Positions 1 to 64,000 of a stretch of DNA of 64,000 nucleotides are shown here, piece by piece. The stretch's first letter is position 1. Every line of letters begins with the position of its first letter. The translations under genes were made by a program, and so were the position numbers. Under the pieces are notes generated by a model. That model was not told the origin of the DNA. It saw only the letters and a program-made list of their open reading frames with translations, and did no database searches. The DNA is from an uncultured Planktomarina sp. (GTDB lineage: Bacteria; Pseudomonadota; Alphaproteobacteria; Rhodobacterales; Rhodobacteraceae), in contig CALSQF010000004.1 of the NCBI GenBank assembly GCA_943788425.1, positions 124,001 to 188,000 on the forward strand, written 5' to 3'.

Positions 1-6
1 GGTCAT
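1..6 (-). CDS. Start of a leftward gene running off the window
   Basis: Only the first two codons (Met-Thr) are inside the window. The call rests on an ATG read on the minus strand at position 6 with an AGGAG ribosome-binding site about 7 bases upstream (around 15-19). In relatives the gene divergent from cycM is often prephenate dehydratase (pheA), but two codons cannot show that, so the product is unknown. Confidence 0.3.
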
Positions 7-125
7 TTAGCGTCTCCTGAGCAAATTCCGCGAAAAAGGTCGTTTCGTCGCGCCAACTACACCTTGCACGACAGGGGGGGAAGGGACTAGAGGGATACAA
101 CCCAATTGTAATGATGGATCGCGAC

Positions 126-644
126 ATGTTTGACACGATGATTTTGACCAAAATTGCAGCCGCCCTGTGTTCGGCTTTGCTTGTTCTGGTTCTTGGCGGC
201 TGGATTGCTGACAAAATTTATAGCCCTGCGCACCATGGAGAATACCATGGGGTTGCTTGGATTGAGACCGATAGCGGTGATGAAGAAGAAGTGGCGGAAG
301 CCGATGATGGTCCCATGTTGGAAGATCTCCTGGCCTCAGCTGACCTTGAGAAAGGCGCTAAAGTCTTTAAGAAATGCGCCGCTTGCCACAAATTAGAGGC
401 TGGCGCCAATGGTGTTGGGCCGCATCTTTATGCTGTTGTTGATCGGGTTGTGGGCTCGGTTGACGGCTTCGGGTATTCTGGAAGCCTCGTGGCCGTGGCA
501 GAGACTTGGAGCGCTGAAAACCTTGATGGTTTCTTGACCAAGCCGTCCAAATACGCACCAGGCACAAAAATGAGTTTCAATGGCTTGTCTAAGCCAGAAG
601 ATCGCGCGAATTTAATCGCCTATCTTGAGACTATCAGCGATTAA
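126..644 (+). CDS. cycM: Membrane-anchored cytochrome c552 (CycM type)
   Basis: Electron carrier of the respiratory chain, held to the periplasmic face of the inner membrane and expected to shuttle electrons between the bc1 complex and the terminal oxidase. An uncleaved N-terminal membrane helix (about residues 5-25) is followed by an acidic linker, then a class I cytochrome c domain. The haem motif is CAACH. The methionine ligand is probably in the segment GTKMSF, and the C-terminal helix ends LIAYLE, all typical of the c2/c552 family. The start at 126 (MFDTM...) matches the usual N-terminus of Rhodobacteraceae CycM; an in-frame ATG at 111 is also possible. Neither start has a strong ribosome-binding site. 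A hairpin follows at 689. Confidence 0.88.
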   Translation: MFDTMILTKIAAALCSALLVLVLGGWIADKIYSPAHHGEYHGVAWIETDSGDEEEVAEADDGPMLEDLLASADLEKGAKVFKKCAACHKLEAGANGVGPHLYAVVDRVVGSVDGFGYSGSLVAVAETWSAENLDGFLTKPSKYAPGTKMSFNGLSKPEDRANLIAYLETISD

Positions 645-688
645 TTGCAAAGATATCACAGGTGCAGCGCTGCGCACCTGAGCGGGTT

Positions 689-713
689 AGGGCTGCCTTT
701 GGGCGGCCCTTTG
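689..713 (+). terminator. Probable intrinsic terminator after cycM
   Basis: A nine-pair GC-rich stem (AGGGCTGCC against GGCGGCCCT, one G-U pair) with a short T-rich loop is followed by a brief TTT. It lies 45 bases downstream of the cycM stop. A second, weaker hairpin sits at 660-679. Confidence 0.5.
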
Positions 714-848
714 AGCGCTTGAGCGGCTAGACGCGCCCGCACCGGCATAGGTTTGCTAAAAATAATGCGCGACCCCCCTTCGCAATTGAGAAAAAACCTC
801 TAAGTTAAGCTGTGTTCGTGGGTTTGGTAAAGGCAGTGAGGTAGGCAG

Positions 849-2714
849 ATGGCTTTGGGGTTTTGTAACAGTCTTGTATTGGGCGCAGCTCTGGTTGTGA
901 CGAGCGCTGGCGGGCTTGCCGCTGAGGCGCATGATCCGGTCATTGTCAGTCACGGCTATTCTTATTTTGGTGATTTGAAATATCCGGCGGATTTTGCGCA
1001 TTTGGATTATGTGAACCCGGAGGCGCCCAAGGGCGGAGAAATTTCGCAATGGTTTTTTGGAACCTTTGACAGTTTCAACCCCTATGCCCGCAAGGGCAAT
1101 CAGGCCGCGCTTTCGTCGATCCCGTTTGAAACCGTCATGACCTCTTTTGCCGATGATGCAACCGCGAGCTATTGTTTCCTCTGTACAACCGTTGAATACC
1201 CCAAAAGTCTCGATTGGGCCATTTTTACCCTGCGCGACGATGTGCAGTTTTCTGATGGCTCGGCTTTGACGGCAGCGGATGTGAAATTTACCTTTAATTT
1301 GTTTATGGAGCAGGGCTTGCCCTCCTACCGCGCGGCTGTGTCTGGCATGGTGGCAGACATTGAGATCCTATCCCCGTTGCGACTCAAATTCATCTTCACA
1401 GAAGATGCGCCACGCCGGGATGTGGTTAATTTGGCTGGCAGCATTCCCGTGTTCTCAAAGGATTGGTTCGAAAGCAATGACGCGCGGTTGGACGAGTCCT
1501 CTCTGACGCCTTTCATCGGCACCGGCCCCTATGTGCTGGACAGCTATGAGGTGAACCAGCGTATGGTATATGCCCGCCGCGATGACTATTGGGGCGAAGC
1601 TATTCCAATTAATATTGGCCGGAATAATTTTGACCGTATTCGAGTGGAGTATTTTGCAGATTCCGCCGCGGCCTTCGAAGGGTTCAAGGGTGGTTTGTAT
1701 ACATTCCGATCTGAAAATAGCTCAAAGCAATGGGCCACCTCCTATGATTTTGCCTCCATTGACGAGGGGCATGTGGTGAAAGCTGAATTGCCCGATGGCA
1801 ATCTGGCCAGGGCGCAGGCCTATGTGTTCAACCTGCGCCGCGAAAAATTCCAAGATCGGCGGGTGCGTGAGGCCTTGGGAATGATGTTTAATTTCGAATG
1901 GTCCAATGCGCAGTTATTCTATGCTCTATATGATCGGGTGCAGTCTTTTTGGGGCAACTCTGAGCTTGAGGCGACAGGCGCGCCCAGTGAGGGTGAGCGG
2001 GCTGTGCTGCAACCTTTGGTGGATCAGGGCCTGTTGAGCGCCGATATCCTCATGGATGAGGCGGTCATGGCACCGGTTTCAGGCGCGCGGCAATTGGATC
2101 GCAAAAACCTGCGCCGTGCGTCGAAGCTGATGGATCAGGCGGGCTGGCGCGTCAACAGTGGTGGGATGCGCGAAAAAGATGGGCAGGTTTTCACTCTTGA
2201 GGTACTCGACAGCTCGCCGGCTTTTGACCGCATCACCAATCCCATGATCGAAAATATGAAAGCTCTCGGCATTGATGCGCGCCTCAACCGTGTGGATACG
2301 GCGCAGGAAAGTGAACGCACCCGTGCCTATGATTTTGATGTCACAACCCACTCGATGCGTATGAGTTTTGAGCCTTCTTCGGGTTTGGAGCAATATTTTG
2401 GCACTAAGGCAATGGATCAAAGCAGCCGTAATTTGATGGGCCTTTCTGACCCCGCGGTCGATGCTCTGATTGAAAAAGTTGTGCGGGCGAAAAGCAAAGC
2501 AGAGCTGAACACCAATATACGCGCGCTTGACCGCGTATTGCGCGCCAAACGCTTCTGGATCCCGCAATGGTTCAAAGCGGTGCATACGGTCGCCTATTAC
2601 GATCAATATGCCTATCCCGAACCGCTGCCGCCCTTCGCTCGTGGCGAGCTGGATTTTTGGTGGTTTGATGCAGAAAAAGCCGCCAAGTTGGAAGCCGCAG
2701 GTGTGTTAAACTAA
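849..2714 (+). CDS. yejA: ABC transporter substrate-binding protein, family 5 (YejA-like)
   Basis: Periplasmic binding protein of an oligopeptide/microcin C type ABC importer. The first ~25 residues form a signal peptide ending near GLAAEA. The mature part is about 595 residues and has the family 5 solute-binding layout, including a segment near residue 120 reading DVQFSDGSALTAADVKFTF, the typical SBP_bac_5 signature. The ATG at 849 has a GAGG ribosome-binding site 8 bases upstream. It is followed after one base by the first permease gene, so yejA-B-E-F is one operon. Order and lengths match E. coli yejABEF. The substrate is not determinable: known family members take up peptides and microcin C. 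Confidence 0.88.
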   Translation: MALGFCNSLVLGAALVVTSAGGLAAEAHDPVIVSHGYSYFGDLKYPADFAHLDYVNPEAPKGGEISQWFFGTFDSFNPYARKGNQAALSSIPFETVMTSFADDATASYCFLCTTVEYPKSLDWAIFTLRDDVQFSDGSALTAADVKFTFNLFMEQGLPSYRAAVSGMVADIEILSPLRLKFIFTEDAPRRDVVNLAGSIPVFSKDWFESNDARLDESSLTPFIGTGPYVLDSYEVNQRMVYARRDDYWGEAIPINIGRNNFDRIRVEYFADSAAAFEGFKGGLYTFRSENSSKQWATSYDFASIDEGHVVKAELPDGNLARAQAYVFNLRREKFQDRRVREALGMMFNFEWSNAQLFYALYDRVQSFWGNSELEATGAPSEGERAVLQPLVDQGLLSADILMDEAVMAPVSGARQLDRKNLRRASKLMDQAGWRVNSGGMREKDGQVFTLEVLDSSPAFDRITNPMIENMKALGIDARLNRVDTAQESERTRAYDFDVTTHSMRMSFEPSSGLEQYFGTKAMDQSSRNLMGLSDPAVDALIEKVVRAKSKAELNTNIRALDRVLRAKRFWIPQWFKAVHTVAYYDQYAYPEPLPPFARGELDFWWFDAEKAAKLEAAGVLN

Positions 2715-2715
2715 T

Positions 2716-3795
2716 ATGGTTGCATATATTATCCGCAGGCTATTGCTGGTCATCCCCACCCTTCTGGGGGTGATGGTCGTCAATTTCGCCCTAATCCAAT
2801 TTGTCCCAGGTGGACCTGTGGAGCAGGTCTTGGCGCAGCTGGAAGGTGAAGGGGACGTCTTCGCCGCCATCACTGGCGGAGATGACGCAGGCATTGGCGA
2901 AAGCGTGGGCAATGATCAATATGCCGGCGCGCGCGGTTTGCCGCAGGAATATATTGAACAATTGGAGCGAGAATTCGGTCTCGATCGACCGCCTTTAGAG
3001 CGCTTCACCCGCATGATGTGGAAATATATGCAGTTTGATTTTGGTGAAAGCTATTTCCGCTCCATCAAGGTGGTGGATTTGGTGCTGGAAAAAATGCCTG
3101 TGTCGATCTCTTTGGGCCTATGGTCTACCCTGGTCATCTATTTGGTGAGCATCCCCCTGGGGGTCCGCAAGGCCATGCGTGATGGCAGTACATTTGACAC
3201 GGTGACAAGTGCTTTGGTGATCGTGGGCTATGGCATCCCGTCGTTTCTCTTCGCCATCATACTTTTGGTACTCTTTGCTGGTGGCTCATATTGGCAGATC
3301 TTCCCGCTGCGCGGTCTGACCTCAAATGGTTTTGAGGATTTGAGCCTTTTGGCAAAGATTGGCGATTATTTTTGGCATATGGCCCTGCCGATTTTCGCCT
3401 CTGTGATTTCTGGCTTTGCTACGCTGACGCTTTTAACCAAAAATTCATTCCTTGACGAAATTCGGAAGCAATACGTCGTGACCGCCCGTGCGAAAGGTTT
3501 GACTGAGAACCGCGTTTTGTTTGGCCATATCTTTCGCAATGCAATGTTGATCGTGATCGCCGGATTTCCAAGCTTGTTTATTGGCGTATTCTTCGGGGGC
3601 TCTTTGTTCATCGAGACCATTTTCTCTCTGGATGGCCTTGGCCGTCTTGGTTTTGAGGCGGCAATATCGCGCGATTATCCGGTAATGTTTGGCACTTTAT
3701 TCGCCTTTGGCCTGCTTGGGCTAATCGTTGGAATATTGTCGGATCTGATGTATGTCATCATTGATCCGCGGATTGATTTTGAGGCCCGTGGATGA
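2716..3795 (+). CDS. yejB: ABC transporter permease (YejB-like)
   Basis: Inner-membrane permease of the peptide/microcin C importer. The N-terminus (MVAYIIRRLLLVIPTLLGV) is the standard first helix of DppB/OppB-type permeases. A periplasmic insert of about 80 residues with a GLPQEYIEQLEREFG-like segment follows, then five further helices. The EAA loop that docks on the ATPase is visible around residues 255-275 (YVVTARAKGLTENRVLFGH). The 359-residue length suits YejB. It starts just after yejA and overlaps yejE by four bases, indicating translational coupling. Confidence 0.9.
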   Translation: MVAYIIRRLLLVIPTLLGVMVVNFALIQFVPGGPVEQVLAQLEGEGDVFAAITGGDDAGIGESVGNDQYAGARGLPQEYIEQLEREFGLDRPPLERFTRMMWKYMQFDFGESYFRSIKVVDLVLEKMPVSISLGLWSTLVIYLVSIPLGVRKAMRDGSTFDTVTSALVIVGYGIPSFLFAIILLVLFAGGSYWQIFPLRGLTSNGFEDLSLLAKIGDYFWHMALPIFASVISGFATLTLLTKNSFLDEIRKQYVVTARAKGLTENRVLFGHIFRNAMLIVIAGFPSLFIGVFFGGSLFIETIFSLDGLGRLGFEAAISRDYPVMFGTLFAFGLLGLIVGILSDLMYVIIDPRIDFEARG

Positions 3796-4907
3796 TCAAA
3801 CTTTCCCCTCTTAACCGCCGCCGCCTCAATAATTTTAAGAAAAACCGTCGGGCAGTTTGGTCTTTTTGGATTTTCTCGCTGCTTTTTGGCCTCAGCTTAT
3901 GCGCGGAATTTATCGCCAATGACAAACCGATATTGGTCAGTTATCGCGGCGAGCTGTTCATGCCTGTGACACAGTTTTACCCTGAAACGGCCTTTGGGGG
4001 TGATTTCCAAACCGAAGCAACCTATCGCGACCCAGAGGTGCAATGCCTGATCCGTTCTGGCGGTTTAGAGATCTGTTTTGACGATCCCGAGGGGACCATT
4101 GCGGCCATAGATGCGGGAGAATTTGGGGCTAAGGTGGTGGAATTTTACCAAGGCTGGATGCTCTGGCCGCCTGTGCCTTATAGCTATGATACACCGAATG
4201 ATCTGGGGCGCGCTGCCCCGTCACCGCCAGATTCTTCCCATTGGCTGGGTACAGATGACACCACCCGAGACGTGCTGGCGCGAGTCATTTATGGCTTCCG
4301 CCTTTCGATCGTATTCGCGCTGGTGGTAACTGTTTTCGCCTCTATCATCGGCATAATTGCCGGGGCGGTCCAGGGATACTTTGGGGGCTGGACGGATCTT
4401 TTGTTCCAAAGGTTCCTCGAAATTTTCTCTGCCCTGCCTTCGCTATACGTTATCATTATTATGACTGCCATATTGGGGCGCAGCTTTTGGCTTTTGGCGA
4501 CCTTGTCCATTATCTTTGGCTGGCCGGCGCTTACGGGTTTAATCCGGGCAGAGTTTTTTCGCGCGCGTAATTTTGAATATGTGCGCGCAGCAGAAGCGCT
4601 CGGGGTGAGCGATTGGACCATCATGATGCGCCATATCTTGCCAAATGCGATGGTGGCCACGCTGACGTTCCTGCCTTTCATTGTCACAGGTGCCATTTCA
4701 ACTCTGGCAGGTCTTGATTTTCTGGGCTTCGGCCTGCCATCCTCTTCGCCCTCCCTGGGGGAACTGACACAGCAGGCAAAGCTGAATTTGCAATCTCCGC
4801 ACCTCGGCTTTACCGCCTTTTTTGTTTTCACCATCATGTTGTCGCTTTTGGTTTTTATTTTTGAAGGGGTGCGCGATGCTTTTGATCCGCGCAAAGTGTT
4901 CCAATGA
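3792..4907 (+). CDS. yejE: ABC transporter permease (YejE-like)
   Basis: Second inner-membrane permease of the Yej importer, DppC/OppC type. It has a cytoplasmic N-terminus, one helix (about residues 20-38), and a large periplasmic domain of roughly 120 residues characteristic of YejE. The binding-protein-dependent transport domain follows, with the EAA motif around FEYVRAAEALGVSDWTIMMR. It overlaps yejB and yejF by four bases on each side (ATGA-type junctions). Length 371 residues, normal for the family. Confidence 0.9.
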   Translation: MIKLSPLNRRRLNNFKKNRRAVWSFWIFSLLFGLSLCAEFIANDKPILVSYRGELFMPVTQFYPETAFGGDFQTEATYRDPEVQCLIRSGGLEICFDDPEGTIAAIDAGEFGAKVVEFYQGWMLWPPVPYSYDTPNDLGRAAPSPPDSSHWLGTDDTTRDVLARVIYGFRLSIVFALVVTVFASIIGIIAGAVQGYFGGWTDLLFQRFLEIFSALPSLYVIIIMTAILGRSFWLLATLSIIFGWPALTGLIRAEFFRARNFEYVRAAEALGVSDWTIMMRHILPNAMVATLTFLPFIVTGAISTLAGLDFLGFGLPSSSPSLGELTQQAKLNLQSPHLGFTAFFVFTIMLSLLVFIFEGVRDAFDPRKVFQ

Positions 4908-6484
4908 GTCTGCTCGAAATTCGTGGCCTTTCGGTTGATTTCCACCAAGACGGTCGCGCGATATCCGCGGTGCGCAATACGTCTTTTCACGTCGGCACGG
5001 GGGAGACTGTCGCTGTGGTGGGCGAATCTGGGTCTGGCAAATCTGTGACCGCTTTGGCCACGGTCGATCTTCTGCCGGAAAGTGCCGTTGCGCGCGGCTC
5101 TGTGCTTTATCGAGGCGAAGAGATGATTGGCGCGCCAGAGGACAGTCTCCAACGCATTCGCGGCAATGATATCAGCTTTATTTTTCAAGAGCCGATGACC
5201 TCTTTGAACCCGCTGCACACAATAGAAAAACAGCTTGGTGAGAGCCTTTCGGTGCATCAAGGTCTGCGCGGGAATCCCTTGCAGGACCGCATTGTTGAGC
5301 TTCTCGACAAGGTCGGCATCCCCGATCCGATGATCCGGCTCAAATCCTATCCACATCAGCTGTCTGGTGGGCAAAGGCAGCGGGTGATGATCGCAATGGC
5401 CTTGGCCAATGAACCGCAATTGCTGATCGCCGATGAGCCAACCACCGCCCTTGATGTGACGATTGAGGCACAGATTTTGGAGCTCTTGGCCGATTTGCAG
5501 CGCAGTGAGGGGCTGAGCCTTTTGTTCATCACTCATGACTTGGGCGTCGTGCGTAAAATCGCTGATCGTGTGGTCGTGATGCGCCAGGGGGAAGTGGTGG
5601 AAACTGGACCCTGCGCTCAAATTTTTGATGCGCCGAGCCACGCTTATACCAAAATGCTGCTTGATGCAGAGACCATAGGAGCGCCCACGCCGGTTGCGGA
5701 CGATGCCCCAGAGTTGCTTTGCACCGATCAGCTGCGTGTCTGGTTTCCTATTCAACGCGGGATTTTGCGCCGTACGGTCGGGCATGTGAAGGCGGTCAAT
5801 GCGGCAAGCCTGTCGGTGCGGGCGGGGGAGACCTTGGGGGTAGTAGGAGAGTCTGGCTCTGGGAAAACCTCGCTAGCCCTTGCGGTGATGCGACTTATCG
5901 TGTCAGAAAATAGGATTTCCTTTCTGGGTCAGGACATCGATGGCCTCAATCGGCGACAAATGCGCCCGTTGCGCAGTGATATGCAGATCGTATTTCAAGA
6001 CCCTTTTGGCAGCCTCAGCCCGCGTATGTCGGTGATGGAGATTATCTCAGAGGGTCTTGAGATTCACAGCCGTACCACCCGCAGTCACCATCGCGAGGCG
6101 GTGGCATCTGTGCTGCGCGAAGTGGGGTTGGATCCGGACACGATGGACCGGTATCCCCATGAATTTTCTGGTGGGCAGCGTCAGCGTATCGCCATTGCCC
6201 GCGCGATGATTTTAAAGCCGAAATTTGTTGTACTCGACGAGCCGACTTCGGCGCTCGACCGGACCGTTCAGGTGCAGATTGTCAATCTATTGCGCGATTT
6301 GCAGCAAAAATATCAGCTTGGGTATCTCTTCATCAGCCATGACCTGAAGGTTGTGCGCGCGCTGTCGCATCGAATGTTGGTGATGAAGGATGGCGATATC
6401 TTAGAACATGGCGCGGCGCAGGACATCTTTGATTCCCCAAAACATCCCTATACCCAAACGCTGTTGGCGGCGGCCTTGGGTTAA
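4904..6484 (+). CDS. yejF: Duplicated ABC transporter ATPase (YejF-like)
   Basis: Cytoplasmic energising subunit with two fused nucleotide-binding domains. Domain 1 has Walker A GESGSGKS (residues 40-47), signature LSGGQRQR and Walker B LLIADEP. Domain 2 has Walker A GESGSGKT (about 315), signature FSGGQRQR and Walker B FVVLDEP. Both carry an oligopeptide-transporter C-terminal extension (HAYT/HPYT segments). The fused double ATPase is the hallmark of YejF. Its TAA stop overlaps the stop of the convergent FAH-family gene by three bases, leaving no room for a terminator. Confidence 0.92.
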   Translation: MSLLEIRGLSVDFHQDGRAISAVRNTSFHVGTGETVAVVGESGSGKSVTALATVDLLPESAVARGSVLYRGEEMIGAPEDSLQRIRGNDISFIFQEPMTSLNPLHTIEKQLGESLSVHQGLRGNPLQDRIVELLDKVGIPDPMIRLKSYPHQLSGGQRQRVMIAMALANEPQLLIADEPTTALDVTIEAQILELLADLQRSEGLSLLFITHDLGVVRKIADRVVVMRQGEVVETGPCAQIFDAPSHAYTKMLLDAETIGAPTPVADDAPELLCTDQLRVWFPIQRGILRRTVGHVKAVNAASLSVRAGETLGVVGESGSGKTSLALAVMRLIVSENRISFLGQDIDGLNRRQMRPLRSDMQIVFQDPFGSLSPRMSVMEIISEGLEIHSRTTRSHHREAVASVLREVGLDPDTMDRYPHEFSGGQRQRIAIARAMILKPKFVVLDEPTSALDRTVQVQIVNLLRDLQQKYQLGYLFISHDLKVVRALSHRMLVMKDGDILEHGAAQDIFDSPKHPYTQTLLAAALG

Positions 6485-7161
6485 ACTGTGTAGCAAAATT
6501 TTGCGTCGGGTAGCCCATCAATTTCAACGCAGCAAGTCTGACCCTTGGCCACGGGTCCAACCCCGGCTGGCGTGCCTGTCATAATTAAATCGCCCGCTGC
6601 GAGGGTTACATGGCTTGACAGGGCCGCGATAACATCTGTGACGGGCCAGGTCATATCTCCAATTTTTGCATTTTGGCGCAGCTGATCATCGACGCGGCAG
6701 CGGATTGCGGCATCTGGGGAGAAGCTCTGCCCGGGGACAATCTCGCCGATTACGGCGCTCTCATCAAACGCTTTGGACATATCCCAAGGGCGGCGCTGAG
6801 ATTTTGCAACTGCTTGTAAATCGCGGCGTGTCAAATCATTGCCACATGCAAAGCCAAAGATATGGGATGCGGCGTTCTTGGCGATGATATCCCGCCCTCC
6901 CGTGCCTATGGCGACCACCAGTTCCGCCTCATGATGTAGGTCTTGCGTTAAGCTTGGATAGGTCAAAGCGGCGCCGCCTGGGACAACCGCATCAGCTGGC
7001 TTGGTGAAAAAGAACGGCGGATCGCGCTCATCATTGCCAAATTCCCTGGCATGTTCGGCGTAATTGCGGCCCACGCAGAAAATGCGCCGCACCGCAAAGC
7101 GCTCGGGTCGTCCTGAGACTTTGATGCTGGGCGTCGGGATCGGAAATATAAGATCTGTCAT
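6481..7161 (-). CDS. Fumarylacetoacetate hydrolase family protein
   Basis: Cytoplasmic FAH-superfamily enzyme, about 226 residues, the small single-domain form that acts as acylpyruvase, oxaloacetate decarboxylase or 2-hydroxymuconate-type hydrolase/isomerase. Family marks are the segment IFCVGRNYAEHAREFG, the metal-binding HHEAELVVAIG (His-Glu), and the C-terminal LAAGDLIMTGTPAGVGP. The ATG at 7161 gives the usual short N-terminus; a GTG at 7203 would add 14 atypical residues. Substrate cannot be told from sequence. Confidence 0.85.
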   Translation of the reverse strand: MTDLIFPIPTPSIKVSGRPERFAVRRIFCVGRNYAEHAREFGNDERDPPFFFTKPADAVVPGGAALTYPSLTQDLHHEAELVVAIGTGGRDIIAKNAASHIFGFACGNDLTRRDLQAVAKSQRRPWDMSKAFDESAVIGEIVPGQSFSPDAAIRCRVDDQLRQNAKIGDMTWPVTDVIAALSSHVTLAAGDLIMTGTPAGVGPVAKGQTCCVEIDGLPDAKFCYTV

Positions 7162-7230
7162 GTGCCATGGATGCGGCAAATTTGGGAGAAGAGCAAGACG
7201 CACGGTGCGGGGGCGCAGGGGGCGCGCGGT

Positions 7231-8649
7231 TTAGCTTGGGTCCACCAACGTGCAGGAAATTTCCTGGGCATGGAGCCTGCGGCAGGCGAGATCTGCGCTG
7301 TGTTGTGTCAGACCGGTGAACAGGGCGTCATAGCCGCTGGCGCGGGCTTTGACTTTGCGTTCGGCGCCATCCAATGTGGTCATCTCTGCCAAAGCCATGC
7401 GGAGCAAAACCCGTTCAGCCTCATAGCGGGAGCTGAATTTTCCAATATTGATACCCCAGCTGCGGCTGCCGGAGGCATCGCGGCGGGCTACTGTCTCGGT
7501 CTCTTGCTCTGCTACGGGTGCGGCCACAAAGGAAAATTGAGGCGGCCGGGCGCGCGGCGCGGTGGTAGACATATCCGGGTCATAGGTCGAGGTCGAGACC
7601 TGTACCGCCACGGCGCCGGATGTGGCGGATTGAACGGCTGTTAGTATGTCATCAGGCTGCACCTGCAGTTCGGGCAGCGTCGCCACAACAACATCTTCTG
7701 GCGCGCTGGCTTCACCAAAGGGGCGCATTTTGGGCCGGAGTGAGCGCTTCACCGCTGTCACCAGACGCAGGGTTTTCCCACCATGCTCGTTTTCGTTTTG
7801 ATTGTAGGGTGGCAGGCTGGGGCGTTGTAGCTTGGCGGTGGAGGGCGCGCGGTCAAAGCCCATATCCAGGAGCTGTGCGACACGTTTGTTGCGCGCCGCT
7901 GTGGAGGATCCACCGAACATTGTAGCGACGATGCGCTCCCCGCCGCGCTCGGCGGAGGCAACCAAATTAAAGCCAGCGGCGCGGGTGTAACCGGTCTTTA
8001 TTCCGTCGGCACCCCTATAGGCTGCGAGAAAGCGGCGGTTGGTATTGTTCACCTTGCGAACCTTCGCATTGGCACTGCGTCGCGAAAATAGGTTATAATA
8101 TTGCGGGTAATCATAAATCATATGACGGCCCAAAATGGACATATCGCGGGCCGTAGAGAGATGGCCGGATCGTGTGAGACCATGGGCATTTTTAAACGTT
8201 GTGCGCGACATTCCCATGGCGCGGGCCGTGCGGGTCATACGTTTGGCAAATGCCACCTCTGTGCCTGAAATGGCCTCACCAATTGCGGTGGCCGCGTCAT
8301 TGGCCGATTTTATGGCCGCAGCGCGGATGAGATAGCGCAGTTTGATTTTCTGGCCGCGTTTGAGCCAGAGTTTTGAGGGCGGCTCGGCCGCAGCATTGCG
8401 CGACACGGTCACATAGCTGTCCAGTGAGATTTCGTTTTTCTCAATAGCTTGAAACGCGACATAGAGCGTCATCATTTTGGTTAAGGATGCCGGATGCAGG
8501 CGGGTATCTGCGTTGCGGGAGTGGTAAATTTTACCATTGCGCGCATCCATAACCACCGCAGCATAGGGCGCGGCCTGAAGCGCTACGGACGGAGAAAGGG
8601 ACACCGCAAAAAAGGCTGCGATGATATAGGATATGAGCCGGTGTTTCAC
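7231..8649 (-). CDS. D-alanyl-D-alanine carboxypeptidase (S11) with SPOR-like C-terminus
   Basis: Penicillin-binding protein that trims the terminal D-Ala of peptidoglycan stem peptides in the periplasm. After a signal peptide (to about residue 27) come the three S11 motifs: SLTK (Ser55/Lys58), SAN (near 114) and KTG (near 218). A ~100-residue linker precedes a C-terminal domain resembling SPOR (about 395-472, starting GSRSWGINIGKFSS), which would bind denuded glycan at division sites. The start is GTG with a GAGG-type ribosome-binding site. The DacF/DacC-plus-SPOR arrangement is common in Rhodobacteraceae; its exact role in the cell is inferred. Confidence 0.88.
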   Translation of the reverse strand: MKHRLISYIIAAFFAVSLSPSVALQAAPYAAVVMDARNGKIYHSRNADTRLHPASLTKMMTLYVAFQAIEKNEISLDSYVTVSRNAAAEPPSKLWLKRGQKIKLRYLIRAAAIKSANDAATAIGEAISGTEVAFAKRMTRTARAMGMSRTTFKNAHGLTRSGHLSTARDMSILGRHMIYDYPQYYNLFSRRSANAKVRKVNNTNRRFLAAYRGADGIKTGYTRAAGFNLVASAERGGERIVATMFGGSSTAARNKRVAQLLDMGFDRAPSTAKLQRPSLPPYNQNENEHGGKTLRLVTAVKRSLRPKMRPFGEASAPEDVVVATLPELQVQPDDILTAVQSATSGAVAVQVSTSTYDPDMSTTAPRARPPQFSFVAAPVAEQETETVARRDASGSRSWGINIGKFSSRYEAERVLLRMALAEMTTLDGAERKVKARASGYDALFTGLTQHSADLACRRLHAQEISCTLVDPS

Positions 8650-8837
8650 GCCTGCTGCCTCACTTTTTATGCGCCGGAATTTTTACCGTGCTTTGCTCGT
8701 AGATAGTCTAGCACAAACGAATCAGTGAAAGAATAGCTAAAATGAGGCTATTTTAAGGACTGACGATCGCCTATTTACGCGAATTTATATTTCCCCCACT
8801 AGATCTTGTGTGCAGCGCAGAGCTTGCCTTGAAATCG

Positions 8838-9542
8838 TCATATTTCCAACAAGAGCGCGCTGACCTTATTAAACGAGGAAGCTTTAAAAAATCTTGGGCT
8901 GTCGGGCGGTGCGCTTGCTTTTTCCATCTCCCATTCATAGCGCCCCGGAATATGGATCGCGGCGGCACCGGCCGCAAGCGCCGGTAGAATGTCAGATTTT
9001 ATGGAATTGCCAATCATGGCGGTTTCCGGCAGCTGCGCTCCGAAAATTCTTTGATAGGTTGTGATTTGTTTTTCACTGACGATATGGACGTCGTCAAATA
9101 GATCTCCCAAGCCAGATTGCGCCAATTTTTGCTCCTGGTGCAAAAGATCGCCCTTGGTCACGAGCACCAGCGCATAATCTTCTGCTAGTTTTGGCAGGCA
9201 TTCGGCCACGCCCGGCAAGAGATGAATGGGATGGTTCAACATATCGCGCCCCATCACCAATATGTCGTGGATCACATGGGCAGGGAGCTGGCCTTTGGAC
9301 ACGTCAATCGCCGTTTCCACCATCGATAGCACAAACCCCTTTATCCCATAGCCATAGCGTCTCAAGTTGCGTCGCTCGGCGGCCAATAGCTCTTCGTGTA
9401 GAGGGGCGGGCGGCATATAGGCGCTGAGCATATCAGCAAAACGGTCCTGGGTGAGGCGAAAGAACTCTTCATTCTGCCACAGCGTGTCGTCGGCATCGAG
9501 GCCCAAAATTTTGATACTGCTCGGCAAGCTGGCCCTTTCCAT
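8838..9542 (-). CDS. HAD-superfamily hydrolase
   Basis: Cytoplasmic haloacid-dehalogenase-fold phosphatase of 234 residues. Motif I is DADDT (Asp16 nucleophile, Asp18 acid/base). Motif II is LVTKGD near residue 125, motif III the lysine in SEKQITTYQRIF, and motif IV GNSIKSDILPAL. An inserted helical cap between motifs I and II makes it subclass I, similar to YjjG/FMN-phosphatase-like proteins. The substrate is not predictable. It stands alone, divergent from clpS. Confidence 0.8.
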   Translation of the reverse strand: MERASLPSSIKILGLDADDTLWQNEEFFRLTQDRFADMLSAYMPPAPLHEELLAAERRNLRRYGYGIKGFVLSMVETAIDVSKGQLPAHVIHDILVMGRDMLNHPIHLLPGVAECLPKLAEDYALVLVTKGDLLHQEQKLAQSGLGDLFDDVHIVSEKQITTYQRIFGAQLPETAMIGNSIKSDILPALAAGAAAIHIPGRYEWEMEKASAPPDSPRFFKASSFNKVSALLLEI

Positions 9543-9611
9543 TAACGTCTATAGTTTTATATAGAGGTTCAGACAGAGATTTTGCAAACCGGCGATCAGA
9601 GGGTGAACATT

Positions 9612-9950
9612 GTGACGGCGCATTGGACCATGGCAGCAGACACTCCCGAAGATGAGGGCGATTTCGGTGTGACCTTGGAAAGCCGCCCGAAAACCAAACG
9701 CCCGCCGCTATATAAAGTTCTCATCCTCAATGATGATTATACGCCTATGGAATTTGTAATCATGGTTTTGGAGCGATTTTTTGGTCTGACTCACCAAGAA
9801 AGTTTTGAACTCATGCTTACAGTGCACAAAAAAGGTCTTGCAGTTGTTGGGGTGTATAGCCGTGAGATTGCGGAAACCAAAGTTGCGCAGGTTCTGGATA
9901 TGGCGCAGCGCCATGAACACCCCCTTCAATGCACCATGGAAAAAGAATAG
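9612..9950 (+). CDS. clpS: ATP-dependent Clp protease adaptor ClpS
   Basis: Adaptor that delivers N-end-rule substrates to ClpAP. The core signature is clear: [22 protein letters not shown], then [19 protein letters not shown] and the C-terminal [10 protein letters not shown]. The Asn-Asp-Asp and downstream His that bind the N-degron are present. I chose the GTG at 9612 because an AGAGGG ribosome-binding site sits 8 bases before it. TTG 9582, GTG 9603 and ATG 9630 are in frame and possible. Three bases separate it from the next gene. Confidence 0.9.
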
Positions 9951-9953
9951 CCC

Positions 9954-10904
9954 GTGGCGCGTCTTTCCCTTGCGTTTGACACAGGGCTCGCGCGCAGCGA
10001 TGGGCCGGTTGCTCTGTTGCATCCACCGGTGGGATTCGATGCTGCCAGACTTTCGGCCCCTTTGATCATTCAGCCGCATGTCGCGCTAAATGCCGCTTGG
10101 CGGAATCAAGGGTTTGCCTGTGATGTCGCCCTGCCAGATCGGCGGTTTGCGCTCGCGGTGGTCTGTTGCACACGTTCGAAGCAACAGACCGCAGATCTTA
10201 TTGCACAAGCTGCTGCTTGCGCTGATATTGTGGTTGTGGACGGGCAAAAAACAGATGGGATAGACAGCCACTACAAGACGCTGCGCAAGTTGACCAACGT
10301 TCAAGGCACGATCACCAAGGCTCATGGGCGCCTTTTTTGGTTTGTCGGAACGCTATTGCCAAGCCTGCGTGCGGTGGATCAGAATTTCGGCGAATTCGTC
10401 ACGCAATCGGGGGTGTTTTCTGCTGGTACGGTCGATCCTGCATCGGCCTTGTTGGCGGAGGCTTTGCCAGAGCATTTGGCGGGTGATGTGCTGGATCTTG
10501 GTGCTGGTTGGGGCTATTTGTCAGCGCAGGTTGTAAAGCGAAGCTCGGTCACGCGGCTTGATTTGGTTGAGGCCGATCACTTCGCTTTGGACTGTGCCAA
10601 ACGCAATGTTGATGATCCGCGCGCTGAGCTTCACTGGGCGGATGCGCGCGACTGGAACGGGTTTTATGATGCGGTGGTGATGAACCCGCCATTTCACACT
10701 GGGCGAGAGGGCGATCCTGAATTGGGCCGTGCGTTTATCACCGCAGCCCGGCGTTGTTTACGGCCAAACGGGACAGTCTATATGGTCGCCAATCGTCATC
10801 TTCCATATGAAACGACGCTAGAACAGTGCTTTGCGAAGGTGCTGGAGCTTCCGGGCAACGGTCGATTTAAGCTGTTCCAGGCATCTCGCCCAAAGCGGAA
10901 ATAA
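9954..10904 (+). CDS. Class I SAM methyltransferase, RsmC-like
   Basis: Probable rRNA guanine-N2 methyltransferase of the RsmC/RlmG family. The C-terminal half carries the SAM site (DLGAGWGYLSAQ, around residues 180-192) and the catalytic NPPF tetrapeptide (near 243) followed by HTGR, as in 16S m2G1207 methyltransferases. The N-terminal half is a degenerate methyltransferase-like domain, also typical. Length 316 is close to the family. GTG start three bases after clpS suggests co-transcription. Confidence 0.82.
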   Translation: MARLSLAFDTGLARSDGPVALLHPPVGFDAARLSAPLIIQPHVALNAAWRNQGFACDVALPDRRFALAVVCCTRSKQQTADLIAQAAACADIVVVDGQKTDGIDSHYKTLRKLTNVQGTITKAHGRLFWFVGTLLPSLRAVDQNFGEFVTQSGVFSAGTVDPASALLAEALPEHLAGDVLDLGAGWGYLSAQVVKRSSVTRLDLVEADHFALDCAKRNVDDPRAELHWADARDWNGFYDAVVMNPPFHTGREGDPELGRAFITAARRCLRPNGTVYMVANRHLPYETTLEQCFAKVLELPGNGRFKLFQASRPKRK

Positions 10905-10943
10905 CCGCTAGACTGCCTAAGATTCGCAACTTCTGGAGCGCCC

Positions 10944-11747
10944 ATGTCTTTTTCAGTCACTGGTAAAACGGCCATCGTCACGGGCGCTGCTAATGGTGTG
11001 GGCTTAGCGATCGCAAGGCATTTGGCTGATGCGGGCGCAAATGTCATGTTTGCCGATAAAGATGAGGCGCGTTTGCGCGCTGAAGTAGGTGATATGGCCG
11101 ATGAGGCCAGCAATATCGGCTATTTTGCCGGAGATCTGCGGGAGAAATTGACCATTGCCAATTTGCTTTCGGCCACTTTGGATGCTTTCGATCAAGTCGA
11201 TATTTTGGTCAATGGGGCGCGGCAAATTTTGCGCACGGCGCCTCTGGAGCAAGAGGATGAAACTATAGAAACCATGCTGGACCAAAATCTCATGGCGGGA
11301 TTTAAACTCTCGCAATTGGTGGCCCGGCGGATGATCAAACAGGGCAAGGACAGCACGCGTCCCTGTATCGGCACAATCATCAATCTTTCGTCTATCGCGG
11401 CTCAAAGAACGCAATCGGACTTGATGGGATTTTCAGTCAGCTGCGCCGCGCTTGATCAAATGACCCGATGCCTGGCGGTAAGCCTGGCGCCAGAGCGCGT
11501 GCGCGTGAATGCAGTGGCTTTTGGATCTGTAATGTCGGCATCCTTGCAAGGTCATCTCCGCGAACATCCCGATCACCGGGAAGCTATTTTAGCGGCGACG
11601 CCGCAAGGGCGCATTGCGGGTCCGACGGAGGTCGCGGAAGCTGTGCAATTTTTAGCATCAGACAGCTCGTCATTTGTCACGGGTGAAATATTAACCGTAG
11701 ATGGAGGCCGCAGCCTGGTTGACGCGGTGAACACATCGCTGCATTGA
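10944..11747 (+). CDS. Short-chain dehydrogenase/reductase homologue lacking the catalytic Tyr-Lys pair
   Basis: Rossmann-fold SDR of 267 residues. The cofactor loop TGAANGVG is intact, an acidic residue (ADKDE) at the end of beta-2 points to NAD(H), and LVNGA is the NNAG equivalent. The active-site Ser is present in NLSS. Where the family has Y-x-x-x-K, this protein reads F-S-V-S-C, so both proton-relay residues are replaced. The C-terminal half is otherwise well conserved (RVRVNAVAFGSV, TGEILTVDGG). It may be catalytically inactive or have a binding role. The start has GGAG 6 bases upstream. hemF follows after 8 bases, so the two are likely one operon. Confidence 0.85.
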   Translation: MSFSVTGKTAIVTGAANGVGLAIARHLADAGANVMFADKDEARLRAEVGDMADEASNIGYFAGDLREKLTIANLLSATLDAFDQVDILVNGARQILRTAPLEQEDETIETMLDQNLMAGFKLSQLVARRMIKQGKDSTRPCIGTIINLSSIAAQRTQSDLMGFSVSCAALDQMTRCLAVSLAPERVRVNAVAFGSVMSASLQGHLREHPDHREAILAATPQGRIAGPTEVAEAVQFLASDSSSFVTGEILTVDGGRSLVDAVNTSLH

Positions 11748-11755
11748 AGAGATCC

Positions 11756-12637
11756 ATGACAGAGACATTTGATTCCGAAAAAGCCGCTGCAAGCGCATGG
11801 TTTCGCCAACTGCGTGACGATATTGTTGACCGTTTTGAAGCGATAGAAGCGCAGCATGAGATAGATGCGCCCTGCGGTGCATTTACCGTCACCCCAACGC
11901 AGCGCACAGCGGAAGATGGCTCAGATGCCGGTGGTGGTTTGATGAGCGTGATGCGCGGTGGCCGGGTGTTTGAGAAAGTAGGGGTCAATGTCTCTACAGT
12001 TTTCGGTACTTTGGGTGCGCGTGCGCAGGAGGCTATGGCCGCGCGCAAAGGGATTCCCGGCATGCGCGATGATCCAAGATTTTGGGCAGCGGGAATTTCG
12101 CTTGTGGCGCATATGCAAAATCCGCATTGCCCGGCTGTCCATATGAATACCCGTATGTTTTGGACGACGCATGCCTGGTGGTTTGGCGGTGGGTCTGATC
12201 TCAATCCTTGTATTGAATATGCGCAAGACACTGCGCAGTTTCATGGGGTTTTAGAGTCCTATTGCGCAGCGCATGGGGCAGATATCTATCCGCGCTACAA
12301 AGCTTGGGCGGATGAATATTTCTACATTCCCCACCGCAAGCGCGCGCGCGGCGTGGGTGGTATTTTCTATGATGACCACTGCACCGGCGATTGGGAGAAA
12401 GACTTTGCGCTCACGCAAGATGTCGGACGGGCATTTTTACCCGCCTATGCGCCATTGGTCGAAGCGCGGCTTAATCAGCCGTGGGGCGCGGCAGAGCGCG
12501 ACGCGCAATTGATCCACCGCGGTTTATATGCCGAGTATAATTTGCTGTATGACCGCGGTACGAAATTCGGTCTCGAAACGGGCCACGATCCAGATGCTGT
12601 TTTGATGAGCTTGCCGCCTTTGGCAAAATGGACTTAA
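11756..12637 (+). CDS. hemF: Oxygen-dependent coproporphyrinogen III oxidase
   Basis: Cytoplasmic haem-pathway enzyme converting coproporphyrinogen III to protoporphyrinogen IX with O2. HemF hallmarks are present: the segment NPHCPAVHMNTR, WWFGGGSDLNP, the KRARGVGGIFYDD block, and the C-terminal YNLLYDRGTKFGLETG. Length about 293, normal. The ATG at 11756 follows a GAAGAG ribosome-binding site; an in-frame TTG at 11744 overlapping the SDR stop is less likely. Aerobic haem synthesis fits an oxygen-respiring organism. Confidence 0.95.
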   Translation: MTETFDSEKAAASAWFRQLRDDIVDRFEAIEAQHEIDAPCGAFTVTPTQRTAEDGSDAGGGLMSVMRGGRVFEKVGVNVSTVFGTLGARAQEAMAARKGIPGMRDDPRFWAAGISLVAHMQNPHCPAVHMNTRMFWTTHAWWFGGGSDLNPCIEYAQDTAQFHGVLESYCAAHGADIYPRYKAWADEYFYIPHRKRARGVGGIFYDDHCTGDWEKDFALTQDVGRAFLPAYAPLVEARLNQPWGAAERDAQLIHRGLYAEYNLLYDRGTKFGLETGHDPDAVLMSLPPLAKWT

Positions 12638-12671
12638 CCCTCTTTGGCCGGCTGATCTTTGGGTTGGTCAG

Positions 12672-13747
12672 GTGGCCTCGCCCTTCGGATTGGGCATTTT
12701 GCCGGAGTTGGCAGGACGCGGCAGCACTGCGGGTCTAATAGCAATAATTGGACTGAGTGTTTTGACACTTGTGGCCATGTTGCGGGTGATCCCATATCGC
12801 ATCTGGAAAGCGAGCCATATTTTGATGGGGCCCTTATCCCTCTTGGCGGCTTTTCATACCTTTTTAGTCGCCAGCCCTTTGGCCGTGGGCGCTGCCCCTT
12901 GGGCATTGATGGCGGGTGTTTCAATCGTGGGTGTCATCGCATGGTGCCAGACGTTGCTGCGTAAATTGGTTCCAGCACGTTTGGTTGAGGTTGAGCGCGT
13001 CATCCCATTTGACGGCGGTGTGGATGTCACATTCCGCTCGAAAAAAAACTGATGTCGAAGTTTCAACCTGTACAACTCGCGATGGCTTCTCACAAGAGCC
13101 TGCGCGCCGAAGCCCATCCGTTTACCATTGCTGGCGGAGATGAAATGACCCGGCGTTTTGTCATCCGTGCCGCTGGGGATTGTACCGATAATTTTGTCTC
13201 CACGGTTAAAGTTGGTGATCGTTTTCGGATTGGCCGCGCAGTGGGACGGTTCTTGCCGCAGATTGACAGCCAGCCAAAAGAACAATTTTGGGTCGCTGGT
13301 GGTGTTGGTATCACGCCGTTTCTTTCCGCACTTGAGCGTATTTAGCCAGATGTTGGGGCCCGTGTGACTTTGATTTTTGGCATTCGGTCCCGTGAATCTG
13401 CTGGAGCGATCCGGGATTTAGAGCGCCACGCAAGACGCCTGCCGCAGCTCAATTTGATTGTCCTGTCTGATGATCGCAATGAAGGGCTGACACTGCCGCG
13501 ATTGTTACAGATTATTGGTGATATGAGCGAAGATACGCAGGTTTATCTGTGCGGGCCGCAGGGATTAAAGAACATGATCGGTCGTGCCTGGGCCATGGCT
13601 AATATGAGTGGACTGATCTACAGCGAACACTTTGATTTCCGAGGTACCTATGGGATGGAGCATTTGAATTATATTTTCAGACCGATCCTAGATGCCGTGC
13701 GAAATATCAAGCTGACGTTCACAGGATCTGTGGTTGCGAGCTCTTAA
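12672..13747 (+). pseudogene. Broken ferric-reductase-like/FNR-type oxidoreductase
   Basis: Remnant of a membrane flavo-oxidoreductase. The first frame (12672-13052) encodes three hydrophobic helices of a ferric reductase-like transmembrane domain, but the N-terminal helices and their haem His ligands are missing. In an A8 run near 13040 the frame shifts. The second frame (from 13052) carries the FAD site (HPFTIAGG) and NAD(P) site (GGVGITPFLS). It is then interrupted by an in-frame TAG at 13343-13345, after which the same frame continues with IFGIRSR and YLCGPQGL to 13747. Three independent lesions (5' loss, frameshift, stop) favour a real pseudogene. Confidence 0.72.
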
Positions 13748-13778
13748 TGAGGCCAGCCATTACAGCCGATATATCTGC

Positions 13779-13798
13779 GCCCGGCGGAAACGCCGGGC
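13779..13798. terminator. Hairpin between convergent genes
   Basis: Perfect eight-pair GC stem (GCCCGGCG against CGCCGGGC) closed by a GAAA tetraloop, between the end of the broken reductase gene and the end of the convergent FAD-oxidase gene. There is no clear T-tract on either side, so its efficiency as an intrinsic terminator is uncertain. Confidence 0.4.
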
Positions 13799-13805
13799 TG
13801 CGCCG

Positions 13806-15227
13806 TTAACGCATCTCTTGATCCGGGTAGACCTTTCCAGGGTTCATCAGATTTTTCGGATCTAAAGCAGTTTTGATGGCCCGCATCATCTCCAAAGCCA
13901 CAGGATCTTTGCGCCGCGCCATTGAATTGCGTTTGGACAGGCCGATGCCGTGTTCGGCTGAAAAGCTGCCTTGCAACTTAAGGACCACATCCTCAACTGC
14001 CTCCGTAATGGGCTCTTTGAACCGGCCGCTCGTATCTGAGGGGTAGAATGTATAATGCAAATTCCCATCGCCCAAGTGTGACAGGTAGAATTCTTGACCC
14101 TCTGGATCAATCTTCTGGACTCGGGCTGTGATCTTCTTCAAAAAATTTGGAACCGCTTCGAGCGGAACGGCGACATCCGTGTCCACCGCGCCGGGAAAGC
14201 CGACGGTGATTTCGGCGGCGGCCTCTCTGCGCGCCCACATGCTCCGTCTCTGGGCTTCATTTTGTGCAATGACTGCGTCCTGCGCCTTGTCGCTGGTAAT
14301 CATATCCATGAGAGCCGTTTCTAAAATTGCTTGCAGTTTAGGGGTGCCGCTCTCGTCATACTGCAAATCAGATACGCGCGTGCTGGCCACTTCGACCAAA
14401 ATATTCACCTCATGGACGTCCTCAAAAGGCTCTTCAGCACCAGAAATTCTTTCAATATGCCGCTCGATATACCGCCTTGGCATGAATTCGAAGGCTTCGA
14501 CCCCGCCTCCGGTTTCATTTTGCAAGCGGTTGAGCAGCGGTAGCGCATCTTCCAATTGGCGCAATCCGACCATTGCCGTGACATAGGCGAGAGGCTTTCG
14601 GTGAAGGCGCAAAACCGCAGCTGTGATAATGCCCAAAGTTCCCTCTGCACCAATGAACATATGCTTGAGATTGAGCCCGGTATTGTCCTTGCGCAGTTCC
14701 GACATCAAATTCATCACCTGACCATCGGCCAGAACCACCTCCAAACCAAGGCAGAGATCGCGCGTGTTGCCATAGCGCAGCACATTAGAGCCGCCTGCGT
14801 TCGTCGATAGGTTACCGCCGATCATCGCCGATCCACGAGCGCCAAAAACGAGTGGAAAAATTAAATCATGGGCATCAACCGCTTTGTGTATACTGTCCAA
14901 CACCGCGCCGCTTTCTACGATGGCGACTTGCGCATTGGGTTTGATTTCCCTGATAGCATTCATCCGATCTAGGCTGATCATAATCGCATCCTGCGCCTTG
15001 GTCGCTCCAGTCAGGCCGGTATTGCCCCCGACGGGTACCATAGCGATATTTCGGGCGAAACAGGCGCGGGCAATCGCTTGCACCTCTTGGGTATTGGCCG
15101 GGCGGGTCACAGCCAAGGGCTGCCAGTGATAGGCATCCGTCCAATCGTGGGTCCAAGCCTGTGCATCCTGCCCTGTTACCACATATTTTTCGCCAATATT
15201 GGCACGAATTTGATCTAAAAGTTCCAT
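13806..15227 (-). CDS. FAD-binding oxidoreductase (GlcD/D-2-hydroxyglutarate dehydrogenase type)
   Basis: Flavoprotein of the FAD_binding_4 / FAD-oxidase C family (PF01565 + PF02913 layout), 473 residues. The FAD-phosphate loop VPVGGNTGLTGA is near residue 62, GSAMIGGNLSTNAGG near 130, and the C-terminal domain has LSHLGDGNLHY and FSAEHGIGLSKR. These fit D-lactate, D-2-hydroxyglutarate or glycolate dehydrogenases, which oxidise 2-hydroxyacids and pass electrons to a carrier. The substrate is not resolved. Single-gene unit, upstream of and divergent from tRNA-Met. Confidence 0.87.
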   Translation of the reverse strand: MELLDQIRANIGEKYVVTGQDAQAWTHDWTDAYHWQPLAVTRPANTQEVQAIARACFARNIAMVPVGGNTGLTGATKAQDAIMISLDRMNAIREIKPNAQVAIVESGAVLDSIHKAVDAHDLIFPLVFGARGSAMIGGNLSTNAGGSNVLRYGNTRDLCLGLEVVLADGQVMNLMSELRKDNTGLNLKHMFIGAEGTLGIITAAVLRLHRKPLAYVTAMVGLRQLEDALPLLNRLQNETGGGVEAFEFMPRRYIERHIERISGAEEPFEDVHEVNILVEVASTRVSDLQYDESGTPKLQAILETALMDMITSDKAQDAVIAQNEAQRRSMWARREAAAEITVGFPGAVDTDVAVPLEAVPNFLKKITARVQKIDPEGQEFYLSHLGDGNLHYTFYPSDTSGRFKEPITEAVEDVVLKLQGSFSAEHGIGLSKRNSMARRKDPVALEMMRAIKTALDPKNLMNPGKVYPDQEMR

Positions 15228-15275
15228 AAGCGATGCTAGGGCAAAAAAATAGGAAATAGCAAGTCAGATAAGTGC

Positions 15276-15304
15276 TTGACGAGCGCCGCCGCATTGCCTA
15301 TCTC
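15276..15304 (+). promoter_or_regulatory. Sigma-70 promoter of tRNA-Met
   Basis: TTGACG (15276-15281) and TATCTC (15299-15304) are separated by 17 bases and lie 12 bases before the mature tRNA, the expected placement for a stable-RNA promoter. Confidence 0.6.
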
Positions 15305-15315
15305 CCGCTTCCAGA

Positions 15316-15392
15316 GGCGGTATAGCTCAGTTGGTTAGAGCAGCGGAATCATAATCCGCGTGTCCGGGGTTCAAGTCCCTGTGCCGCTACCA
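15316..15392 (+). tRNA. tRNA-Met (CAT), elongator type
   Basis: A 77-base cloverleaf with CCA encoded. The acceptor stem is seven pairs with G1-U72. The D-arm contains AGCTCAGTTGGTTAGAGC. The anticodon stem GCGGA/TCCGC encloses the loop ATCATAA, with anticodon CAT at 15350-15352. The T-arm has GGTTCAAGTCC. It matches elongator tRNA-Met of alphaproteobacteria rather than the initiator (no mismatch at 1-72 of the initiator kind, no three G-C pairs in the anticodon stem). A lysidine-modified Ile2 tRNA is the alternative. It marks the border between GC-richer and AT-rich DNA. Confidence 0.93.
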
Positions 15393-15453
15393 AACTTTCA
15401 ACACCCTCAAAACGGTAGCAGCTAAAGAAGTTCAATAACGACTACTATTTAGC

Positions 15454-17295
15454 TTAAAGTGCATTCCCTATAGCAATTAGATCTTTTGAAAATTGCTGTG
15501 GGTCTGATGGCATTTCACCGTCTAGGACCCGTGCTTGTTCAAATAAAACCCTGCTTACGGCTTTTTGCAAATCAGCCGAAAGTGATGGTATCTTTTTTAC
15601 GAGGTCATGATTGCAATTGACCTCCAATACCTTCTTTCCGCCTTCAAAGTCGGGATTTTGTGCTTTGAGAATTCGTTCGAGGTTGAAGTCTAATCCACCC
15701 TCACCTGCTACTAGCCTCACAGGGCTATCCACCAGTGCGGATGTTGGTTTAACATCTTCTACCAAGTCAGTGATGTACTCTTTGATCAATGCAGCAATGA
15801 TATTGGTTTCTTCGACATCCAATTTTTCTGCTGCAGCTTCGTCATCCAACTCTGATAGGTCATACTTATCACGTGAGATAGATAAAAACGCCTTCTCTTT
15901 GTATGAAACCATCTGGGACATCCAAAATGCATCGATGGGATCTGTCATGAGAAGGACATCAACTCCCTTGGCCTGGAAGCCCTCTAGGTGCGGACTCGAC
16001 TTCGCCTGCTTTAGGGAGTCGGCTGCTAGATAGTAAATCTTGTCCTGTTTTTCGCCTATTTCTTCGATGTAATCATCGAGATTGATAAGTTTTTCGTGTT
16101 TAAGCGAATAAACTCGGGTGATTTCTGCAATTTTTTCACGATTTTCAAAATCCTCGTAAAGACCTTCTTTGATAACCTTGCCGAATTGTTCCCAAAATGC
16201 ATCGTATTCAGCCTCGTCCTTTTTCCGCTTCTTTTTCAGTTCGGACAGCACTTTTTTAGTGACAGACTTTGAGATCTTTCTGATGACAGGACTGTTCTGT
16301 ACCATCTCCCTGCTAACGTTCAGATCGAGGCTTGTCGTATCTAGAATACCTTTTACAAAACGTAACCATGTTGGAACCATTCCATTGACATCCTGGCTGA
16401 TAAACACACGATTGATGTAAAGGCTGACTTTTGTTTTCCGCTCTGGTTCAAACAGATCAAAGGGCGCAGTCTTTGGGACGAACAACAAATTAGTGAAATC
16501 TATGGATCCCTCAGTCTTATTATGTAGAGTGATGAATGGTTCATCGAAGACGCCCAAGCTACTTTTGTAAAATTCTGAATATTCTTCCGCAGATATTTCA
16601 GAAGGTGATTTTGTCCAAAGCGCTTGTCCACTGTTAGCCTGTTCTTTTTCTAAATCCTTCGCACTTACAAAAATAGGTACAAGAATATGATCTGAATATT
16701 TCTTAATGAGTGCCTTGAGCCTCTGACTGTCAGCATACTCTTTGGCATCTTTGCGCAAGAAGAGTTTTATCGAGGTACCAGTTTCATGTGCATCACTTGA
16801 TGAACTGATGGTGTAACCTGTTTTGCCGTCACTTTCCCAAATGTGAGCTTCATCTTCGCCAGCCTTTTTCGTTCTGGCAACAACCTTTTCAGCGACCATA
16901 AAGGCAGAATAGAAACCCACACCAAACTTACCAATAAGTGTTTTTGCTGTGTCTTTGTTATCAGAATTTTCACCGATAGCTTCTAAAAACGATGAGGTTC
17001 CAGAACGTGCGATTGTTCCAAATGTTTCTGTCAGATCATCCGCACTCAATCCAATGCCCGTATCTATAATTTCAATCGTTTTCTTCTTTGCATCTAGGTG
17101 AACGCAGATCTCATCTGCACCATCATTGAGTAGTTGCGGTTGGGTCTGGCCCAGAAATTTGCGCCTTTGGATCGCATCCGAAGCATTCGAAAGCAGTTCA
17201 CGCAAAAATATGTTTCTGTCGGAGTAGAGTGAATTAATAACAATATTTAGAATTTTGCCTGTATCTGCTTCAAAATTATGAGTCTGTACCGTCAT
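15454..17295 (-). CDS. htpG: Molecular chaperone HtpG (Hsp90)
   Basis: Cytoplasmic ATP-dependent chaperone of 613 residues. The N-terminal GHKL ATPase domain shows LRELLSNASDAIQ, DTGIGLSADDL, IARSGTSSF and IGKFGVGFYSAFMV. The middle domain has the catalytic arginine region NVSREMVQNSPV, and the C-terminal dimerisation domain is full length. The start at 17295 (MTVQTHNFEADTGK) has GGAGG 5 bases upstream; 17316 would add seven atypical residues. Codon use is AT-rich, unlike the genes left of the tRNA. No clear heat-shock promoter was found. Confidence 0.95.
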   Translation of the reverse strand: MTVQTHNFEADTGKILNIVINSLYSDRNIFLRELLSNASDAIQRRKFLGQTQPQLLNDGADEICVHLDAKKKTIEIIDTGIGLSADDLTETFGTIARSGTSSFLEAIGENSDNKDTAKTLIGKFGVGFYSAFMVAEKVVARTKKAGEDEAHIWESDGKTGYTISSSSDAHETGTSIKLFLRKDAKEYADSQRLKALIKKYSDHILVPIFVSAKDLEKEQANSGQALWTKSPSEISAEEYSEFYKSSLGVFDEPFITLHNKTEGSIDFTNLLFVPKTAPFDLFEPERKTKVSLYINRVFISQDVNGMVPTWLRFVKGILDTTSLDLNVSREMVQNSPVIRKISKSVTKKVLSELKKKRKKDEAEYDAFWEQFGKVIKEGLYEDFENREKIAEITRVYSLKHEKLINLDDYIEEIGEKQDKIYYLAADSLKQAKSSPHLEGFQAKGVDVLLMTDPIDAFWMSQMVSYKEKAFLSISRDKYDLSELDDEAAAEKLDVEETNIIAALIKEYITDLVEDVKPTSALVDSPVRLVAGEGGLDFNLERILKAQNPDFEGGKKVLEVNCNHDLVKKIPSLSADLQKAVSRVLFEQARVLDGEMPSDPQQFSKDLIAIGNAL

Positions 17296-17531
17296 ATTTA
17301 CCTCCACTGCTTGCACCGATAGATAGTGACGTTATTAAATTTTGCAATATGTTCCTTTGCACAGTAGCTGGTCCAAACTGAATGCTTGCATCAGTTACAG
17401 TTTAAATTGCACTGTCAGATAAAATGAGCTTGAAACGGGCAGGGTGAGCTTGCAGGTACCTATCGAAACAAAAATTCTGGAATCTATACAGATTTGGAGA
17501 CAGATTGTGTGTTGCAGCGAGAGGTTTTGCA
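17296..17531. other. Intergenic region upstream of htpG
   Basis: AT-rich spacer. Apart from the htpG ribosome-binding site I see no convincing promoter, RNA gene or repeat. A possible 40-codon gene follows at 17532. Confidence 0.4.
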
Positions 17532-17654
17532 ATGTTCGCGTTTAAATTTAACACATTGAGTAGGACATCACGATCGTTTTATTTTAAGTATCTGTATTTA
17601 CGATATTTAAATCATAAGATATTTCATTCTCAAAATTTGATTATTCTCTCTTGA
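17532..17654 (+). CDS. Possible 40-residue basic peptide
   Basis: ATG at 17532 with GAGAGG 8 bases upstream opens a short frame rich in Arg, Lys, Tyr and Phe (starts MFAFKFNTLSRTSR). It faintly recalls the N-terminal part of DUF1127-type small proteins but lacks the usual end of that domain. It overlaps the 3' end of the convergent methyltransferase by 14 bases. Could be chance; the ribosome-binding site is the only support. Confidence 0.25.
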   Translation: MFAFKFNTLSRTSRSFYFKYLYLRYLNHKIFHSQNLIILS

Positions 17655-18282
17655 TAATAAAAGTCGTGTCATGAGGTAGTTGGCTAATGTGTAGTTGACT
17701 AGTATTGCCAAACAAAGAGTTACATCGGTTTGCAATAACTTGCCTATCTCCATAAAAAATTGATCCTTTGGAAACATGAGGAGTGTCGCTTGTTTGCAGA
17801 TTAAACACAAGCGCTATATCCGTTTTTTGCCAACAATCAGAAAGCGTTCTAAAAATATGATCCTCCCATTCAGAATATATTTTGGTAGCGCTGAGGTTAA
17901 ACGCGCCGGAAATTACACAAAAATCTAAGTCGTTGACCGGTCTTGATCCTCTAAAAAATTTTACCCAATTTTGGTGATAATTTCCCTTACAGTAGTCAAT
18001 CAATTCTTTTGAAATATCGTATCCCGAGTAGTTTATTTTTTCGCCACAATACTTATTTTCAATATATGGCAGTAATGCGCCGTAGCCACAGCCGATGTCG
18101 CCAATAGAAAAGCCTTCCTTATTTCTATATTTTATCACTTGTTCAAAGATAACGTCGAAGCGCAAGTCCTGCCGGTGAGCGCTAAGCCAATAGCTACCCT
18201 CGGGGTTGGGGCCATACTTCTTGAAGCGTTTATTGTATTTAACTTGTAGGTTCGCGTTGAATATTTTCTGAGTACTTAACAA
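17641..18282 (-). CDS. Class I SAM-dependent methyltransferase
   Basis: A 213-residue cytoplasmic protein with motif I GDIGCGYGALLPY (about residues 61-73) and the acidic loop YSGYDISKELIDY that binds the SAM ribose. The motif II/III region reads DFCVISGAFN. The substrate is unknown; the SGAFN variant replaces the usual NPP/D-type catalytic motif, so this is not an N-methyltransferase of the NPPY kind. The start is TTG with a strong GGGAG site 6 bases upstream. It is flanked by unrelated genes. Confidence 0.75.
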   Translation of the reverse strand: MLSTQKIFNANLQVKYNKRFKKYGPNPEGSYWLSAHRQDLRFDVIFEQVIKYRNKEGFSIGDIGCGYGALLPYIENKYCGEKINYSGYDISKELIDYCKGNYHQNWVKFFRGSRPVNDLDFCVISGAFNLSATKIYSEWEDHIFRTLSDCWQKTDIALVFNLQTSDTPHVSKGSIFYGDRQVIANRCNSLFGNTSQLHISQLPHDTTFIIKRE

Positions 18283-18438
18283 AATTTTCTCCCGCCAAAT
18301 TGTAATTGATGGTTTGCTGATATTTTAACGATATTTGATAGGAATTGAATAAATATGTAATATAATAATATCGATAGGGCTAGCCAAATGCGTTATTGGC
18401 CATGTTTCACCAAACGATAAATAGGAATGTGATTGCGT

Positions 18439-18831
18439 ATGAAAAATATGTTTTTGATTATCGTTCTAATTTTGCTGACCAATTTTGTTACTTTTCGAGT
18501 TGCTATAGAAAAAAATCTACGGTTAATCAGATCGGAAGATGAAATAATTGCCGAAATACAACTTGTAACTAATTGCGAGTTATCCCATGACTCATTTGTT
18601 GTGGTCGACTTAGAGACAAAAAAAAATGTGGGTTTTAATTTTAGCAAAGCTTACCTTCGAACAGTTGAAGGTAACCCATTGCAAATCCAGTTGGATCCAA
18701 AATTCAGGAACGTAACTTCAGATTTTGAATCGCATCCGGCTCAAAAACAAATGATAATTGAAGTAGATTGCAATATTTCCGATCGATTAAAAAATACATT
18801 CGATTCCTTAAGAGATACATTCAAAAATTAA
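18439..18831 (+). CDS. Small membrane-anchored protein, unknown
   Basis: A 130-residue protein not recognised as any family. The N-terminus is a single hydrophobic segment (about residues 2-20) that could be an uncleaved anchor or signal peptide. The remainder is charged and has two cysteines (in LVTNCELS and EVDCNIS) that could form a disulphide outside the cytoplasm. The ATG at 18439 was chosen over the in-frame TTG at 18433. Confidence 0.5.
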   Translation: MKNMFLIIVLILLTNFVTFRVAIEKNLRLIRSEDEIIAEIQLVTNCELSHDSFVVVDLETKKNVGFNFSKAYLRTVEGNPLQIQLDPKFRNVTSDFESHPAQKQMIIEVDCNISDRLKNTFDSLRDTFKN

Positions 18832-18951
18832 GCTCGGTTATGGTGGCTACTTGCATGCAACCATTAAACGTCTGAACTAATTTGCATGATGTTATTTTCT
18901 TAACATGTGTTAGTGTTGTGTTGCATAATGAAAATATTGGAGACATTGTTC

Positions 18952-19389
18952 TCAATAAGAAAAGCCAAGAATTTCACATTTTTTAACAGCGTTCAACTTC
19001 TCTAATTGTGTATTAACTATCTCAGTCCACTTTTCACTTCCAAAAGCGTTCATAAATGCGCCATCTACCTTTTGCAGCACGCCTGTACAGCTACCATAAC
19101 TTCCTGGACTAACTTCGTTTTTTAGTCCATTTGAACAAATGAGCATGGCATTACCGAGCTGGTAATTATTCGCATCGCCATACAATACCGACGCACCAAT
19201 CACTTGCCGACCAGTAGTATTTTTCAATTGTAATGAGAGTACGTAGTTTGCGACTGAACCCTTTGAGTTACTGTCGAACTCCAACTGCACATTGCATGGA
19301 ACCTCGGCGCTCAGCGCTGATGTCGACATAATAGCCAAATTGAATGGAATTAGAGTTAAAGAGATTACTTTATGTTTCAATTTTCGCAT
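18952..19389 (-). CDS. Exported small protein, unknown
   Basis: A 145-residue protein with a basic N-terminus, hydrophobic core and a cleavage site near ALSAEV (about residue 28). The mature part has four cysteines (in VPCNV, LICSN, GSCTG and KKCEI), consistent with two disulphides in the periplasm. Its middle (YVLSLQLKNTTGRQVIGASVLY) resembles a beta-sandwich. No family recognised. Upstream AAGAAGTGA could serve as ribosome-binding site. Confidence 0.55.
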   Translation of the reverse strand: MRKLKHKVISLTLIPFNLAIMSTSALSAEVPCNVQLEFDSNSKGSVANYVLSLQLKNTTGRQVIGASVLYGDANNYQLGNAMLICSNGLKNEVSPGSYGSCTGVLQKVDGAFMNAFGSEKWTEIVNTQLEKLNAVKKCEILGFSY

Positions 19390-19652
19390 AATTTCACTTC
19401 TTATCTTTTTAATTATTCTACATGATTAATGGATTACTGGGAATATCTTTGTGTATTTCCGGTTATCTATTTATTTTATTAATACATTTTAACTTATTAA
19501 ACTCAATTGATTTTAAGACTAAAAATCAGAGATATTTGCATTATTTACCCTCTTGAATTCTACTGGAAGAGTATTTGTGACTATTTTTTGTGGCTGCGTT
19601 GACTTGCTGATTGCTGCTCTGACATGATATTCTTGCATCCAGGGCGAAGCTT

Positions 19653-20054
19653 TTGAAATCGATTTCAGAAATCCTAGAAACAAGAAAATGGGTTAAATTC
19701 GAAATGTTGCAACAGTTTGATAAATGTGAGGTAACACTGGGTGACATTATGCGAGGTGAGCGTGCGACGCTAGGTAAGACCATTACTGACGTGAGGTTGG
19801 AATTACGGCTATCAAAGAAGTATATTTTAGCGATAGAAAGTGGGGATATATCCGCGTTCCGATGTTTGAAATTTGTTCCCGGTTATGTCCGTTCGTACGC
19901 GCACTATCTCGGTTTAAATCCCGATCAGGCATTCGCTACTTTCTGTATTGAGACTGGATTTTCGTTGGGCTCTGAACAACAGCGTAATATGAGGGCTTGG
20001 CTTTTAAATTACATTCATCTTCTGAATGGAAGATTTTCTATTAAGGTTTCTTAG
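19653..20054 (+). CDS. Truncated RodZ-like HTH protein
   Basis: The region from about residue 28 to 105 (starting LGDIMRGERATLGKTI) is an HTH_25 domain like the N-terminal domain of RodZ/DUF4115 proteins of Rhodobacteraceae, including the segment VPGYVRSYAHYLGL. Full-length homologues continue for about 300 residues with a linker, a membrane helix and a periplasmic domain. Here the frame stops soon after the HTH, and the following 280 bases show no continuation. The start is uncertain: TTG 19653 or ATG 19704. It could be a free DNA- or MreB-binding domain or a gene fragment. Confidence 0.6.
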   Translation: MKSISEILETRKWVKFEMLQQFDKCEVTLGDIMRGERATLGKTITDVRLELRLSKKYILAIESGDISAFRCLKFVPGYVRSYAHYLGLNPDQAFATFCIETGFSLGSEQQRNMRAWLLNYIHLLNGRFSIKVS

Positions 20055-20334
20055 CCTATATCTCTTAGGCATCTTTTTTAGTGAGAGTGACTTTGGTAAG
20101 CTGACTTTTTTCAGAAATAAGCCGGTCGTGTCGTTGTTATTTCTCAAGTTGGAGATTTTGGTTGGCTCTGCCATGTTGCTTATTTGCAACTTATTTTGCC
20201 ACATGTTGTGTGTCTTTTCTGGAATCGTTCAATTGGTTGTTTGTTCACATAAGTTAGTTTTTAGGTAATATTTTACTATAGATTTATTGATTTATTCTCT
20301 TAGATTCAAAGTTATAAAAAAAGAGGGCAGTAAA

Positions 20335-20457
20335 ATGAGCGACAATTCACACACAAATAGTTATTTTTTGTGGCACGCAGCACGGATCTTATTATCATTG
20401 ATAATAATAGGTTTACCGATACTCGGTGCCGTTTATGCGGTATCTGCTTTAACGTGA
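20335..20457 (+). CDS. 40-residue single-pass membrane protein
   Basis: Short gene with ATG at 20335 and a GAGGG ribosome-binding site about 7 bases upstream. The protein has a polar N-terminus (MSDNSHTNSYFLWH) and one hydrophobic helix (ILLSLIIIGLPILGAVYAV), ending SALT. No family recognised; size and layout resemble small subunits or regulators of membrane complexes. It stands alone. Confidence 0.5.
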   Translation: MSDNSHTNSYFLWHAARILLSLIIIGLPILGAVYAVSALT

Positions 20458-20777
20458 AATTATCTGGAGGAAAGTAAATTGAGTTGGCAAATACACCGCT
20501 AAAAAAGAAATTTTACTTATGGCTTTGGTACTTTAGATAGGTAGGCGTTTTGTGACTGTCAGGGCCATATCGTCACAAGTTATAAGCGTCTCTAGACAAT
20601 GTAATTGAACTAATGAGCCAAATGTTAACAGAATGTTAGTAGAATGATCGCGCAGACATAGAATTCTCACGAGAATCTTGATCCACTATTGCATCATGAC
20701 AGGGTCTTTGAACGTATTCGAATGATTAGGGTTATAAATTTGATTTTCGTAAGTTATTGTTTTTTGGAAATTCGCTA
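20458..20777. other. Intergenic region
   Basis: AT-rich spacer of 320 bases. A GGAGG at about 20465 is followed only by very short frames. No RNA gene, repeat or clear promoter was recognised. Confidence 0.4.
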
Positions 20778-21153
20778 ATGAAATTTTTTCTTATTGCAGC
20801 GCATATCCTTTTTTTAACTGCCCAAAATGCGTTTTCACAAAGTTTTGACAAAGGTTTTGCAGCGTATATGTTAGGCAAGTACTCCCAGGCTATTATTGAG
20901 TGGCGCCACAAGGCCAGTTTAGGAAGTGCAACTGCGATGGCTAACTTAGGTAATATGTATGAGGTTGGAGCTGGTGTTGAAACAAGATAAAGTTTTAGCG
21001 CATCAGTGGTACAATTTGGCAGCATCAAATGGGGATGTAGTCGCCAGAAAGAATAAACAAAATTTAGAGAAAAATATGACAGTGTTACAAATTTCCAGTG
21101 CGCGCATTCGGGCAAAAAAATGTATGATCAGTGGATATTTAGATTGTGACTAA
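20778..21153 (+). pseudogene. Exported Sel1-repeat protein, frameshifted
   Basis: The first frame begins with a signal peptide (MKFFLIAAHILFLTAQNAFS) and one Sel1/TPR-like repeat: FAAYMLGKYSQAIIEW, then ATAMANLGNMYEVGAGV. Near 20979-20982 one extra A (GAAACAAG for GAACAAG) moves it out of frame. The next frame continues the repeat exactly where expected (QDKVLAHQWYNLAASNGD) and runs to 21153. Joined, it would be a ~124-residue periplasmic Sel1 protein. Similar proteins act in envelope complexes; a second, intact one lies at 54830 beside the flagellar genes. Confidence 0.6.
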
Positions 21154-21299
21154 TATACGATTTTAAGATTTGTTTATGTTTAAATTTTGACCTATGCACA
21201 ACATTAATTTGTATTGTAAAAGGCCTGCGGTTGGATCCAATAGCGTATTTTCTCGTATTATATAACCGGTCGAATTTAGTTGTCGTCAATAGACACTAA

Positions 21300-21986
21300 T
21301 TATGACCATGACCGCTGGGGGCCACTGTCTAGGTGCACAAAAGTTGGATAGCTTCCGACCCCGCCTTTAGTGTTAGCTTTAACTATTTTGGTTAGGTGCT
21401 GAACGCTCATACCCGGAATAGAAAAATCTATGGCTTTTCCCAAAATGTGCATTGAATTCCTAGCAACCTTATGGCTCTTTCGTCTTAAGTATTCATTAGT
21501 TTCTTTAGATCTGAATCCAGAATGTACGCTTACCTTTACGGCATCACCTCTTCCAGAACACAAAGAGCAAATTTTTAAAAAATCATTTAATACCATTGTG
21601 TCAAATTTCTTAATTTCATTAGTTCGCCAATCTTTTAGAAAATGATTTAACTTGGAAATTTCCTGGCTGCGAAGACGATGGTTTTTGCCAAACTGAAAGG
21701 TAACCGCATCTTTAGTATTAGCGTTTATGAGTTTTAAATTAAATTTTTTCTCTATTACGATACGCGAGAAATCGTTTGATTTAAGTTGATTAAAATTGTC
21801 AAGCTCAGGTTCTGGATCATTGTGTAACGCGAGGCCATTGAAATTATTTCTGCTGATAGGATTTTCTTGATTTGAAAATAAGCCAAGACCTTGTCCAAAA
21901 TCTATCAGTGGCTTGGCCTCCGATAAAGCTGGCAAAAGTGTTATAGCAAAGAACGCACGTCGCGATATTTTTTTTTGGACCGCCAT
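21300..21986 (-). CDS. DUF882/YcbK-like peptidase M15 family protein
   Basis: Probable exported murein endopeptidase of about 228 residues. The N-terminus KKISRRAFFAITLLPAL is a twin-arginine-like signal, as in E. coli YcbK. The catalytic half has the family pattern VHSGFRSKETNEYLRRKS, then SMHILGKAIDFSIPG (zinc ligands His and Asp) and the last ligand in TFVHLDSG near the C-terminus. The start at 21986 is preferred to 22013 because it places the RR motif correctly. Last gene of a leftward run that includes the CLC transporter. Confidence 0.82.
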   Translation of the reverse strand: MAVQKKISRRAFFAITLLPALSEAKPLIDFGQGLGLFSNQENPISRNNFNGLALHNDPEPELDNFNQLKSNDFSRIVIEKKFNLKLINANTKDAVTFQFGKNHRLRSQEISKLNHFLKDWRTNEIKKFDTMVLNDFLKICSLCSGRGDAVKVSVHSGFRSKETNEYLRRKSHKVARNSMHILGKAIDFSIPGMSVQHLTKIVKANTKGGVGSYPTFVHLDSGPQRSWS

Positions 21987-22050
21987 CCTGAAAGCTAGCA
22001 AATATCGTACCACTATGGATGAACGAATTTACGCTGCGCGGAGCTTTTGA

Positions 22051-23730
22051 TTACCGTTTCTCTAAATCGATGGTCTGCCCCTGTAGGTCGAGGTACATTT
22101 TAAGTAAATCACCCTCGTTAATTGTGCCTATTAAGGTTCCAGTTTTTCTATCAACTATTGGTATTGTTTCACCTATAAAGTTTGCAGCCGCCTCAATGGC
22201 TTGTTGCAACGAGGCATCTGATTTTATGTTTAATGCCTCTGTATCAGTATATTTTATGATGGCATCACTTGGCTTTGCAAATATCAATGATTTCAGGTGA
22301 AGTTTTCCAATATATTTCCCGTCATGCGTGTTAACATAAGCTTCGTTCACGCGCATTTTCACCATTTTGGCTTTTGCTAGTTCTACAATTACTTCAGGCT
22401 TGAATTTTAAAATTTTCGACGATGTGATCTTTGTAATATTTTCTTCCATTAGCCTTATACCCATACGGCCCTGTGAAAGATCAATACCACGACTTAAAAG
22501 TTGCTTGTCGAAAATGGAATGCTCAAATAATTGACCGCTGATCATCGTCGCTGTAACGATCCCAATTGTTGATGCTAATGCCAGACTATAAGAGCCTGTG
22601 AGTTCCAGTACGATCATGATCATGGATATCGGAGCGCCAATAACGGATCCAGCAACAGCTGCCATCCCACATATTATAAGTTCTGGCCCCTGAAACGATT
22701 GTATCCCCATCCAACTTAAGACTGATGTCGCAATGGACCCTGCTGCGGCGCCTACCAATAAAGCGGGCGAAAAAACTCCGCCAAAAAAGCCAAATCCCAA
22801 GGATAACGCTGTTGCGATAATTTTTCCAAATAGGATTGCGACTGCCATTAAAAATAAAGTACTTCCGGTAGTAAGGTTTATTATTGCAGAAGTACCTAGT
22901 CCCATAACCTCGGGATAAAAAGTTCCAATTATGCTTAATCCTGTAATGGCTATTAAAAATGATTGGAATTGATTCAAGCCCATTTGCGTTGGGAGTTTTG
23001 CAAATGTTAGAATTGTGAACATGAAAAGAATTGCGACAAAGCCAAAGAACGGGCCTGCTGCAATTGAAATTAATATCATTGGTCCAACGTCTGTCGCTGA
23101 ATAAAGCCCCATTATGAATGTTGATGAATTCCATAAGTAATTGTTGACCACAATTGCGGTACCGGATGCTAATGCGATTGGCGCTAATGCCTTAAACGAA
23201 AAATGTCGTAATATAGCCTCGTGGGCGAAAATTATTCCTGTTAAAGGAGCACTGAAACCGGCGGATATTGCGGCAGCAACGCCCCCACCGAGGACAATAT
23301 CTGTACTAATACGCAGTTTGAGTATTGCTTTAAGCCATGAGCCCAGTGTTGCCCCAAAATGTACTAATGGCCCATATTGACCAACTGATGCTCCACCTGC
23401 GGCTGAGAAGAATGCCGCTAAAGTGCTTGCAATACCAGATTTTATATCAAGTTCATTGTCCACCCTGTGTGCAGCAAAGATAGTATCTGCCGGCCCATGC
23501 CATCTGATTACACTTAATTTTGCCTTGATTAAGCTTATTATAAATGCAGCAGTACTGAGACTACAAAAAAATAAAACAAAACGATTTGCATTATCAAAAC
23601 GATTACTAACAAATTGTTCGATGAAATGAATTCCGGCCCTAAAATAGTGAGCCGCAGTTGCTCCAAAAATACCCAAAAGAATTCCAACCAAAATGGAGAC
23701 AAGCACGAGCTTCAAGGTTTTTTGCCACAT
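22051..23730 (-). CDS. CLC-family chloride channel/transporter with CBS domains
   Basis: Inner-membrane CLC protein of about 559 residues: roughly ten hydrophobic helices followed by a cytoplasmic tail with two CBS domains (the second ends IVDRKTGTLIGTINEGDLL). The anion-filter segment GGVFSPALLVGAAAG is typical. In the segment equivalent to GREGPxVQ it reads GQYGPLVH, so the position of the gating glutamate is Tyr. The GSGIP equivalent is HGPAD. That suggests chloride conduction or exchange with altered gating. The start at 23730 (MWQKTLK) is chosen over 23742. Confidence 0.85.
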   Translation of the reverse strand: MWQKTLKLVLVSILVGILLGIFGATAAHYFRAGIHFIEQFVSNRFDNANRFVLFFCSLSTAAFIISLIKAKLSVIRWHGPADTIFAAHRVDNELDIKSGIASTLAAFFSAAGGASVGQYGPLVHFGATLGSWLKAILKLRISTDIVLGGGVAAAISAGFSAPLTGIIFAHEAILRHFSFKALAPIALASGTAIVVNNYLWNSSTFIMGLYSATDVGPMILISIAAGPFFGFVAILFMFTILTFAKLPTQMGLNQFQSFLIAITGLSIIGTFYPEVMGLGTSAIINLTTGSTLFLMAVAILFGKIIATALSLGFGFFGGVFSPALLVGAAAGSIATSVLSWMGIQSFQGPELIICGMAAVAGSVIGAPISMIMIVLELTGSYSLALASTIGIVTATMISGQLFEHSIFDKQLLSRGIDLSQGRMGIRLMEENITKITSSKILKFKPEVIVELAKAKMVKMRVNEAYVNTHDGKYIGKLHLKSLIFAKPSDAIIKYTDTEALNIKSDASLQQAIEAAANFIGETIPIVDRKTGTLIGTINEGDLLKMYLDLQGQTIDLEKR

Positions 23731-23764
23731 ACGATATTCCACTTAATCTCGTCTGAGTTGCGGA

Positions 23765-24295
23765 TTAATTTAAATTCTTGATCTGCTCTACATACTTCAC
23801 TTCTAAAAGTTCCAGAATTAGCTTTCTGTATGAACCATTTTGTACAGTAGAAAGTAACTCATCATACAGGGCAGCTTGTACAGGGACATCACTTCTAATC
23901 AAGTATGAAAGTTTTGTGTGAGATTCGCCGTTCGGTATGATTTTTTGTTGAATTATGAAGTCATGAGCTAGATCGGACATGCTAATAAACCTTAAACGTA
24001 CTTTGGCGAGTACGATAGTATTTTTTGTAAGATTAGTTATTGATGGCATGATCCGAAAAGCATTTACGAACCTCGAGATTTTTTTTCGTTCGAGTCTTGG
24101 GAGTGATAAAATTATGTCTGGATTAGGGTCTGGTATATTTGTGCATAAATACTTTTCTAGCCTGTCTTGTGTGCAATTGAATAAAATTTGTTCGTGGTTT
24201 TGCGAAGTAGGGTTAGCCTCAGCGGGAAGACTAAAAATCCACAGAAAAACTGCGAATAGAATGCCTGTACGTTGTATATTTTTGACAACATTCAT
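23765..24295 (-). CDS. Exported protein, unknown
   Basis: A 176-residue protein with a signal peptide (about residues 1-28, ending LPAEANP). The mature part has two cysteines near the N-terminus (LFNCTQ, YLCTN) and an alpha/beta pattern. No family recognised. It starts 4 bases after the upstream RRF-like gene and ends 35 bases before the CLC gene, so the three are probably co-transcribed. AGGAT precedes the ATG. Confidence 0.55.
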   Translation of the reverse strand: MNVVKNIQRTGILFAVFLWIFSLPAEANPTSQNHEQILFNCTQDRLEKYLCTNIPDPNPDIILSLPRLERKKISRFVNAFRIMPSITNLTKNTIVLAKVRLRFISMSDLAHDFIIQQKIIPNGESHTKLSYLIRSDVPVQAALYDELLSTVQNGSYRKLILELLEVKYVEQIKNLN

Positions 24296-24298
24296 ATC

Positions 24299-25006
24299 CT
24301 ATACTTCGATACTACCATTTTTCTTTATTTTTTTGTTAACTGTTGACCAAATATCCTTAGCTTCAACACTGTCGAATTCAAATCTGCGGCCGCTAAGTTT
24401 CTTTTCATTCTCTAGCCTAAAATAAGTCAGCATTGCAGCCATTTGTTGTTCTACTTTTTCTATATTGGAAATTGCAAACTTGACATCTTTGGCCTCTAAA
24501 TATTCGTTTTTTAGAGCAGCTTGTAACCTTTGAATTGTATCGGCTTTTACCTGGGAAAGTGACGATCTTGCCGTATTAGCGAGTACCTTGACTTTTTGCA
24601 CTGCTATTTCGATATCCTGATCGCTTGGTTTTGGAGTGTGACATTCCATAACGTTGTTAGCAATCGACTTAACTCGAATTTTATGATCCCTCAGCACTTC
24701 TTTAATATGCGGAATATATTCATCCGCGCTGTAACGGACGCTTATTGTTGTATCCGTAGTACGCTCCTTCATAACCTCAACATAAGTCCCAAGTTTGCGA
24801 GGTCTGAATTTAATCCAAACAGTGACGGTTTTAAAGATTTGAGAGAAATCATTTAACGAAATGGAATTTTCCGCGTTGGTAACGAATAAGTTGACCACGT
24901 CGTACATGCGCTCTTTTGAACTATTTATGTAAGTATTTTCGTCTTCTTTGACCCTCAAGACATCGATACTGACCTTAGCCTCTTCATTTTGATTTGTTTC
25001 AGACAT
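24299..25006 (-). CDS. Cytoplasmic protein resembling ribosome recycling factor
   Basis: A 235-residue soluble protein with no signal peptide. From about residue 60 to 205 the order of segments follows ribosome recycling factor: a beta-rich stretch (TISVRYSADEYIPHIKEVL), a KIRVKSIANNVMECHTPKPSD part aligning with the GLNP...IRVPLPPLTEE part, then a long helix (VKVLANTARSSLSQVKADT) and a second helix ending RLENEKKL. It carries extra ~45-residue N-terminal and ~25-residue C-terminal extensions and lacks several conserved arginines. The similarity was judged by eye. TAGGAGTT lies 6 bases before the ATG. Role unknown. Confidence 0.6.
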   Translation of the reverse strand: MSETNQNEEAKVSIDVLRVKEDENTYINSSKERMYDVVNLFVTNAENSISLNDFSQIFKTVTVWIKFRPRKLGTYVEVMKERTTDTTISVRYSADEYIPHIKEVLRDHKIRVKSIANNVMECHTPKPSDQDIEIAVQKVKVLANTARSSLSQVKADTIQRLQAALKNEYLEAKDVKFAISNIEKVEQQMAAMLTYFRLENEKKLSGRRFEFDSVEAKDIWSTVNKKIKKNGSIEV

Positions 25007-25092
25007 TTTGAACTCCTAGTACCGAATAAACATCGCGATCCGTAATTACTTTAAAATCGTATATTTTTGACCGTTTATTTGGAAGTAAAAAA

Positions 25093-25701
25093 TTATATTT
25101 TGAAATCTTTGCTAACTAATTCATAGCAAGATTTTTTTCTGGAAAATAAATTCTTAATTTTGGCGATTACACTAATGTCCCCATTTCCGTTATCTCTATC
25201 GGTATCGTTACTTGAATTTATCTGAAAATTCTTTATCGCCCGGAAGGTTTCATTTCCCCAGATGCCGTCGACTTTTCCTGTGTAGGAGCCGTAACGCAGG
25301 CATTTTTGAACATTTTTTCTTTCAACGACAGATAATGCTCCAAATTTACGCTTAATTTCATCATATACGGGTTTTGGGTTCTCTGTAGTAGTGGGTTGAG
25401 CTTTTGGAATTAAATTTGAATTTTTGGTATTTTCTTGAATTGAGGGGTCTTGTTGCTCAGTGAGTGTGTTAACTTTGTTGAGTGTTGGATCATTGTGTAA
25501 AATGCCTCCAGAATAATATAATAGTGTTTCATCCACATTCGGGTATTTGTTTAAGTAGATTAATTTCTTATCCATTTTGTCGTCTAAGCAAAGGTTGAAA
25601 TTTTTTGCCGCTTTCGTGCAGGCAGAATTAGCGTCTGACAATGTTGGAACGAATGCAAAGAACATAGCTGCGCAAAGGCTCGTGTGTTTTTGAAACACCA
25701 T
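25093..25701 (-). CDS. Exported protein with peptidoglycan-binding domain
   Basis: A 202-residue protein with a signal peptide (about residues 1-25, ending LSDANSA) and a proline/threonine-rich middle. A PG_binding_1-like module (about 115-155) shows VQKCLRYGSYTGKVDGIWGN and ETFRAIKNF. Four cysteines lie in the mature part. Probably periplasmic and wall-associated. The ATG at 25701 has GAGGAA about 9 bases upstream; the frame is open to 25755 without a better start. First gene of the leftward run to the CLC gene. Confidence 0.65.
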   Translation of the reverse strand: MVFQKHTSLCAAMFFAFVPTLSDANSACTKAAKNFNLCLDDKMDKKLIYLNKYPNVDETLLYYSGGILHNDPTLNKVNTLTEQQDPSIQENTKNSNLIPKAQPTTTENPKPVYDEIKRKFGALSVVERKNVQKCLRYGSYTGKVDGIWGNETFRAIKNFQINSSNDTDRDNGNGDISVIAKIKNLFSRKKSCYELVSKDFKI

Positions 25702-25860
25702 AAGAATAGTTTCCTCAAAATAACATACCCTGATGGACCGCAAATTATGTGCCAAAGTTATTTAAAATTTTTGATAAAGGTTTTGCAAAATTCCTATTTT
25801 GTCATAATCTGATAGAAAGTTTGGTGGTTGTCTGGGATATCGTATAGGAAAATTTACACA

Positions 25861-26115
25861 ATGGATGTAATTGCAACAGTAAATATTTCGAATGGTGATT
25901 TTGGGGATTGGTTGGAATTTTTTAAGAGTTATGAAATACTACGTCATAAATATGTTGAAAACGAAATTATAACACAAATTTCGAGCTCACAGGCGGTGGT
26001 TTCGTTTACGATAGTTGATTTTGACGGTTTGACTGATCTTTCCGGTTCTCAATTACTTCGTGATGGTGAAGACCGTTTAGGCATCAGCGTCGAAATTAAA
26101 GAAAAAACTGAATAA
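25861..26115 (+). CDS. Small cytoplasmic protein, unknown
   Basis: An 84-residue acidic protein without membrane segments. The start DVIATVNISNGDFGDWLEFF and the later beta-strands suggest a small ferredoxin-like alpha/beta fold, perhaps similar to DUF3764, but I do not recognise it firmly. It lies just before the sigma-54 promoter of the FliL-like gene and so is not part of that transcript. The ATG 25861 is preferred over 25828. Confidence 0.45.
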   Translation: MDVIATVNISNGDFGDWLEFFKSYEILRHKYVENEIITQISSSQAVVSFTIVDFDGLTDLSGSQLLRDGEDRLGISVEIKEKTE

Positions 26116-26141
26116 AAAGCTGGTATAACCAAAAAACAATG

Positions 26142-26157
26142 TGGCATGTTTTTTGCT
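26142..26157 (+). promoter_or_regulatory. Sigma-54 promoter before the FliL-like gene
   Basis: TGGCATGTTTTTTGCT has the -24 GG and -12 GC exactly ten bases apart, as required for RpoN. It lies 23 bases before the GTG start of the FliL-like gene. Confidence 0.75.
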
Positions 26158-26179
26158 CCAACTTAATTGGAGGTGCGCT

Positions 26180-26713
26180 GTGTTCTATTTGCAAATATTT
26201 TTACCAGCTGGACTGGTCTTATTGTTGTTTAGTTTCGGGCATACGTTAGTGGAGGCTGATTACTCTGGCGTCTATTTTGAAGAGCAGCTCGAAGAGCTTC
26301 TGGAAGCTGAAAGCGTTCAAGCGTCAAGCGCGTCAGAATTGAATTCTGAAGATGTGCCGGGTGATGGTAATCCTATATTAGCCGATAAGTATAATTACTT
26401 GAAAATCGAGAACGTGTTTCAAGGACGATTAAATGACACCAAAGAACTATTTAGTTTTGAAGTGGCTATCGCGACATATCAGACTAACGTAACCGCTGAT
26501 TTTTTTATAAAAGCTATTTATGAGATTGAAGCTGAATTAGTTTCCGAGATTTCTACTATGGTTGTAGATACTATTAGCAACGAGCTTTTAACGCCTGAAG
26601 GGCGAAAAATAATGACCAACAGAATAATGGATGGATTGAATGAATATTTGGTTGAGAAGGATTTTAATCCAGATATCCACTACGTGTACATAATAAACTA
26701 TAACATCGTTTAG
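26180..26713 (+). CDS. FliL-family protein (second copy)
   Basis: A 177-residue protein with an N-terminal membrane helix or signal (FYLQIFLPAGLVLLLFSFG), an acidic linker, and a C-terminal FliL-like periplasmic domain (about 85-177). Its final part LLTPEGRKIMTNRIMDGLNE then VYIINYNIV matches the FliL C-terminus. FliL proteins ring the stator and modulate torque. The true fliL lies in the fliKLMN unit at 38156, so this is a paralogue. The start is GTG 26180 with GGAGG 6 bases upstream. Driven by a sigma-54 promoter. Confidence 0.7.
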   Translation: MFYLQIFLPAGLVLLLFSFGHTLVEADYSGVYFEEQLEELLEAESVQASSASELNSEDVPGDGNPILADKYNYLKIENVFQGRLNDTKELFSFEVAIATYQTNVTADFFIKAIYEIEAELVSEISTMVVDTISNELLTPEGRKIMTNRIMDGLNEYLVEKDFNPDIHYVYIINYNIV

Positions 26714-26717
26714 CTCA

Positions 26718-26733
26718 TGGCACGAAATATGCT
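26718..26733 (+). promoter_or_regulatory. Sigma-54 promoter before a 54-codon gene
   Basis: TGGCACGAAATATGCT is a near-consensus -24/-12 element (GG and GC ten bases apart). It begins 4 bases after the FliL-like stop and 24 bases before the next ATG. Confidence 0.8.
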
Positions 26734-26756
26734 CATCTTCGAAAGGAGGACCGATT

Positions 26757-26921
26757 ATGCAGTTTAATGAAAAAAACACCAATTCACATACAGAGATGAA
26801 ATTTGTTATTTCGTGCAGCTATTATAACAGTGCGGACGAATTTACGCACAAGGCTAATTTAGTAGTAAAATTAGACGAACAGAGCCCTGTTAAACAGACA
26901 TTAGTCACTACTGCAGCGTAA
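26757..26921 (+). CDS. 54-residue protein of the sigma-54 flagellar regulon
   Basis: ATG 26757 follows a strong AAGGAGG ribosome-binding site 8 bases upstream and a near-perfect sigma-54 promoter. The product begins MQFNEKNTNSHTEMKFVISC and is polar, with no signal peptide or helix spanning a membrane and one cysteine. I recognise no family. With both expression signals in place it is very likely a real gene co-regulated with flagellar assembly. Role unknown; chaperone, regulator or small structural part are all open. Confidence 0.7.
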   Translation: MQFNEKNTNSHTEMKFVISCSYYNSADEFTHKANLVVKLDEQSPVKQTLVTTAA

Positions 26922-26935
26922 GCCTTAATTCATAA

Positions 26936-27130
26936 TTATTTGTTTCGTTTCAAAAATTTTACTAAAAATGCAAGTAGACAAAACACAAGGGGTATTTTTA
27001 GTATTTCGAATACAGTTAGGGTGTCGCGATGGTATATTAAATTTGAAACTGCATTGATTAGAATTGCTAATGCAATAAGCCAAACAAACGTTAGCCGTGA
27101 TTTTTCGCAAAAAGTGCATTTTCGCTTCAT
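26936..27130 (-). CDS. 64-residue membrane protein
   Basis: Begins MKRKCTFCEKSR (a CxxC pair) and continues with two hydrophobic helices (LTFVWLIALAILINAVSNL and FEILKIPLVFCLLAFLVKFL), ending KRNK. AAAGG lies about 10 bases before the ATG. Convergent with the 54-codon gene, 14 bases apart. No family recognised. Confidence 0.5.
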   Translation of the reverse strand: MKRKCTFCEKSRLTFVWLIALAILINAVSNLIYHRDTLTVFEILKIPLVFCLLAFLVKFLKRNK

Positions 27131-27179
27131 AGCCCTAACCTTTTTCGCAAAACTTGAAATAGTAAATTAAAAGTGTATA

Positions 27180-27200
27180 AAATTCAGCTATGCTGAATTT
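27180..27200 (+). repeat. Inverted repeat over a start codon
   Basis: Nine-base arms (AAATTCAGC and GCTGAATTT) around a three-base TAT loop. The A and T of the ATG at 27190 are in the loop and the G begins the right arm. It could be an operator or a translation-blocking hairpin. Confidence 0.5.
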
Positions 27201-27525
27201 AGATCTATACATGCCACACGCTTCTAACATTAAGTTGTTGGATCAACCAACAGTCTCGGGGATTTTTAACAGAAATTCATTTAGTTCGGCAGGGCAGACT
27301 GTAACGCCGGTGCATCGTACAGATAAAGGTCAAGGTAACGCTGAGTATACTTCTAGAATATTTAGCCCTTATCTTACGCCTTCTGCTATTCATGCCGAAA
27401 ATAGGCAGCTGTCCCAGAGTAGCCTTTCGCCCGCTTACCAACAAAACGTAGCGGCGACAAAATATTTCAACGTATCCACGACGCCTAAACTTAGGCCTCA
27501 TTTGCACACTAGCCTAATCGCCTGA
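27190..27525 (+). CDS. Ser/Thr-rich protein, unknown, start codon in a hairpin
   Basis: A 111-residue polar protein rich in Ser, Thr, Asn and Pro with no membrane segment and no recognised family. It would be largely disordered. There is no ribosome-binding site; the ATG lies in the loop and stem of a perfect inverted repeat (27180-27200). It overlaps the convergent gene by 12 bases. Low complexity resembles variable parts of flagellar accessory proteins, but that is only context. Confidence 0.4.
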   Translation: MLNLDLYMPHASNIKLLDQPTVSGIFNRNSFSSAGQTVTPVHRTDKGQGNAEYTSRIFSPYLTPSAIHAENRQLSQSSLSPAYQQNVAATKYFNVSTTPKLRPHLHTSLIA

Positions 27526-28008
27526 TGTGATTATATCAAAAGCACTAACTTCTAGGTTTGCCATATCTTTTAGGAAACTGCTTGATTTTTGATTACTGAG
27601 TGACCAACCAGTTGGGCAATTATAAGATCCACTTTGCTTTGCCCTGTAAACAAAAGCTTTGAAATCTCTGTTTACCGCTGTTGGTGTGTAGAGCCTCTTT
27701 TTCACGCTTTGCAAAGGATCTCCAAAGATGGGGGACCAATTTCTAGGTTTTCCATTACTGCGTTGTAAAGTTTTTTCATATTGATAATTCTGTAGAATTA
27801 CATCTGCATTACCAATTTCCGCTTCCAACATGCTATGCATAAATGCTTCTGCTGTGGTTCTAATATTTTCTGCATTCTCATTGACATAACGGGTTTGTAA
27901 GAACGTAGCGAATTTGTATGCAACTGTCCCAATTTCTAAATTTGAGCTGATATAGCGTTCGGCGACGATTGCTGAGGTTATTGAGAAAACAAATTCTGGT
28001 GCATACAT
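27514..28008 (-). CDS. Unknown protein downstream of fliS
   Basis: A 164-residue cytoplasmic-looking protein, helical at the N-terminus with about two-thirds of the chain polar. No family recognised. It starts 15 bases after fliS on the same strand, so it is likely in the same transcript and may serve flagellin export or filament assembly. The ribosome-binding site is weak (CCAGG). Confidence 0.5.
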   Translation of the reverse strand: MYAPEFVFSITSAIVAERYISSNLEIGTVAYKFATFLQTRYVNENAENIRTTAEAFMHSMLEAEIGNADVILQNYQYEKTLQRSNGKPRNWSPIFGDPLQSVKKRLYTPTAVNRDFKAFVYRAKQSGSYNCPTGWSLSNQKSSSFLKDMANLEVSAFDIITSGD

Positions 28009-28023
28009 GATATTGCCTGGTAG

Positions 28024-28404
28024 TTATTTGTCTCTGACGATATCCCAGCTTACCCGAATTTCATTTATAAAGGAATGGCACTTTTTTATTTCATAATTAT
28101 TTGAGCTGCCGTCTATGCCAACTTCGAGAAGCTTAATCCGGCAGAATTCATATAGACGATACAAATTGATTGCTAAATCTCCCTGGGCTTTAAAGTCTAA
28201 ACTCTTTTGCAAAAAATATAAGGTGAGTATGGATGTTTCAAACGCTTTTTTACGCTCCTGCGTGTCTGTGGACGAGACTAATGATTTTAAACTTACTTCA
28301 AGTTTGACTAAAGCGGTGCCAACGACGTTGTATCCAAGACTTTCCTGAGAGAGCGTTTGGCTTTTGATTTCTGTGTAACCACTGATAGCCGCTTGTGTGT
28401 TCAT
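28024..28404 (-). CDS. fliS: Flagellin export chaperone FliS
   Basis: A 126-residue helical protein with the FliS core: an N-terminal SLGYNVVGTALVKLEVSL-like segment (the counterpart of the usual SPxxLILMLYDG part is divergent) and the signature FKAQGDLAINLYRLYEFC near residues 75-92. FliS binds the C-terminal disordered end of flagellin in the cytoplasm and hands it to FlhA. GAGGAG sits 7 bases before the ATG. It is divergent from fleT, and separated from fliD, its common partner. Confidence 0.75.
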   Translation of the reverse strand: MNTQAAISGYTEIKSQTLSQESLGYNVVGTALVKLEVSLKSLVSSTDTQERKKAFETSILTLYFLQKSLDFKAQGDLAINLYRLYEFCRIKLLEVGIDGSSNNYEIKKCHSFINEIRVSWDIVRDK

Positions 28405-28564
28405 TATAAGCTCCTCGTAATCAATATTAACTCTTCATTAGTATTAACGTCGCACGCATGGATTATGTTAGCTGGCTGTCAAAAATATGACCACCGATCG
28501 TTTTGAGTGCAATTCAAGAATAAAGATACTCTTATCTAATTGTTATTTATTGATATATTTTTTT

Positions 28565-28580
28565 TGGCACAAAGCGTGCA
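28565..28580 (+). promoter_or_regulatory. Sigma-54 promoter of fleT-fliE operon
   Basis: TGGCACAAAGCGTGCA: GG and GC ten bases apart, 23 bases before the fleT ATG. In R. sphaeroides the fleT operon is likewise RpoN2-dependent and activated by FleQ. Confidence 0.8.
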
Positions 28581-28602
28581 ATACGCTCATTGGAGGTTGA
28601 TG

Positions 28603-29787
28603 ATGACAAATTATTTAATAGATGCTGGGGACGCTGACTTCACCCAAACCATCTGTAGCGCTTTAGATAAAAGGGGCGTGGAGTGGTCCATTTTAGCTGA
28701 CGAGGGCTCTGTCCAGACAATCTCGAAAGAGAGGCATCTAATTATTTCAGAAACATCCAAAGCTTGTGACGTACATTCTGATACATTCGAGACATATCTT
28801 CGGTCACACAAAATTACAAAAGTGTTTGTGCTAGTAGCGAATTCTGAAACTTTTGGTATCAAAGTTAAGCGTAACGGTGCAATTAAGTATTTTCACATGC
28901 CCGTAAACTTCTCAGAATCGTCGCATGTGAACTCCTTCTATTTAAATTTGTTTTTAGAACAATTCCTTGCCAAGCATGTCAATTTACCGTGTGACGATCC
29001 AGAAACCGCTGATTTGGTAGATTTGCTTTGTAAGCTCGCCGGATCTAATGCGAGCGTTCTCATAAATGGTCCCACTGGTACAGGAAAAGAGGTTGTAGCA
29101 AAAATTTTGCACGCCAAGTCAGCACGAAAAGATGAAGCTTTCATAGCAGTGAACTGTGCGGCAATTCCTGAGAATATGTTGGAATCAATGCTCTTTGGAC
29201 ATGAAAAAGGAGCGTTTACTGGAGCCCTACAAGCCAATGTAGGGCTTTTTAGGGCAGCACATTCTGGCACTATTTTACTTGATGAAATTTCAGAAATGCC
29301 TTTGACGCTTCAATCTAAGCTTTTAAGAGTTTTGCAAGAAAAAGTAGTGACTCCAGTTGGAAGTACAAAAGAGATTGCGATAGATATCAGAGTATTGGCG
29401 ACTACAAATAGAAATATGCTACAAGAAATTCAAGCAAACAAATTTAGAGAAGACCTATTTTACCGCCTAAACGTTTTTCCAGTTTCAACATGTGCACTGA
29501 AATCACGACCGCTTGATATACCTGCTATAGCTGCCCACTTATTAACTCGGAATGTTACTGAAAATGGTACCCCTAAAGTTTTATCAGCTGAGGCCTTAAA
29601 TAAGCTCGTACAACACGAATGGCCTGGCAATGTAAGGGAGTTAGACAATGTTATTCAGCGCGCAGAAATACTGAGTTGTGCCGATGAAATTGGGCACACC
29701 GACATCGTTTTCGATAATGAACTAACTTTAAGGCCAAGAAATACCATTGAGGCGCTCAATTCAAAGCTTGACGTAAAGGTTGGATGA
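28603..29787 (+). CDS. fleT: Sigma-54 activator without DNA-binding domain (FleT)
   Basis: AAA+ enhancer-binding-type protein of about 394 residues. The ATPase has Walker A GPTGTGKE (near 162), the sigma-54 contact loop GAFTGA, Walker B GTILLDEI, and arginine-finger region KFREDLFYRLN. The chain ends about 25 residues after the AAA+ domain with no Fis-type helix-turn-helix. That, and its position directly before fliE, identify FleT of the R. sphaeroides Fla1 system, which works by hetero-oligomerising with FleQ. The start at 28603 has GGAGG 6 bases upstream and follows the promoter; 28540 would lie upstream of it. Confidence 0.88.
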   Translation: MTNYLIDAGDADFTQTICSALDKRGVEWSILADEGSVQTISKERHLIISETSKACDVHSDTFETYLRSHKITKVFVLVANSETFGIKVKRNGAIKYFHMPVNFSESSHVNSFYLNLFLEQFLAKHVNLPCDDPETADLVDLLCKLAGSNASVLINGPTGTGKEVVAKILHAKSARKDEAFIAVNCAAIPENMLESMLFGHEKGAFTGALQANVGLFRAAHSGTILLDEISEMPLTLQSKLLRVLQEKVVTPVGSTKEIAIDIRVLATTNRNMLQEIQANKFREDLFYRLNVFPVSTCALKSRPLDIPAIAAHLLTRNVTENGTPKVLSAEALNKLVQHEWPGNVRELDNVIQRAEILSCADEIGHTDIVFDNELTLRPRNTIEALNSKLDVKVG

Positions 29788-29797
29788 GGAACGTACA

Positions 29798-30127
29798 ATG
29801 AAAATTCAAAGTTCAAATATAACCGCCGTTAATACAAACATGTCATCGGTCCAGCAGAAGGCTCAGCTTTCAGCCGAGGCTTTACAGTCAAAATCTGTTG
29901 AATCTGGCCCATCATTTTCACAGAGAATTTCTGATGGTTTGAATGGAGTTTCTCAGGCGCAAAACACCGCTTCACAACTGGCGCGAGACTATGAACTTGG
30001 GACTGAAAATGATTTATCTAAGGTTATGATTAATCAACAAATTTCGTCAGTTGGCTTTCAACTAACGCTTAATATCCGTAACAAAGCGTTAAGCGCTTAT
30101 AAAGACATAATGAATATGCCGGTATAA
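29798..30127 (+). CDS. fliE: Flagellar hook-basal body protein FliE
   Basis: Rod-MS ring adaptor, about 109 residues, the first substrate of flagellar export. The C-terminal half has the FliE pattern DLSKVMINQQISSVGFQLTL and IRNKALSAYKDIMNMPV. The start at 29798 follows GAGGAA by 6 bases. It begins ten bases after the fleT stop, so fleT-fliEFGHIJ is one operon. Confidence 0.92.
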   Translation: MKIQSSNITAVNTNMSSVQQKAQLSAEALQSKSVESGPSFSQRISDGLNGVSQAQNTASQLARDYELGTENDLSKVMINQQISSVGFQLTLNIRNKALSAYKDIMNMPV

Positions 30128-30146
30128 GGCAGACAGGGTAAGAATC

Positions 30147-31925
30147 ATGGCAAATACAGATCAAATGGTTAGCATTGAAACTACCGAAGTCGGTTCAAGA
30201 AATATGCTGACCTCGTCCAAGAATGCTATGGTCAATATTCGTGAGGCTATAGATCAACCTAGTTTTCGACGCGCATTTCCAACAATTTTGGCGGCTCTGA
30301 CTGCCGTGGCTGCTGCAATAGTATTTGTATCCATGCGTGAACCGAATATGACCACATTGTACGCCTCTGTATCCGACGCGGACAAATCAAAGATTTATGA
30401 ATCTTTGAAAAATATGGGAATGGATGTAGAGCTTGATCCAGCCACCGGTGAGGTTTTAATACCAACTAATGATTATCACCAAGCCCGAATATCATTAGCT
30501 GCTCAAGGTCTTCCAGAATATTCAGCCAATGGCTTTGAAGATATTGATAATCTACCGCTGGGTGTCTCCCGGTCTGTTGAAACGATGAAGTTGAAAAAAG
30601 TTCAAGAAAACGAACTTTCAAGATCTATAGCTGAGATTAGTAGCGTTCAGGCTGCGCGCGTCCATTTGGCCTTGCCGGAAAAATCTGTATTCATTCGCAA
30701 TCAAACAGCGCCTACAGCTTCGGTGTTTGTTACTCTAAAAAATGGACGGCAGCTTGACCAAACTCAGGTCAGGGCGATCACTAACTTGGTCGCGTCGTCG
30801 ATTCCAGGAATGGGACAAAGTGGTGTATCCATAATTGATCAATCTGGCCGCTTATTGTCTTATTCTCCTGATAATCCGGATGAAATTATGGCTGACAGTC
30901 AGCTCGCATACAGGATGAGACTTGAAGGCATTTATAGGTCTCGGATACAAAGCTTGGTTGCGCCAATCGTTGGCGCGTCGAATGTTAATGCGCAAGTAAA
31001 TTTAGAAATTGATTTTACGCGCCGTGAAACTTCGCAAGAATTAGTTGATCCAAAGGACTCTGCCATCTTGAGTGAACAGAGCTCTTTGAATGTGACAGCA
31101 AAAAAAGATGCGGTAGGTATTCCTGGCGCAATTTCTAATCAGCCTCCAGCAGAGGCTGAAATAGAGACTGCAGCCGGGCGTGCTAGCAAGGGTGCGGATG
31201 GCGAGGTAGCGAATAATGAATTTGAAACTAAATCTTCAACCGAATTAAAAAATTATGAGGTTAGTCGTAAGTTTGAAACTGTGACAACACCTTCCAACAC
31301 TATTTCTAGGATTGATGCTGCGGTGTTGGTTAGAGACCGAAAAGTGATCGACCCAGATACAGGAGAGATTACATATGAACCTATTTCAGAAAAAATTAAA
31401 AATGAAATGGAGCAATTAATTGCCAGTGCCATCGGAATAAAAACTGAGCGCGGTGATAGTCTAACAATTACATCGCAGCTGTTTAATGAAGAAATTTTTG
31501 GTGAGCAAATTGACTGGTATGAAACTACTTGGTTTAAATCAACAATTGAAAAAACTTTGATTGTATTACTGCTAGGGTTTGTGTCTCTCGGTGTCGTACG
31601 TCCCATGCTATCAAGAATTTTAGTCCCTACTTCAAGTACTAACTCGGTTATGGAATTATATGCTGAGGCGGAGACAATGGCGGATTTAGCTACGCAACGC
31701 GTAGAAGCCACTAAAGCCGTTGAGGTGGATGAGGGAGAAACCCTGGAGGGTATAAAAGCAAAACTGAAGCCTAAAAAGAAGAGTGGGATTTCAGCTGACC
31801 TTCTAGATACAGCTAATACATATGATGATAAGGTTGCGTTAGTTCGAATGATTGTAGCCGATGAAGCCGGGCGCGTAGCTAACGTCTTTAAGCAGTTGAT
31901 GCGGAATGATCTTAATTTGCTTTAA
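30147..31925 (+). CDS. fliF: Flagellar MS-ring protein FliF
   Basis: Builds the MS ring, the inner-membrane base of the flagellum. 592 residues: N-terminal helix (about 50-70), two YscJ-like ring-building modules with the signature SAAQGLPE-like stretch (LAAQGLPEYSANGFE) and VHLALPEKSVFIR, a periplasmic insertion, a second helix (about 465-485), and a C-terminal FliG-binding tail ending DEAGRVANVFKQLMRN. Full length and uninterrupted. Between fliE and fliG with short gaps. Confidence 0.95.
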   Translation: MANTDQMVSIETTEVGSRNMLTSSKNAMVNIREAIDQPSFRRAFPTILAALTAVAAAIVFVSMREPNMTTLYASVSDADKSKIYESLKNMGMDVELDPATGEVLIPTNDYHQARISLAAQGLPEYSANGFEDIDNLPLGVSRSVETMKLKKVQENELSRSIAEISSVQAARVHLALPEKSVFIRNQTAPTASVFVTLKNGRQLDQTQVRAITNLVASSIPGMGQSGVSIIDQSGRLLSYSPDNPDEIMADSQLAYRMRLEGIYRSRIQSLVAPIVGASNVNAQVNLEIDFTRRETSQELVDPKDSAILSEQSSLNVTAKKDAVGIPGAISNQPPAEAEIETAAGRASKGADGEVANNEFETKSSTELKNYEVSRKFETVTTPSNTISRIDAAVLVRDRKVIDPDTGEITYEPISEKIKNEMEQLIASAIGIKTERGDSLTITSQLFNEEIFGEQIDWYETTWFKSTIEKTLIVLLLGFVSLGVVRPMLSRILVPTSSTNSVMELYAEAETMADLATQRVEATKAVEVDEGETLEGIKAKLKPKKKSGISADLLDTANTYDDKVALVRMIVADEAGRVANVFKQLMRNDLNLL

Positions 31926-31937
31926 TAGGAGTGGAAA

Positions 31938-32966
31938 ATGGCTGAAGAAGTATCAGACATCGAAAAATTAGCAGAACTCTCTGGTACTGAGAAATCTGCC
32001 ATCCTCATGATGCTTCTTGGCGAAGAGGAAGCGGCGCAAGTTTTGCAAAACTTGACTCCTAAAGAGGTTCAGCACTTGGGTACTGCGATGTATTCCGTGG
32101 CTGGGGTCGATCAAACTACTGTTAATATGGTTCTGGATGAATTTCTCGAAACTATTAAAAAGCAAACAGGCTTGGGTTTAGGTGCCGGACGTTACATTGA
32201 AAATGTTATGGTTCGTGCGTTGGGTGAAGATAAAGCTCAGTCTGTATTAGGACGCATTACTCCAGCAAGTTCAGAGTCAGCGATTGATATTTTAGATTGG
32301 ATGGATGCTCGTGCAATTTCTGAGTTGATAATAGATGAGCATCCCCAAATTAAGGCCCTGATTATTTCTTACTTAGATTTTGGTTTAGGAGCAGATGTCC
32401 TAACTCTGTTGCCGGACGAAATCCAAGCGGATATCGTTAGGCGCATTGCAACAATTGAGACAGTTGAACCTGGCGCTGTAAAAGAATTAGAGCGAGTTAT
32501 GAAAGAAAAATTTGCTGCAAACACCTCTCTTCGAGCGTCCAAAATTGGTGGCGTAAAAGCTGCTGCCAAAATTATGAACTTTACAAAAACAGAAATGGAA
32601 ACACGTATTCTTACCTCTATCAAGAAAGAGGACAAAGACCTCATGGCTGAGATCCAGGATAATATGTTTGTGTTTGAGAACCTCTCAGGCTCTGATGATA
32701 GGTCTCTACAAACGCTTCTTAGATCTGTTGATCAAGATGTCTTGATTATTGCTATGAAGGGAGCAGAAACTGCGCTTCAAGATAAATTGTTGGGCTGTAT
32801 GTCTACGCGTGCTGCTGCAAATATTCGTGATGAAATGGAGGCGTTGGGCCCTGTCCGACTAACTGAGGTACAAGAGGCTCAGAAACAAATTATCAACGTG
32901 GCTAGAAAACTTTCAGATGATGGCACAATTGTTCTTGCTGGTCGTGGCGGTGAGGAGATGGTTTAA
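31938..32966 (+). CDS. fliG: Flagellar motor switch protein FliG
   Basis: Rotor protein that binds FliF, FliM and the stator. 342 residues with N-terminal (KSAILMMLLGEEEAAQVLQNL), middle (SESAIDILDWMDARAISELI, then HPQIKALIISYL) and C-terminal domains. The C-terminal torque helix (residues about 275-300) has the expected charged residues in DQDVLIIAMKGAETALQDKL. GGAG lies 6 bases before the ATG. Its stop overlaps the fliH start (TAATGG). Confidence 0.95.
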   Translation: MAEEVSDIEKLAELSGTEKSAILMMLLGEEEAAQVLQNLTPKEVQHLGTAMYSVAGVDQTTVNMVLDEFLETIKKQTGLGLGAGRYIENVMVRALGEDKAQSVLGRITPASSESAIDILDWMDARAISELIIDEHPQIKALIISYLDFGLGADVLTLLPDEIQADIVRRIATIETVEPGAVKELERVMKEKFAANTSLRASKIGGVKAAAKIMNFTKTEMETRILTSIKKEDKDLMAEIQDNMFVFENLSGSDDRSLQTLLRSVDQDVLIIAMKGAETALQDKLLGCMSTRAAANIRDEMEALGPVRLTEVQEAQKQIINVARKLSDDGTIVLAGRGGEEMV

Positions 32967-33941
32967 TGGAAATACCATCTAATACACCTGACGATGACGA
33001 GGGAGTTTTGAAAAATTCTGATTTAGTGGGTTTGCTTAGAGCAGCTAGCCTTACTGAGTTTCGACCTGATAATATTGCAGAGGAAAATGAGGAAAGGTTA
33101 TTTAAGTCTAGCAGTCTTTTTGACTTGGTTCGTTCAAATCTTTTAGACAGCGACACAAATAATGAGTTTTTTAAACAGGAAAAGCACACCAACAGTCAAA
33201 ATGATCTGTTGGATGATATCGAAAAACAACATCTTCACGAAACTTCCAACGCACAGGTTTCGGTTGGGGAAAAGAACTTTGCAACGGTTTCCGAAGGTGC
33301 TTTGGATGCGATAGATGATGCTATTGATCAAAAAATACATGGCCAGCATGCACGAAGATATTGTGCCTGGAAATTCTCATAAAATAAAGACTAAAGATTT
33401 TGATGACGAAACTGATCTGCAAGCTTCTAAAGAGGCTCTTTCAAACTTAGAATTAGTAGGTGAGGCGGAGGATACCTCTACTCAGATGCATTCTCGAGAT
33501 GAAGACACCTATTTTGAAAAAAAAATTGAGGAATTTAAAGCAGATTTTACGAGCCAATTTGCCGAAAGAGAAGAAGAGCTCTCGAACGCCCTTCAGGCAA
33601 TAATTGGTGCGTCCAATTTCATTGCTGATGAATTAGAAAAACAAATATCTGAATTTGTTTTGTCGTTGGCGTCAGGTCTTGCAGGTATGAGGATTGATGA
33701 AATTCCGGCTCCATTTAGCAAAAAAATTTCAGAGGCAGCAAAACAAATAGCTGGAAATGATGATGAGGTGAAAGTGTATTTGAATTCTAAAGATTTTGAG
33801 ATTTTGACTGCAATAAACTTTGATGATGGCTTGCAATATACATTTCATGCAAAAGAAAATTTGAAACGGGGAGAGTTCGAAGTCTTAAGTGCCAAATCAT
33901 CGGCACGTGTTTCATTGTTCGATCTCGCGGTTGGAGATTAA
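32966..33941 (+). pseudogene. fliH: Flagellar export ATPase regulator FliH, one frameshift
   Basis: FliH inhibits and positions the FliI ATPase. The first frame (32966-33382) is acidic and linker-like. The second (open to 33941) has the FliH core: a coiled-coil EEFKADFTSQFAEREEELS, then a C-terminal domain ending in KRGEFEVLSAKSSARVSL. They join in an A6 run at 33330-33335: with five A the chain reads DAIDQK-YMASM without break, about 324 residues. So this is one gene with a +1 indel or a slippage site. Position between fliG and fliI supports the call. Confidence 0.75.
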
Positions 33942-33947
33942 TCTAAA

Positions 33948-35312
33948 ATGCCGAGTAATAATGAAAAATATCAAACTCATGGCCAGAAATCTATGCTTGA
34001 AAGGACGTTTATTGGCGTGAAGAAACGCGTTTCTGTGACTGACAACATTGAATTTAGTGGTACGGTGGTCTCCTTTGACGGACAGGTGATCGAAAGTAGT
34101 CAATTTCCAGCTTCAATTGGCTCGGAATGCATTATTGAATCAAAATTTGGAGCCTCATCAAAGGGAGCTATTGTCGGCTTTAGGGATAATAAAAACATAA
34201 TTTTCCAATACGAAAAATCTTCAGAAATTTTAAGCGGTGACAAAGTTACTGCTTCTTTTGGACTGAAAGAAATTGAAGTTGGGCCGAACCTTTTGGGTCG
34301 TGTAATTGACGGGCTGGGTCACCCACTTGATGGGCAAGGATCAATTGATGCGGAGGAGCGTTATCCAGTAGAAGGAAAAGTTGTAAATCCATTCGATCGA
34401 GGGGAAATCACAGAAGTTTTTGATGTTGGAATTAAAAGTATAAATGCTGTGACATCCATTGGCCGTGGACAAAGAATGGGCATTGTCGCTGGCTCTGGCG
34501 TTGGTAAGTCGGTTCTTTTGAGTATGATTACCCGATGTGCAGAAGCGGACGTTATTGTAGTTGGTCTAATTGGAGAGAGAGGAAGAGAATTAGCTTCGTT
34601 TTCTAAAGAAATTACAAGCTCGCATTCAAAGCACAAGGTTATCATTGTTGCAGTGCCTGCAGACCGATCCGCGCTTCTCCGGCTACAGGGCGCTAAGAGG
34701 GCTACAAGCATTGCAGAGTACTTTCGCGACCAAGGTAAAAATGTTTTGCTGATTTTAGATTCTCTAACCCGCGTAGCTCATGCACAAAGAGAAATCGGAT
34801 TGTCTTTGGGAGAGCAACCGACGGCTAGAGGGTATCCTCCATCTGTAATTTCATTAATACCTGAACTAATTGAGCGAACTGGAGCTGGCATATATTCAGT
34901 GGGCTCAATCACGTCTATCTATACTATTCTCGCTGATGGCGATGATACTGTTTCAGACCCAATCGTTGATAATGCTAGAGCAATTTTGGACGGTCATATA
35001 GTTTTGTCAAGAAAACTTGCCCAGCAGGGAGTTTATCCAGCGATTGATGTTGGTAATTCTGTGAGTAGATTGATGGATGAATTGTGTAGTGAAAAACATT
35101 TACAAAATGCACGTAAGTTAAGGAAATTGGTATCTATATATCAAGAAAACCAAGATCTTCTCTTAATGGGGGGATACGTCCAAGGTCAGGATTCAGACCT
35201 TGATTTGGCAGTCCAATTATGGCCGAAAATCGTTGGCTTTTTGCAACAAAACCAAGCTGAAAATTTTTCATTCGTACAAACTGAGCGCTTGCTCTCAACG
35301 TTATTCGAGTAA
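33948..35312 (+). CDS. fliI: Flagellum-specific ATPase FliI
   Basis: ATPase of the flagellar type III export apparatus, F1-beta-like, 454 residues. Walker A GSGVGKS is near residue 181, the export-specific ERGRE follows, then Walker B LLILDSLTR and the signature EQPTARGYPPSVISLIPELIE. It forms a hexamer under FlhA with FliH and FliJ. Intact, seven bases after fliH and seven before fliJ. Confidence 0.95.
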   Translation: MPSNNEKYQTHGQKSMLERTFIGVKKRVSVTDNIEFSGTVVSFDGQVIESSQFPASIGSECIIESKFGASSKGAIVGFRDNKNIIFQYEKSSEILSGDKVTASFGLKEIEVGPNLLGRVIDGLGHPLDGQGSIDAEERYPVEGKVVNPFDRGEITEVFDVGIKSINAVTSIGRGQRMGIVAGSGVGKSVLLSMITRCAEADVIVVGLIGERGRELASFSKEITSSHSKHKVIIVAVPADRSALLRLQGAKRATSIAEYFRDQGKNVLLILDSLTRVAHAQREIGLSLGEQPTARGYPPSVISLIPELIERTGAGIYSVGSITSIYTILADGDDTVSDPIVDNARAILDGHIVLSRKLAQQGVYPAIDVGNSVSRLMDELCSEKHLQNARKLRKLVSIYQENQDLLLMGGYVQGQDSDLDLAVQLWPKIVGFLQQNQAENFSFVQTERLLSTLFE

Positions 35313-35319
35313 TTGTGGC

Positions 35320-35727
35320 ATGGCTAAGTATAAGATTTTTGACCTAATGTACCGGCACGGTAAAACTAAAAAATTAAAAACTCAGTTTGAATTGAGTAGT
35401 ATGAACGAAAATATAGAGAAAATTCGTAAACTAGAAACTGATTTAACCTTTAATATCGAGGAGACAGTAGAGCCGGGTGTCGTGCAAACTAGTCATCGAG
35501 TTTTGATTAATAGTAAACTTCGTGAAAAAATGATTAGTCAGAAAGAAATCGTGGGAAACAAAATTGAATTTCTTATAACTGAAAAAATACATTTGCAAAA
35601 ATTAGTATCTTCACACGAACGTAAAAATAGAAAAATTTTAGAAAAATTGAATGAATTGAACGCAGAAGAGCGTAGAGAAAAAGAATTAAAAGAGTTTGAT
35701 CGAGATATACTCTTTCAAAAAAAGTAA
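35320..35727 (+). CDS. fliJ: Flagellar export protein FliJ
   Basis: A 135-residue, highly charged, almost entirely coiled-coil protein (Lys/Glu-rich, e.g. KIHLQKLVSSHERKNRK). Size, composition and position after fliI fit FliJ, the stalk of the export ATPase and chaperone escort. Sequence conservation of FliJ is low, so the call leans on context. ATG 35320 follows the fliI stop by seven bases; the upstream extension within fliI is not used. Last gene of the fleT operon. Confidence 0.75.
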   Translation: MAKYKIFDLMYRHGKTKKLKTQFELSSMNENIEKIRKLETDLTFNIEETVEPGVVQTSHRVLINSKLREKMISQKEIVGNKIEFLITEKIHLQKLVSSHERKNRKILEKLNELNAEERREKELKEFDRDILFQKK

Positions 35728-35728
35728 T

Positions 35729-35744
35729 TGGTACAAAATTTGCA
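35729..35744 (+). promoter_or_regulatory. Sigma-54 promoter of fliK-fliLMN
   Basis: TGGTACAAAATTTGCA, GG and GC ten bases apart, begins right after the fliJ stop and 34 bases before the fliK ATG. Confidence 0.7.
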
Positions 35745-35777
35745 ATTCCGTCTGTGAAGAGGTTTGGAGTATTTCGG

Positions 35778-38146
35778 ATGAGTATTGCTTTTAGTGGTGG
35801 TGTTGGGTCAGCCCATGGCGATTTACAATTAGGGTCGAAAAATGCTTCAGGTGGGCAGGGCGAGGGTCTCTTTGAAGTTTTCTCTATGATGCTAGATTCT
35901 TTAAATGATGAGCAGTCCGAAGGGTTGTTTGACAATAAACAGATTAATATCAGCCTTGGTGAACTAGGCGGGAAGCTTGGCAGCGAACTGTCACCACAAG
36001 ATCTTCTCTCTCAAGTAATCGATAATGAGTTCATAAAATTTGATAATACTGTGGAAAGCTTGTTGAGGAACATGGATTAGACGGACTTATTGGCCATCTA
36101 GAAAACGGTGGGAATATATTAGCTAACCTTGATTTAAGCGCGACAGCCTCGTTTGTAGATTCTAGACTCAATTTGGTTACTAATGATATTGTACTATGAT
36201 ATTAAGCATCCCCCAAAACTATTCTGGGTTCAATTTATCATCTTTGGAAAAACTCTTAGTTGCGATTGATCTGGCCGATGGAGAGACAACTGGTGTGGAA
36301 TTGAGTGGTGATACATTTAAAGACTATAAAATCGAGCCAGCTCTTAACGAGATGATACCCGGAGCTGCCATATCATCAGAAGAGAGCTTGACAGCTTTGA
36401 CCGATCTACCGCTGGGTGCGGCTGTCCCACCTGAGCTAGATAATTCCCAGACCAAGAGTTTGATGGCGTTGACGGATCCACTGCAGGGTGCAGCTGTTCC
36501 ACTTGAGTTGGATAGTTCCCAGGACAAGAGTTTGATGGCGTTGACGGATCTACTGCAGGGTGCAGCTGTTCCACTTGAGCTAGATGTTTCCCAAGCGTCT
36601 TCGATATTTTTTGATATCAGAGACTTGAAGGCAAGTTTACAGGGCGATGATTTAAACGGCACCTTAAAAAATTCTGAAGCAATAGCTTCTGGCGAAATTC
36701 TTGTACCACAAGTGGTGCCTATTGAGATTGAGAATACGCAGGTGCGGCCAGAGACTTTTGATAAGTTTATTTCTGTAAAAGTTGATTTGTTGGATGCTCA
36801 AGGCGGTTTAGGGCCCGTTGAAGTATACGATTTTAATTTACAAAAAGACGAATTTTCCTCACAGGGTTTGATTGGTGTTACACGTGCTGTTGAGATCGAC
36901 CCTAGCGTTGATTCACGATCCAAATTGCTTGTAGTTTTGGCCATACCTGAAGAAACTACTCTAGAAAATTTGCCAGACTTTGTAAGGTTCCAAATTAGTT
37001 TAGCTAGAGAAAACTACAGTGGCGTTGTGCAAGATCACGGTATGGCCCTACAGCAGCAAGCGTTAATGCCGGATGCTTCGATCAACGAAGTAGATGACAC
37101 TGTCCAGTCCATTAGGGAGCTCGTTCGAACACTGAGCGAAATGTCGACAGCCTCCTCCCATACCACTCAAATAGTTTTGCAAACTAATGCTGTTGGAAGG
37201 GAAGCAGCGAGTTATGTATCTAATGTTGGGGCAGCTCAGCAAGATAACTTTGTGGAACTGCAATCAATCTGATATCCAGAATAAGTTTAATAATTTGACT
37301 CAAAATAAGTTAATTTTAGATCAAGAAGTCCAACATATTTCTGGGATGGTTGATAGAAAATATGACAATATGGCCGCTAGTATTTTCGCGATAGAACGTG
37401 AAGTAAAATCGTTTTTAGATTCTAAAAATGACAAAATAGTTTTTTTAAATGAGGGAGTGGATGAAAATCTAATCGAATTTAAAAATACGTCTAAGCCTTT
37501 TAATCCGAAATCTTTTCTTGAAGCCGCAGAGGCTCTGAGAATGACATCTGTTGCAAGGGTACAGTTCGAAGCGCCTACTGGTTCATCGGCCAGAGTGGGT
37601 TTGATTTCTGGAGAAGGTATCAACCTAACCACTCCCTCAAATGAAAAACTTAGCTATCAGATTGCGTCTCAAACTGGATCGTTAGCCCGTTCAAGCGGAT
37701 CAGCGCCAAACCTAACTAATAATATTTCATTGTATGATGCCCAATATGCGTCCAAAATAAGTATGCTGGTCGTTGACAAGGTTCTGAGTGGAAATGAAAA
37801 TTTTGAAATTAACCTTGAGCCGGAGAGCTTCGGAAAAATTAAGGTCAATATTTCAATGGATAAGCAGTCAATTGATATTCGAATGTTTGCTGAAACCCAG
37901 GCTGCGGCAAGTATTTTACGCGCGAACGAAGACTCTTTGTTACAAATTACAAGTCAAAATGGTATGAAACTTGCGGGGTTCTCAGTCGGAATGCAAAGCG
38001 GCGCTGACCAGCAAAAACAGAATGCAAATCAAAGCCGAAACAAGGCTGCAGGCATAGAAAAAAGCGCTTTAGAGCGTTCCACAACACTAAACACCCAGAC
38101 TGCTAGTTCTTATAGAACACCAACCGGTTTGAACCTGATTGCTTAG
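35778..38146 (+). pseudogene. fliK: Flagellar hook-length control protein FliK, three frameshifts
   Basis: FliK measures hook length and switches export specificity. The reading passes through frames starting 35778, ~36060, 36196 and ~37190. The C-terminal domain in the last frame has the FliK core NFEINLEPESFGKIKVNISM followed by RMFAETQAAASILRAN. Joins: near 36055 (one A missing), near 36195 (one base missing) and 37261-37268 (extra CAAT or one base). Between the joins the protein is continuous and plausible (e.g. EEHGLDGLIGHLENGG in the bridging frame), giving about 789 residues, a normal FliK size. The start has GGAG 8 bases upstream. Three 24-residue repeats lie inside. Confidence 0.72.
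36385..36600 (+). repeat. Three tandem 72-base repeats inside fliK
   Basis: Units at 36385-36456, 36457-36528 and 36529-36600 encode 24-residue repeats of the form SLMALTDLLQGAAVPLELD. Copies 2 and 3 are nearly identical at the DNA level; copy 1 is more divergent. The unit is a multiple of three, so copy-number change would alter the length of the FliK linker without a frameshift. Confidence 0.85.
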
Positions 38147-38155
38147 GATGAGATA

Positions 38156-38731
38156 ATGGCTGAAGAAGCTCCAAAACGAAAAATTAACTTCACAAAAATT
38201 GCCATGTTTGGATTAGGCCCAGTTTTATTACTGGGAATAGGTGTTGGTGCGGGCGCTTTTTTATTCATGCCCACTCAAACGCCAATTGAACAGGTGGAAG
38301 AGCTGATTGAGAAAAAACTTAAGCAGGCGGGACAATTGCCCAGTGCTGATGGGCTTGATGAAGAAAATCTAGAGCCTCAAAAGGTTTCAAAAGAGACGCC
38401 CGTGAATGAGACATTTGTGACCAGTTACTATACTTTTGCTGATAACTTTACGACTAACTTAAATAAATCAAAGCAATTTTTGCAAGTTAGTGTAGGAGTA
38501 TCTACACAATATGATGAAACAGTAATTGAAAATGTTGAAAAACACCAAATGGCTCTTCGGTCTGAAGTTCTGGGTGTTATAGGTACTTATTCCGTCGATG
38601 ATATTGATGGTAAAATTGGTAGGGATAATCTTGCCAATAGCATTAAGGACGCAATCAATGTAAAGTTGCTGGATCTTGAGGGCTTTGGCGGTGTCGAAGG
38701 AGTTCACTTCACGTCCTTTGTGCTCCAATAA
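38156..38731 (+). CDS. fliL: Flagellar basal-body-associated protein FliL
   Basis: Single-pass inner-membrane protein beside the stator. Residues 1-14 are cytoplasmic and basic, about 15-38 form the helix (MFGLGPVLLLGIGVGAGAFLF). The periplasmic domain has the FliL pattern FADNFTTNLNKSKQFLQVSVGV and ends GVEGVHFTSFVLQ. 191 residues, intact. In R. sphaeroides FliL is needed for rotation. Between fliK and fliM in the same unit. Confidence 0.9.
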   Translation: MAEEAPKRKINFTKIAMFGLGPVLLLGIGVGAGAFLFMPTQTPIEQVEELIEKKLKQAGQLPSADGLDEENLEPQKVSKETPVNETFVTSYYTFADNFTTNLNKSKQFLQVSVGVSTQYDETVIENVEKHQMALRSEVLGVIGTYSVDDIDGKIGRDNLANSIKDAINVKLLDLEGFGGVEGVHFTSFVLQ

Positions 38732-38745
38732 GAGGCCAAATTTAA

Positions 38746-39744
38746 ATGGTTGGTTCTAGAAAACTTTCAAATGATGAAGTTGAGGCTCTCCTTGGCGGGC
38801 TTGATGCCGCTGCCAAACAGGAAGATACGAGTGCGGTTTTTGATACAACTGCGGTTAGAGAATTTGATTTTGGTTCAGAAGATCTTTCGCTTCTTGGTGA
38901 CTATTACGCACTTAGAATGGTCAACGAAAAAATCTGCAGATTTACACGGTCAGTATTTTTGCCAATGTTGCGAATTATGCCTCGGATCTCGTCGTTTCCT
39001 CCGGAAGTGAAATCGTTTGATGAGTATGTTGAAAGCTGTGACAACTTTGTAAGTGTGACAACTAATAGACTAGACGAGTTGAGAGGTAATTCTCTTTTGG
39101 TAGTGCAGTCTTCATTTATCTCAATTTTGACTAATTCATATTATGGTGGTTCAAAAATTAAAGCTTTGCACCAAAATAAAGGAGAATTTACGGCGACTGA
39201 ACAGCGTATTATCCAAATAATTACTGATGGAATGAACCGGGCCATGGAGAACGCATGGAAGGACCTGTTTGTCACGAGTTTTGAGCCATTGTCTCGAGAA
39301 GAAAATATCCAATTTGTCTCGTTTGTTGATGGTGTAGATACTGTTATTGTGTGTTCATTTATGGTACAAATGCCAGACGCAGAACCGGCGAGCTTTGACG
39401 TTTTATATCCTCTACAAACTTTAAAACCAATATCTTCGCAATTAAGATCACGAGTTCAAAATGAATTTGCACAAGACGATCGCACTTGGAAAGAAAAATT
39501 AGAGCAGGCAGTTTTATCCATAAACCTGCCTTTGTCAGCTGAATTGACTAATAGTAAAGCGAATTTAGGACGTCTCCTGAAAAGTACTGTGGGTGATGAG
39601 TTTCCTATTTCCATGCCCGAAAACATTACGATCAAGGTATCTGGCGAGCCCGTCTACAAAGCAGAAATTGGGAAACTGGGCGCCAATGCTGCTGTTTCAA
39701 TGACTAAAAGAATTTCACTGAAAAAGGACAAGGAAAATGGCTGA
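38746..39744 (+). CDS. fliM: Flagellar motor switch protein FliM
   Basis: C-ring protein binding phospho-CheY and FliG. 332 residues. The N-terminal peptide LSNDEVEALLGGL corresponds to the CheY-binding/FliM leader. The middle CheC-like domain and the C-terminal SpoA domain (about 255-325) are present (MPENITIKVSGEPVYKAEIG). Intact; its end overlaps the fliN start by eight bases. Confidence 0.93.
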   Translation: MVGSRKLSNDEVEALLGGLDAAAKQEDTSAVFDTTAVREFDFGSEDLSLLGDYYALRMVNEKICRFTRSVFLPMLRIMPRISSFPPEVKSFDEYVESCDNFVSVTTNRLDELRGNSLLVVQSSFISILTNSYYGGSKIKALHQNKGEFTATEQRIIQIITDGMNRAMENAWKDLFVTSFEPLSREENIQFVSFVDGVDTVIVCSFMVQMPDAEPASFDVLYPLQTLKPISSQLRSRVQNEFAQDDRTWKEKLEQAVLSINLPLSAELTNSKANLGRLLKSTVGDEFPISMPENITIKVSGEPVYKAEIGKLGANAAVSMTKRISLKKDKENG

Positions 39745-40042
39745 AGATATAAAGGCTGATGACGCTAATAAAAAACACGTTGGTATCGAAAACTTAAAGG
39801 TATTAGAAAATATTGATGTAGAATTGACTGTAGAGGTCGGACGTACTGAAATTACGATCCGTGACTTGCTGAGATTAAATGAAGGTTCTGTTGTTGAATT
39901 GGACAGATTAGCCGGAGATCCTCTCGATATATTGGTAAATAATACCAAAATTGCGAAGGGTGAAGTCGTTATGATTGGAGAACGGTTTGGTATCCGTTTT
40001 GGTGAAATTGTGGATCCGGAAAAAAGAATGGAAAGTATTTAA
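39737..40042 (+). CDS. fliN: Flagellar motor switch protein FliN
   Basis: A 101-residue C-ring protein consisting of a short N-terminus and one SpoA domain: VELTVEVGRTEITIRDLLRL, then GSVVELDRLAGDPLDILVNN and GEVVMIGERFGIRF. All conserved FliN blocks are present. Last gene of the fliKLMN unit; a 115-base AT-rich gap with a new promoter follows. Confidence 0.95.
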   Translation: MAEDIKADDANKKHVGIENLKVLENIDVELTVEVGRTEITIRDLLRLNEGSVVELDRLAGDPLDILVNNTKIAKGEVVMIGERFGIRFGEIVDPEKRMESI

Positions 40043-40118
40043 CACTCTTCTAGATTCAAAGAAATGACAATCAAAGTTTTATATTTTAAGTATATGATAT
40101 AATTATATATTATCAGAA

Positions 40119-40134
40119 TGGTATCTATTTTGCT
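40119..40134 (+). promoter_or_regulatory. Sigma-54 promoter of fliOPQR-flhB
   Basis: TGGTATCTATTTTGCT with GG and GC ten bases apart, 23 bases before the fliO ATG, in the only sizeable gap between fliN and fliO. Confidence 0.65.
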
Positions 40135-40157
40135 ACGCTTGGGTAGGGAGTAGGTAA

Positions 40158-40466
40158 ATGCCAGATTTTGACTTAAGTAAAATTGCTGTGGTACTGATAT
40201 TTTTGTCCATACTTGTAGCTACACAAGTTGTGGTGAAGCGCTCAAAATTCTTCCGAGTAAAATTGGATAAGTCTAACAACAGCGCAATTAAAATAGTTAA
40301 CACTGTAGCGGTATCAAAATTTTCTTCAGCTACAGTTATAGAGTGCGCAGGTTCATTGTTCCTTGTGGTTTCGAATAGAAATGGATCCCCGGCGATAGCC
40401 GAATTACCCAAGATACAACAAAATACGCTTACTTCTGAGCTTCAACCGGAGCTCATGGGTAAATGA
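40158..40466 (+). CDS. fliO: Flagellar biosynthesis protein FliO
   Basis: A 102-residue protein with an N-terminal membrane helix (IAVVLIFLSILVATQVVV) and a small cytoplasmic domain with the FliO pattern (KIVNTVAVSKFSSATVIEC, then FLVVSNRNGSPAIAELP). It helps assemble the FliP ring of the export gate. Placement before fliP and the four-base overlap support the name. Confidence 0.82.
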   Translation: MPDFDLSKIAVVLIFLSILVATQVVVKRSKFFRVKLDKSNNSAIKIVNTVAVSKFSSATVIECAGSLFLVVSNRNGSPAIAELPKIQQNTLTSELQPELMGK

Positions 40467-41227
40467 AACTTTTTTCCCTCAAGATCATTCTCCATCTCGT
40501 TTTTAGCTTAATGGCATCATCTGCATTTGGGCAGGATGGTAGCGTGTTAGGTATGCCAGCTTTGACTTCGAGTATTGGCGAAAATGGTGAATCGACTTAT
40601 TCTCTTTCTCTGCAAATTCTTGTTTTAATGACTGTACTGACTGTTGTTCCGTCAATTGTTTTGGGAATGACTGCGTTTACCAGGGTAATAATAGTGTTAT
40701 CTATTTTACGGCAGGCGTTGGGTACTCAACAAACGCCACCGAACCAAGTTCTAATTGCGATTGCACTTTTCATTACTTTTTACGTCATGAGCCCAATTTT
40801 TGAGGTAATTTATGAGACTGCGTTGAACCCCTACCTAGAGGGTACAAAATCTGCCCAGTTAGCTTTGGCTTCGGCCACTGACCTATTAAAAGAATTCATG
40901 GTTGCTAATACTCGCTCAGATACTATGAATATGTTTGCCGAGATGGCGGGTGAGGGGCCTTTTGAAAACACTCAAGCCATTCCGCTTTCTATTGTTTTAC
41001 CGTCATTCATTACATCTGAGTTGAAAACGGCTTTTGAGATTGGGTTTTTAATTTTCTTACCATTTCTGGTAATCGATATCGTTATTGCATCCATTCTTAT
41101 GTCCCTAGGTATGATGATGTTGTCGCCTATGTTGATTTCTTTGCCATTCAAGTTGTTGCTGTTTGTATTGGTTGACGGGTGGGCCATGACGATTGGATCA
41201 CTTTCATCAACATTTGTTGTGGGCTAG
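40463..41227 (+). CDS. fliP: Flagellar export gate protein FliP
   Basis: Core subunit of the export gate. 254 residues, a signal peptide (to about 22), then four helices. The signatures TAFTRVIIVLSILRQALGTQQ and PPNQVLIAIALFITFYVM are diagnostic, as is LPFKLLLFVLVDGW near the end. Intact. Confidence 0.96.
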   Translation: MKLFSLKIILHLVFSLMASSAFGQDGSVLGMPALTSSIGENGESTYSLSLQILVLMTVLTVVPSIVLGMTAFTRVIIVLSILRQALGTQQTPPNQVLIAIALFITFYVMSPIFEVIYETALNPYLEGTKSAQLALASATDLLKEFMVANTRSDTMNMFAEMAGEGPFENTQAIPLSIVLPSFITSELKTAFEIGFLIFLPFLVIDIVIASILMSLGMMMLSPMLISLPFKLLLFVLVDGWAMTIGSLSSTFVVG

Positions 41228-41231
41228 CGAT

Positions 41232-41501
41232 ATGGTTTTTGATCAAAATGTTCAGTATCTTAGTATGGCTTTTTGGCAAATTGTTGTGGTTGCTGGTCCT
41301 ATCTTGCTCGTGGCGCTATCGGTTGGTCTATTCATAGGCTTAATTCAAGCAGCTACGTCCATTAATGAAATGACTCTCAGCTTTGTGCCTAAACTTTTCA
41401 TCGTGTTAATGGCTATGTCTTTAATGGCTACTTTCACAATTACTCAAATGACCGATTATTTTAGTTATATTTTTGACGAAATATCCAGGAAAGGTCTCTA
41501 G
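41232..41501 (+). CDS. fliQ: Flagellar export gate protein FliQ
   Basis: An 89-residue protein with two helices, VVAGPILLVALSVGLFIGLIQAATSINEMTL-type FliQ pattern in the first half and VLMAMSLMATFTI in the second. The ATG at 41232 follows the fliP stop by four bases. Confidence 0.93.
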   Translation: MVFDQNVQYLSMAFWQIVVVAGPILLVALSVGLFIGLIQAATSINEMTLSFVPKLFIVLMAMSLMATFTITQMTDYFSYIFDEISRKGL

Positions 41502-41502
41502 T

Positions 41503-42321
41503 TTGTTACCAATAGTTAATGAATTAGGGGCTCTTCCTGGACTGGAGTTACAAGAGCTTTTTACCTTTTTGGTTTTAATACTGATAGCGTCGTTACGAGT
41601 TGGTGCGTTCTTGGTTTCAGCGCCGTTTTTTGGGGGTAGGATGGTGCCACTGCAAATCAGAATTGTGTTTTCATTTTGTTTGGGCTTTTGGATACTAGGG
41701 ACTCTTCAATTTCCGCAGCAGAGTGTTTTAGTGGGTCCCAAATTAATTTTGATTGTAATGCAGGAGATATTCATTGGCCTTACAGTCGGCTTAGTTCTCA
41801 ATATCTGCTTTGCTGCTGTGAGCTTGGCTGGTGAAAAAATTGCTGCAACTTCTGGTTTGGCTTTTGCGTCTCAAGTTGATCCAACTGGCGGTGGTCAGTC
41901 TCCAGTAATAAGCCAAATTTTTATGTTATTTCTCATAGTAGTGTTTTTCTCAGTTAATGGGCATTTGATAGTTTTAGGATTAATATATAAAAGCTTCACG
42001 CTTTATCCATTGGGCCAATTAGTAAATTATGGTGACTTGATCGCTGCTGGTCTGTCGGCAAGCGATATATTGTTTCGGTCGGCTGCAATCATTGTCTTGC
42101 CCATTGTCATCGTCTTGCTGTTTGTGAACATAGCAATTGGTTTTATTACAAAATCTGCACCGCAGCTTAACCTATTTTCCTTTGGGTTTCCAATGACCCT
42201 CATTGGCGCTTTTTTGATATTATTCTATTCAGTTGATGCGATTTCTTTCGCGTTTAAGGATTTAATTCAGTTAATCATTGATCTTTTGATGTCATTTCTT
42301 CTCGAGAAAACTGATGGCTGA
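41503..42321 (+). CDS. fliR: Flagellar export gate protein FliR
   Basis: Completes the FliP5Q4R1 gate. About 272 residues with six hydrophobic segments; RVGAFLVSAPFFGGRMVPLQIR and GLAFASQVDPTGGGQSPVI are typical FliR blocks. I take the TTG at 41503, one base after the fliQ stop, because AGGAAAGG lies about 9 bases upstream. It overlaps flhB by eight bases. Confidence 0.92.
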   Translation: MLPIVNELGALPGLELQELFTFLVLILIASLRVGAFLVSAPFFGGRMVPLQIRIVFSFCLGFWILGTLQFPQQSVLVGPKLILIVMQEIFIGLTVGLVLNICFAAVSLAGEKIAATSGLAFASQVDPTGGGQSPVISQIFMLFLIVVFFSVNGHLIVLGLIYKSFTLYPLGQLVNYGDLIAAGLSASDILFRSAAIIVLPIVIVLLFVNIAIGFITKSAPQLNLFSFGFPMTLIGAFLILFYSVDAISFAFKDLIQLIIDLLMSFLLEKTDG

Positions 42322-43459
42322 ACAAAATAATAGCCAAGAAAAGACGTTAGATCCAACTCAAAAGCGTTTGGAAAAAGCTAGGGAGGATGGTGACATCCTC
42401 TCATCGAAAGAAATGTTTGTCTTTGGTTCAAGTTTTATGGGTTTAATTATTTTATTTTGTTTGGGAATGGTGGCTAGGAACGTTCTTTCGAATTGGGCGT
42501 CTTTATTTCGCTGGAACCATTCCGAACACTTGAGTGTTCTGCGCATATTTAACTCTGAAGCTGCATTTGGTCTAGCATTAGGTGGTGCAGCTATTTTTGC
42601 CTTTCCCATCTTTACTGCCGTAATACTCACTCAATTTTTTGTTGCTGGATCCATCAATTTTTCTAGTAAGGCAATGTCGTTTAAGCCGAGTCGAATTAAT
42701 CCCCTTAGTGGATTGAAACGGATTTTTTCAGTCAAAGGCCTAGTCGAGCTCACTAAGTCAATAATGAAGATTATATTTCTGATATCAGTGACGGGGGCTA
42801 TAATTTGGGTGTCTTTGCCAAAATTATTATACTTGAGTAGTTCATCCTTAAGCGATGGTCTTACTGTATTTCATCAAACTTTGATGTCTTTAGTTGGTGG
42901 TTTGGTCGTAGTGTTGGCTTTTATTGCCTTGGGCGATTTCCTCTGGAGTCGTCATGAGTGGATGCAGAAGTTGCGTATGAACCGTCAAGATATGAAGGAT
43001 GAATCAAAAGATAGTGAAGGGTCACCGGAAGTTAAATCTCGAATAAGGCGACTTCAGATGGAGGCTAGCCAAAAAGCGTCTGAGAGAGCTCAGGCAATTG
43101 AAAATGTAAGTGATGCTACGGTAATTATTACGAACCCTACTCATTTCGCAGTTGCATTAAAATATCAGCCAGAAAACCGGGACACTCCCTATATAATTGC
43201 GATGGGTAAAGGGCCGATGGCGCTACGCATTATAGATGAAGCTGACAAAGCGAATATCAGCCGTGTGCGTAGCCCATTATTGGCTAGAGCTCTCTTTTTT
43301 ACTGGTGATATTGGGGTAGATGTAGCGGAAGATCTGTTCTCAGCTGTTGCCTCCGTTTTAGCTTATGTGCTTCAGTTGGAGCGTGGTACAAACCCATCCT
43401 TCGAAGATCCAAATATACCTGCCGATCTTCTGTTTGATGAATTTGGTTCGAAAATTTGA
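42314..43459 (+). CDS. flhB: Flagellar export switch protein FlhB
   Basis: Substrate-specificity switch of the export apparatus. 381 residues: N-terminal KTLDPTQKRLEKAREDGDI, four membrane helices, and a cytoplasmic domain with the autocleavage motif NPTH (near 272) in VIITNPTHFAVALKY. It partners FliK for the rod/hook-to-filament switch. Intact. Confidence 0.96.
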   Translation: MAEQNNSQEKTLDPTQKRLEKAREDGDILSSKEMFVFGSSFMGLIILFCLGMVARNVLSNWASLFRWNHSEHLSVLRIFNSEAAFGLALGGAAIFAFPIFTAVILTQFFVAGSINFSSKAMSFKPSRINPLSGLKRIFSVKGLVELTKSIMKIIFLISVTGAIIWVSLPKLLYLSSSSLSDGLTVFHQTLMSLVGGLVVVLAFIALGDFLWSRHEWMQKLRMNRQDMKDESKDSEGSPEVKSRIRRLQMEASQKASERAQAIENVSDATVIITNPTHFAVALKYQPENRDTPYIIAMGKGPMALRIIDEADKANISRVRSPLLARALFFTGDIGVDVAEDLFSAVASVLAYVLQLERGTNPSFEDPNIPADLLFDEFGSKI

Positions 43460-43475
43460 AGTCGAGGAAAAAATT

Positions 43476-43697
43476 ATGGCGCAGCGTAAAAGATCTACCG
43501 GTGAATTAATATCCTCAATCACTTTTTTTGGAGCATCTATTTGGTTGGTTTTTGAGGCGAAGCTGTTCTTAGAGGGAGGCGAGACCCTCAAAGGCATAAT
43601 TGTATACGTTGGAGCCTTTTTATCGTTTTTGGCAGCTTTTAGATTTAAGATACAAAGATTAATACTTCGACTGCGAGATGCGATATGGCCAAAATAA
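43476..43697 (+). CDS. 73-residue membrane protein after flhB
   Basis: Starts MAQRKRSTGELISS, with a hydrophobic segment pair (ITFFGASIWLVFEAKLFL and GIIVYVGAFLSFLAAFRF) and a basic tail. GAGGAAA lies about 9 bases before the ATG. No known family. It overlaps the next small gene by 13 bases and is probably the tail of the fliO-flhB transcript. Confidence 0.6.
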   Translation: MAQRKRSTGELISSITFFGASIWLVFEAKLFLEGGETLKGIIVYVGAFLSFLAAFRFKIQRLILRLRDAIWPK

Positions 43698-43873
43698 CAT
43701 GTTCCAACTGCTTTTACTTTTTTGTAACCCACGACAAAAAACGGCCGTGGGGTTGTAAAAAGTTCAATTTTAAGTCGAAATCCCTACCCAGCCAGTCAGT
43801 TCTCATAACTACTGGCACAGATTGTGCTTACCATAGTCTGAAATCCAGTGCAGCACTGACCAAAAGGTTTTGA
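43685..43873 (+). CDS. Four-cysteine small protein
   Basis: A 62-residue protein with Cys in a CxxC (CSNC), a PWGCKKF segment and a late TDC. The pattern CxxC...P-x-GC-x-x-F-x-F-KSK-x-LPS...C is that of a small conserved protein often found beside flagellar genes and sometimes misnamed uracil-DNA glycosylase. It probably binds zinc or a cluster. Role unknown. The promoter for the next unit lies inside its 3' end. Confidence 0.65.
   Translation: MAKITCSNCFYFFVTHDKKRPWGCKKFNFKSKSLPSQSVLITTGTDCAYHSLKSSAALTKRF
43813..43828 (+). promoter_or_regulatory. Sigma-54 promoter of the MotF-position unit
   Basis: TGGCACAGATTGTGCT, GG and GC ten bases apart, within the 3' end of the four-cysteine gene and 48 bases before the ATG at 43877. 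Confidence 0.75.
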
Positions 43874-43876
43874 GAG

Positions 43877-44686
43877 ATGGCAGCTAAAACAACAGAAAAA
43901 GATAATATTCAGGATAGTATTCAAGTTGCATTGGACGCTGCGGATACTGCGGCTGGAGTAACTGAAGAGTTTCATAACCTCAGAGAGCAATTTGAAGTTG
44001 TAAATATCCAAGCCAAAAGAATCTACAATTCAGTAATGATTGTTTTTATAAGTTCAATTGTAGCTGGGCTTGTGTCTCTGGGCGCGGCCTCATTGATGTA
44101 CTATAAGGCCCTCGGAACATTGAAAACTAATTCCAATGTTTCTATAGAAGCGCTAGCTATTTTTACTGAAAATGTCGCCAAATTGGACAAATCCATCCAG
44201 CTAATTGAATCCAATACTGAAAATCAAGAACTGATTAAGTCGACTCTTGTTGACCTAGAGGCAGCCGCGAAGCAATCCATAGATGACATTACAGGTGCTG
44301 AAGTGAAATATTCCAAGGCGGTGAAGCTCACCATTCAGGAAGTTCAGGGACTGATACAGCAATTTGCGACGACCACATTGGAGAGTATTGAATCACGAAC
44401 CCAGCAAACCCAAGGCCAGCTAGCGCAACAGATGTCAAACATGGAGAAATTTTTTGTTCAGGCAGATACTTCAAAAGAGGGCGATGATAAGAGGGGTGAT
44501 AGTATTGTAACTTACAAACAGTTTCAGGCTCTTGAAAACAAAGTTGATCAATTGATCATGTTACAAAAAGACCTCGTAGCCAAAATTTTTGAGATGAACC
44601 AAGCCGCGAAAGTTGCAGCTAAGAAAAAAGCAGTTGCTAAAAAAGTGACGCGGAAGCCTGCTCCTAATCCACTTAAATTCCCATGA
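43877..44686 (+). CDS. Single-pass coiled-coil membrane protein, MotF-like position
   Basis: A 269-residue protein: N-terminal ~48 polar residues, one membrane helix (about 52-76, SVMIVFISSIVAGLVSLGAA), then about 150 residues of helical coiled coil, and a Lys/Ala-rich tail (KKKAVAKKVTRKPAP). In R. sphaeroides motF (RSP_0067) encodes a bitopic protein needed for rotation and is the first of a unit close to rpoN2 and fliC. Topology, promoter and location agree, but I cannot compare sequences, so the MotF identity is an inference. It overlaps the next gene by four bases. Confidence 0.6.
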   Translation: MAAKTTEKDNIQDSIQVALDAADTAAGVTEEFHNLREQFEVVNIQAKRIYNSVMIVFISSIVAGLVSLGAASLMYYKALGTLKTNSNVSIEALAIFTENVAKLDKSIQLIESNTENQELIKSTLVDLEAAAKQSIDDITGAEVKYSKAVKLTIQEVQGLIQQFATTTLESIESRTQQTQGQLAQQMSNMEKFFVQADTSKEGDDKRGDSIVTYKQFQALENKVDQLIMLQKDLVAKIFEMNQAAKVAAKKKAVAKKVTRKPAPNPLKFP

Positions 44687-45495
44687 GTGAGGAGGTAAAT
44701 AGAGACGGTGAGCAGATTGATGACACTGAGGAGGTTGTAGTAAACGAGGCAGATAAGCAGGGCTTCCTGCTCAAGATTGCAACTGGTGGAATAACTGTCC
44801 AAGATTATGTCAAACGTCTAGAAGAAAATGATATTCTAATTGCGATTGATGGCAAGCCATACTTGGATGGTCCGCAGCGATTGAGAAGTACTTTTCTTCA
44901 AGAGCATGATGAAGAATCTAAGTGGCTTTTGACGTTCTATCGTGACGGCATAGTGTTCGATATTCTTATTGATCACCCTATTAAGAGTGCATTTGGATAC
45001 GCCACTGAAAAAGAAACAGAATTTGTTCTGGATGCGTTCAAAAAACATACCTTTGGTGATTTTCAGAGCTACGAAAACTACGAAATTTACAGAGATAAAA
45101 ATGGGAAATGTGATATTTTAAGTTTCTCTCCAGACCCGTTGGCTTGGATGATCCCACCATTATGGTTACTTAAGTACAGACTTTTCCCACCACTTGCTGC
45201 GGTGGCCGTAGTATATTTAATAACTTTTGTTATTAATATCTACTTGTTCATTGCCACTGCGATAGTTCTAGCAATCTATATTAACCGTGCCCAAAATAAT
45301 TTGATGCGTTCATTTACTATGTTTGATGATAAATACCATTATATGACTATTGCTGGCACCAATGAGCAAGAAGTCAGTTTGTTGGTGAAAAGAATAGACC
45401 CGAAAAACAAGATTAGGTATGAAAAGAACGTCATAAAAAAACGTGTCGAAGTTAAGAAAACTATTGCAAAAGAAATTGAAGATTCAAGTTCTTAA
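44683..45495 (+). CDS. PDZ-like membrane protein, second gene of the MotF-position unit
   Basis: A 270-residue protein. Residues about 25-90 look like a PDZ-type fold (ENDILIAIDGKPYLDGPQRL, then a strand WLLTFYRDG). A 100-residue soluble part follows, then a helical hairpin in the membrane (about 165-210, PLAAVAVVYLITFVINIYLF) and a charged C-terminus. A PDZ-like module facing the cytoplasm beside flagellar genes is unusual. Role unknown. Ends 212 bases before the convergent rpoN. Confidence 0.55.
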   Translation: MSEEVNRDGEQIDDTEEVVVNEADKQGFLLKIATGGITVQDYVKRLEENDILIAIDGKPYLDGPQRLRSTFLQEHDEESKWLLTFYRDGIVFDILIDHPIKSAFGYATEKETEFVLDAFKKHTFGDFQSYENYEIYRDKNGKCDILSFSPDPLAWMIPPLWLLKYRLFPPLAAVAVVYLITFVINIYLFIATAIVLAIYINRAQNNLMRSFTMFDDKYHYMTIAGTNEQEVSLLVKRIDPKNKIRYEKNVIKKRVEVKKTIAKEIEDSSS

Positions 45496-45707
45496 AATAT
45501 TAAACATGAAACATTAAGGTGTGCAGAGCGTATCTTTTTCACTATTTCATTCCAAATTTTTTGCAACAGCATGCTTGGTAAATTTTAGGGAGTCAGTGCA
45601 CCTAATAGTGGCGCGATCCTTAAAAACATGAACACTTATGAATGCCGGTTCATTGAAGCCAGTTAATATATATTAAATCTTTGCTAAGCGATTTTTTAGT
45701 GAATTTA

Positions 45708-47172
45708 TTACAGCATTCCGGATAATGTGTTCTGACGTTTGCGCATGAATGAAGCTGGAATATTTTGTACTTTTCTATATTTTGCAACTGTGCGGCGGGC
45801 CACGTTTATGCCGCTGGACTTTAGGGTTTCTACGATTTCATCGTCGCTTATCGGGCTCTGTGGTTGTTCGTTTTCAATTAATTTTCTAATTTTGAACTTT
45901 ACTGCGGCCGAAGATTGTGAGCTCTGGTCGTCATTCAACTGCAAACTTACGCTGAAAAAAGATTTCAGTTCTAGAGTGCCCTGTGGGGTTTCCATGAGAG
46001 ACCCTGTGGTCACCCGACTAATTGTGCTCTCATGCATGTCGACCGCTTCAGCAACATCACGTAGGATCATGGGCTGAATATAGCTTGGCCCTTTCTCTAG
46101 AAATGCTGTTTGTCTCTTAGCAATCTCAGCGCCTACGCGAAGCATCGTGTCGTTTCGCTTTTGCAAAGCATTTTTTAACCAATTTGCCTCAGCTATTTTT
46201 TCTTTGATGAATTCTTTTTGTTCAGCGTCCATTTTGGATTTTCGAACAGTTTTTGCATATGTCTTGTCAATGACAACGCTTGGAAGTGTGGACTTGTTGA
46301 GTGTCACAAGCCAGCCGTCATCCTTTTTTGTAATTTTTAAGTCTGGCTCTCGTATGTTGATTGCCTCCGAAGAAAATTGAAGGCCGGGCTTGGGATCGAA
46401 GCTTTTTATCACTCTTAATTTTTCGGCAAGTTCTTCGTCATTACAGCCGCAGCGACGTTTAAGTAAATCAAACTTACCACTACCCAGTAGATGTAAATTG
46501 TCTAAAATACTTTCGAGCATCTCGTCCAGCAGTGCTTTATCTTTGGCTTGTAACTTCAGGCATTCTGCCAAAGTTCTCGCAAACAAACCAGCAGGCTCGA
46601 TCATCTGTAAGGTGTCTAGCACATCTTCAACGACGTTCAGGTCTACCAAAGTTTGGATGGCCACATTTTTCGCAGTCACATCCACCCAGCCAGTGGGCTC
46701 CAATTCCTCTAAGAATTTGTAGGCTACAATTTGCTCTTGCTGAGTGAAACCCAGGCTCTCTATGTAGTCCCCGCAGTGTACATAAAGTGATTTATCATGT
46801 GATTTTAGTAACTGCACAGGATCAAAATCGCTTTGTTCTTTTGACACAGTGCTCTTAGTTTTAAAGCTGTCGCCAGTTTCAAATTGGTTTTCTATTTCGG
46901 TTTTTGTTTTTTGTTTTTCTGTGCCAAATGGGGTATCTTCTAAGGTCTTTTGCTGTTGAGAGAGTTTCAGCTCTTGCATCACTTGCACTTGTGTTTTTTT
47001 CGCGAGCAATTTTATCATTCAATTCGACAAAGGGATTAACAGCGAAGTTCTCTTCTATGTATTCGTTGACCTCTAGGTTCGTCATTTGTAGCAACTTAAT
47101 CGCTTGCTGTACTTGAGCCGTTAGCGTCAGTCCCTGACGCTGTCCCATGTTAATGCTGAAATCAAGTTTCAT
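45708..47172 (-). pseudogene. rpoN: Sigma-54 factor RpoN (Fla1-type copy), one frameshift
   Basis: Alternative sigma factor for the -24/-12 promoters in this cluster. Region I in the first frame reads QRQGLTLTAQVQQAIKLLQM. The second frame carries the core-binding domain, the HTH (about ESTISRVTTGSLMETP) and a C-terminal RpoN box seen as ARRTVAKYRKVQNIPASFMRK (ARRTVAKYR). The frames join in a seven-base T run at 46994-47000 (A7 on the coding strand). With six A the chain is continuous (DKIAREK-TQVQVM). So it is either a +1 indel or a slippage site. Probably the equivalent of RpoN2 of R. sphaeroides. Confidence 0.8.
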
Positions 47173-47191
47173 TGCTCATCTCCTTTGGTAA

Positions 47192-47218
47192 CTAAGATTA
47201 GCAGCGTCTTGCCGAGAT
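47192..47218 (+). promoter_or_regulatory. Candidate sigma-28 promoter upstream of fliC
   Basis: CTAA (47192-47195), 15 bases, then GCCGAGAT (47211-47218) resembles the FliA consensus TAAA-N15-GCCGATAA. It lies 150 bases before fliC and just upstream of divergent rpoN, so it would give a long leader. One mismatch in each element. Confidence 0.35.
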
Positions 47219-47366
47219 GCCAAAAAATCAATTTGACACCTTTCAAGTGTCGATATTTTGACAAGCAGTGAAGTAGATTAAGAAATAAGCTCCTAAACAT
47301 ATATCAACGCCCGTCGTTACTTTCCCTGAGGGCTTTGCAGCCCAGTTCGTAACTAGGAGAATTGCT

Positions 47367-48166
47367 ATGACAAGTATTAATGCAGGTGGAGCCTTTTACC
47401 GAGTTCAAAACTCGCTCAATGAAAATTCGGAAAATGTTTCGAAAAGTATGCAGCGTCTTGCGAGCGGCAGGCAAAATATTGCTCCGGGTGACCGCTCTGC
47501 GTCAGTTGCCGTAGCCTATGGCATGCAGGCCGAAATGGCATCGATAAAAGTAGGCTTACAAAACGCTACAGAAGTTCTTCAGGTTATGGAGATGGCTAAT
47601 AACGATCTTGGTATTTTGAATGATTTGATGGTGCGTCTCGAGGAACTGCATGCACTGGGAACGAATGGGCTTAATTCGACTCAAGACACTGCTGCTATTT
47701 TAGCGGAAGCAACCGATATTCTCACGGAATACGCTGCAGTAACAACAAGGGCCACTTGGAAAGGGAATACTGTATTTGGGGGTGCTAAAACTGTTGCATT
47801 TGGACGAAACACTGGTACTGCTACCACAGTGAATGCTGGTACAGCTCCCGCTACTGACCGTTACCGCGGCCCACATATCGACTGGACACGCTACTGGTAC
47901 TTCCGCTCATGGCGACTGACAAAGGCAGCTGGATGCTGCCATTGTAGAAAGTGGCAACGTATATAACCAAGTCTCTAATAAAATTTCGCATTTATCTAGC
48001 CTAAACGCTGGTTACGCCTTGGATGTGGCTTCTAAAATGGATGTAGACTTTGCTGGTGAAACCACTGAGTTGGCGAAGGGGCAAATTCTTGGCTCAAGCT
48101 GGTACAGCAATGCTTGCTCAGGCGAATGCGCAGGGTCAGGGAATGCTGGCATTGATCCAATCCTAG
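47367..48166 (+). pseudogene. fliC: Flagellin FliC, short and interrupted
   Basis: Filament protein. The N-terminal domain (residues 1-150) has the flagellin pattern (KSMQRLASGRQNIAPGDRSAS, GLQNATEVLQVMEMANNDL), although it differs from classic MxxINTN starts. Near 47858 an extra C shifts the frame. A TGA lies in the next frame at 47917-47919. The C-terminal coil follows in that frame (LDAAIVESGNVYNQVSNKIS), and an extra G near 48091 moves it to a third frame ending QANAQGQGMLALIQS at 48166. Rejoined, it is about 266 residues, short for a flagellin. A strong terminator follows. AGGAG lies 7 bases before the ATG. Confidence 0.78.
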
Positions 48167-48210
48167 ATTAAGAGCTGTCTCAGATTCTGGTAAAAATTGA
48201 ATAATTTTAG

Positions 48211-48241
48211 GCGGCCGAAACACAATTCCGGCCGCTTTTTC
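48211..48241 (+). terminator. Strong intrinsic terminator after fliC
   Basis: Perfect seven-pair stem GCGGCCG/CGGCCGC with an 11-base loop, followed directly by TTTTT. It is 45 bases after the fliC stop and ends the flagellin transcript. Confidence 0.88.
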
Positions 48242-48290
48242 TTGCCTTAAATTCAATATAGATTAGTCTGTCTCGGGGGGGGGCGGAATT

Positions 48291-48882
48291 ATGGCTGAAG
48301 AAGCGGAACAAACTTCGGATCCTGCTGAAGACGATGCGGCTCCAGAGGAAGAGTTGCTGAGGCGAGGTTGAAATTCGGTCCGAGCAGGAGCAACAAAAAT
48401 TTGAATCGGACTTTGCCCTAAAGATGGTAGACACTTTAGTGGCCATCAACGAACAACAGATTTCTAGTTATGAATTGCCAAATAGATTTTTCACGACTGA
48501 CGAGTTAAATTGTTTTGGCTTTTTCTCGAACTCAGTGCCAGTTAACCCTTTACCGGCAGTTTATCCTGAAAATGGGTTTCTCTTGTTTAGAGGAGTTCCA
48601 GTGCCTAAATCTGTGAATCTCACGTCTGCAAGTTTGGAAGAAATTGAAAAAAGTATTAAGTCGTCCATATCCGAAGAGGCGCTAGGTCAGCAGTTGTCAG
48701 ACTTAGGCTCAGACATGATAAATGCGTATCAAATTGCAACTCAAATATATAATGATCGTGTGGAAAAAATTCGAATTTCGTATTTGGCAAATGTTAAAAA
48801 TGCTAAGTCACAAGTGATGGAAATATCAGCGGCAGTTGTCTGTGCCTTTGTAATTATTTTGACTTTATTAAACCTTTCATAA
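48291..48882 (+). pseudogene. Tail-anchored acidic protein next to fliC, frameshifted
   Basis: Unrecognised protein of about 196 residues. The first frame (from ATG 48291, preceded by a G-rich ribosome-binding site) is acidic (MAEEAEQTSDPAEDDAAPEE). An extra G near 48361 shifts it into the frame that continues EVEIRSEQEQQKFESDF and runs to 48882. The end is a hydrophobic helix (AAVVCAFVIILTLLNLS), so the protein would be anchored by its C-terminus. Location between fliC and motAB suggests a flagellar accessory role. Confidence 0.55.
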
Positions 48883-48902
48883 AAACAATCAAAAGGCCGT
48901 AA

Positions 48903-49376
48903 TTAGTCTGCTGATACCAGCAGAACTGGCAGTGATTGGTATGGGAAAAATCTTGAGTATGAGTGGCCCGTCATAAAATTTACTGACCAGAACATTTTGG
49001 GGTTGAGTGTATTTTTATCGCTAGTCCAGTAAGCTTCAGGAGAAATTTTCGGGAAATATTTTGAATTTATTTTGGGTGTAGTGCACTCTTCGCATATGAG
49101 GCTCTCCAGCTCTTGACGGGTTGGCAGCCTCCAGTTGCCTCCAAGTTGTCGTTTTGCTTCGCTTGTGGCATACTCGACTTGAGCATGGTCAAGTTTAACG
49201 ATGTCGCCAGTACAGGTGTCGAGTGCTGGATCCCATGCTTGCCCAACCGAGCAGCGAAGCCACGTTGTGCCTGATTGCAGATCTTTTACAGTGTGTTGCC
49301 TCGCCATGAATTGAGCTGAAGCTTGGCTGGTGAGGTAAATTGCAAAAACAACGAACCCAATAAAACCTCTGTACAT
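48903..49376 (-). CDS. Exported DUF1566 (Lcl C-terminal-like) protein
   Basis: A 157-residue protein with a signal peptide (about 1-22, ending SQASAQ). Its DUF1566 domain has the segments GTTWLRCSVGQAWDP, GNWRLPTRQELESL, YWTS and a W-x-V-x-F strand; cysteines suggest disulphides. The fold is related to C-type-lectin-like/FGE modules. Function in the flagellar context unknown. ATG 49376 is chosen because it starts the signal peptide; the frame is open to 49481. Confidence 0.7.
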   Translation of the reverse strand: MYRGFIGFVVFAIYLTSQASAQFMARQHTVKDLQSGTTWLRCSVGQAWDPALDTCTGDIVKLDHAQVEYATSEAKRQLGGNWRLPTRQELESLICEECTTPKINSKYFPKISPEAYWTSDKNTLNPKMFWSVNFMTGHSYSRFFPYQSLPVLLVSAD

Positions 49377-49450
49377 GGCTATACTTTCTAATCTGAATTG
49401 GAGAACCCAACAGGTGACTGGTGATTTATTTTCATAAGACTTATATAGAA

Positions 49451-49466
49451 TGGTACAAATCTTGTA
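49451..49466 (+). promoter_or_regulatory. Weak sigma-54-like site before motA
   Basis: TGGTACAAATCTTGTA keeps the -24 GG and ten-base spacing but has GT for GC at -12. It lies 30 bases before the motA ATG. The -12 mismatch makes this a weaker candidate than the others. Confidence 0.35.
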
Positions 49467-49495
49467 TACTCGTATGAGCATGGGGAGACATTAAC

Positions 49496-50260
49496 ATGGA
49501 TATTGCAGCATTACTTGGCTTTGTCGGTGCCGTTGGGATGATACTTGCCGCGATGATTGCAGGTGGAGGTGTAGCACCTTTTGTGGACAATCAATCTATT
49601 TTGATCGTGTTTGGTGGCTCGTTCTTCGCTGTCATGTACACCGCCCCGATGCCAACCTTTTTAGCTAGTTTTAAAGCCATGGGGAAATGCTTCAAACCCG
49701 GCTTGCCCAAGCTCGATGAGACGGTCGAGCGCATGGTTGAGCTTGCAGGTATGGCGAGAAAGGACGGAATGATGGCTCTAGAAGGTCAACCAGTCCCGGA
49801 TAAATTTTTCGAAAAAGGAATGCAAATGTTGGTGGATGGGGCCGACGAGCAGAAACTGATTAAACAAATGAATTCCGAGATCGCATCCATGAAGGGCAGG
49901 CACGCCGAAACTACCGGATGCATAACAAGCTGGGTTGATATCGCGCCAGCGATGGGCATGATCGGTACGCTTATTGGCCTAGTTTTGATGTTGGGGAATA
50001 TGGGGGATCCAAAATCGATTGGTCCAGCTATGGCTGTTGCTCTTTTGACAACACTCTATGGAGCCTTTGTTGCTAACGTAATGTTTATGCCAATGGCAAA
50101 AAAATTAGAGGGTTTTACCGAATTCGAAATTAATTATCGTAAGTTTGTATTGGAGGGTTTGCGTGGAATTGCTCGGAGCGATAGCCCTAGAAATATTCAA
50201 GATCAAATGGCCGCAACATTACCACCTAAACTTCAAGCTAAATTTGAAATTGCGGCATAG
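49496..50260 (+). CDS. motA: Flagellar stator protein MotA (PomA-like)
   Basis: Inner-membrane stator channel subunit, 254 residues and four helices. The N-terminus (MDIAALLGFVGAVGM) and the block SWVDIAPAMGMIGTLIGLVLML with GPAMAVALLTTLYGAF are the ExbB/TolQ/MotA signature. The overall length and N-terminal pattern (SILIVFGGSFFAV) resemble PomA of Vibrio more than the ~295-residue proton-type MotA of enterics. Followed after 21 bases by motB. Confidence 0.92.
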   Translation: MDIAALLGFVGAVGMILAAMIAGGGVAPFVDNQSILIVFGGSFFAVMYTAPMPTFLASFKAMGKCFKPGLPKLDETVERMVELAGMARKDGMMALEGQPVPDKFFEKGMQMLVDGADEQKLIKQMNSEIASMKGRHAETTGCITSWVDIAPAMGMIGTLIGLVLMLGNMGDPKSIGPAMAVALLTTLYGAFVANVMFMPMAKKLEGFTEFEINYRKFVLEGLRGIARSDSPRNIQDQMAATLPPKLQAKFEIAA

Positions 50261-50281
50261 TTGAAGGCGGATTAACGAATC

Positions 50282-51481
50282 ATGGCTGAAGAAGCTCTCA
50301 ACGAAGAAGATCAGGACGAACCGGATTGTCCTAAGTGCCCTCCACCCGGTGCACCTGCGTGGATGGCAACATTTGCTGATATGGCAACATTGTTGATGGC
50401 TTTCTTCGTTCTTATCCTATCATTCGCCGAATTTAACGTTCCAAAATTTAAACAAATTTCAGGTTCACTTCGTGAAGCATTTGGTGTTCAGAAAGTGGTT
50501 CCTGTTGTGGAACAACCAAAAGGGACCACAGTAATTTCACTGAACTTTAGCCCCAACCCCACTCCAGCTGTAACTGAAACTCTCCGCCAACAGACGACTG
50601 AACTTCAAAAGCCTGAATTGGAGTTGCAAACTAAATTAGAAGATTCTCCTGAGGGTGGCGAGGCAGATAAGAAAAAAGACTCTGACTTTGATGGCGCTGG
50701 CGGTGAAAGTGATGCGTCCCTTGATGCTACAGAATTGGCCAAGCAGTTACAGAAAGCTATTGATAGCGGGGAGGTGCAAATAGAAACTCTCGGCGAAAAT
50801 GTTGTGATTAATTTTCCGAAGGAAGAGTTGGATCCAGAAGAAATTAAAAGCATGATCCAGGAGACGATGAACGCGCTTGCTGAAGCCCGGCAGGCTGCCG
50901 GGGCCTCAGAAAGTGAAGTTCTTTTTGGCGGCTTAGAAGCCGAACTCCAAGAATTAGCGGCATCTCTCGAGGAGAGTTTTCCCGAGAATGGAACTGATCA
51001 GGGTGGATCATCTCAGCAAGAGAGCGAAAAACTGCAGAATGCCTCTAAGGCTACAGAAGAGTTGACCGTGGCTCTGCAAGAGCAAATCGACCAGGGATTG
51101 ATCGACATTGAACAGCGCGAGGGCAGCGTCTTTATATCCGTCGGCGCTGGTGGTGCATTCCCATCTGGGACTGCAGACTTAACTGGCGACGCGCAGGCAA
51201 TTCTAGACCGCATTGCGCTTACGGCAATGAGCCCTGAAAGTAAGATTACTGTTACGGGCCACACGGATGACGTACCAATTTCGAATGGGAAGTTTAGGGA
51301 CAATTGGGATCTTGCTGCGGCGCGGGCTGCAAGCGTAGTCCAGACGATTGAGGAAACAGGTTTAGTGTCAGGTGGTCGGATGTCGGCAGTCAGTAAAGGA
51401 GAAACAGATCCTGTTGCGGATAATGTGACTGCTGAGGGCCGTGAAGAAAATCGTAGAATTGAAATTGAAATTTCGTATTGA
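50282..51481 (+). CDS. motB: Flagellar stator protein MotB (PomB-like)
   Basis: Stator subunit of 399 residues. The N-terminus CPKCPPPGAPAWMATFADM closely follows PomB, with the ion-binding Asp33 in the single helix (ending LSFAEFN) and the FKQISGSLREAFGVQ region after it. A long acidic linker leads to a C-terminal OmpA/MotB peptidoglycan-binding domain (TGHTDDVPIS, then NWDLAAARAASV). Similarity to PomB suggests sodium coupling, reasonable for a marine cell, but ion use is not proven by sequence. Confidence 0.93.
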   Translation: MAEEALNEEDQDEPDCPKCPPPGAPAWMATFADMATLLMAFFVLILSFAEFNVPKFKQISGSLREAFGVQKVVPVVEQPKGTTVISLNFSPNPTPAVTETLRQQTTELQKPELELQTKLEDSPEGGEADKKKDSDFDGAGGESDASLDATELAKQLQKAIDSGEVQIETLGENVVINFPKEELDPEEIKSMIQETMNALAEARQAAGASESEVLFGGLEAELQELAASLEESFPENGTDQGGSSQQESEKLQNASKATEELTVALQEQIDQGLIDIEQREGSVFISVGAGGAFPSGTADLTGDAQAILDRIALTAMSPESKITVTGHTDDVPISNGKFRDNWDLAAARAASVVQTIEETGLVSGGRMSAVSKGETDPVADNVTAEGREENRRIEIEISY

Positions 51482-51528
51482 TCTAAGTTTTTTGCTGAGT
51501 TGGTCGTTTATTACTAGGAGAGTCTTTT

Positions 51529-53171
51529 ATGAGCCAGACGATTAGCAACGACTACGTGAGCATGATTAACAAGAGTGGCTCAGGATATAATATTCCTGAA
51601 ATTGTTGATGCGATTGTTGATGCTGCGATTGTGCCGGTAAAAGAAGTTGTAACTGCCCAGAAAGAGAAGGTAGAAACTTCGATTTCAGGTATGGGCACAC
51701 TTAAATCCAGCATGTCTGCGACGCAGACGCTCGTAAATTCGATGAGTTCAGGTTCCCACTTCACTCTCAAACAATCACCAAATTCCAATTTTATGCGTTC
51801 CACTGTTGTGGACCAAGCATTGCTTACAGAAGGCCTTAATACATTCGAAAACGTTGAGATTGCTAAGCCACAGATATGGCGAGCAGGATGGCGAAACTGA
51901 TTTAAATAGAACTGTCACTGATCAAACTATAACAATAGAATTTGGAACGAATGGTGCAAATGACAATGGATGGTCGGCATCAAGCCCCGCACGTTCCGAG
52001 CAGGTTGTTTTGTCTGGAGACACTTTATCCTCCGCGGTCACTAAATTAAACAATGTCACAGGATTAAAGGCTGAATTTGTGCAGCTTTCCTCCAACTCAA
52101 GTAATTATTCAGTGGTTTTGACTAGTGAGACTGGAGTAAAAAATGGTTTTCAAGATGACGAATAACGCATCTACAGGATGGAAGACTGCAGCCGGTGGCA
52201 CAGGTGACTTCTTTCAAGCAGGCTGTAGACGCTACCTTTGATTTAAACGGTCAAAGCTATTCGCGTTCGAGTAACAAAATTTCAGATATTATTGCAGGTG
52301 TGGAAGTAGAGCTTTTATCCAGAAGGCCGCAAGCCCAGTCCACTACCATAACAAAGTCTTCAGAAAACATTCAGAAAACTGTAGAAACATTGATTGCAGA
52401 CCTTAACGCCTATAAATCTGATCTAAATAAACTTGGCTTTATTGATGAAGTTGGTGACGAAAATGGTGAGTTAGCTCACAGTTCGTTTCTTAGGAATGCA
52501 AAAAGAAAACTTACCAATTTTATGACGGCACCCATTGCAGGTTTCGGTGATAACAATATCTATTTCGTAGATTTCGGAATAAAGACGGCAAAGGATGGAT
52601 CGTATGTATTCGATCAAACCAGTTTTGATCGCACGTTTACTAATTCACCTGAAAAATTTGATGCACTGACAGAAGATAAGGCCTATGCGAGTGACCCGGA
52701 TGTCTTTGTATATGCAACTGCAGACTCAGCTGTTCCAGCAGGCAAGCACACTTTCACAGATTCTAACGATAGGCTTAGTTATGGAGCTAGCTCGGTAAAG
52801 ATCTAACTTTTACTGGTCCTAGCTCTGGTAAATATAACTTTTCTACATCTGATTACCCTGGTTTTTTGTTCCAAGCCTCAAGTTCGACTCCTGGCGATCT
52901 GGCGATCTATGTTGGCCGAAGTGCGAAAACAAAATTACTTAATTTCTTTTCAGATGCGCTCGCGACTGCAGGAAACCTTGATGCTACTGTCGATCTTTAC
53001 AAAGAGCGGGCGTCCTCGCTAGACGCAAGATTAGCAAAAATTGATCAACGGGAAGCGCTCCTTCAGGCGCAGTATACAAAACAATTTTCTGAAATGGAGA
53101 AAGTGGTCAACACGTCGACATCATCATCAGACTATGTCACCCAACTGGTAGACGGCTGGAATAAATCTTAA
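51529..53171 (+). pseudogene. fliD: Filament cap protein FliD, four frameshifts
   Basis: Caps the growing filament. Pieces in successive frames: 51529-51900 (FliD N-terminal coil), to ~52150 (TITIEFGTNGANDNGW), ~52150-52190 (MTNNASTGWKTAA), 52195-52794 (FliD core with DATFDLNGQSYSRSSNKISD), and ~52795-53171 (C-terminal coil ending VTQLVDGWNKS). Joins near 51868, 52150 and 52192 need one base removed; near 52794 one base is missing. Rejoined length about 547 residues, normal for FliD. The good ribosome-binding site (AGGAGAG) and unbroken sense between joins argue for recent lesions or sequencing errors. Confidence 0.75.
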
Positions 53172-53176
53172 GTAAA

Positions 53177-54289
53177 TTAAAGGCCATATTTCTTTATTTT
53201 TTCTATTAAAGTCGTGCGCTGTAAGTGGAGATCTTTAGCAGCTTCACTCGTGTTACCCGCGTTTCTTTCGAGCGCTTTTTCAATTAGAACGATCTCCACA
53301 TCTCTGAGAAGTCTCCTAACATCAACACTGTTGGAGCTGTCAAACAGCCTTGAGAAATCTTTTGCTGTTGGTGGCGCACGTTCGTCAGCTTCATGGCCGC
53401 GTTCCGCGCCACCCAACTCGTCAAGTACGCTCCAAATATTTTCATTTTCTTCAACATGGTCAAAAAATGCATTTTGATTAAACCCAAGTAGGGTCTGGGT
53501 AACTTGTTCTCGATTGATGCTTTGACCAGGAAAAAACACTTTCGCCCGCTCCAGAATATTTCGTAGCTCTCTAATATTGCCTGGCCATTCATATGTGGTG
53601 AGCGCTTCAAATCCACTCTTGTCAAAGCCAAACGGGGCTTCGTTTGCACTGACATATGAATTGTCTTTGAGAAAGTGGGTAACTATTTCTGGTATGTCAT
53701 CCAAGCGTTCTCGCAGGGTTGGCACTTGGATTGGAAAGACATTTAGCCGAAATAGCAAATCCTCACGGAATTTATTTTGTTTTACTAATTCTTCCAGGTC
53801 TTTATGCGTCGCGCATACCACTCTTACGTCTAATTGTATGTCTGCTCGTCCACCCACTCTTGTAACAATGGAATTTTCTAAGCACCCGGAGCAATTTTGA
53901 TTGCAAGTCGAGGTTCATGTCTCCTATCTCGTCAAGAAACAGTGTTCCCTTTATTTGCTTGTTCAAATTTTCCAGGCGTTGTTTTGACTGCTCCAGTAAA
54001 CGCACCTTTTTCATAGCCAAATAATTCGGCTTCCATCAAATCACGAGGTATGGCAGCGCAGTTGACGGCTACAAATTTGCCCTTTCGGCGACTTACGTCG
54101 TGCACAGCTTTCTGCTACCAGCTTCTTTCCTACACCTGTTTCGCCTTGAATTATGACGGCAGCATGTCAGATGGTGCTACCAGCGATATTAGTTTTTTGA
54201 GGCGCATTGCCGCCTCTGAGCTACCAACTAATTTCGAATACATTGCAGACATTCAGTACACCGCGAATTTGGGCAATTCCTATGGTCAT
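53177..54289 (-). pseudogene. fleQ: Sigma-54 activator FleQ, several frameshifts
   Basis: Master flagellar activator, AAA+ plus Fis-type HTH. Across frames one reads SAMYSKLVGSSEAAMRLKKL, Walker [28 protein letters not shown] (sigma-54 loop), Walker [22 protein letters not shown], and the C-terminal HTH SEAAKDLHLQRTTLIEKIKK. Shifts lie near 54165, 54108, 53945 and 53880, mostly one base. The start is uncertain: ATG 54289 gives only ~20 residues before the AAA+ domain, so no receiver-like domain is visible. With its HTH it complements FleT, which has none. Convergent with fliD, five bases apart. Confidence 0.78.
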
Positions 54290-54510
54290 GCATAACATCA
54301 TTACTGCATTCGTTGTAATACCTACAACTATTAACACAAGTTCTATCGTATTTACAAAACACTTTATTCATAAATGCTAATGAGATACAGTATAGGTGAG
54401 GTAAATTGCGTGTGGTTTGTAATAAGTAGAGGGCTGTCAATTGAAACGATTATTGGCCTCTATTGCACCTGCAAAAATTAAGCGGGCACTTTTCGAAGAA
54501 AAAGAAAAGT

Positions 54511-54738
54511 ATGCCATTGCTTGATTATGATTTAACACGGTTCGATGAGCAGGATATAATTTTAGAGAGCGAAGCGCAAATTCAAGAATTTTTACCGGAT
54601 ATTCTGGGACAGGCACTGGCGCGTACTTGGGTTGATAAGAGGTTTTTAGATGCGTTTTATGATCAGCCCAAGGAGATCCTAGAGCGGGCAGGCGTCTTTC
54701 CTTCCCAAATCGATTTCCGTGGAGTTTATCAAGAATAG
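54511..54738 (+). CDS. Small protein resembling NHLP leader / nitrile-hydratase-alpha N-terminus
   Basis: A 75-residue acidic protein, no membrane segment. The second half (GQALARTWVDKRFLDAF, then QPKEILERAGVFP) resembles the helical domain of nitrile hydratase alpha subunits and NHLP precursor peptides (pattern aRAw-DpxFxxxLlxDPkxxL-x-GI). There is no Gly-Gly cleavage site or cysteine/serine-rich core, and no maturase nearby, so a peptide natural product is unlikely. ATG 54511 follows an AAAAG-rich site. Function unknown. Confidence 0.5.
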   Translation: MPLLDYDLTRFDEQDIILESEAQIQEFLPDILGQALARTWVDKRFLDAFYDQPKEILERAGVFPSQIDFRGVYQE

Positions 54739-54829
54739 ATAAAGAAAGGCCTAAGGTGATAGTTTATCAAAAAAAGGGATCGAAAAGTACACGGCTTCTA
54801 GAATTAAAATTAGTTATGGTTGCAGCGAC

Positions 54830-55432
54830 ATGATACGTATGGTTTGTGGTTTAGCCTTTCTGGTGATGATTGTTGTGACTACTGCGCGTGCGCAAACAGA
54901 AACAATTGAAGCCAATCCTGATATCTTTGTGAATGCAATCAATGCAATTGAAAAGAAAGACTTTCAAACTGCGGTAGAACTTTTCACCATTCTTGCTAAC
55001 GAAGGCGAACCTACGTCTCAACATAATTTATCTATATTATATTTTAAGGGTCTTGGCAGCCCGGTAAGTTATAAGCGGGCGCTATATTGGGCGTGGCGTG
55101 CATCCTTAGGTGGTAGTGAACCGGCAATGGCTGTAGTTGATGATGTGCGAGATATAGTGACTGAGGACTTGATAGGGGTTGTAGCTCAAGAAATAGTTAG
55201 CGAGTTGACTGCTAAGGCAATGGATGGTGACACGGATGCCGCAGAAAGATTAGGCAAGACTTATTATAATCTATTTGTGGAGCCGGATCTAAAAATGGCT
55301 TACACGTGGCTGTTGATCTCGCAGGCCTTTGGTAATGAAAGTGTGAGCGACATGATATCGGAGTTAGAAGATTTAATAGCAATTGAAGATAAAATTACAT
55401 ATCAGGAAGAAGCGACCGAAACTTTTTATTAA
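54830..55432 (+). CDS. Exported Sel1-repeat protein (MotX-like candidate)
   Basis: A 200-residue protein with a signal peptide (about 1-21, ending TTARAQ) and Sel1 repeats (DFQTAVELFTILANEGEPTS, HNLSILYFKGLGSPVSYKRA, then DTDAAERLGKTYYN and DLKMAYTWLLISQAFGNES). Periplasmic Sel1 proteins include MotX of the Vibrio T ring, which joins the PomAB stator to the basal body. PomAB-like stators, FlgT and FlgP are encoded nearby, so a MotX-like role is plausible but not shown. Divergent to flgN. Confidence 0.65.
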   Translation: MIRMVCGLAFLVMIVVTTARAQTETIEANPDIFVNAINAIEKKDFQTAVELFTILANEGEPTSQHNLSILYFKGLGSPVSYKRALYWAWRASLGGSEPAMAVVDDVRDIVTEDLIGVVAQEIVSELTAKAMDGDTDAAERLGKTYYNLFVEPDLKMAYTWLLISQAFGNESVSDMISELEDLIAIEDKITYQEEATETFY

Positions 55433-55445
55433 AATACCTAAATAA

Positions 55446-55746
55446 TTAATTTTTCGGGGTTATCTTGGATAGAAAGCTAAGTTTATCCGTTTCTTGGTTA
55501 ATATGCTGTTCAATAATATCTATTTTTGATGTTAATTGAGTTAAAATAGATTTTATTTTTTCAGGATCTTCTAGCTGCAGCATTTTCAGGAATTTGAGCC
55601 ATAGCATACTCATCTATAAGCGAATAAAAATCTTTAATTATTTGAGTCAAAAATGCTTCGTTAGCCCGAGACTCTATGTCTGGACTTGATAGTAACTCTC
55701 TCATTTGTTCCAGCTTATCTAGGAACAAATGGCTGTCGATATTCAT
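55446..55746 (-). pseudogene. flgN: Flagellar export chaperone FlgN, one frameshift
   Basis: Helical chaperone for hook-associated proteins. The first frame encodes MNIDSHLFLDKLEQMRELL and SLIDEYAMAQIPEN. An extra A in a four-base T run (55583-55586 on the plus strand) shifts it. The next frame continues MLQLEDPEKIKSILTQL and ends DKLSFLSKITPKN at 55446. Rejoined length is about 100 residues, a bit short for FlgN. Identity rests on position after flgM, four bases apart, and coiled-coil composition. Confidence 0.6.
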
Positions 55747-55750
55747 GCTA

Positions 55751-56050
55751 TCAGCTTCCAGCTTCCTGGAAGCTTTCAAACATTTTGGCTGTCACGATAT
55801 CCAGGTCGATCGGATAACGTCCCTGTTCGACTTTAGTCTTTATTTCGTTTACTAATGAGCGGTCTACGGGGGGCCCATCGGCAAGTTTAGCAACCTGATC
55901 CTTAATTTTAAGATCTTGGCTGTCCAACTTATTTACTATTTCCTTAGGCGCCAAATCCGAGACTTTTTTGTCGGGTTGGATAGTCACTTTGTTACTATCG
56001 CCTAACTGAACGCCGGCGGCATTAACGTTATTACCTACAGAATTAATCAT
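55751..56050 (-). CDS. flgM: Anti-sigma-28 factor FlgM
   Basis: Inhibits FliA until exported through the completed hook. 99 residues: a disordered N-terminus and the C-terminal FlgM helix region PPVDRSLVNEIKTKVEQGRY followed by PIDLDIVTAKMFESF. GAGGAG sits 8 bases before the ATG at 56050. Intact. FliA is encoded at 62911. Confidence 0.9.
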   Translation of the reverse strand: MINSVGNNVNAAGVQLGDSNKVTIQPDKKVSDLAPKEIVNKLDSQDLKIKDQVAKLADGPPVDRSLVNEIKTKVEQGRYPIDLDIVTAKMFESFQEAGS

Positions 56051-56087
56051 GGTAAGCACTCCTCTCGAGTCTCTTAACGACAAGGCA

Positions 56088-56807
56088 TTAATTTATGTTA
56101 GCTAGCGGCGAAACTTTTTTTTCTGCGGTCACTATGGCTTTAAATTCTTTTAATGAAGATGAATTTCTAACCAAGACCATGTCACCTACTTTTCCGTCAG
56201 AAAGCGCCTCTCCATAGGTTACAATTCTTATTGCAGCTGATCCAGATATTATCAGAACCGCATCATTTTTATTGACTGCGTTCTTCGCCAATATGTGTCG
56301 AGCCTTTATAACGGTATCCCTAGACAAATTCCGTTTTGCTTTTTGACCAACGATATTATCGAGCGTCACGTATGCGCCCCGCGCAGTTTGAGAGTCAGCC
56401 CATTTCATCACGACATCAGCTGGTTCAATCACCTTACCTTTTGGGATATTAAGTTTTGTAAACACAATCTGCGCACTGTTTGAAAGATTATTATGCCTTA
56501 ATTGTTCACTTTTTATTGCCCTGTCTTGCGTTCTAAAGGAAATAGACCAGCGAGCCGGCTCGCCGCATGACGCTTTGAGCGTGTGCCAGCTACTAGGGTT
56601 TTTTTGCGTTATCAATATTTTTTCATTACACGGAAAATAGGCGCGCTTTTCAGAAACCAAAATTTCATTGTATACGTCATTCTCAGCCAAATAGCTTTGG
56701 GCAATTTTTTTGATGTCTGCACCAAAAATCAACCTTTCCTCAGCGCAAAGCATTTGAGTATTCGTAGTAATCAGAAAAACGGTAAATATCTTGATAAATA
56801 TTTGCAT
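56088..56807 (-). CDS. flgA: P-ring assembly protein FlgA
   Basis: Periplasmic chaperone of the P ring. 239 residues with a signal peptide (about 1-22) and a C-terminal SAF domain (ARGAYVTLDNIVGQKAKRNL, then LAKNAVNKNDAVLIISG and GKVGDMVLVRN). The two cysteines in the N-terminal part (FPCNE, ASCGEPARW) match FlgA disulphides. It overlaps flgT by one base. flgI, encoding the P ring itself, is not in the window. Confidence 0.88.
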   Translation of the reverse strand: MQIFIKIFTVFLITTNTQMLCAEERLIFGADIKKIAQSYLAENDVYNEILVSEKRAYFPCNEKILITQKNPSSWHTLKASCGEPARWSISFRTQDRAIKSEQLRHNNLSNSAQIVFTKLNIPKGKVIEPADVVMKWADSQTARGAYVTLDNIVGQKAKRNLSRDTVIKARHILAKNAVNKNDAVLIISGSAAIRIVTYGEALSDGKVGDMVLVRNSSSLKEFKAIVTAEKKVSPLANIN

Positions 56808-57908
56808 TAGTAACGTTCCAGCAATTTAATGCTTAATCCGTCAAAAGACTTTCCAGTTTTACCCTGTGTAAGTGCGTGCAGAGTTGTTGAAGTATTATTC
56901 ATCTGCTTAACGGTGAAGTAGTATTGTTGAGTGCCAGACTGTAGAGAGCTAAAAATATCATCTGGCGACAACCCATCTTGCAGGCCATAATCGATCTCCA
57001 AATTTTTATTTTTAAGTTTTATTTTCCCACTAAAATCTATGCATTCTAAGTGCTGCAAAGTTTGAGTGATTGACTCCAATGCCAATTCAAAGACCGCCGC
57101 CTGAATACTTTCCGAGTCTCGTCGCCTAGAATTAGAGCCACTAACAAACATACCGCTTTTCTCAATCTCAATCTCTGTTTTAGATTCCGCTCCATTCAAA
57201 GCTTGAGATTTTCGGAATAATTCAGATTGAGCTTTCACTGACAAAACCTTTTTCCGTTGGAGAAGGTTAGTTGTCTTGACGTCTAGATCCAGTGAAAGTG
57301 TAAGCAAATAGTTTGGTGTCGACCTTACGGGTGCATTTTCATTTTCATATAGTGAATAGCTCGATGAGGTCGTGGAACGGTAAGGATTATTTTCTTGGAA
57401 GTTGAATTTGCTGTTGGTAGCCATCATCGCTTCTATTGTCTGCGTTAGTGACAGTTCATCAAATTGCACCCAGAATGGCAGTGATTTCTTTATGGAGAAC
57501 CCCTGCCATTTAAAAGCTAGGTCAAGGTTATTTGGCTGACGACAGCTAATTTGGGTTTCATTTTGATTTTCTGGCAGGAGCAATATCTCAAGGCGCGCTG
57601 AAACTTTATCTCCATGGTCCTTTGTTGATAGCACTCGATAGCCAGCAATTTGTACATTCGATTGTGCAGAAATCTGATCAAATAACACCTTACCATTTTC
57701 TACTAGAGAAAAACTATCCAAAGACTGAGCACCGGTTTGCAGGACTAACTGCAGTGCGTTGGAAATGGCACGAGCTTCGTACACGCTATATGGGAAGCTC
57801 TGCAGTCTTGAGCGCAGTTCCCTCCGACTCTACGACGAAACGCTCGGCATGCGCCGAAGTCGAAAGTGCCATTAACACAAAACAAAAAAGTATTGGAAGG
57901 TTCTTCAT
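56807..57908 (-). pseudogene. flgT: H-ring/flagellar assembly protein FlgT, one frameshift
   Basis: Vibrio-type basal-body H-ring protein. The first frame is a signal peptide (MKNLPILFCFVLMALSTSAH) and the FlgT start ERFVVESEGTALKTAELP. Near 57790 one extra base makes a stop, and the next frame continues YSVYEARAISNALQLVLQTG and SFSLVENGKVLFDQISAQS exactly as FlgT requires, to 56807. Rejoined about 366 residues, normal. FlgT stabilises MotX/FlgP around the LP ring. Between flgP and flgA. Confidence 0.75.
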
Positions 57909-57923
57909 CAAATGTTCATACCA

Positions 57924-58466
57924 CTACAGTACACCACGTTTGTACAGTTTGATGAGGCGATCCACATGAGTTTGGCTAATTGATAGTTCGACAGAGTAAG
58001 TGTCTTGACCTGAGGGTTCAATCTTAACGGTTTCTGCTCCCATTATAGTGCCTCGAACTGCTGCGCTCATAACGTCCGAGGTTAGAATTGCTTCTGCAAC
58101 GGTTGTCTGGCCATCTAATTGCACGCCATGTATCTGTTCGGTTAGGACACGATAAGCATCTAGTCTGGCCGCACGAATTGCCATTAGCCTGCGTTGGTTT
58201 AAATTTTTTGATTGTTGAACCGCTATTGATGAAAAGCCAACCGCTTTGATTGTCGGGGCAACGTAAGTTGGAGCGCTTGCAAGTGTGCTCTCTGCAAGGA
58301 TCATTTGGGTGTTTTGAAGGCCAATCCGTTTTGACTTCAAAGTAGCCCTGGAGTGTTGAGAGTTATCTGTTGATGGTAAAAACGGAATTCCTGTGGTATC
58401 ACAAGCTGATACGAAAATGCTAGTAGCTAAAATGCCAATAGTCATTGGAATAGTTGTTGAGCGCAT
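57924..58466 (-). CDS. flgP: Outer-membrane lipoprotein FlgP
   Basis: LPP20/FlgP-family lipoprotein of 180 residues. The lipobox is FVSAC with Cys near residue 22. The domain (about 60-178) has the pattern RRLMAIRAARLDAYRVLTEQ, DGQTTVAEAILTSDVMSAAV and RGTIMGAETVKIEPSG. FlgP forms part of the outer-membrane disc/H ring around the LP ring. First gene of the leftward flgP-T-A-M-N run, with a sigma-54 promoter upstream. Confidence 0.87.
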   Translation of the reverse strand: MRSTTIPMTIGILATSIFVSACDTTGIPFLPSTDNSQHSRATLKSKRIGLQNTQMILAESTLASAPTYVAPTIKAVGFSSIAVQQSKNLNQRRLMAIRAARLDAYRVLTEQIHGVQLDGQTTVAEAILTSDVMSAAVRGTIMGAETVKIEPSGQDTYSVELSISQTHVDRLIKLYKRGVL

Positions 58467-58503
58467 TGTACATTCCTTTCAAAATATTCATCGTGCAAAT
58501 CGT

Positions 58504-58519
58504 AGCAACAACTGTGCCA
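58504..58519 (-). promoter_or_regulatory. Sigma-54 promoter of flgP-flgT-flgAMN
   Basis: On the minus strand TGGCACAGTTGTTGCA has GG and GC ten bases apart, 37 bases before the flgP ATG. A divergent sigma-54 promoter for flhA lies 72 bases away, so one activator site could serve both. Confidence 0.8.
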
Positions 58520-58591
58520 AAAAAAAAATCAAAAATTTTACCTTCAATTAAAGATAATCAAACGCATGATATTACGCGAAGAATCGCGGTA

Positions 58592-58607
58592 TGGCACGTT
58601 TTATGCA
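58592..58607 (+). promoter_or_regulatory. Sigma-54 promoter of flhA-flhFG-fliA
   Basis: TGGCACGTTTTATGCA, a near-consensus -24/-12 element with ten-base spacing, about 104 bases before the flhA ATG. Confidence 0.8.
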
Positions 58608-58711
58608 TATAGATAAACATCAAGCGCTGTTGGTGCCCGTTAATTAATAATTAACTCGTATTATCAGCGATTTAGTTTGTCATTAATTTGACGGTATTGA
58701 GGACGTTACAC

Positions 58712-60813
58712 ATGCAGCAGAGCCAGGCCATAGGGTTTTCAATGGGCGACATCAAAAAAATGTCAGGTTCATTGCTGCCCGTTGGCATTCTCGCTTTGGT
58801 TGGAATGCTTGTATTGCCATTGCCGGTCGCTTTGCTAGACATATTTTTTGTTTTTAACATCACGATTTCTCTACTCATCTTAATGGTTGCACTGCACACC
58901 CATCGCCCACTTGATTTTTCTTCTTTTCCAAATTTATTACTATTAGCAACTGTGTTGAGGCTAGGTTTAAACGTGGCCTCAACTAGGATAGTTTTGTCAG
59001 AGGGCCATAATGGGGCTGATGCGGCCGGTAAAGTTATCCAGGCTTTTGGAGAATTCATTGTGGCGGGCAATTATGCTGTCGGCCTGTTTGTATTTGCTAT
59101 TCTGGTTATTATTAACCTAGTCGTGATCACAAAAGGTGCTGGGAGGGTGTCTGAAGTTTCAGCGAGATTCACGCTGGATGCTATGCCTGGAAAACAAATG
59201 GCGATTGATGCTGATCTCAATGCTGGAGTTCTGACCCCAGAAGAAGCGACAGATCGTCGAGCTGAGGTATCTAAAGAGGCAGATTTTTACGGCTCAATGG
59301 ACGGTGCTTCCAAGTTTGTAAAAGGGGATGCAATTGCCGGCATACTGATCTTAGCAATTAATGTGGTTGGTGGCCTGATAATTGGAATTGCTCAACATGA
59401 CTTAAACGTTGCCCAAGCAGCGGAATTTTACATTCTGCTTTCAATAGGAGACGGACTGGTAGCACAAATCCCGTCATTGTTACTTTCGATAGCGACAGCA
59501 ATTATAGTCACTCGTGTGTCTTCGTCAGAAAACATGTCTGAACACATAACCCGTCAGGTGAACCTTTCAGCGGCTTGGCTGCCGACTTCTTTGGTGATGC
59601 TAGCATTAGGTTTGGTACCAGGCATGCCTAATATCTCTTTTTATTGGCTTTGCCGTAATCAGTGGGGTTCTTGCGTGGAATTCTCGAAGAACGGAAGTTT
59701 CTGCATTATCTGGTGAAGTGATTAGTGAAGACGATGAGGATTCAACCGAAAAGGTGGAATTTGGACTAGCAGACGTAAAAGATGCGGCAAAGATTTCTGT
59801 CAATATTGGTTATGGGCTGGTACCGCTCGTGGATGAAAGCAAAGCAGATAATTTGGTCCCTAAAGTTACTCGCTTGAGGAAAGAAATTTCTAAGGCACTG
59901 GGATTCATCGTTCCGGGGGTGAGAATTCGTGATGATCTAAACTTAGAGGGGTCTCAGTATCAGATAAAGATTGGCCAAAAAATTGTGGCGGATGACCTTA
60001 TTTATGCGGATAAAAAATTAGCGATAGCCGGCGACAGTACTAATCTTGAGCTATCTGGTCTAAAGGTTAAGGAACCAGCTTTTGGTGTAGATGCATATTG
60101 GATTGATAAAGAACTTCAGGCTGATGCCGAAGCCAAAGGCTATGTGATTGTTGAGCCTGAAGATGTTTTAACAACTCACCTGAACCAGATTATTAATAGT
60201 TATGCATCAGATTTATTGGGCCAGGAAGAAGTCCAAGAGTTGTTGGATAATTTGAAAGTATCATATCCTAATTTAGTGGATACAGTAGTTCCCAAAGTGA
60301 TGCCCCTTAATCAGGTTACGTCAGTCATGAAGTGCATACTTGAGGAAGGGGTGCCAATATCTGATTTGAGATTAATTCTTGAAAGTTTAAGCTCAATGAA
60401 TATCCAAAAGATGGATAGTGATGACATAGCTGAGCGCATCCGCCCCAAATTAGTGCCGTTATTAATTCAAAAACTCTCTGAAATTCAGGGATACTATTCC
60501 GTTAATTACATTTTCTCCTGAACTTGAACAAATGATTTTGACCACTGTAAGGCAAAATCCTGACGAAAAAATGCTTTTGATTGAGGGAACTCTTGCTAAA
60601 AAAATACTTTCGAACCTTAATGATGCATCGGAAAAATTTAACAGCGAAGGAAAGCCCGTGTTTCTTATTGTTGCGCCGCAAATTCGTAAGCATGTGGCAA
60701 GGTTTGTTAGATCTCAATTGCCGTCGATAAATGTTTTGAGTTTCTTAGAATTACCTGAAGACCGAAGTGTAGAAATAGCATTCACAGTTGGAGGTTTTGA
60801 TGCAATTGAGTAA
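58712..60813 (+). pseudogene. flhA: Flagellar export protein FlhA, two frameshifts
   Basis: Export-gate core of the type III apparatus. The first frame (to ~59640) has the FlhA membrane domain with the FHIPEP-type block RLGLNVASTR and AGRVSEVSARFTLDAMPGKQ. An extra T in a five-T run at 59638-59642 shifts it; the continuation FIGFAVISGVLAWN is in the next frame, open to ~60490. A second shift at GGG 60488-60490 leads to TIPLITFSPELEQMIL and the C-terminal domain to 60813. Rejoined it is about 700 residues, the standard length, with no missense damage seen. ATG 58712 has GAGG ~9 bases upstream. Confidence 0.82.
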
Positions 60814-60843
60814 GAGAGATAATATTATGTTGGAGTGTTCCTC

Positions 60844-62112
60844 ATGCCAGAATTGAAAATTACCGCCGTGGATACTTCACTAGCAATGGATGAAGTGGAA
60901 AAAAAGCTCGGGCCTGATGCCCTTATTTTGTCTACTACACGCCGTGATGGAATGATAGAGATATTGGCGACAAATGAGCCAGACCAAATAGATGCGGCAA
61001 ACTTAAAAGCCAAAGAAAAGGCGAAGGCTCGTCTGGAAAATAGGTTATTATCTGAAGAGCAAATCGAGGCTGCAAACTTAAAAGCAAAAGAAAAGGCTAT
61101 GGCGCGTCAGGAAAGTAAGTTATTATCTGAGCCGCCCTATAGTAACACTACTGAAAAGTTTTCTGAACTCGTTGATGCTGAAGTATCTAAATATGAGAAT
61201 AAATCAGATAACCAAGAGCCAATTGATTATAATGAACCAAACCGGTCTGCACTTGGTGAAAACAGGTCTGAAAAATCAGATCTTGCTATTGCATTCCAAC
61301 AAAAGCTTAGTGAACTACAGTTTTTGGTGGACGAAACGATCGCTCTTGGTCAGCAAAGAGATACATCATTATCAATTAATGCAAAAATGAAAATGCTTGG
61401 CTTCAGCAATAGAACTGCAACTACCCTGATAGATAAAAACGAGCCAAATCTTGAATTACATGACCTGATGCGTCAATTCACTAGGCAAGTTGTCCAAGGG
61501 AAAAGTAAAGATTTTGATGCGAGCCAAATTATTTTAGTTTGCGGTGCTGAGCGATCTGGAAAAACGTTATTGTCTAAAAAACTCGCTAAATTTCTGCCAA
61601 CGCATACAGCTGCACAGAATAGTACTCTTATTTTGCAAAATAATAGGGTCATCTCTGATCCTCTTTCAGGTGACCTAAATTCATTGTTCAAGTCTAGTTC
61701 GGATGCAAACGTAACTTCACTGTTTAGAAAAAGGCAAGATATTGCCTTAGATGGTAGCAGGCTAATAGTGGATTATGAGGGTCCGATGGATCTTTTGAAT
61801 TCAGTTTTAATGAGGTTAGAAGCGCTGGAGCATAAGCCGCAGGTGAGCGTGATATACACACTTGAAGTGGGCAAAAGTTACGATGCAGTACGACAAGCTT
61901 TAGAAATATTGCAAATACCTAATTTGAGTGTCGCGCTCACAAAAATGGATTTGCTTGAAGTTTCAATTTCTGAATTGTCGGCGGTCTTTGATTTGGGAAG
62001 AAAAATTCAATTTTTTTCTGGTTTGAAGATTTTGGAAGATGGCCTTGATTTCGCGAAAATTTCTGTTGTCGAGGATTTTTTGCTGGATATTGTCAGACAG
62101 GACGGTTTGTAA
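60844..62112 (+). CDS. flhF: Flagellar SRP-like GTPase FlhF
   Basis: Sets number and polar position of flagella. 422 residues. The N-terminal basic/charged domain has EKKLGPDALILSTTRRDGMIEI, the FlhF pattern. The NG domain has G1 CGAERSGKT (near 236) and G4 TKMD (near 367). G3 reads DYEGP rather than the usual DTAGR, so GTPase activity may be altered. Two 24-25-residue repeats (60988-61134) lengthen the linker. ATG 60844 is preferred to 60835. Upstream of flhG, a standard pairing. Confidence 0.82.
   Translation: MPELKITAVDTSLAMDEVEKKLGPDALILSTTRRDGMIEILATNEPDQIDAANLKAKEKAKARLENRLLSEEQIEAANLKAKEKAMARQESKLLSEPPYSNTTEKFSELVDAEVSKYENKSDNQEPIDYNEPNRSALGENRSEKSDLAIAFQQKLSELQFLVDETIALGQQRDTSLSINAKMKMLGFSNRTATTLIDKNEPNLELHDLMRQFTRQVVQGKSKDFDASQIILVCGAERSGKTLLSKKLAKFLPTHTAAQNSTLILQNNRVISDPLSGDLNSLFKSSSDANVTSLFRKRQDIALDGSRLIVDYEGPMDLLNSVLMRLEALEHKPQVSVIYTLEVGKSYDAVRQALEILQIPNLSVALTKMDLLEVSISELSAVFDLGRKIQFFSGLKILEDGLDFAKISVVEDFLLDIVRQDGL
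60988..61134 (+). repeat. Two tandem ~75-base repeats inside flhF
   Basis: Units at 60988-61062 and 61063-61134 encode IDAANLKAKEKAKARLENRL and IEAANLKAKEKAMARQESKL type segments, each followed by LSE. The DNA copies are clearly related (AAAGAAAAGGC and TTATTATCTGA shared), a recent in-frame duplication in the linker. Confidence 0.8.
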
Positions 62113-62116
62113 TCCA

Positions 62117-62908
62117 ATGGTGAAGTCATTAGCTTTTGTCAGTGGTAAAGGAGGGGTGGGTAAGACCTGTCTTGCAGTAAATTCTGCTATAAATTTAGCT
62201 CTCATGGGGTTTAAGGTGGCGGTTTTGGACACCGACTTTGGATTATCAAATGCCAACATTATGATGGGTGTAAAGGCGGATAATACCATTTCTGACTTTT
62301 TATCAGGTAGTAATTCATTTGATGATATAATTTGTAATTCACATGGTGGCGTGAAACTTATTCCAGGTGGTTCTGGTACACTTGAGACATTAAACCTTGA
62401 TACAGAGCAGCGTTGGAAAATTATTAGATCTCTTGATGTGCTGGAAAATGATCTTGATTATTTGATTGTGGATACGCCTGCTGGCGCGTCAAATTCTAGC
62501 ATTGAATTTGCTGCAGCAGTAGACCAGGTCGTGATAACCGTGGTTGGTGAGCCAACCAGTTTTATGGATGCATATGCCTTTTTGAAAGCGCTACATATTG
62601 AGAAAGGGGTCAGCCGCTTTTCAATAATTATTAATATGGCAAAAAATGAAACATCTGCATTCAGAGATTTTAAAAGTTTTGAGAAAATAGTACTTAAATT
62701 TTTCCCGGTGCAATTAGCTTTCGCAGGTTGGATGCCTGGATCAAACGACGTTGTGCAGTCCATTATTGCGCGCAAACCGTTCATTCTTGATAAGAAGACC
62801 AAAAAACAAGTTGGAACATGCTTAGATGTAATTACAAATAATCTTAATAAGGTCCCAAAGCAAAAGAAGTCTGGCATTCATTTTTTTAGTTCAGAAACTG
62901 GATATTAA
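62117..62908 (+). CDS. flhG: Flagellar number regulator FlhG (MinD-like ATPase)
   Basis: ParA/MinD-type ATPase limiting flagellar number by acting on FlhF and, in some species, FleQ. 263 residues: deviant Walker A SGKGGVGKT (residues 8-16), DTDFGLSNANIM, Walker B region LIVDTPAG, and a C-terminal segment after residue 240 that could be the membrane-targeting helix. ATG 62117, five bases after flhF; the longer frame from 62039 reads into flhF and is not used. Confidence 0.92.
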   Translation: MVKSLAFVSGKGGVGKTCLAVNSAINLALMGFKVAVLDTDFGLSNANIMMGVKADNTISDFLSGSNSFDDIICNSHGGVKLIPGGSGTLETLNLDTEQRWKIIRSLDVLENDLDYLIVDTPAGASNSSIEFAAAVDQVVITVVGEPTSFMDAYAFLKALHIEKGVSRFSIIINMAKNETSAFRDFKSFEKIVLKFFPVQLAFAGWMPGSNDVVQSIIARKPFILDKKTKKQVGTCLDVITNNLNKVPKQKKSGIHFFSSETGY

Positions 62909-62910
62909 AA

Positions 62911-63615
62911 ATGTCAAACCCGTATAATACCAAAGTTCCAGCTGACCGCCTGATTGAAAAAAATACTGGGCTAGTCAAAAAATACGCCTATTTTTATGCT
63001 GGACGGGTTCAAAAGGCTGCTGAAGTTGAGGATCTTTTGCAAGTGGGAATGATGGGTCTAATTGAGGCTGCTCACAAGTACGAGAATAGAGAAGGCGTTG
63101 CCTTTGAAAGCTACGCTCGAATGCGTATTAAAGGTTCGATAGTGGATTATCTTCGTAAGATATCTAACCTTTGCCGAACGACGGTCAAGCAAAAGCAAAA
63201 TACTGATAAAGCGAAACGCATATTGGAACTAAAACTTGGCCGTATTCCTGATGCAGACGAAGTTGCTAAAGAACTAAAAATTACATCGGTTGAGTTGTCA
63301 CGGTGGGAGCAAAATTTTGCAGCAAACCAGAACCAGAGTATTGATGAGGTAACAGAATTATACGGTGACTTTATTTTTTCTGTGGAGCCAAATGTTGAGG
63401 ATAAAATATTCAATGGAGAGCTTAAGAAATATTTGCGACAAGCTATTGGACAGTTAACTAAACAACAGATTTTAGTTATCGAGCTTTATTATGTTAAAGA
63501 GTTAAATGTCTATGAAATTGCGGAAATCCTGTCTGTCAGTACCGGCCGAGTTTCTCAGATTAAATCGGCGGCTATAGCCGCACTGCGTGAAAAAATAGAA
63601 TTGGAAATAGCTTGA
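62911..63615 (+). CDS. fliA: Flagellar sigma factor FliA (sigma-28)
   Basis: Sigma factor for late flagellar genes. 234 residues with region 2 (DLLQVGMMGLIEAAHKYENR, then FESYARMRIKGSIVDYLRK), region 3 and region 4 HTH (NVYEIAEILSVSTGRVSQIK). Target of FlgM. Two bases after flhG; its stop overlaps the ATG of the next gene (TGATGG). Confidence 0.95.
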   Translation: MSNPYNTKVPADRLIEKNTGLVKKYAYFYAGRVQKAAEVEDLLQVGMMGLIEAAHKYENREGVAFESYARMRIKGSIVDYLRKISNLCRTTVKQKQNTDKAKRILELKLGRIPDADEVAKELKITSVELSRWEQNFAANQNQSIDEVTELYGDFIFSVEPNVEDKIFNGELKKYLRQAIGQLTKQQILVIELYYVKELNVYEIAEILSVSTGRVSQIKSAAIAALREKIELEIA

Positions 63616-64000
63616 TGGAGGTCCTCCCGCTGACATCAATTTTTGAAAAATTGCAATTAACTGTCACAAGCGCTGAGATAGTTTTAACAAGCCTGAAAAA
63701 TGATGCCGAAATAGTGCTTTCAAGCGAAATATCATCACTACCGACATATAATTGTAATATGGTCTTTAGGAAATCGGACTCAAACGACCCTATAATTGGA
63801 CAAATGTGTTTTCGTTCTGTTCGACCTTTGGTTACGGCGGAAATATTTGTACATTATAAAAATTTTGAAAAATTAGAAAAAATATGCAGTGGTGGGGAAC
63901 CCGTTCGGCCGATTTCTTTATACTTGAAAATTGCAAAAAGAAGAGAAATTAAGAATGGAGAGATTAAAATCGGAAACGAAGACTTTACCGTAGATATTTT
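63615..64000 (+). CDS. Unknown protein, 3' end beyond window
   Basis: The ATG overlaps the fliA stop and a GGAAATAG site lies upstream. The frame is open to the window end (about 128 residues so far) and begins MEVLPLTSIFEKLQLTVTSA. Beta-strand-rich in appearance, with no signal peptide and no recognised family so far. Translational coupling suggests membership of the flhA-fliA operon. Possibly a FliM/FliN-like or hook-related small protein, but nothing in the visible part shows that. Confidence 0.6.
   Translation, partial: MEVLPLTSIFEKLQLTVTSAEIVLTSLKNDAEIVLSSEISSLPTYNCNMVFRKSDSNDPIIGQMCFRSVRPLVTAEIFVHYKNFEKLEKICSGGEPVRPISLYLKIAKRREIKNGEIKIGNEDFTVDI

Follow-up and report, generated by a model that had tools for sequence, protein, structure and literature searches.

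The one-base frameshifts that interrupt the flagellar genes of this Planktomarina draft genome (G000) are probably residual indel errors of the assembly, a reading to which we assign a probability of roughly 0.78, and they are concentrated in a patch of poor consensus extending from rpoN to flhA. The pattern fits assembly mistakes much better than gene decay, and an ordinary artefact is the most likely explanation. An earlier note on this DNA had offered two readings, real decay and insertion-type read errors; the second is favoured here, while the first is considered unlikely. A search of the accessible literature found no paper on these flagellar lesions.

The G000 assembly comprises 2.54 Mb in 19 contigs and is 93% complete. 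The window, i.e., the whole stretch of 64,000 nucleotides that was analysed, corresponds to C4:124001-188000. Its GC content falls from ~0.52 to 0.39 close to a tRNA-Met at position 15316 and stays low to roughly C4:215000, and the flagellar cluster sits inside this low-GC stretch. A plasmid search returned a single distant Octadecabacter record.

Frame breaks were called by frameshift-aware alignment of the whole proteins of relatives to the DNA of the window plus the 20 kb that follow it; alignments below 50% identity were dropped from the tally, and G015 fliD and G002 fliK were restored for the segment and relative counts. Over 15,739 aligned residues, 22 frameshifts were found in 11 genes, 21 of them inside the window, which bears out the earlier observation of many one-base frame breaks after which the protein resumes in the neighbouring frame. 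The fliC gene is left out of the 22 because an intact close reference is lacking. The genes concerned are listed below; the names fliD and fleQ-like are provisional and follow gene order.

28540..32966, + strand: sigma-54 activator, fliE, fliF and fliG, unbroken
32966..33941, + strand: fliH, 1 frameshift; unbroken 325-aa frames in G014 and L015
35754..38146, + strand: fliK, 3 frameshifts; unbroken 797-aa frame in G014
38156..45495, + strand: fliL, fliM, fliN, fliO, fliP, fliQ, fliR, flhB and two uncharacterised genes, unbroken
45708..47190, - strand: rpoN (sigma-54), 1 frameshift; main piece with Pfam Sigma54_CBD and Sigma54_DBD; unbroken in G014 (487 aa) and G002 (498 aa)
47355..48163, + strand: fliC with Flagellin_N, pieces in three frames; outside the 22
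48424..48882, + strand: fliC-adjacent gene, no frameshift across residues 22-187 of a 188-aa relative, the first 21 being unaligned
49496..51481, + strand: motA and motB, unbroken
51526..53171, + strand: fliD, 4 frameshifts; unbroken 548-aa frames in L035 and G002
53177..54252, - strand: fleQ-like sigma-54 activator, 4 frameshifts; unbroken 356-aa frames in L034, L035 and G002
54441..54830, + strand: 129-aa gene with no Pfam match, 3 frameshifts
54830..55432, + strand: Sel1-repeat gene, 1 frameshift close to the gene end
55449..55806, - strand: flgN-like gene, 1 frameshift; no Pfam match, named from gene order
56807..57908, - strand: flgT, 1 frameshift; FlgT_N weak, under the curated cut-off
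58688..60813, + strand: flhA, 2 frameshifts; unbroken in G014, G015, G019, G004 and G012
60835..63615, + strand: flhF, flhG and fliA, unbroken
Outside the window, on L036: flgC, 1 frameshift

The lesions are distributed very unevenly. The part that begins with the sigma-54 activator and ends at 45.5 kb has four frameshifts and no stops in 5,123 residues; the downstream segment has one frameshift in 6,250 residues and one stop, the latter in a gene beyond the end of the window. The mid-contig segment from rpoN to flhA (45.7-60.8 kb of the window) holds 17 frameshifts in 4,366 residues, i.e., 39 per 10,000, with no internal stop. At the rate seen in the remainder of G000, about 1.4 would be expected there (Poisson P about 3e-13, for a segment picked post hoc), and the lesion density is about 12 times the genome background. 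With 17 of the 22 frameshifts in this segment, the regulator and filament segment does suffer most, as the earlier note had stated. Its list of unbroken neighbours (fliEFGIJ, fliLMNOPQR, flhB, motAB, flhF, flhG and fliA) also stands: the alignment gave no frameshift in fliE, F, G, I, J, L, M, P, R, flhB, motA, motB, flhF, flhG or fliA, and fliN, fliO and fliQ, named from gene order, are full-length single-piece matches to the closest relative, G014.

All 22 frameshifts match an indel relative to G014, comprising 16 one-base insertions, five one-base deletions and one two-base deletion. Contrary to the earlier description of sites mostly in short homopolymers, 13 of the 22 indels, in an analysis carried out twice, lie in no run at all, six lie in runs of 2 and three in runs of 3-4. 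Noncoding one-base control indels seldom repeat a neighbouring base (5/16 and 4/15), and the neighbour-repeat test is uninformative since these controls behave alike; a position outside runs is no clean sign of error.

The consensus-error reading is favoured, in the first place, because similar insertion-rich lesions are present in ordinary genes of the same assembly. Comparison of G000 with the one-contig genome G019, in which rows under 80% identity were dropped, yielded 14 indel-matched frameshifts over seven stretches (contigs C1, C3, C4, C6, C10 and C12), two of the seven being free of frameshifts. These 14 consist of ten one-base and one two-base insertions, two one-base deletions and one 10-base deletion, so that insertions account for 11/14 elsewhere in G000 and 16/22 in the cluster; at least one of the 14 lies in a frame that is also interrupted by a stop and is possibly not a gene. 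Pfam matches were obtained for nine of the ten affected proteins that were scanned. The proteins affected outside the cluster include aminotransferases, a GntR/MocR-type regulator, an alpha/beta hydrolase, a GGDEF-EAL protein, a VWA/CoxE protein, a SAM methyltransferase, a GMC oxidoreductase and a LysR regulator. Within the window itself, positions 1-15 kb give no frameshift against G014 and, against G019, a single one together with a stop in one frame of doubtful status. Depending on counting, the G000 background amounts to 13 to 16 frameshifts over 40,265 residues (3-4 per 10,000). The earlier note doubted read errors on the ground that they should hit intact genes too; ordinary G000 genes do carry similar insertion-rich frameshifts.

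Further reasons for the error reading come from the relatives, because no window lesion is common to them and because contigs of fragmented assemblies as well as G019 are clean. In the same gene set, frameshifts number 9 in G014, 28 in G015 and 12 in G002, and no window lesion falls within 10 codons of a same-sign lesion in any of the three; between the relatives, two same-sign pairs lie within 10 codons, in fliD (G014/G015) and flgA (G015/G002). The contigs L015, L016, L034 and L035 (the last two belonging to G012), which to judge by their names and contig numbers probably derive from short reads, are free of frameshifts over 7,811 residues when aligned to references of different origin; G019 likewise has none over 3,059 aligned residues. 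The flagellar cluster of G019 resembles that of the window in its homologous genes and in a similar order around motA-fliD-fleQ-flhA, but it is frameshift-free, has a higher GC content and shares only about 66-70% DNA identity where alignable. G002 was not relied on as evidence, as its ordinary genes also carry frameshifts (6 in about 4,500 residues). G014 was, according to the available part of PMC8254474, built from HiFi reads corrected with short reads. Its nine frameshifts, five of them between rpoN and flhA, and its two stops, both in fliD, are an observation counted against the error reading.

The absence of any stop among 17 frameshifts between rpoN and flhA, together with the purifying selection that the conserved broken genes retain, likewise argues for consensus errors. 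Relative to G014, dN/dS is 0.013 for flgC, 0.039 for flhA, 0.048 for fleQ, 0.052 for the 129-aa gene, 0.061 for rpoN, 0.115 for the Sel1 gene, 0.146 for flgT and 0.199 for fliD, and the conserved broken genes are thus still under strong purifying selection; the exceptions are flgN (0.33), fliK (0.39) and fliH (0.49). fliH and fliK may be naturally fast, since they also rank with the more rapidly diverging genes when G015 and G002 are compared (dN 0.52 and 0.39), a pair of genomes for which dN/dS is mostly unusable because synonymous sites are saturated.

Other measures on the same genes were counted against the error reading, as were the three raised ratios. The summed nonsynonymous/synonymous ratio is 0.62 for the genes broken in the window vs 0.38 for genes unbroken in both genomes, and residue changes in the window-broken genes are in excess on the window side (30 window-derived to 13 G014-derived). 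When 8 codons around each lesion are masked, the proportion becomes 21:10 (P 0.07 alone), compared with 46:35 in unbroken genes (Fisher P 0.39). No clear relaxation of selection in the broken genes is therefore evident, and a hint of relaxation remains.

Real recent decay, in which a flagellum no longer needed would leave its genes gathering indels, is the unlikely alternative mentioned at the outset. Genuine flagellar loss does occur in Planktomarina. G013 possesses the same island and flanking genes as the window, but a region of about 30 kb, corresponding to 28.9-58.9 kb of the window, is absent; reading frames that carry the Pfam transposase domains HTH_Tnp_1 and rve_3 lie at the break, and a FliF search of the G013 genome gave no match. 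A search for flhA found no match in 12 of 20 genus genomes, some of which are incomplete, or in four of the ten more complete ones; FliF is likewise unmatched in G003, G008, G009 and G010, all of which lack an flhA match. These losses, the two stops in G014 fliD, the raised dN/dS of fliH, fliK and flgN, and the recurrence of the hot segment in G015 all speak for decay. The event in G013, however, is of another kind than the lesions of the window: a single deletion with transposase genes at its break and no frameshifts over the 732 residues that were compared with references of other genomes. Neutral decay would be expected to yield several to many substitutions per indel. fleQ has accumulated just four window-derived residue changes alongside its four frameshifts. 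The reasoning that genuine decay ought to leave missense changes and stops as well is upheld by the stop-free rpoN-flhA segment and by the low dN/dS of the conserved broken genes, and decay would also have to spare the export and motor genes and account for similar lesions in unrelated G000 genes.

The consensus-error reading is weakest on the hot spot, for which it can offer an inference only and which has a counterpart in G015. G015 carries 19 frameshifts in 4,225 residues between rpoN and flhA and is nearly clean elsewhere (0 in 4,754 residues; two strict calls of a coding-frame HMM in 11 other stretches, and two on L088, which adjoins the G015 cluster). Because this hot spot lies in the same segment as that of G000, the concentration in the regulator and filament segment stays unexplained. 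Under the error reading, a poor consensus in this patch would cause indel errors to pile up from rpoN to flhA, owing perhaps to low read depth or to co-occurring strains that differ there, and the living cells would probably carry readable flagellar genes. Strain differences at the patch are suggested by the scattered occurrence of the cluster in the genus and by uneven gene-by-gene divergence.

The same two features would also be expected of a strain mosaic, in which co-occurring strains differ at the locus, some of them truly lesioned, and the consensus stitches them together: synonymous divergence from G014 ranges from 0.07 (fliG) to 1.3 (motA), as recombination would produce, and only some of the relatives possess the cluster. 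A mixture of real knock-outs should, however, include stop codons, of which the segment has none, and we regard this explanation as highly improbable. It is similarly doubtful that the stretch between rpoN and flhA is genuinely prone to indels in wild Planktomarina populations, where G000, G015 and, more weakly, G014 would independently gather single-base insertions that affect regulator and filament genes and leave export and motor genes whole, so that motility would be recurrently switched off and the broken copies would be young. Programmed frameshifting or phase variation, for which the presence of regulator and filament genes among those affected could be cited, is barely credible, given that the sites have no long runs and most indels lie in none, that no window lesion is common to relatives, and that relatives encode several of these genes in a single frame.

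Errors of the kind favoured here have precedents. Cooley and Wright (2024, PMC11017572) attribute many spurious pseudogenes to assembler, platform and coverage, and PMC10182627 describes long-read indels that give frameshifts in predicted proteins. The assembly-made pseudogenes of PMC11017572 are comparable to the present lesions in that breaks are scattered in conserved genes and their counts follow assembly rather than lineage; unlike them, the window lesions are packed into a single segment of 15 kb, in which an unrelated relative is affected too.

If the lesions are an artefact, they caution that a single draft genome is an unsafe basis for inferring motility loss or regulator-first decay, and the combination of the lesion spectrum elsewhere in the assembly, the stop count and selection on the broken genes offers a usable test. 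If they are real, they would represent a striking, localised and repeated inactivation of flagellar control genes in abundant marine bacteria.

A reference-free coding-frame HMM was also tried as a lesion counter and rejected as too blunt: its strict setting gave five calls in the cluster vs 21 by alignment, and it takes some gene overlaps for frameshifts (glyS/PEP-utilising enzyme; two adjacent ABC ATPases). Its calls were kept for relative density only, with 24 in 812,884 bases (41 stretches) of G000, two in 247 kb of G019 and none in 120 kb of G013. The G000 calls are enriched near contig ends, which lends slight weight to the consensus-error reading: 10/24 lie within 10 kb of an end, above expectation (P 0.007), the distances tried being 5, 10 and 15 kb (P 0.013, 0.007 and 0.050), and after removal of five likely gene overlaps the proportion is 7/19 (P 0.048).

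The flagellar cluster lies inside a stretch of low GC content, which falls from 0.52 to 0.39 in a step near tRNA-Met (window 15316).

window 15316 to about C4:215000: low-GC stretch, ~75 kb

The rpoN–flhA segment is a frameshift hot segment that recurs, being found both in the window and in the same-genus relative G015, in which 19 frameshifts were counted over 4,225 residues (loci L021 and L022) and the other sampled stretches of the genome are nearly clean. Another relative, G013, lacks about 30 kb of the flagellar gene set, and transposase frames are located at the deletion break; uninterrupted frames are retained for flgB, flgC, flgE–flgI, flhF, flhG, and fliA.

L032:7029-8162 (G013): transposase frames with HTH_Tnp_1 and rve_3 domains

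Synonymous divergence from the relative G014 is strongly unequal among adjacent genes at window 28540–51481, ranging from 0.07 (fliG) to 1.3 (motA), a gene-to-gene spread such as recombination would give. Flagellar regions occur twice in the draft genomes G012 (L034 and L035) and JAFMEA01 (L015 and L017), and these pairs represent either two clusters or mixed strains. The 20 kb downstream of the window (L036) encode two very large hook-type proteins.

L036:2572-6357: FlgE-like protein, 1262 aa
L036:10122-14456: FlgK-like protein, 1445 aa
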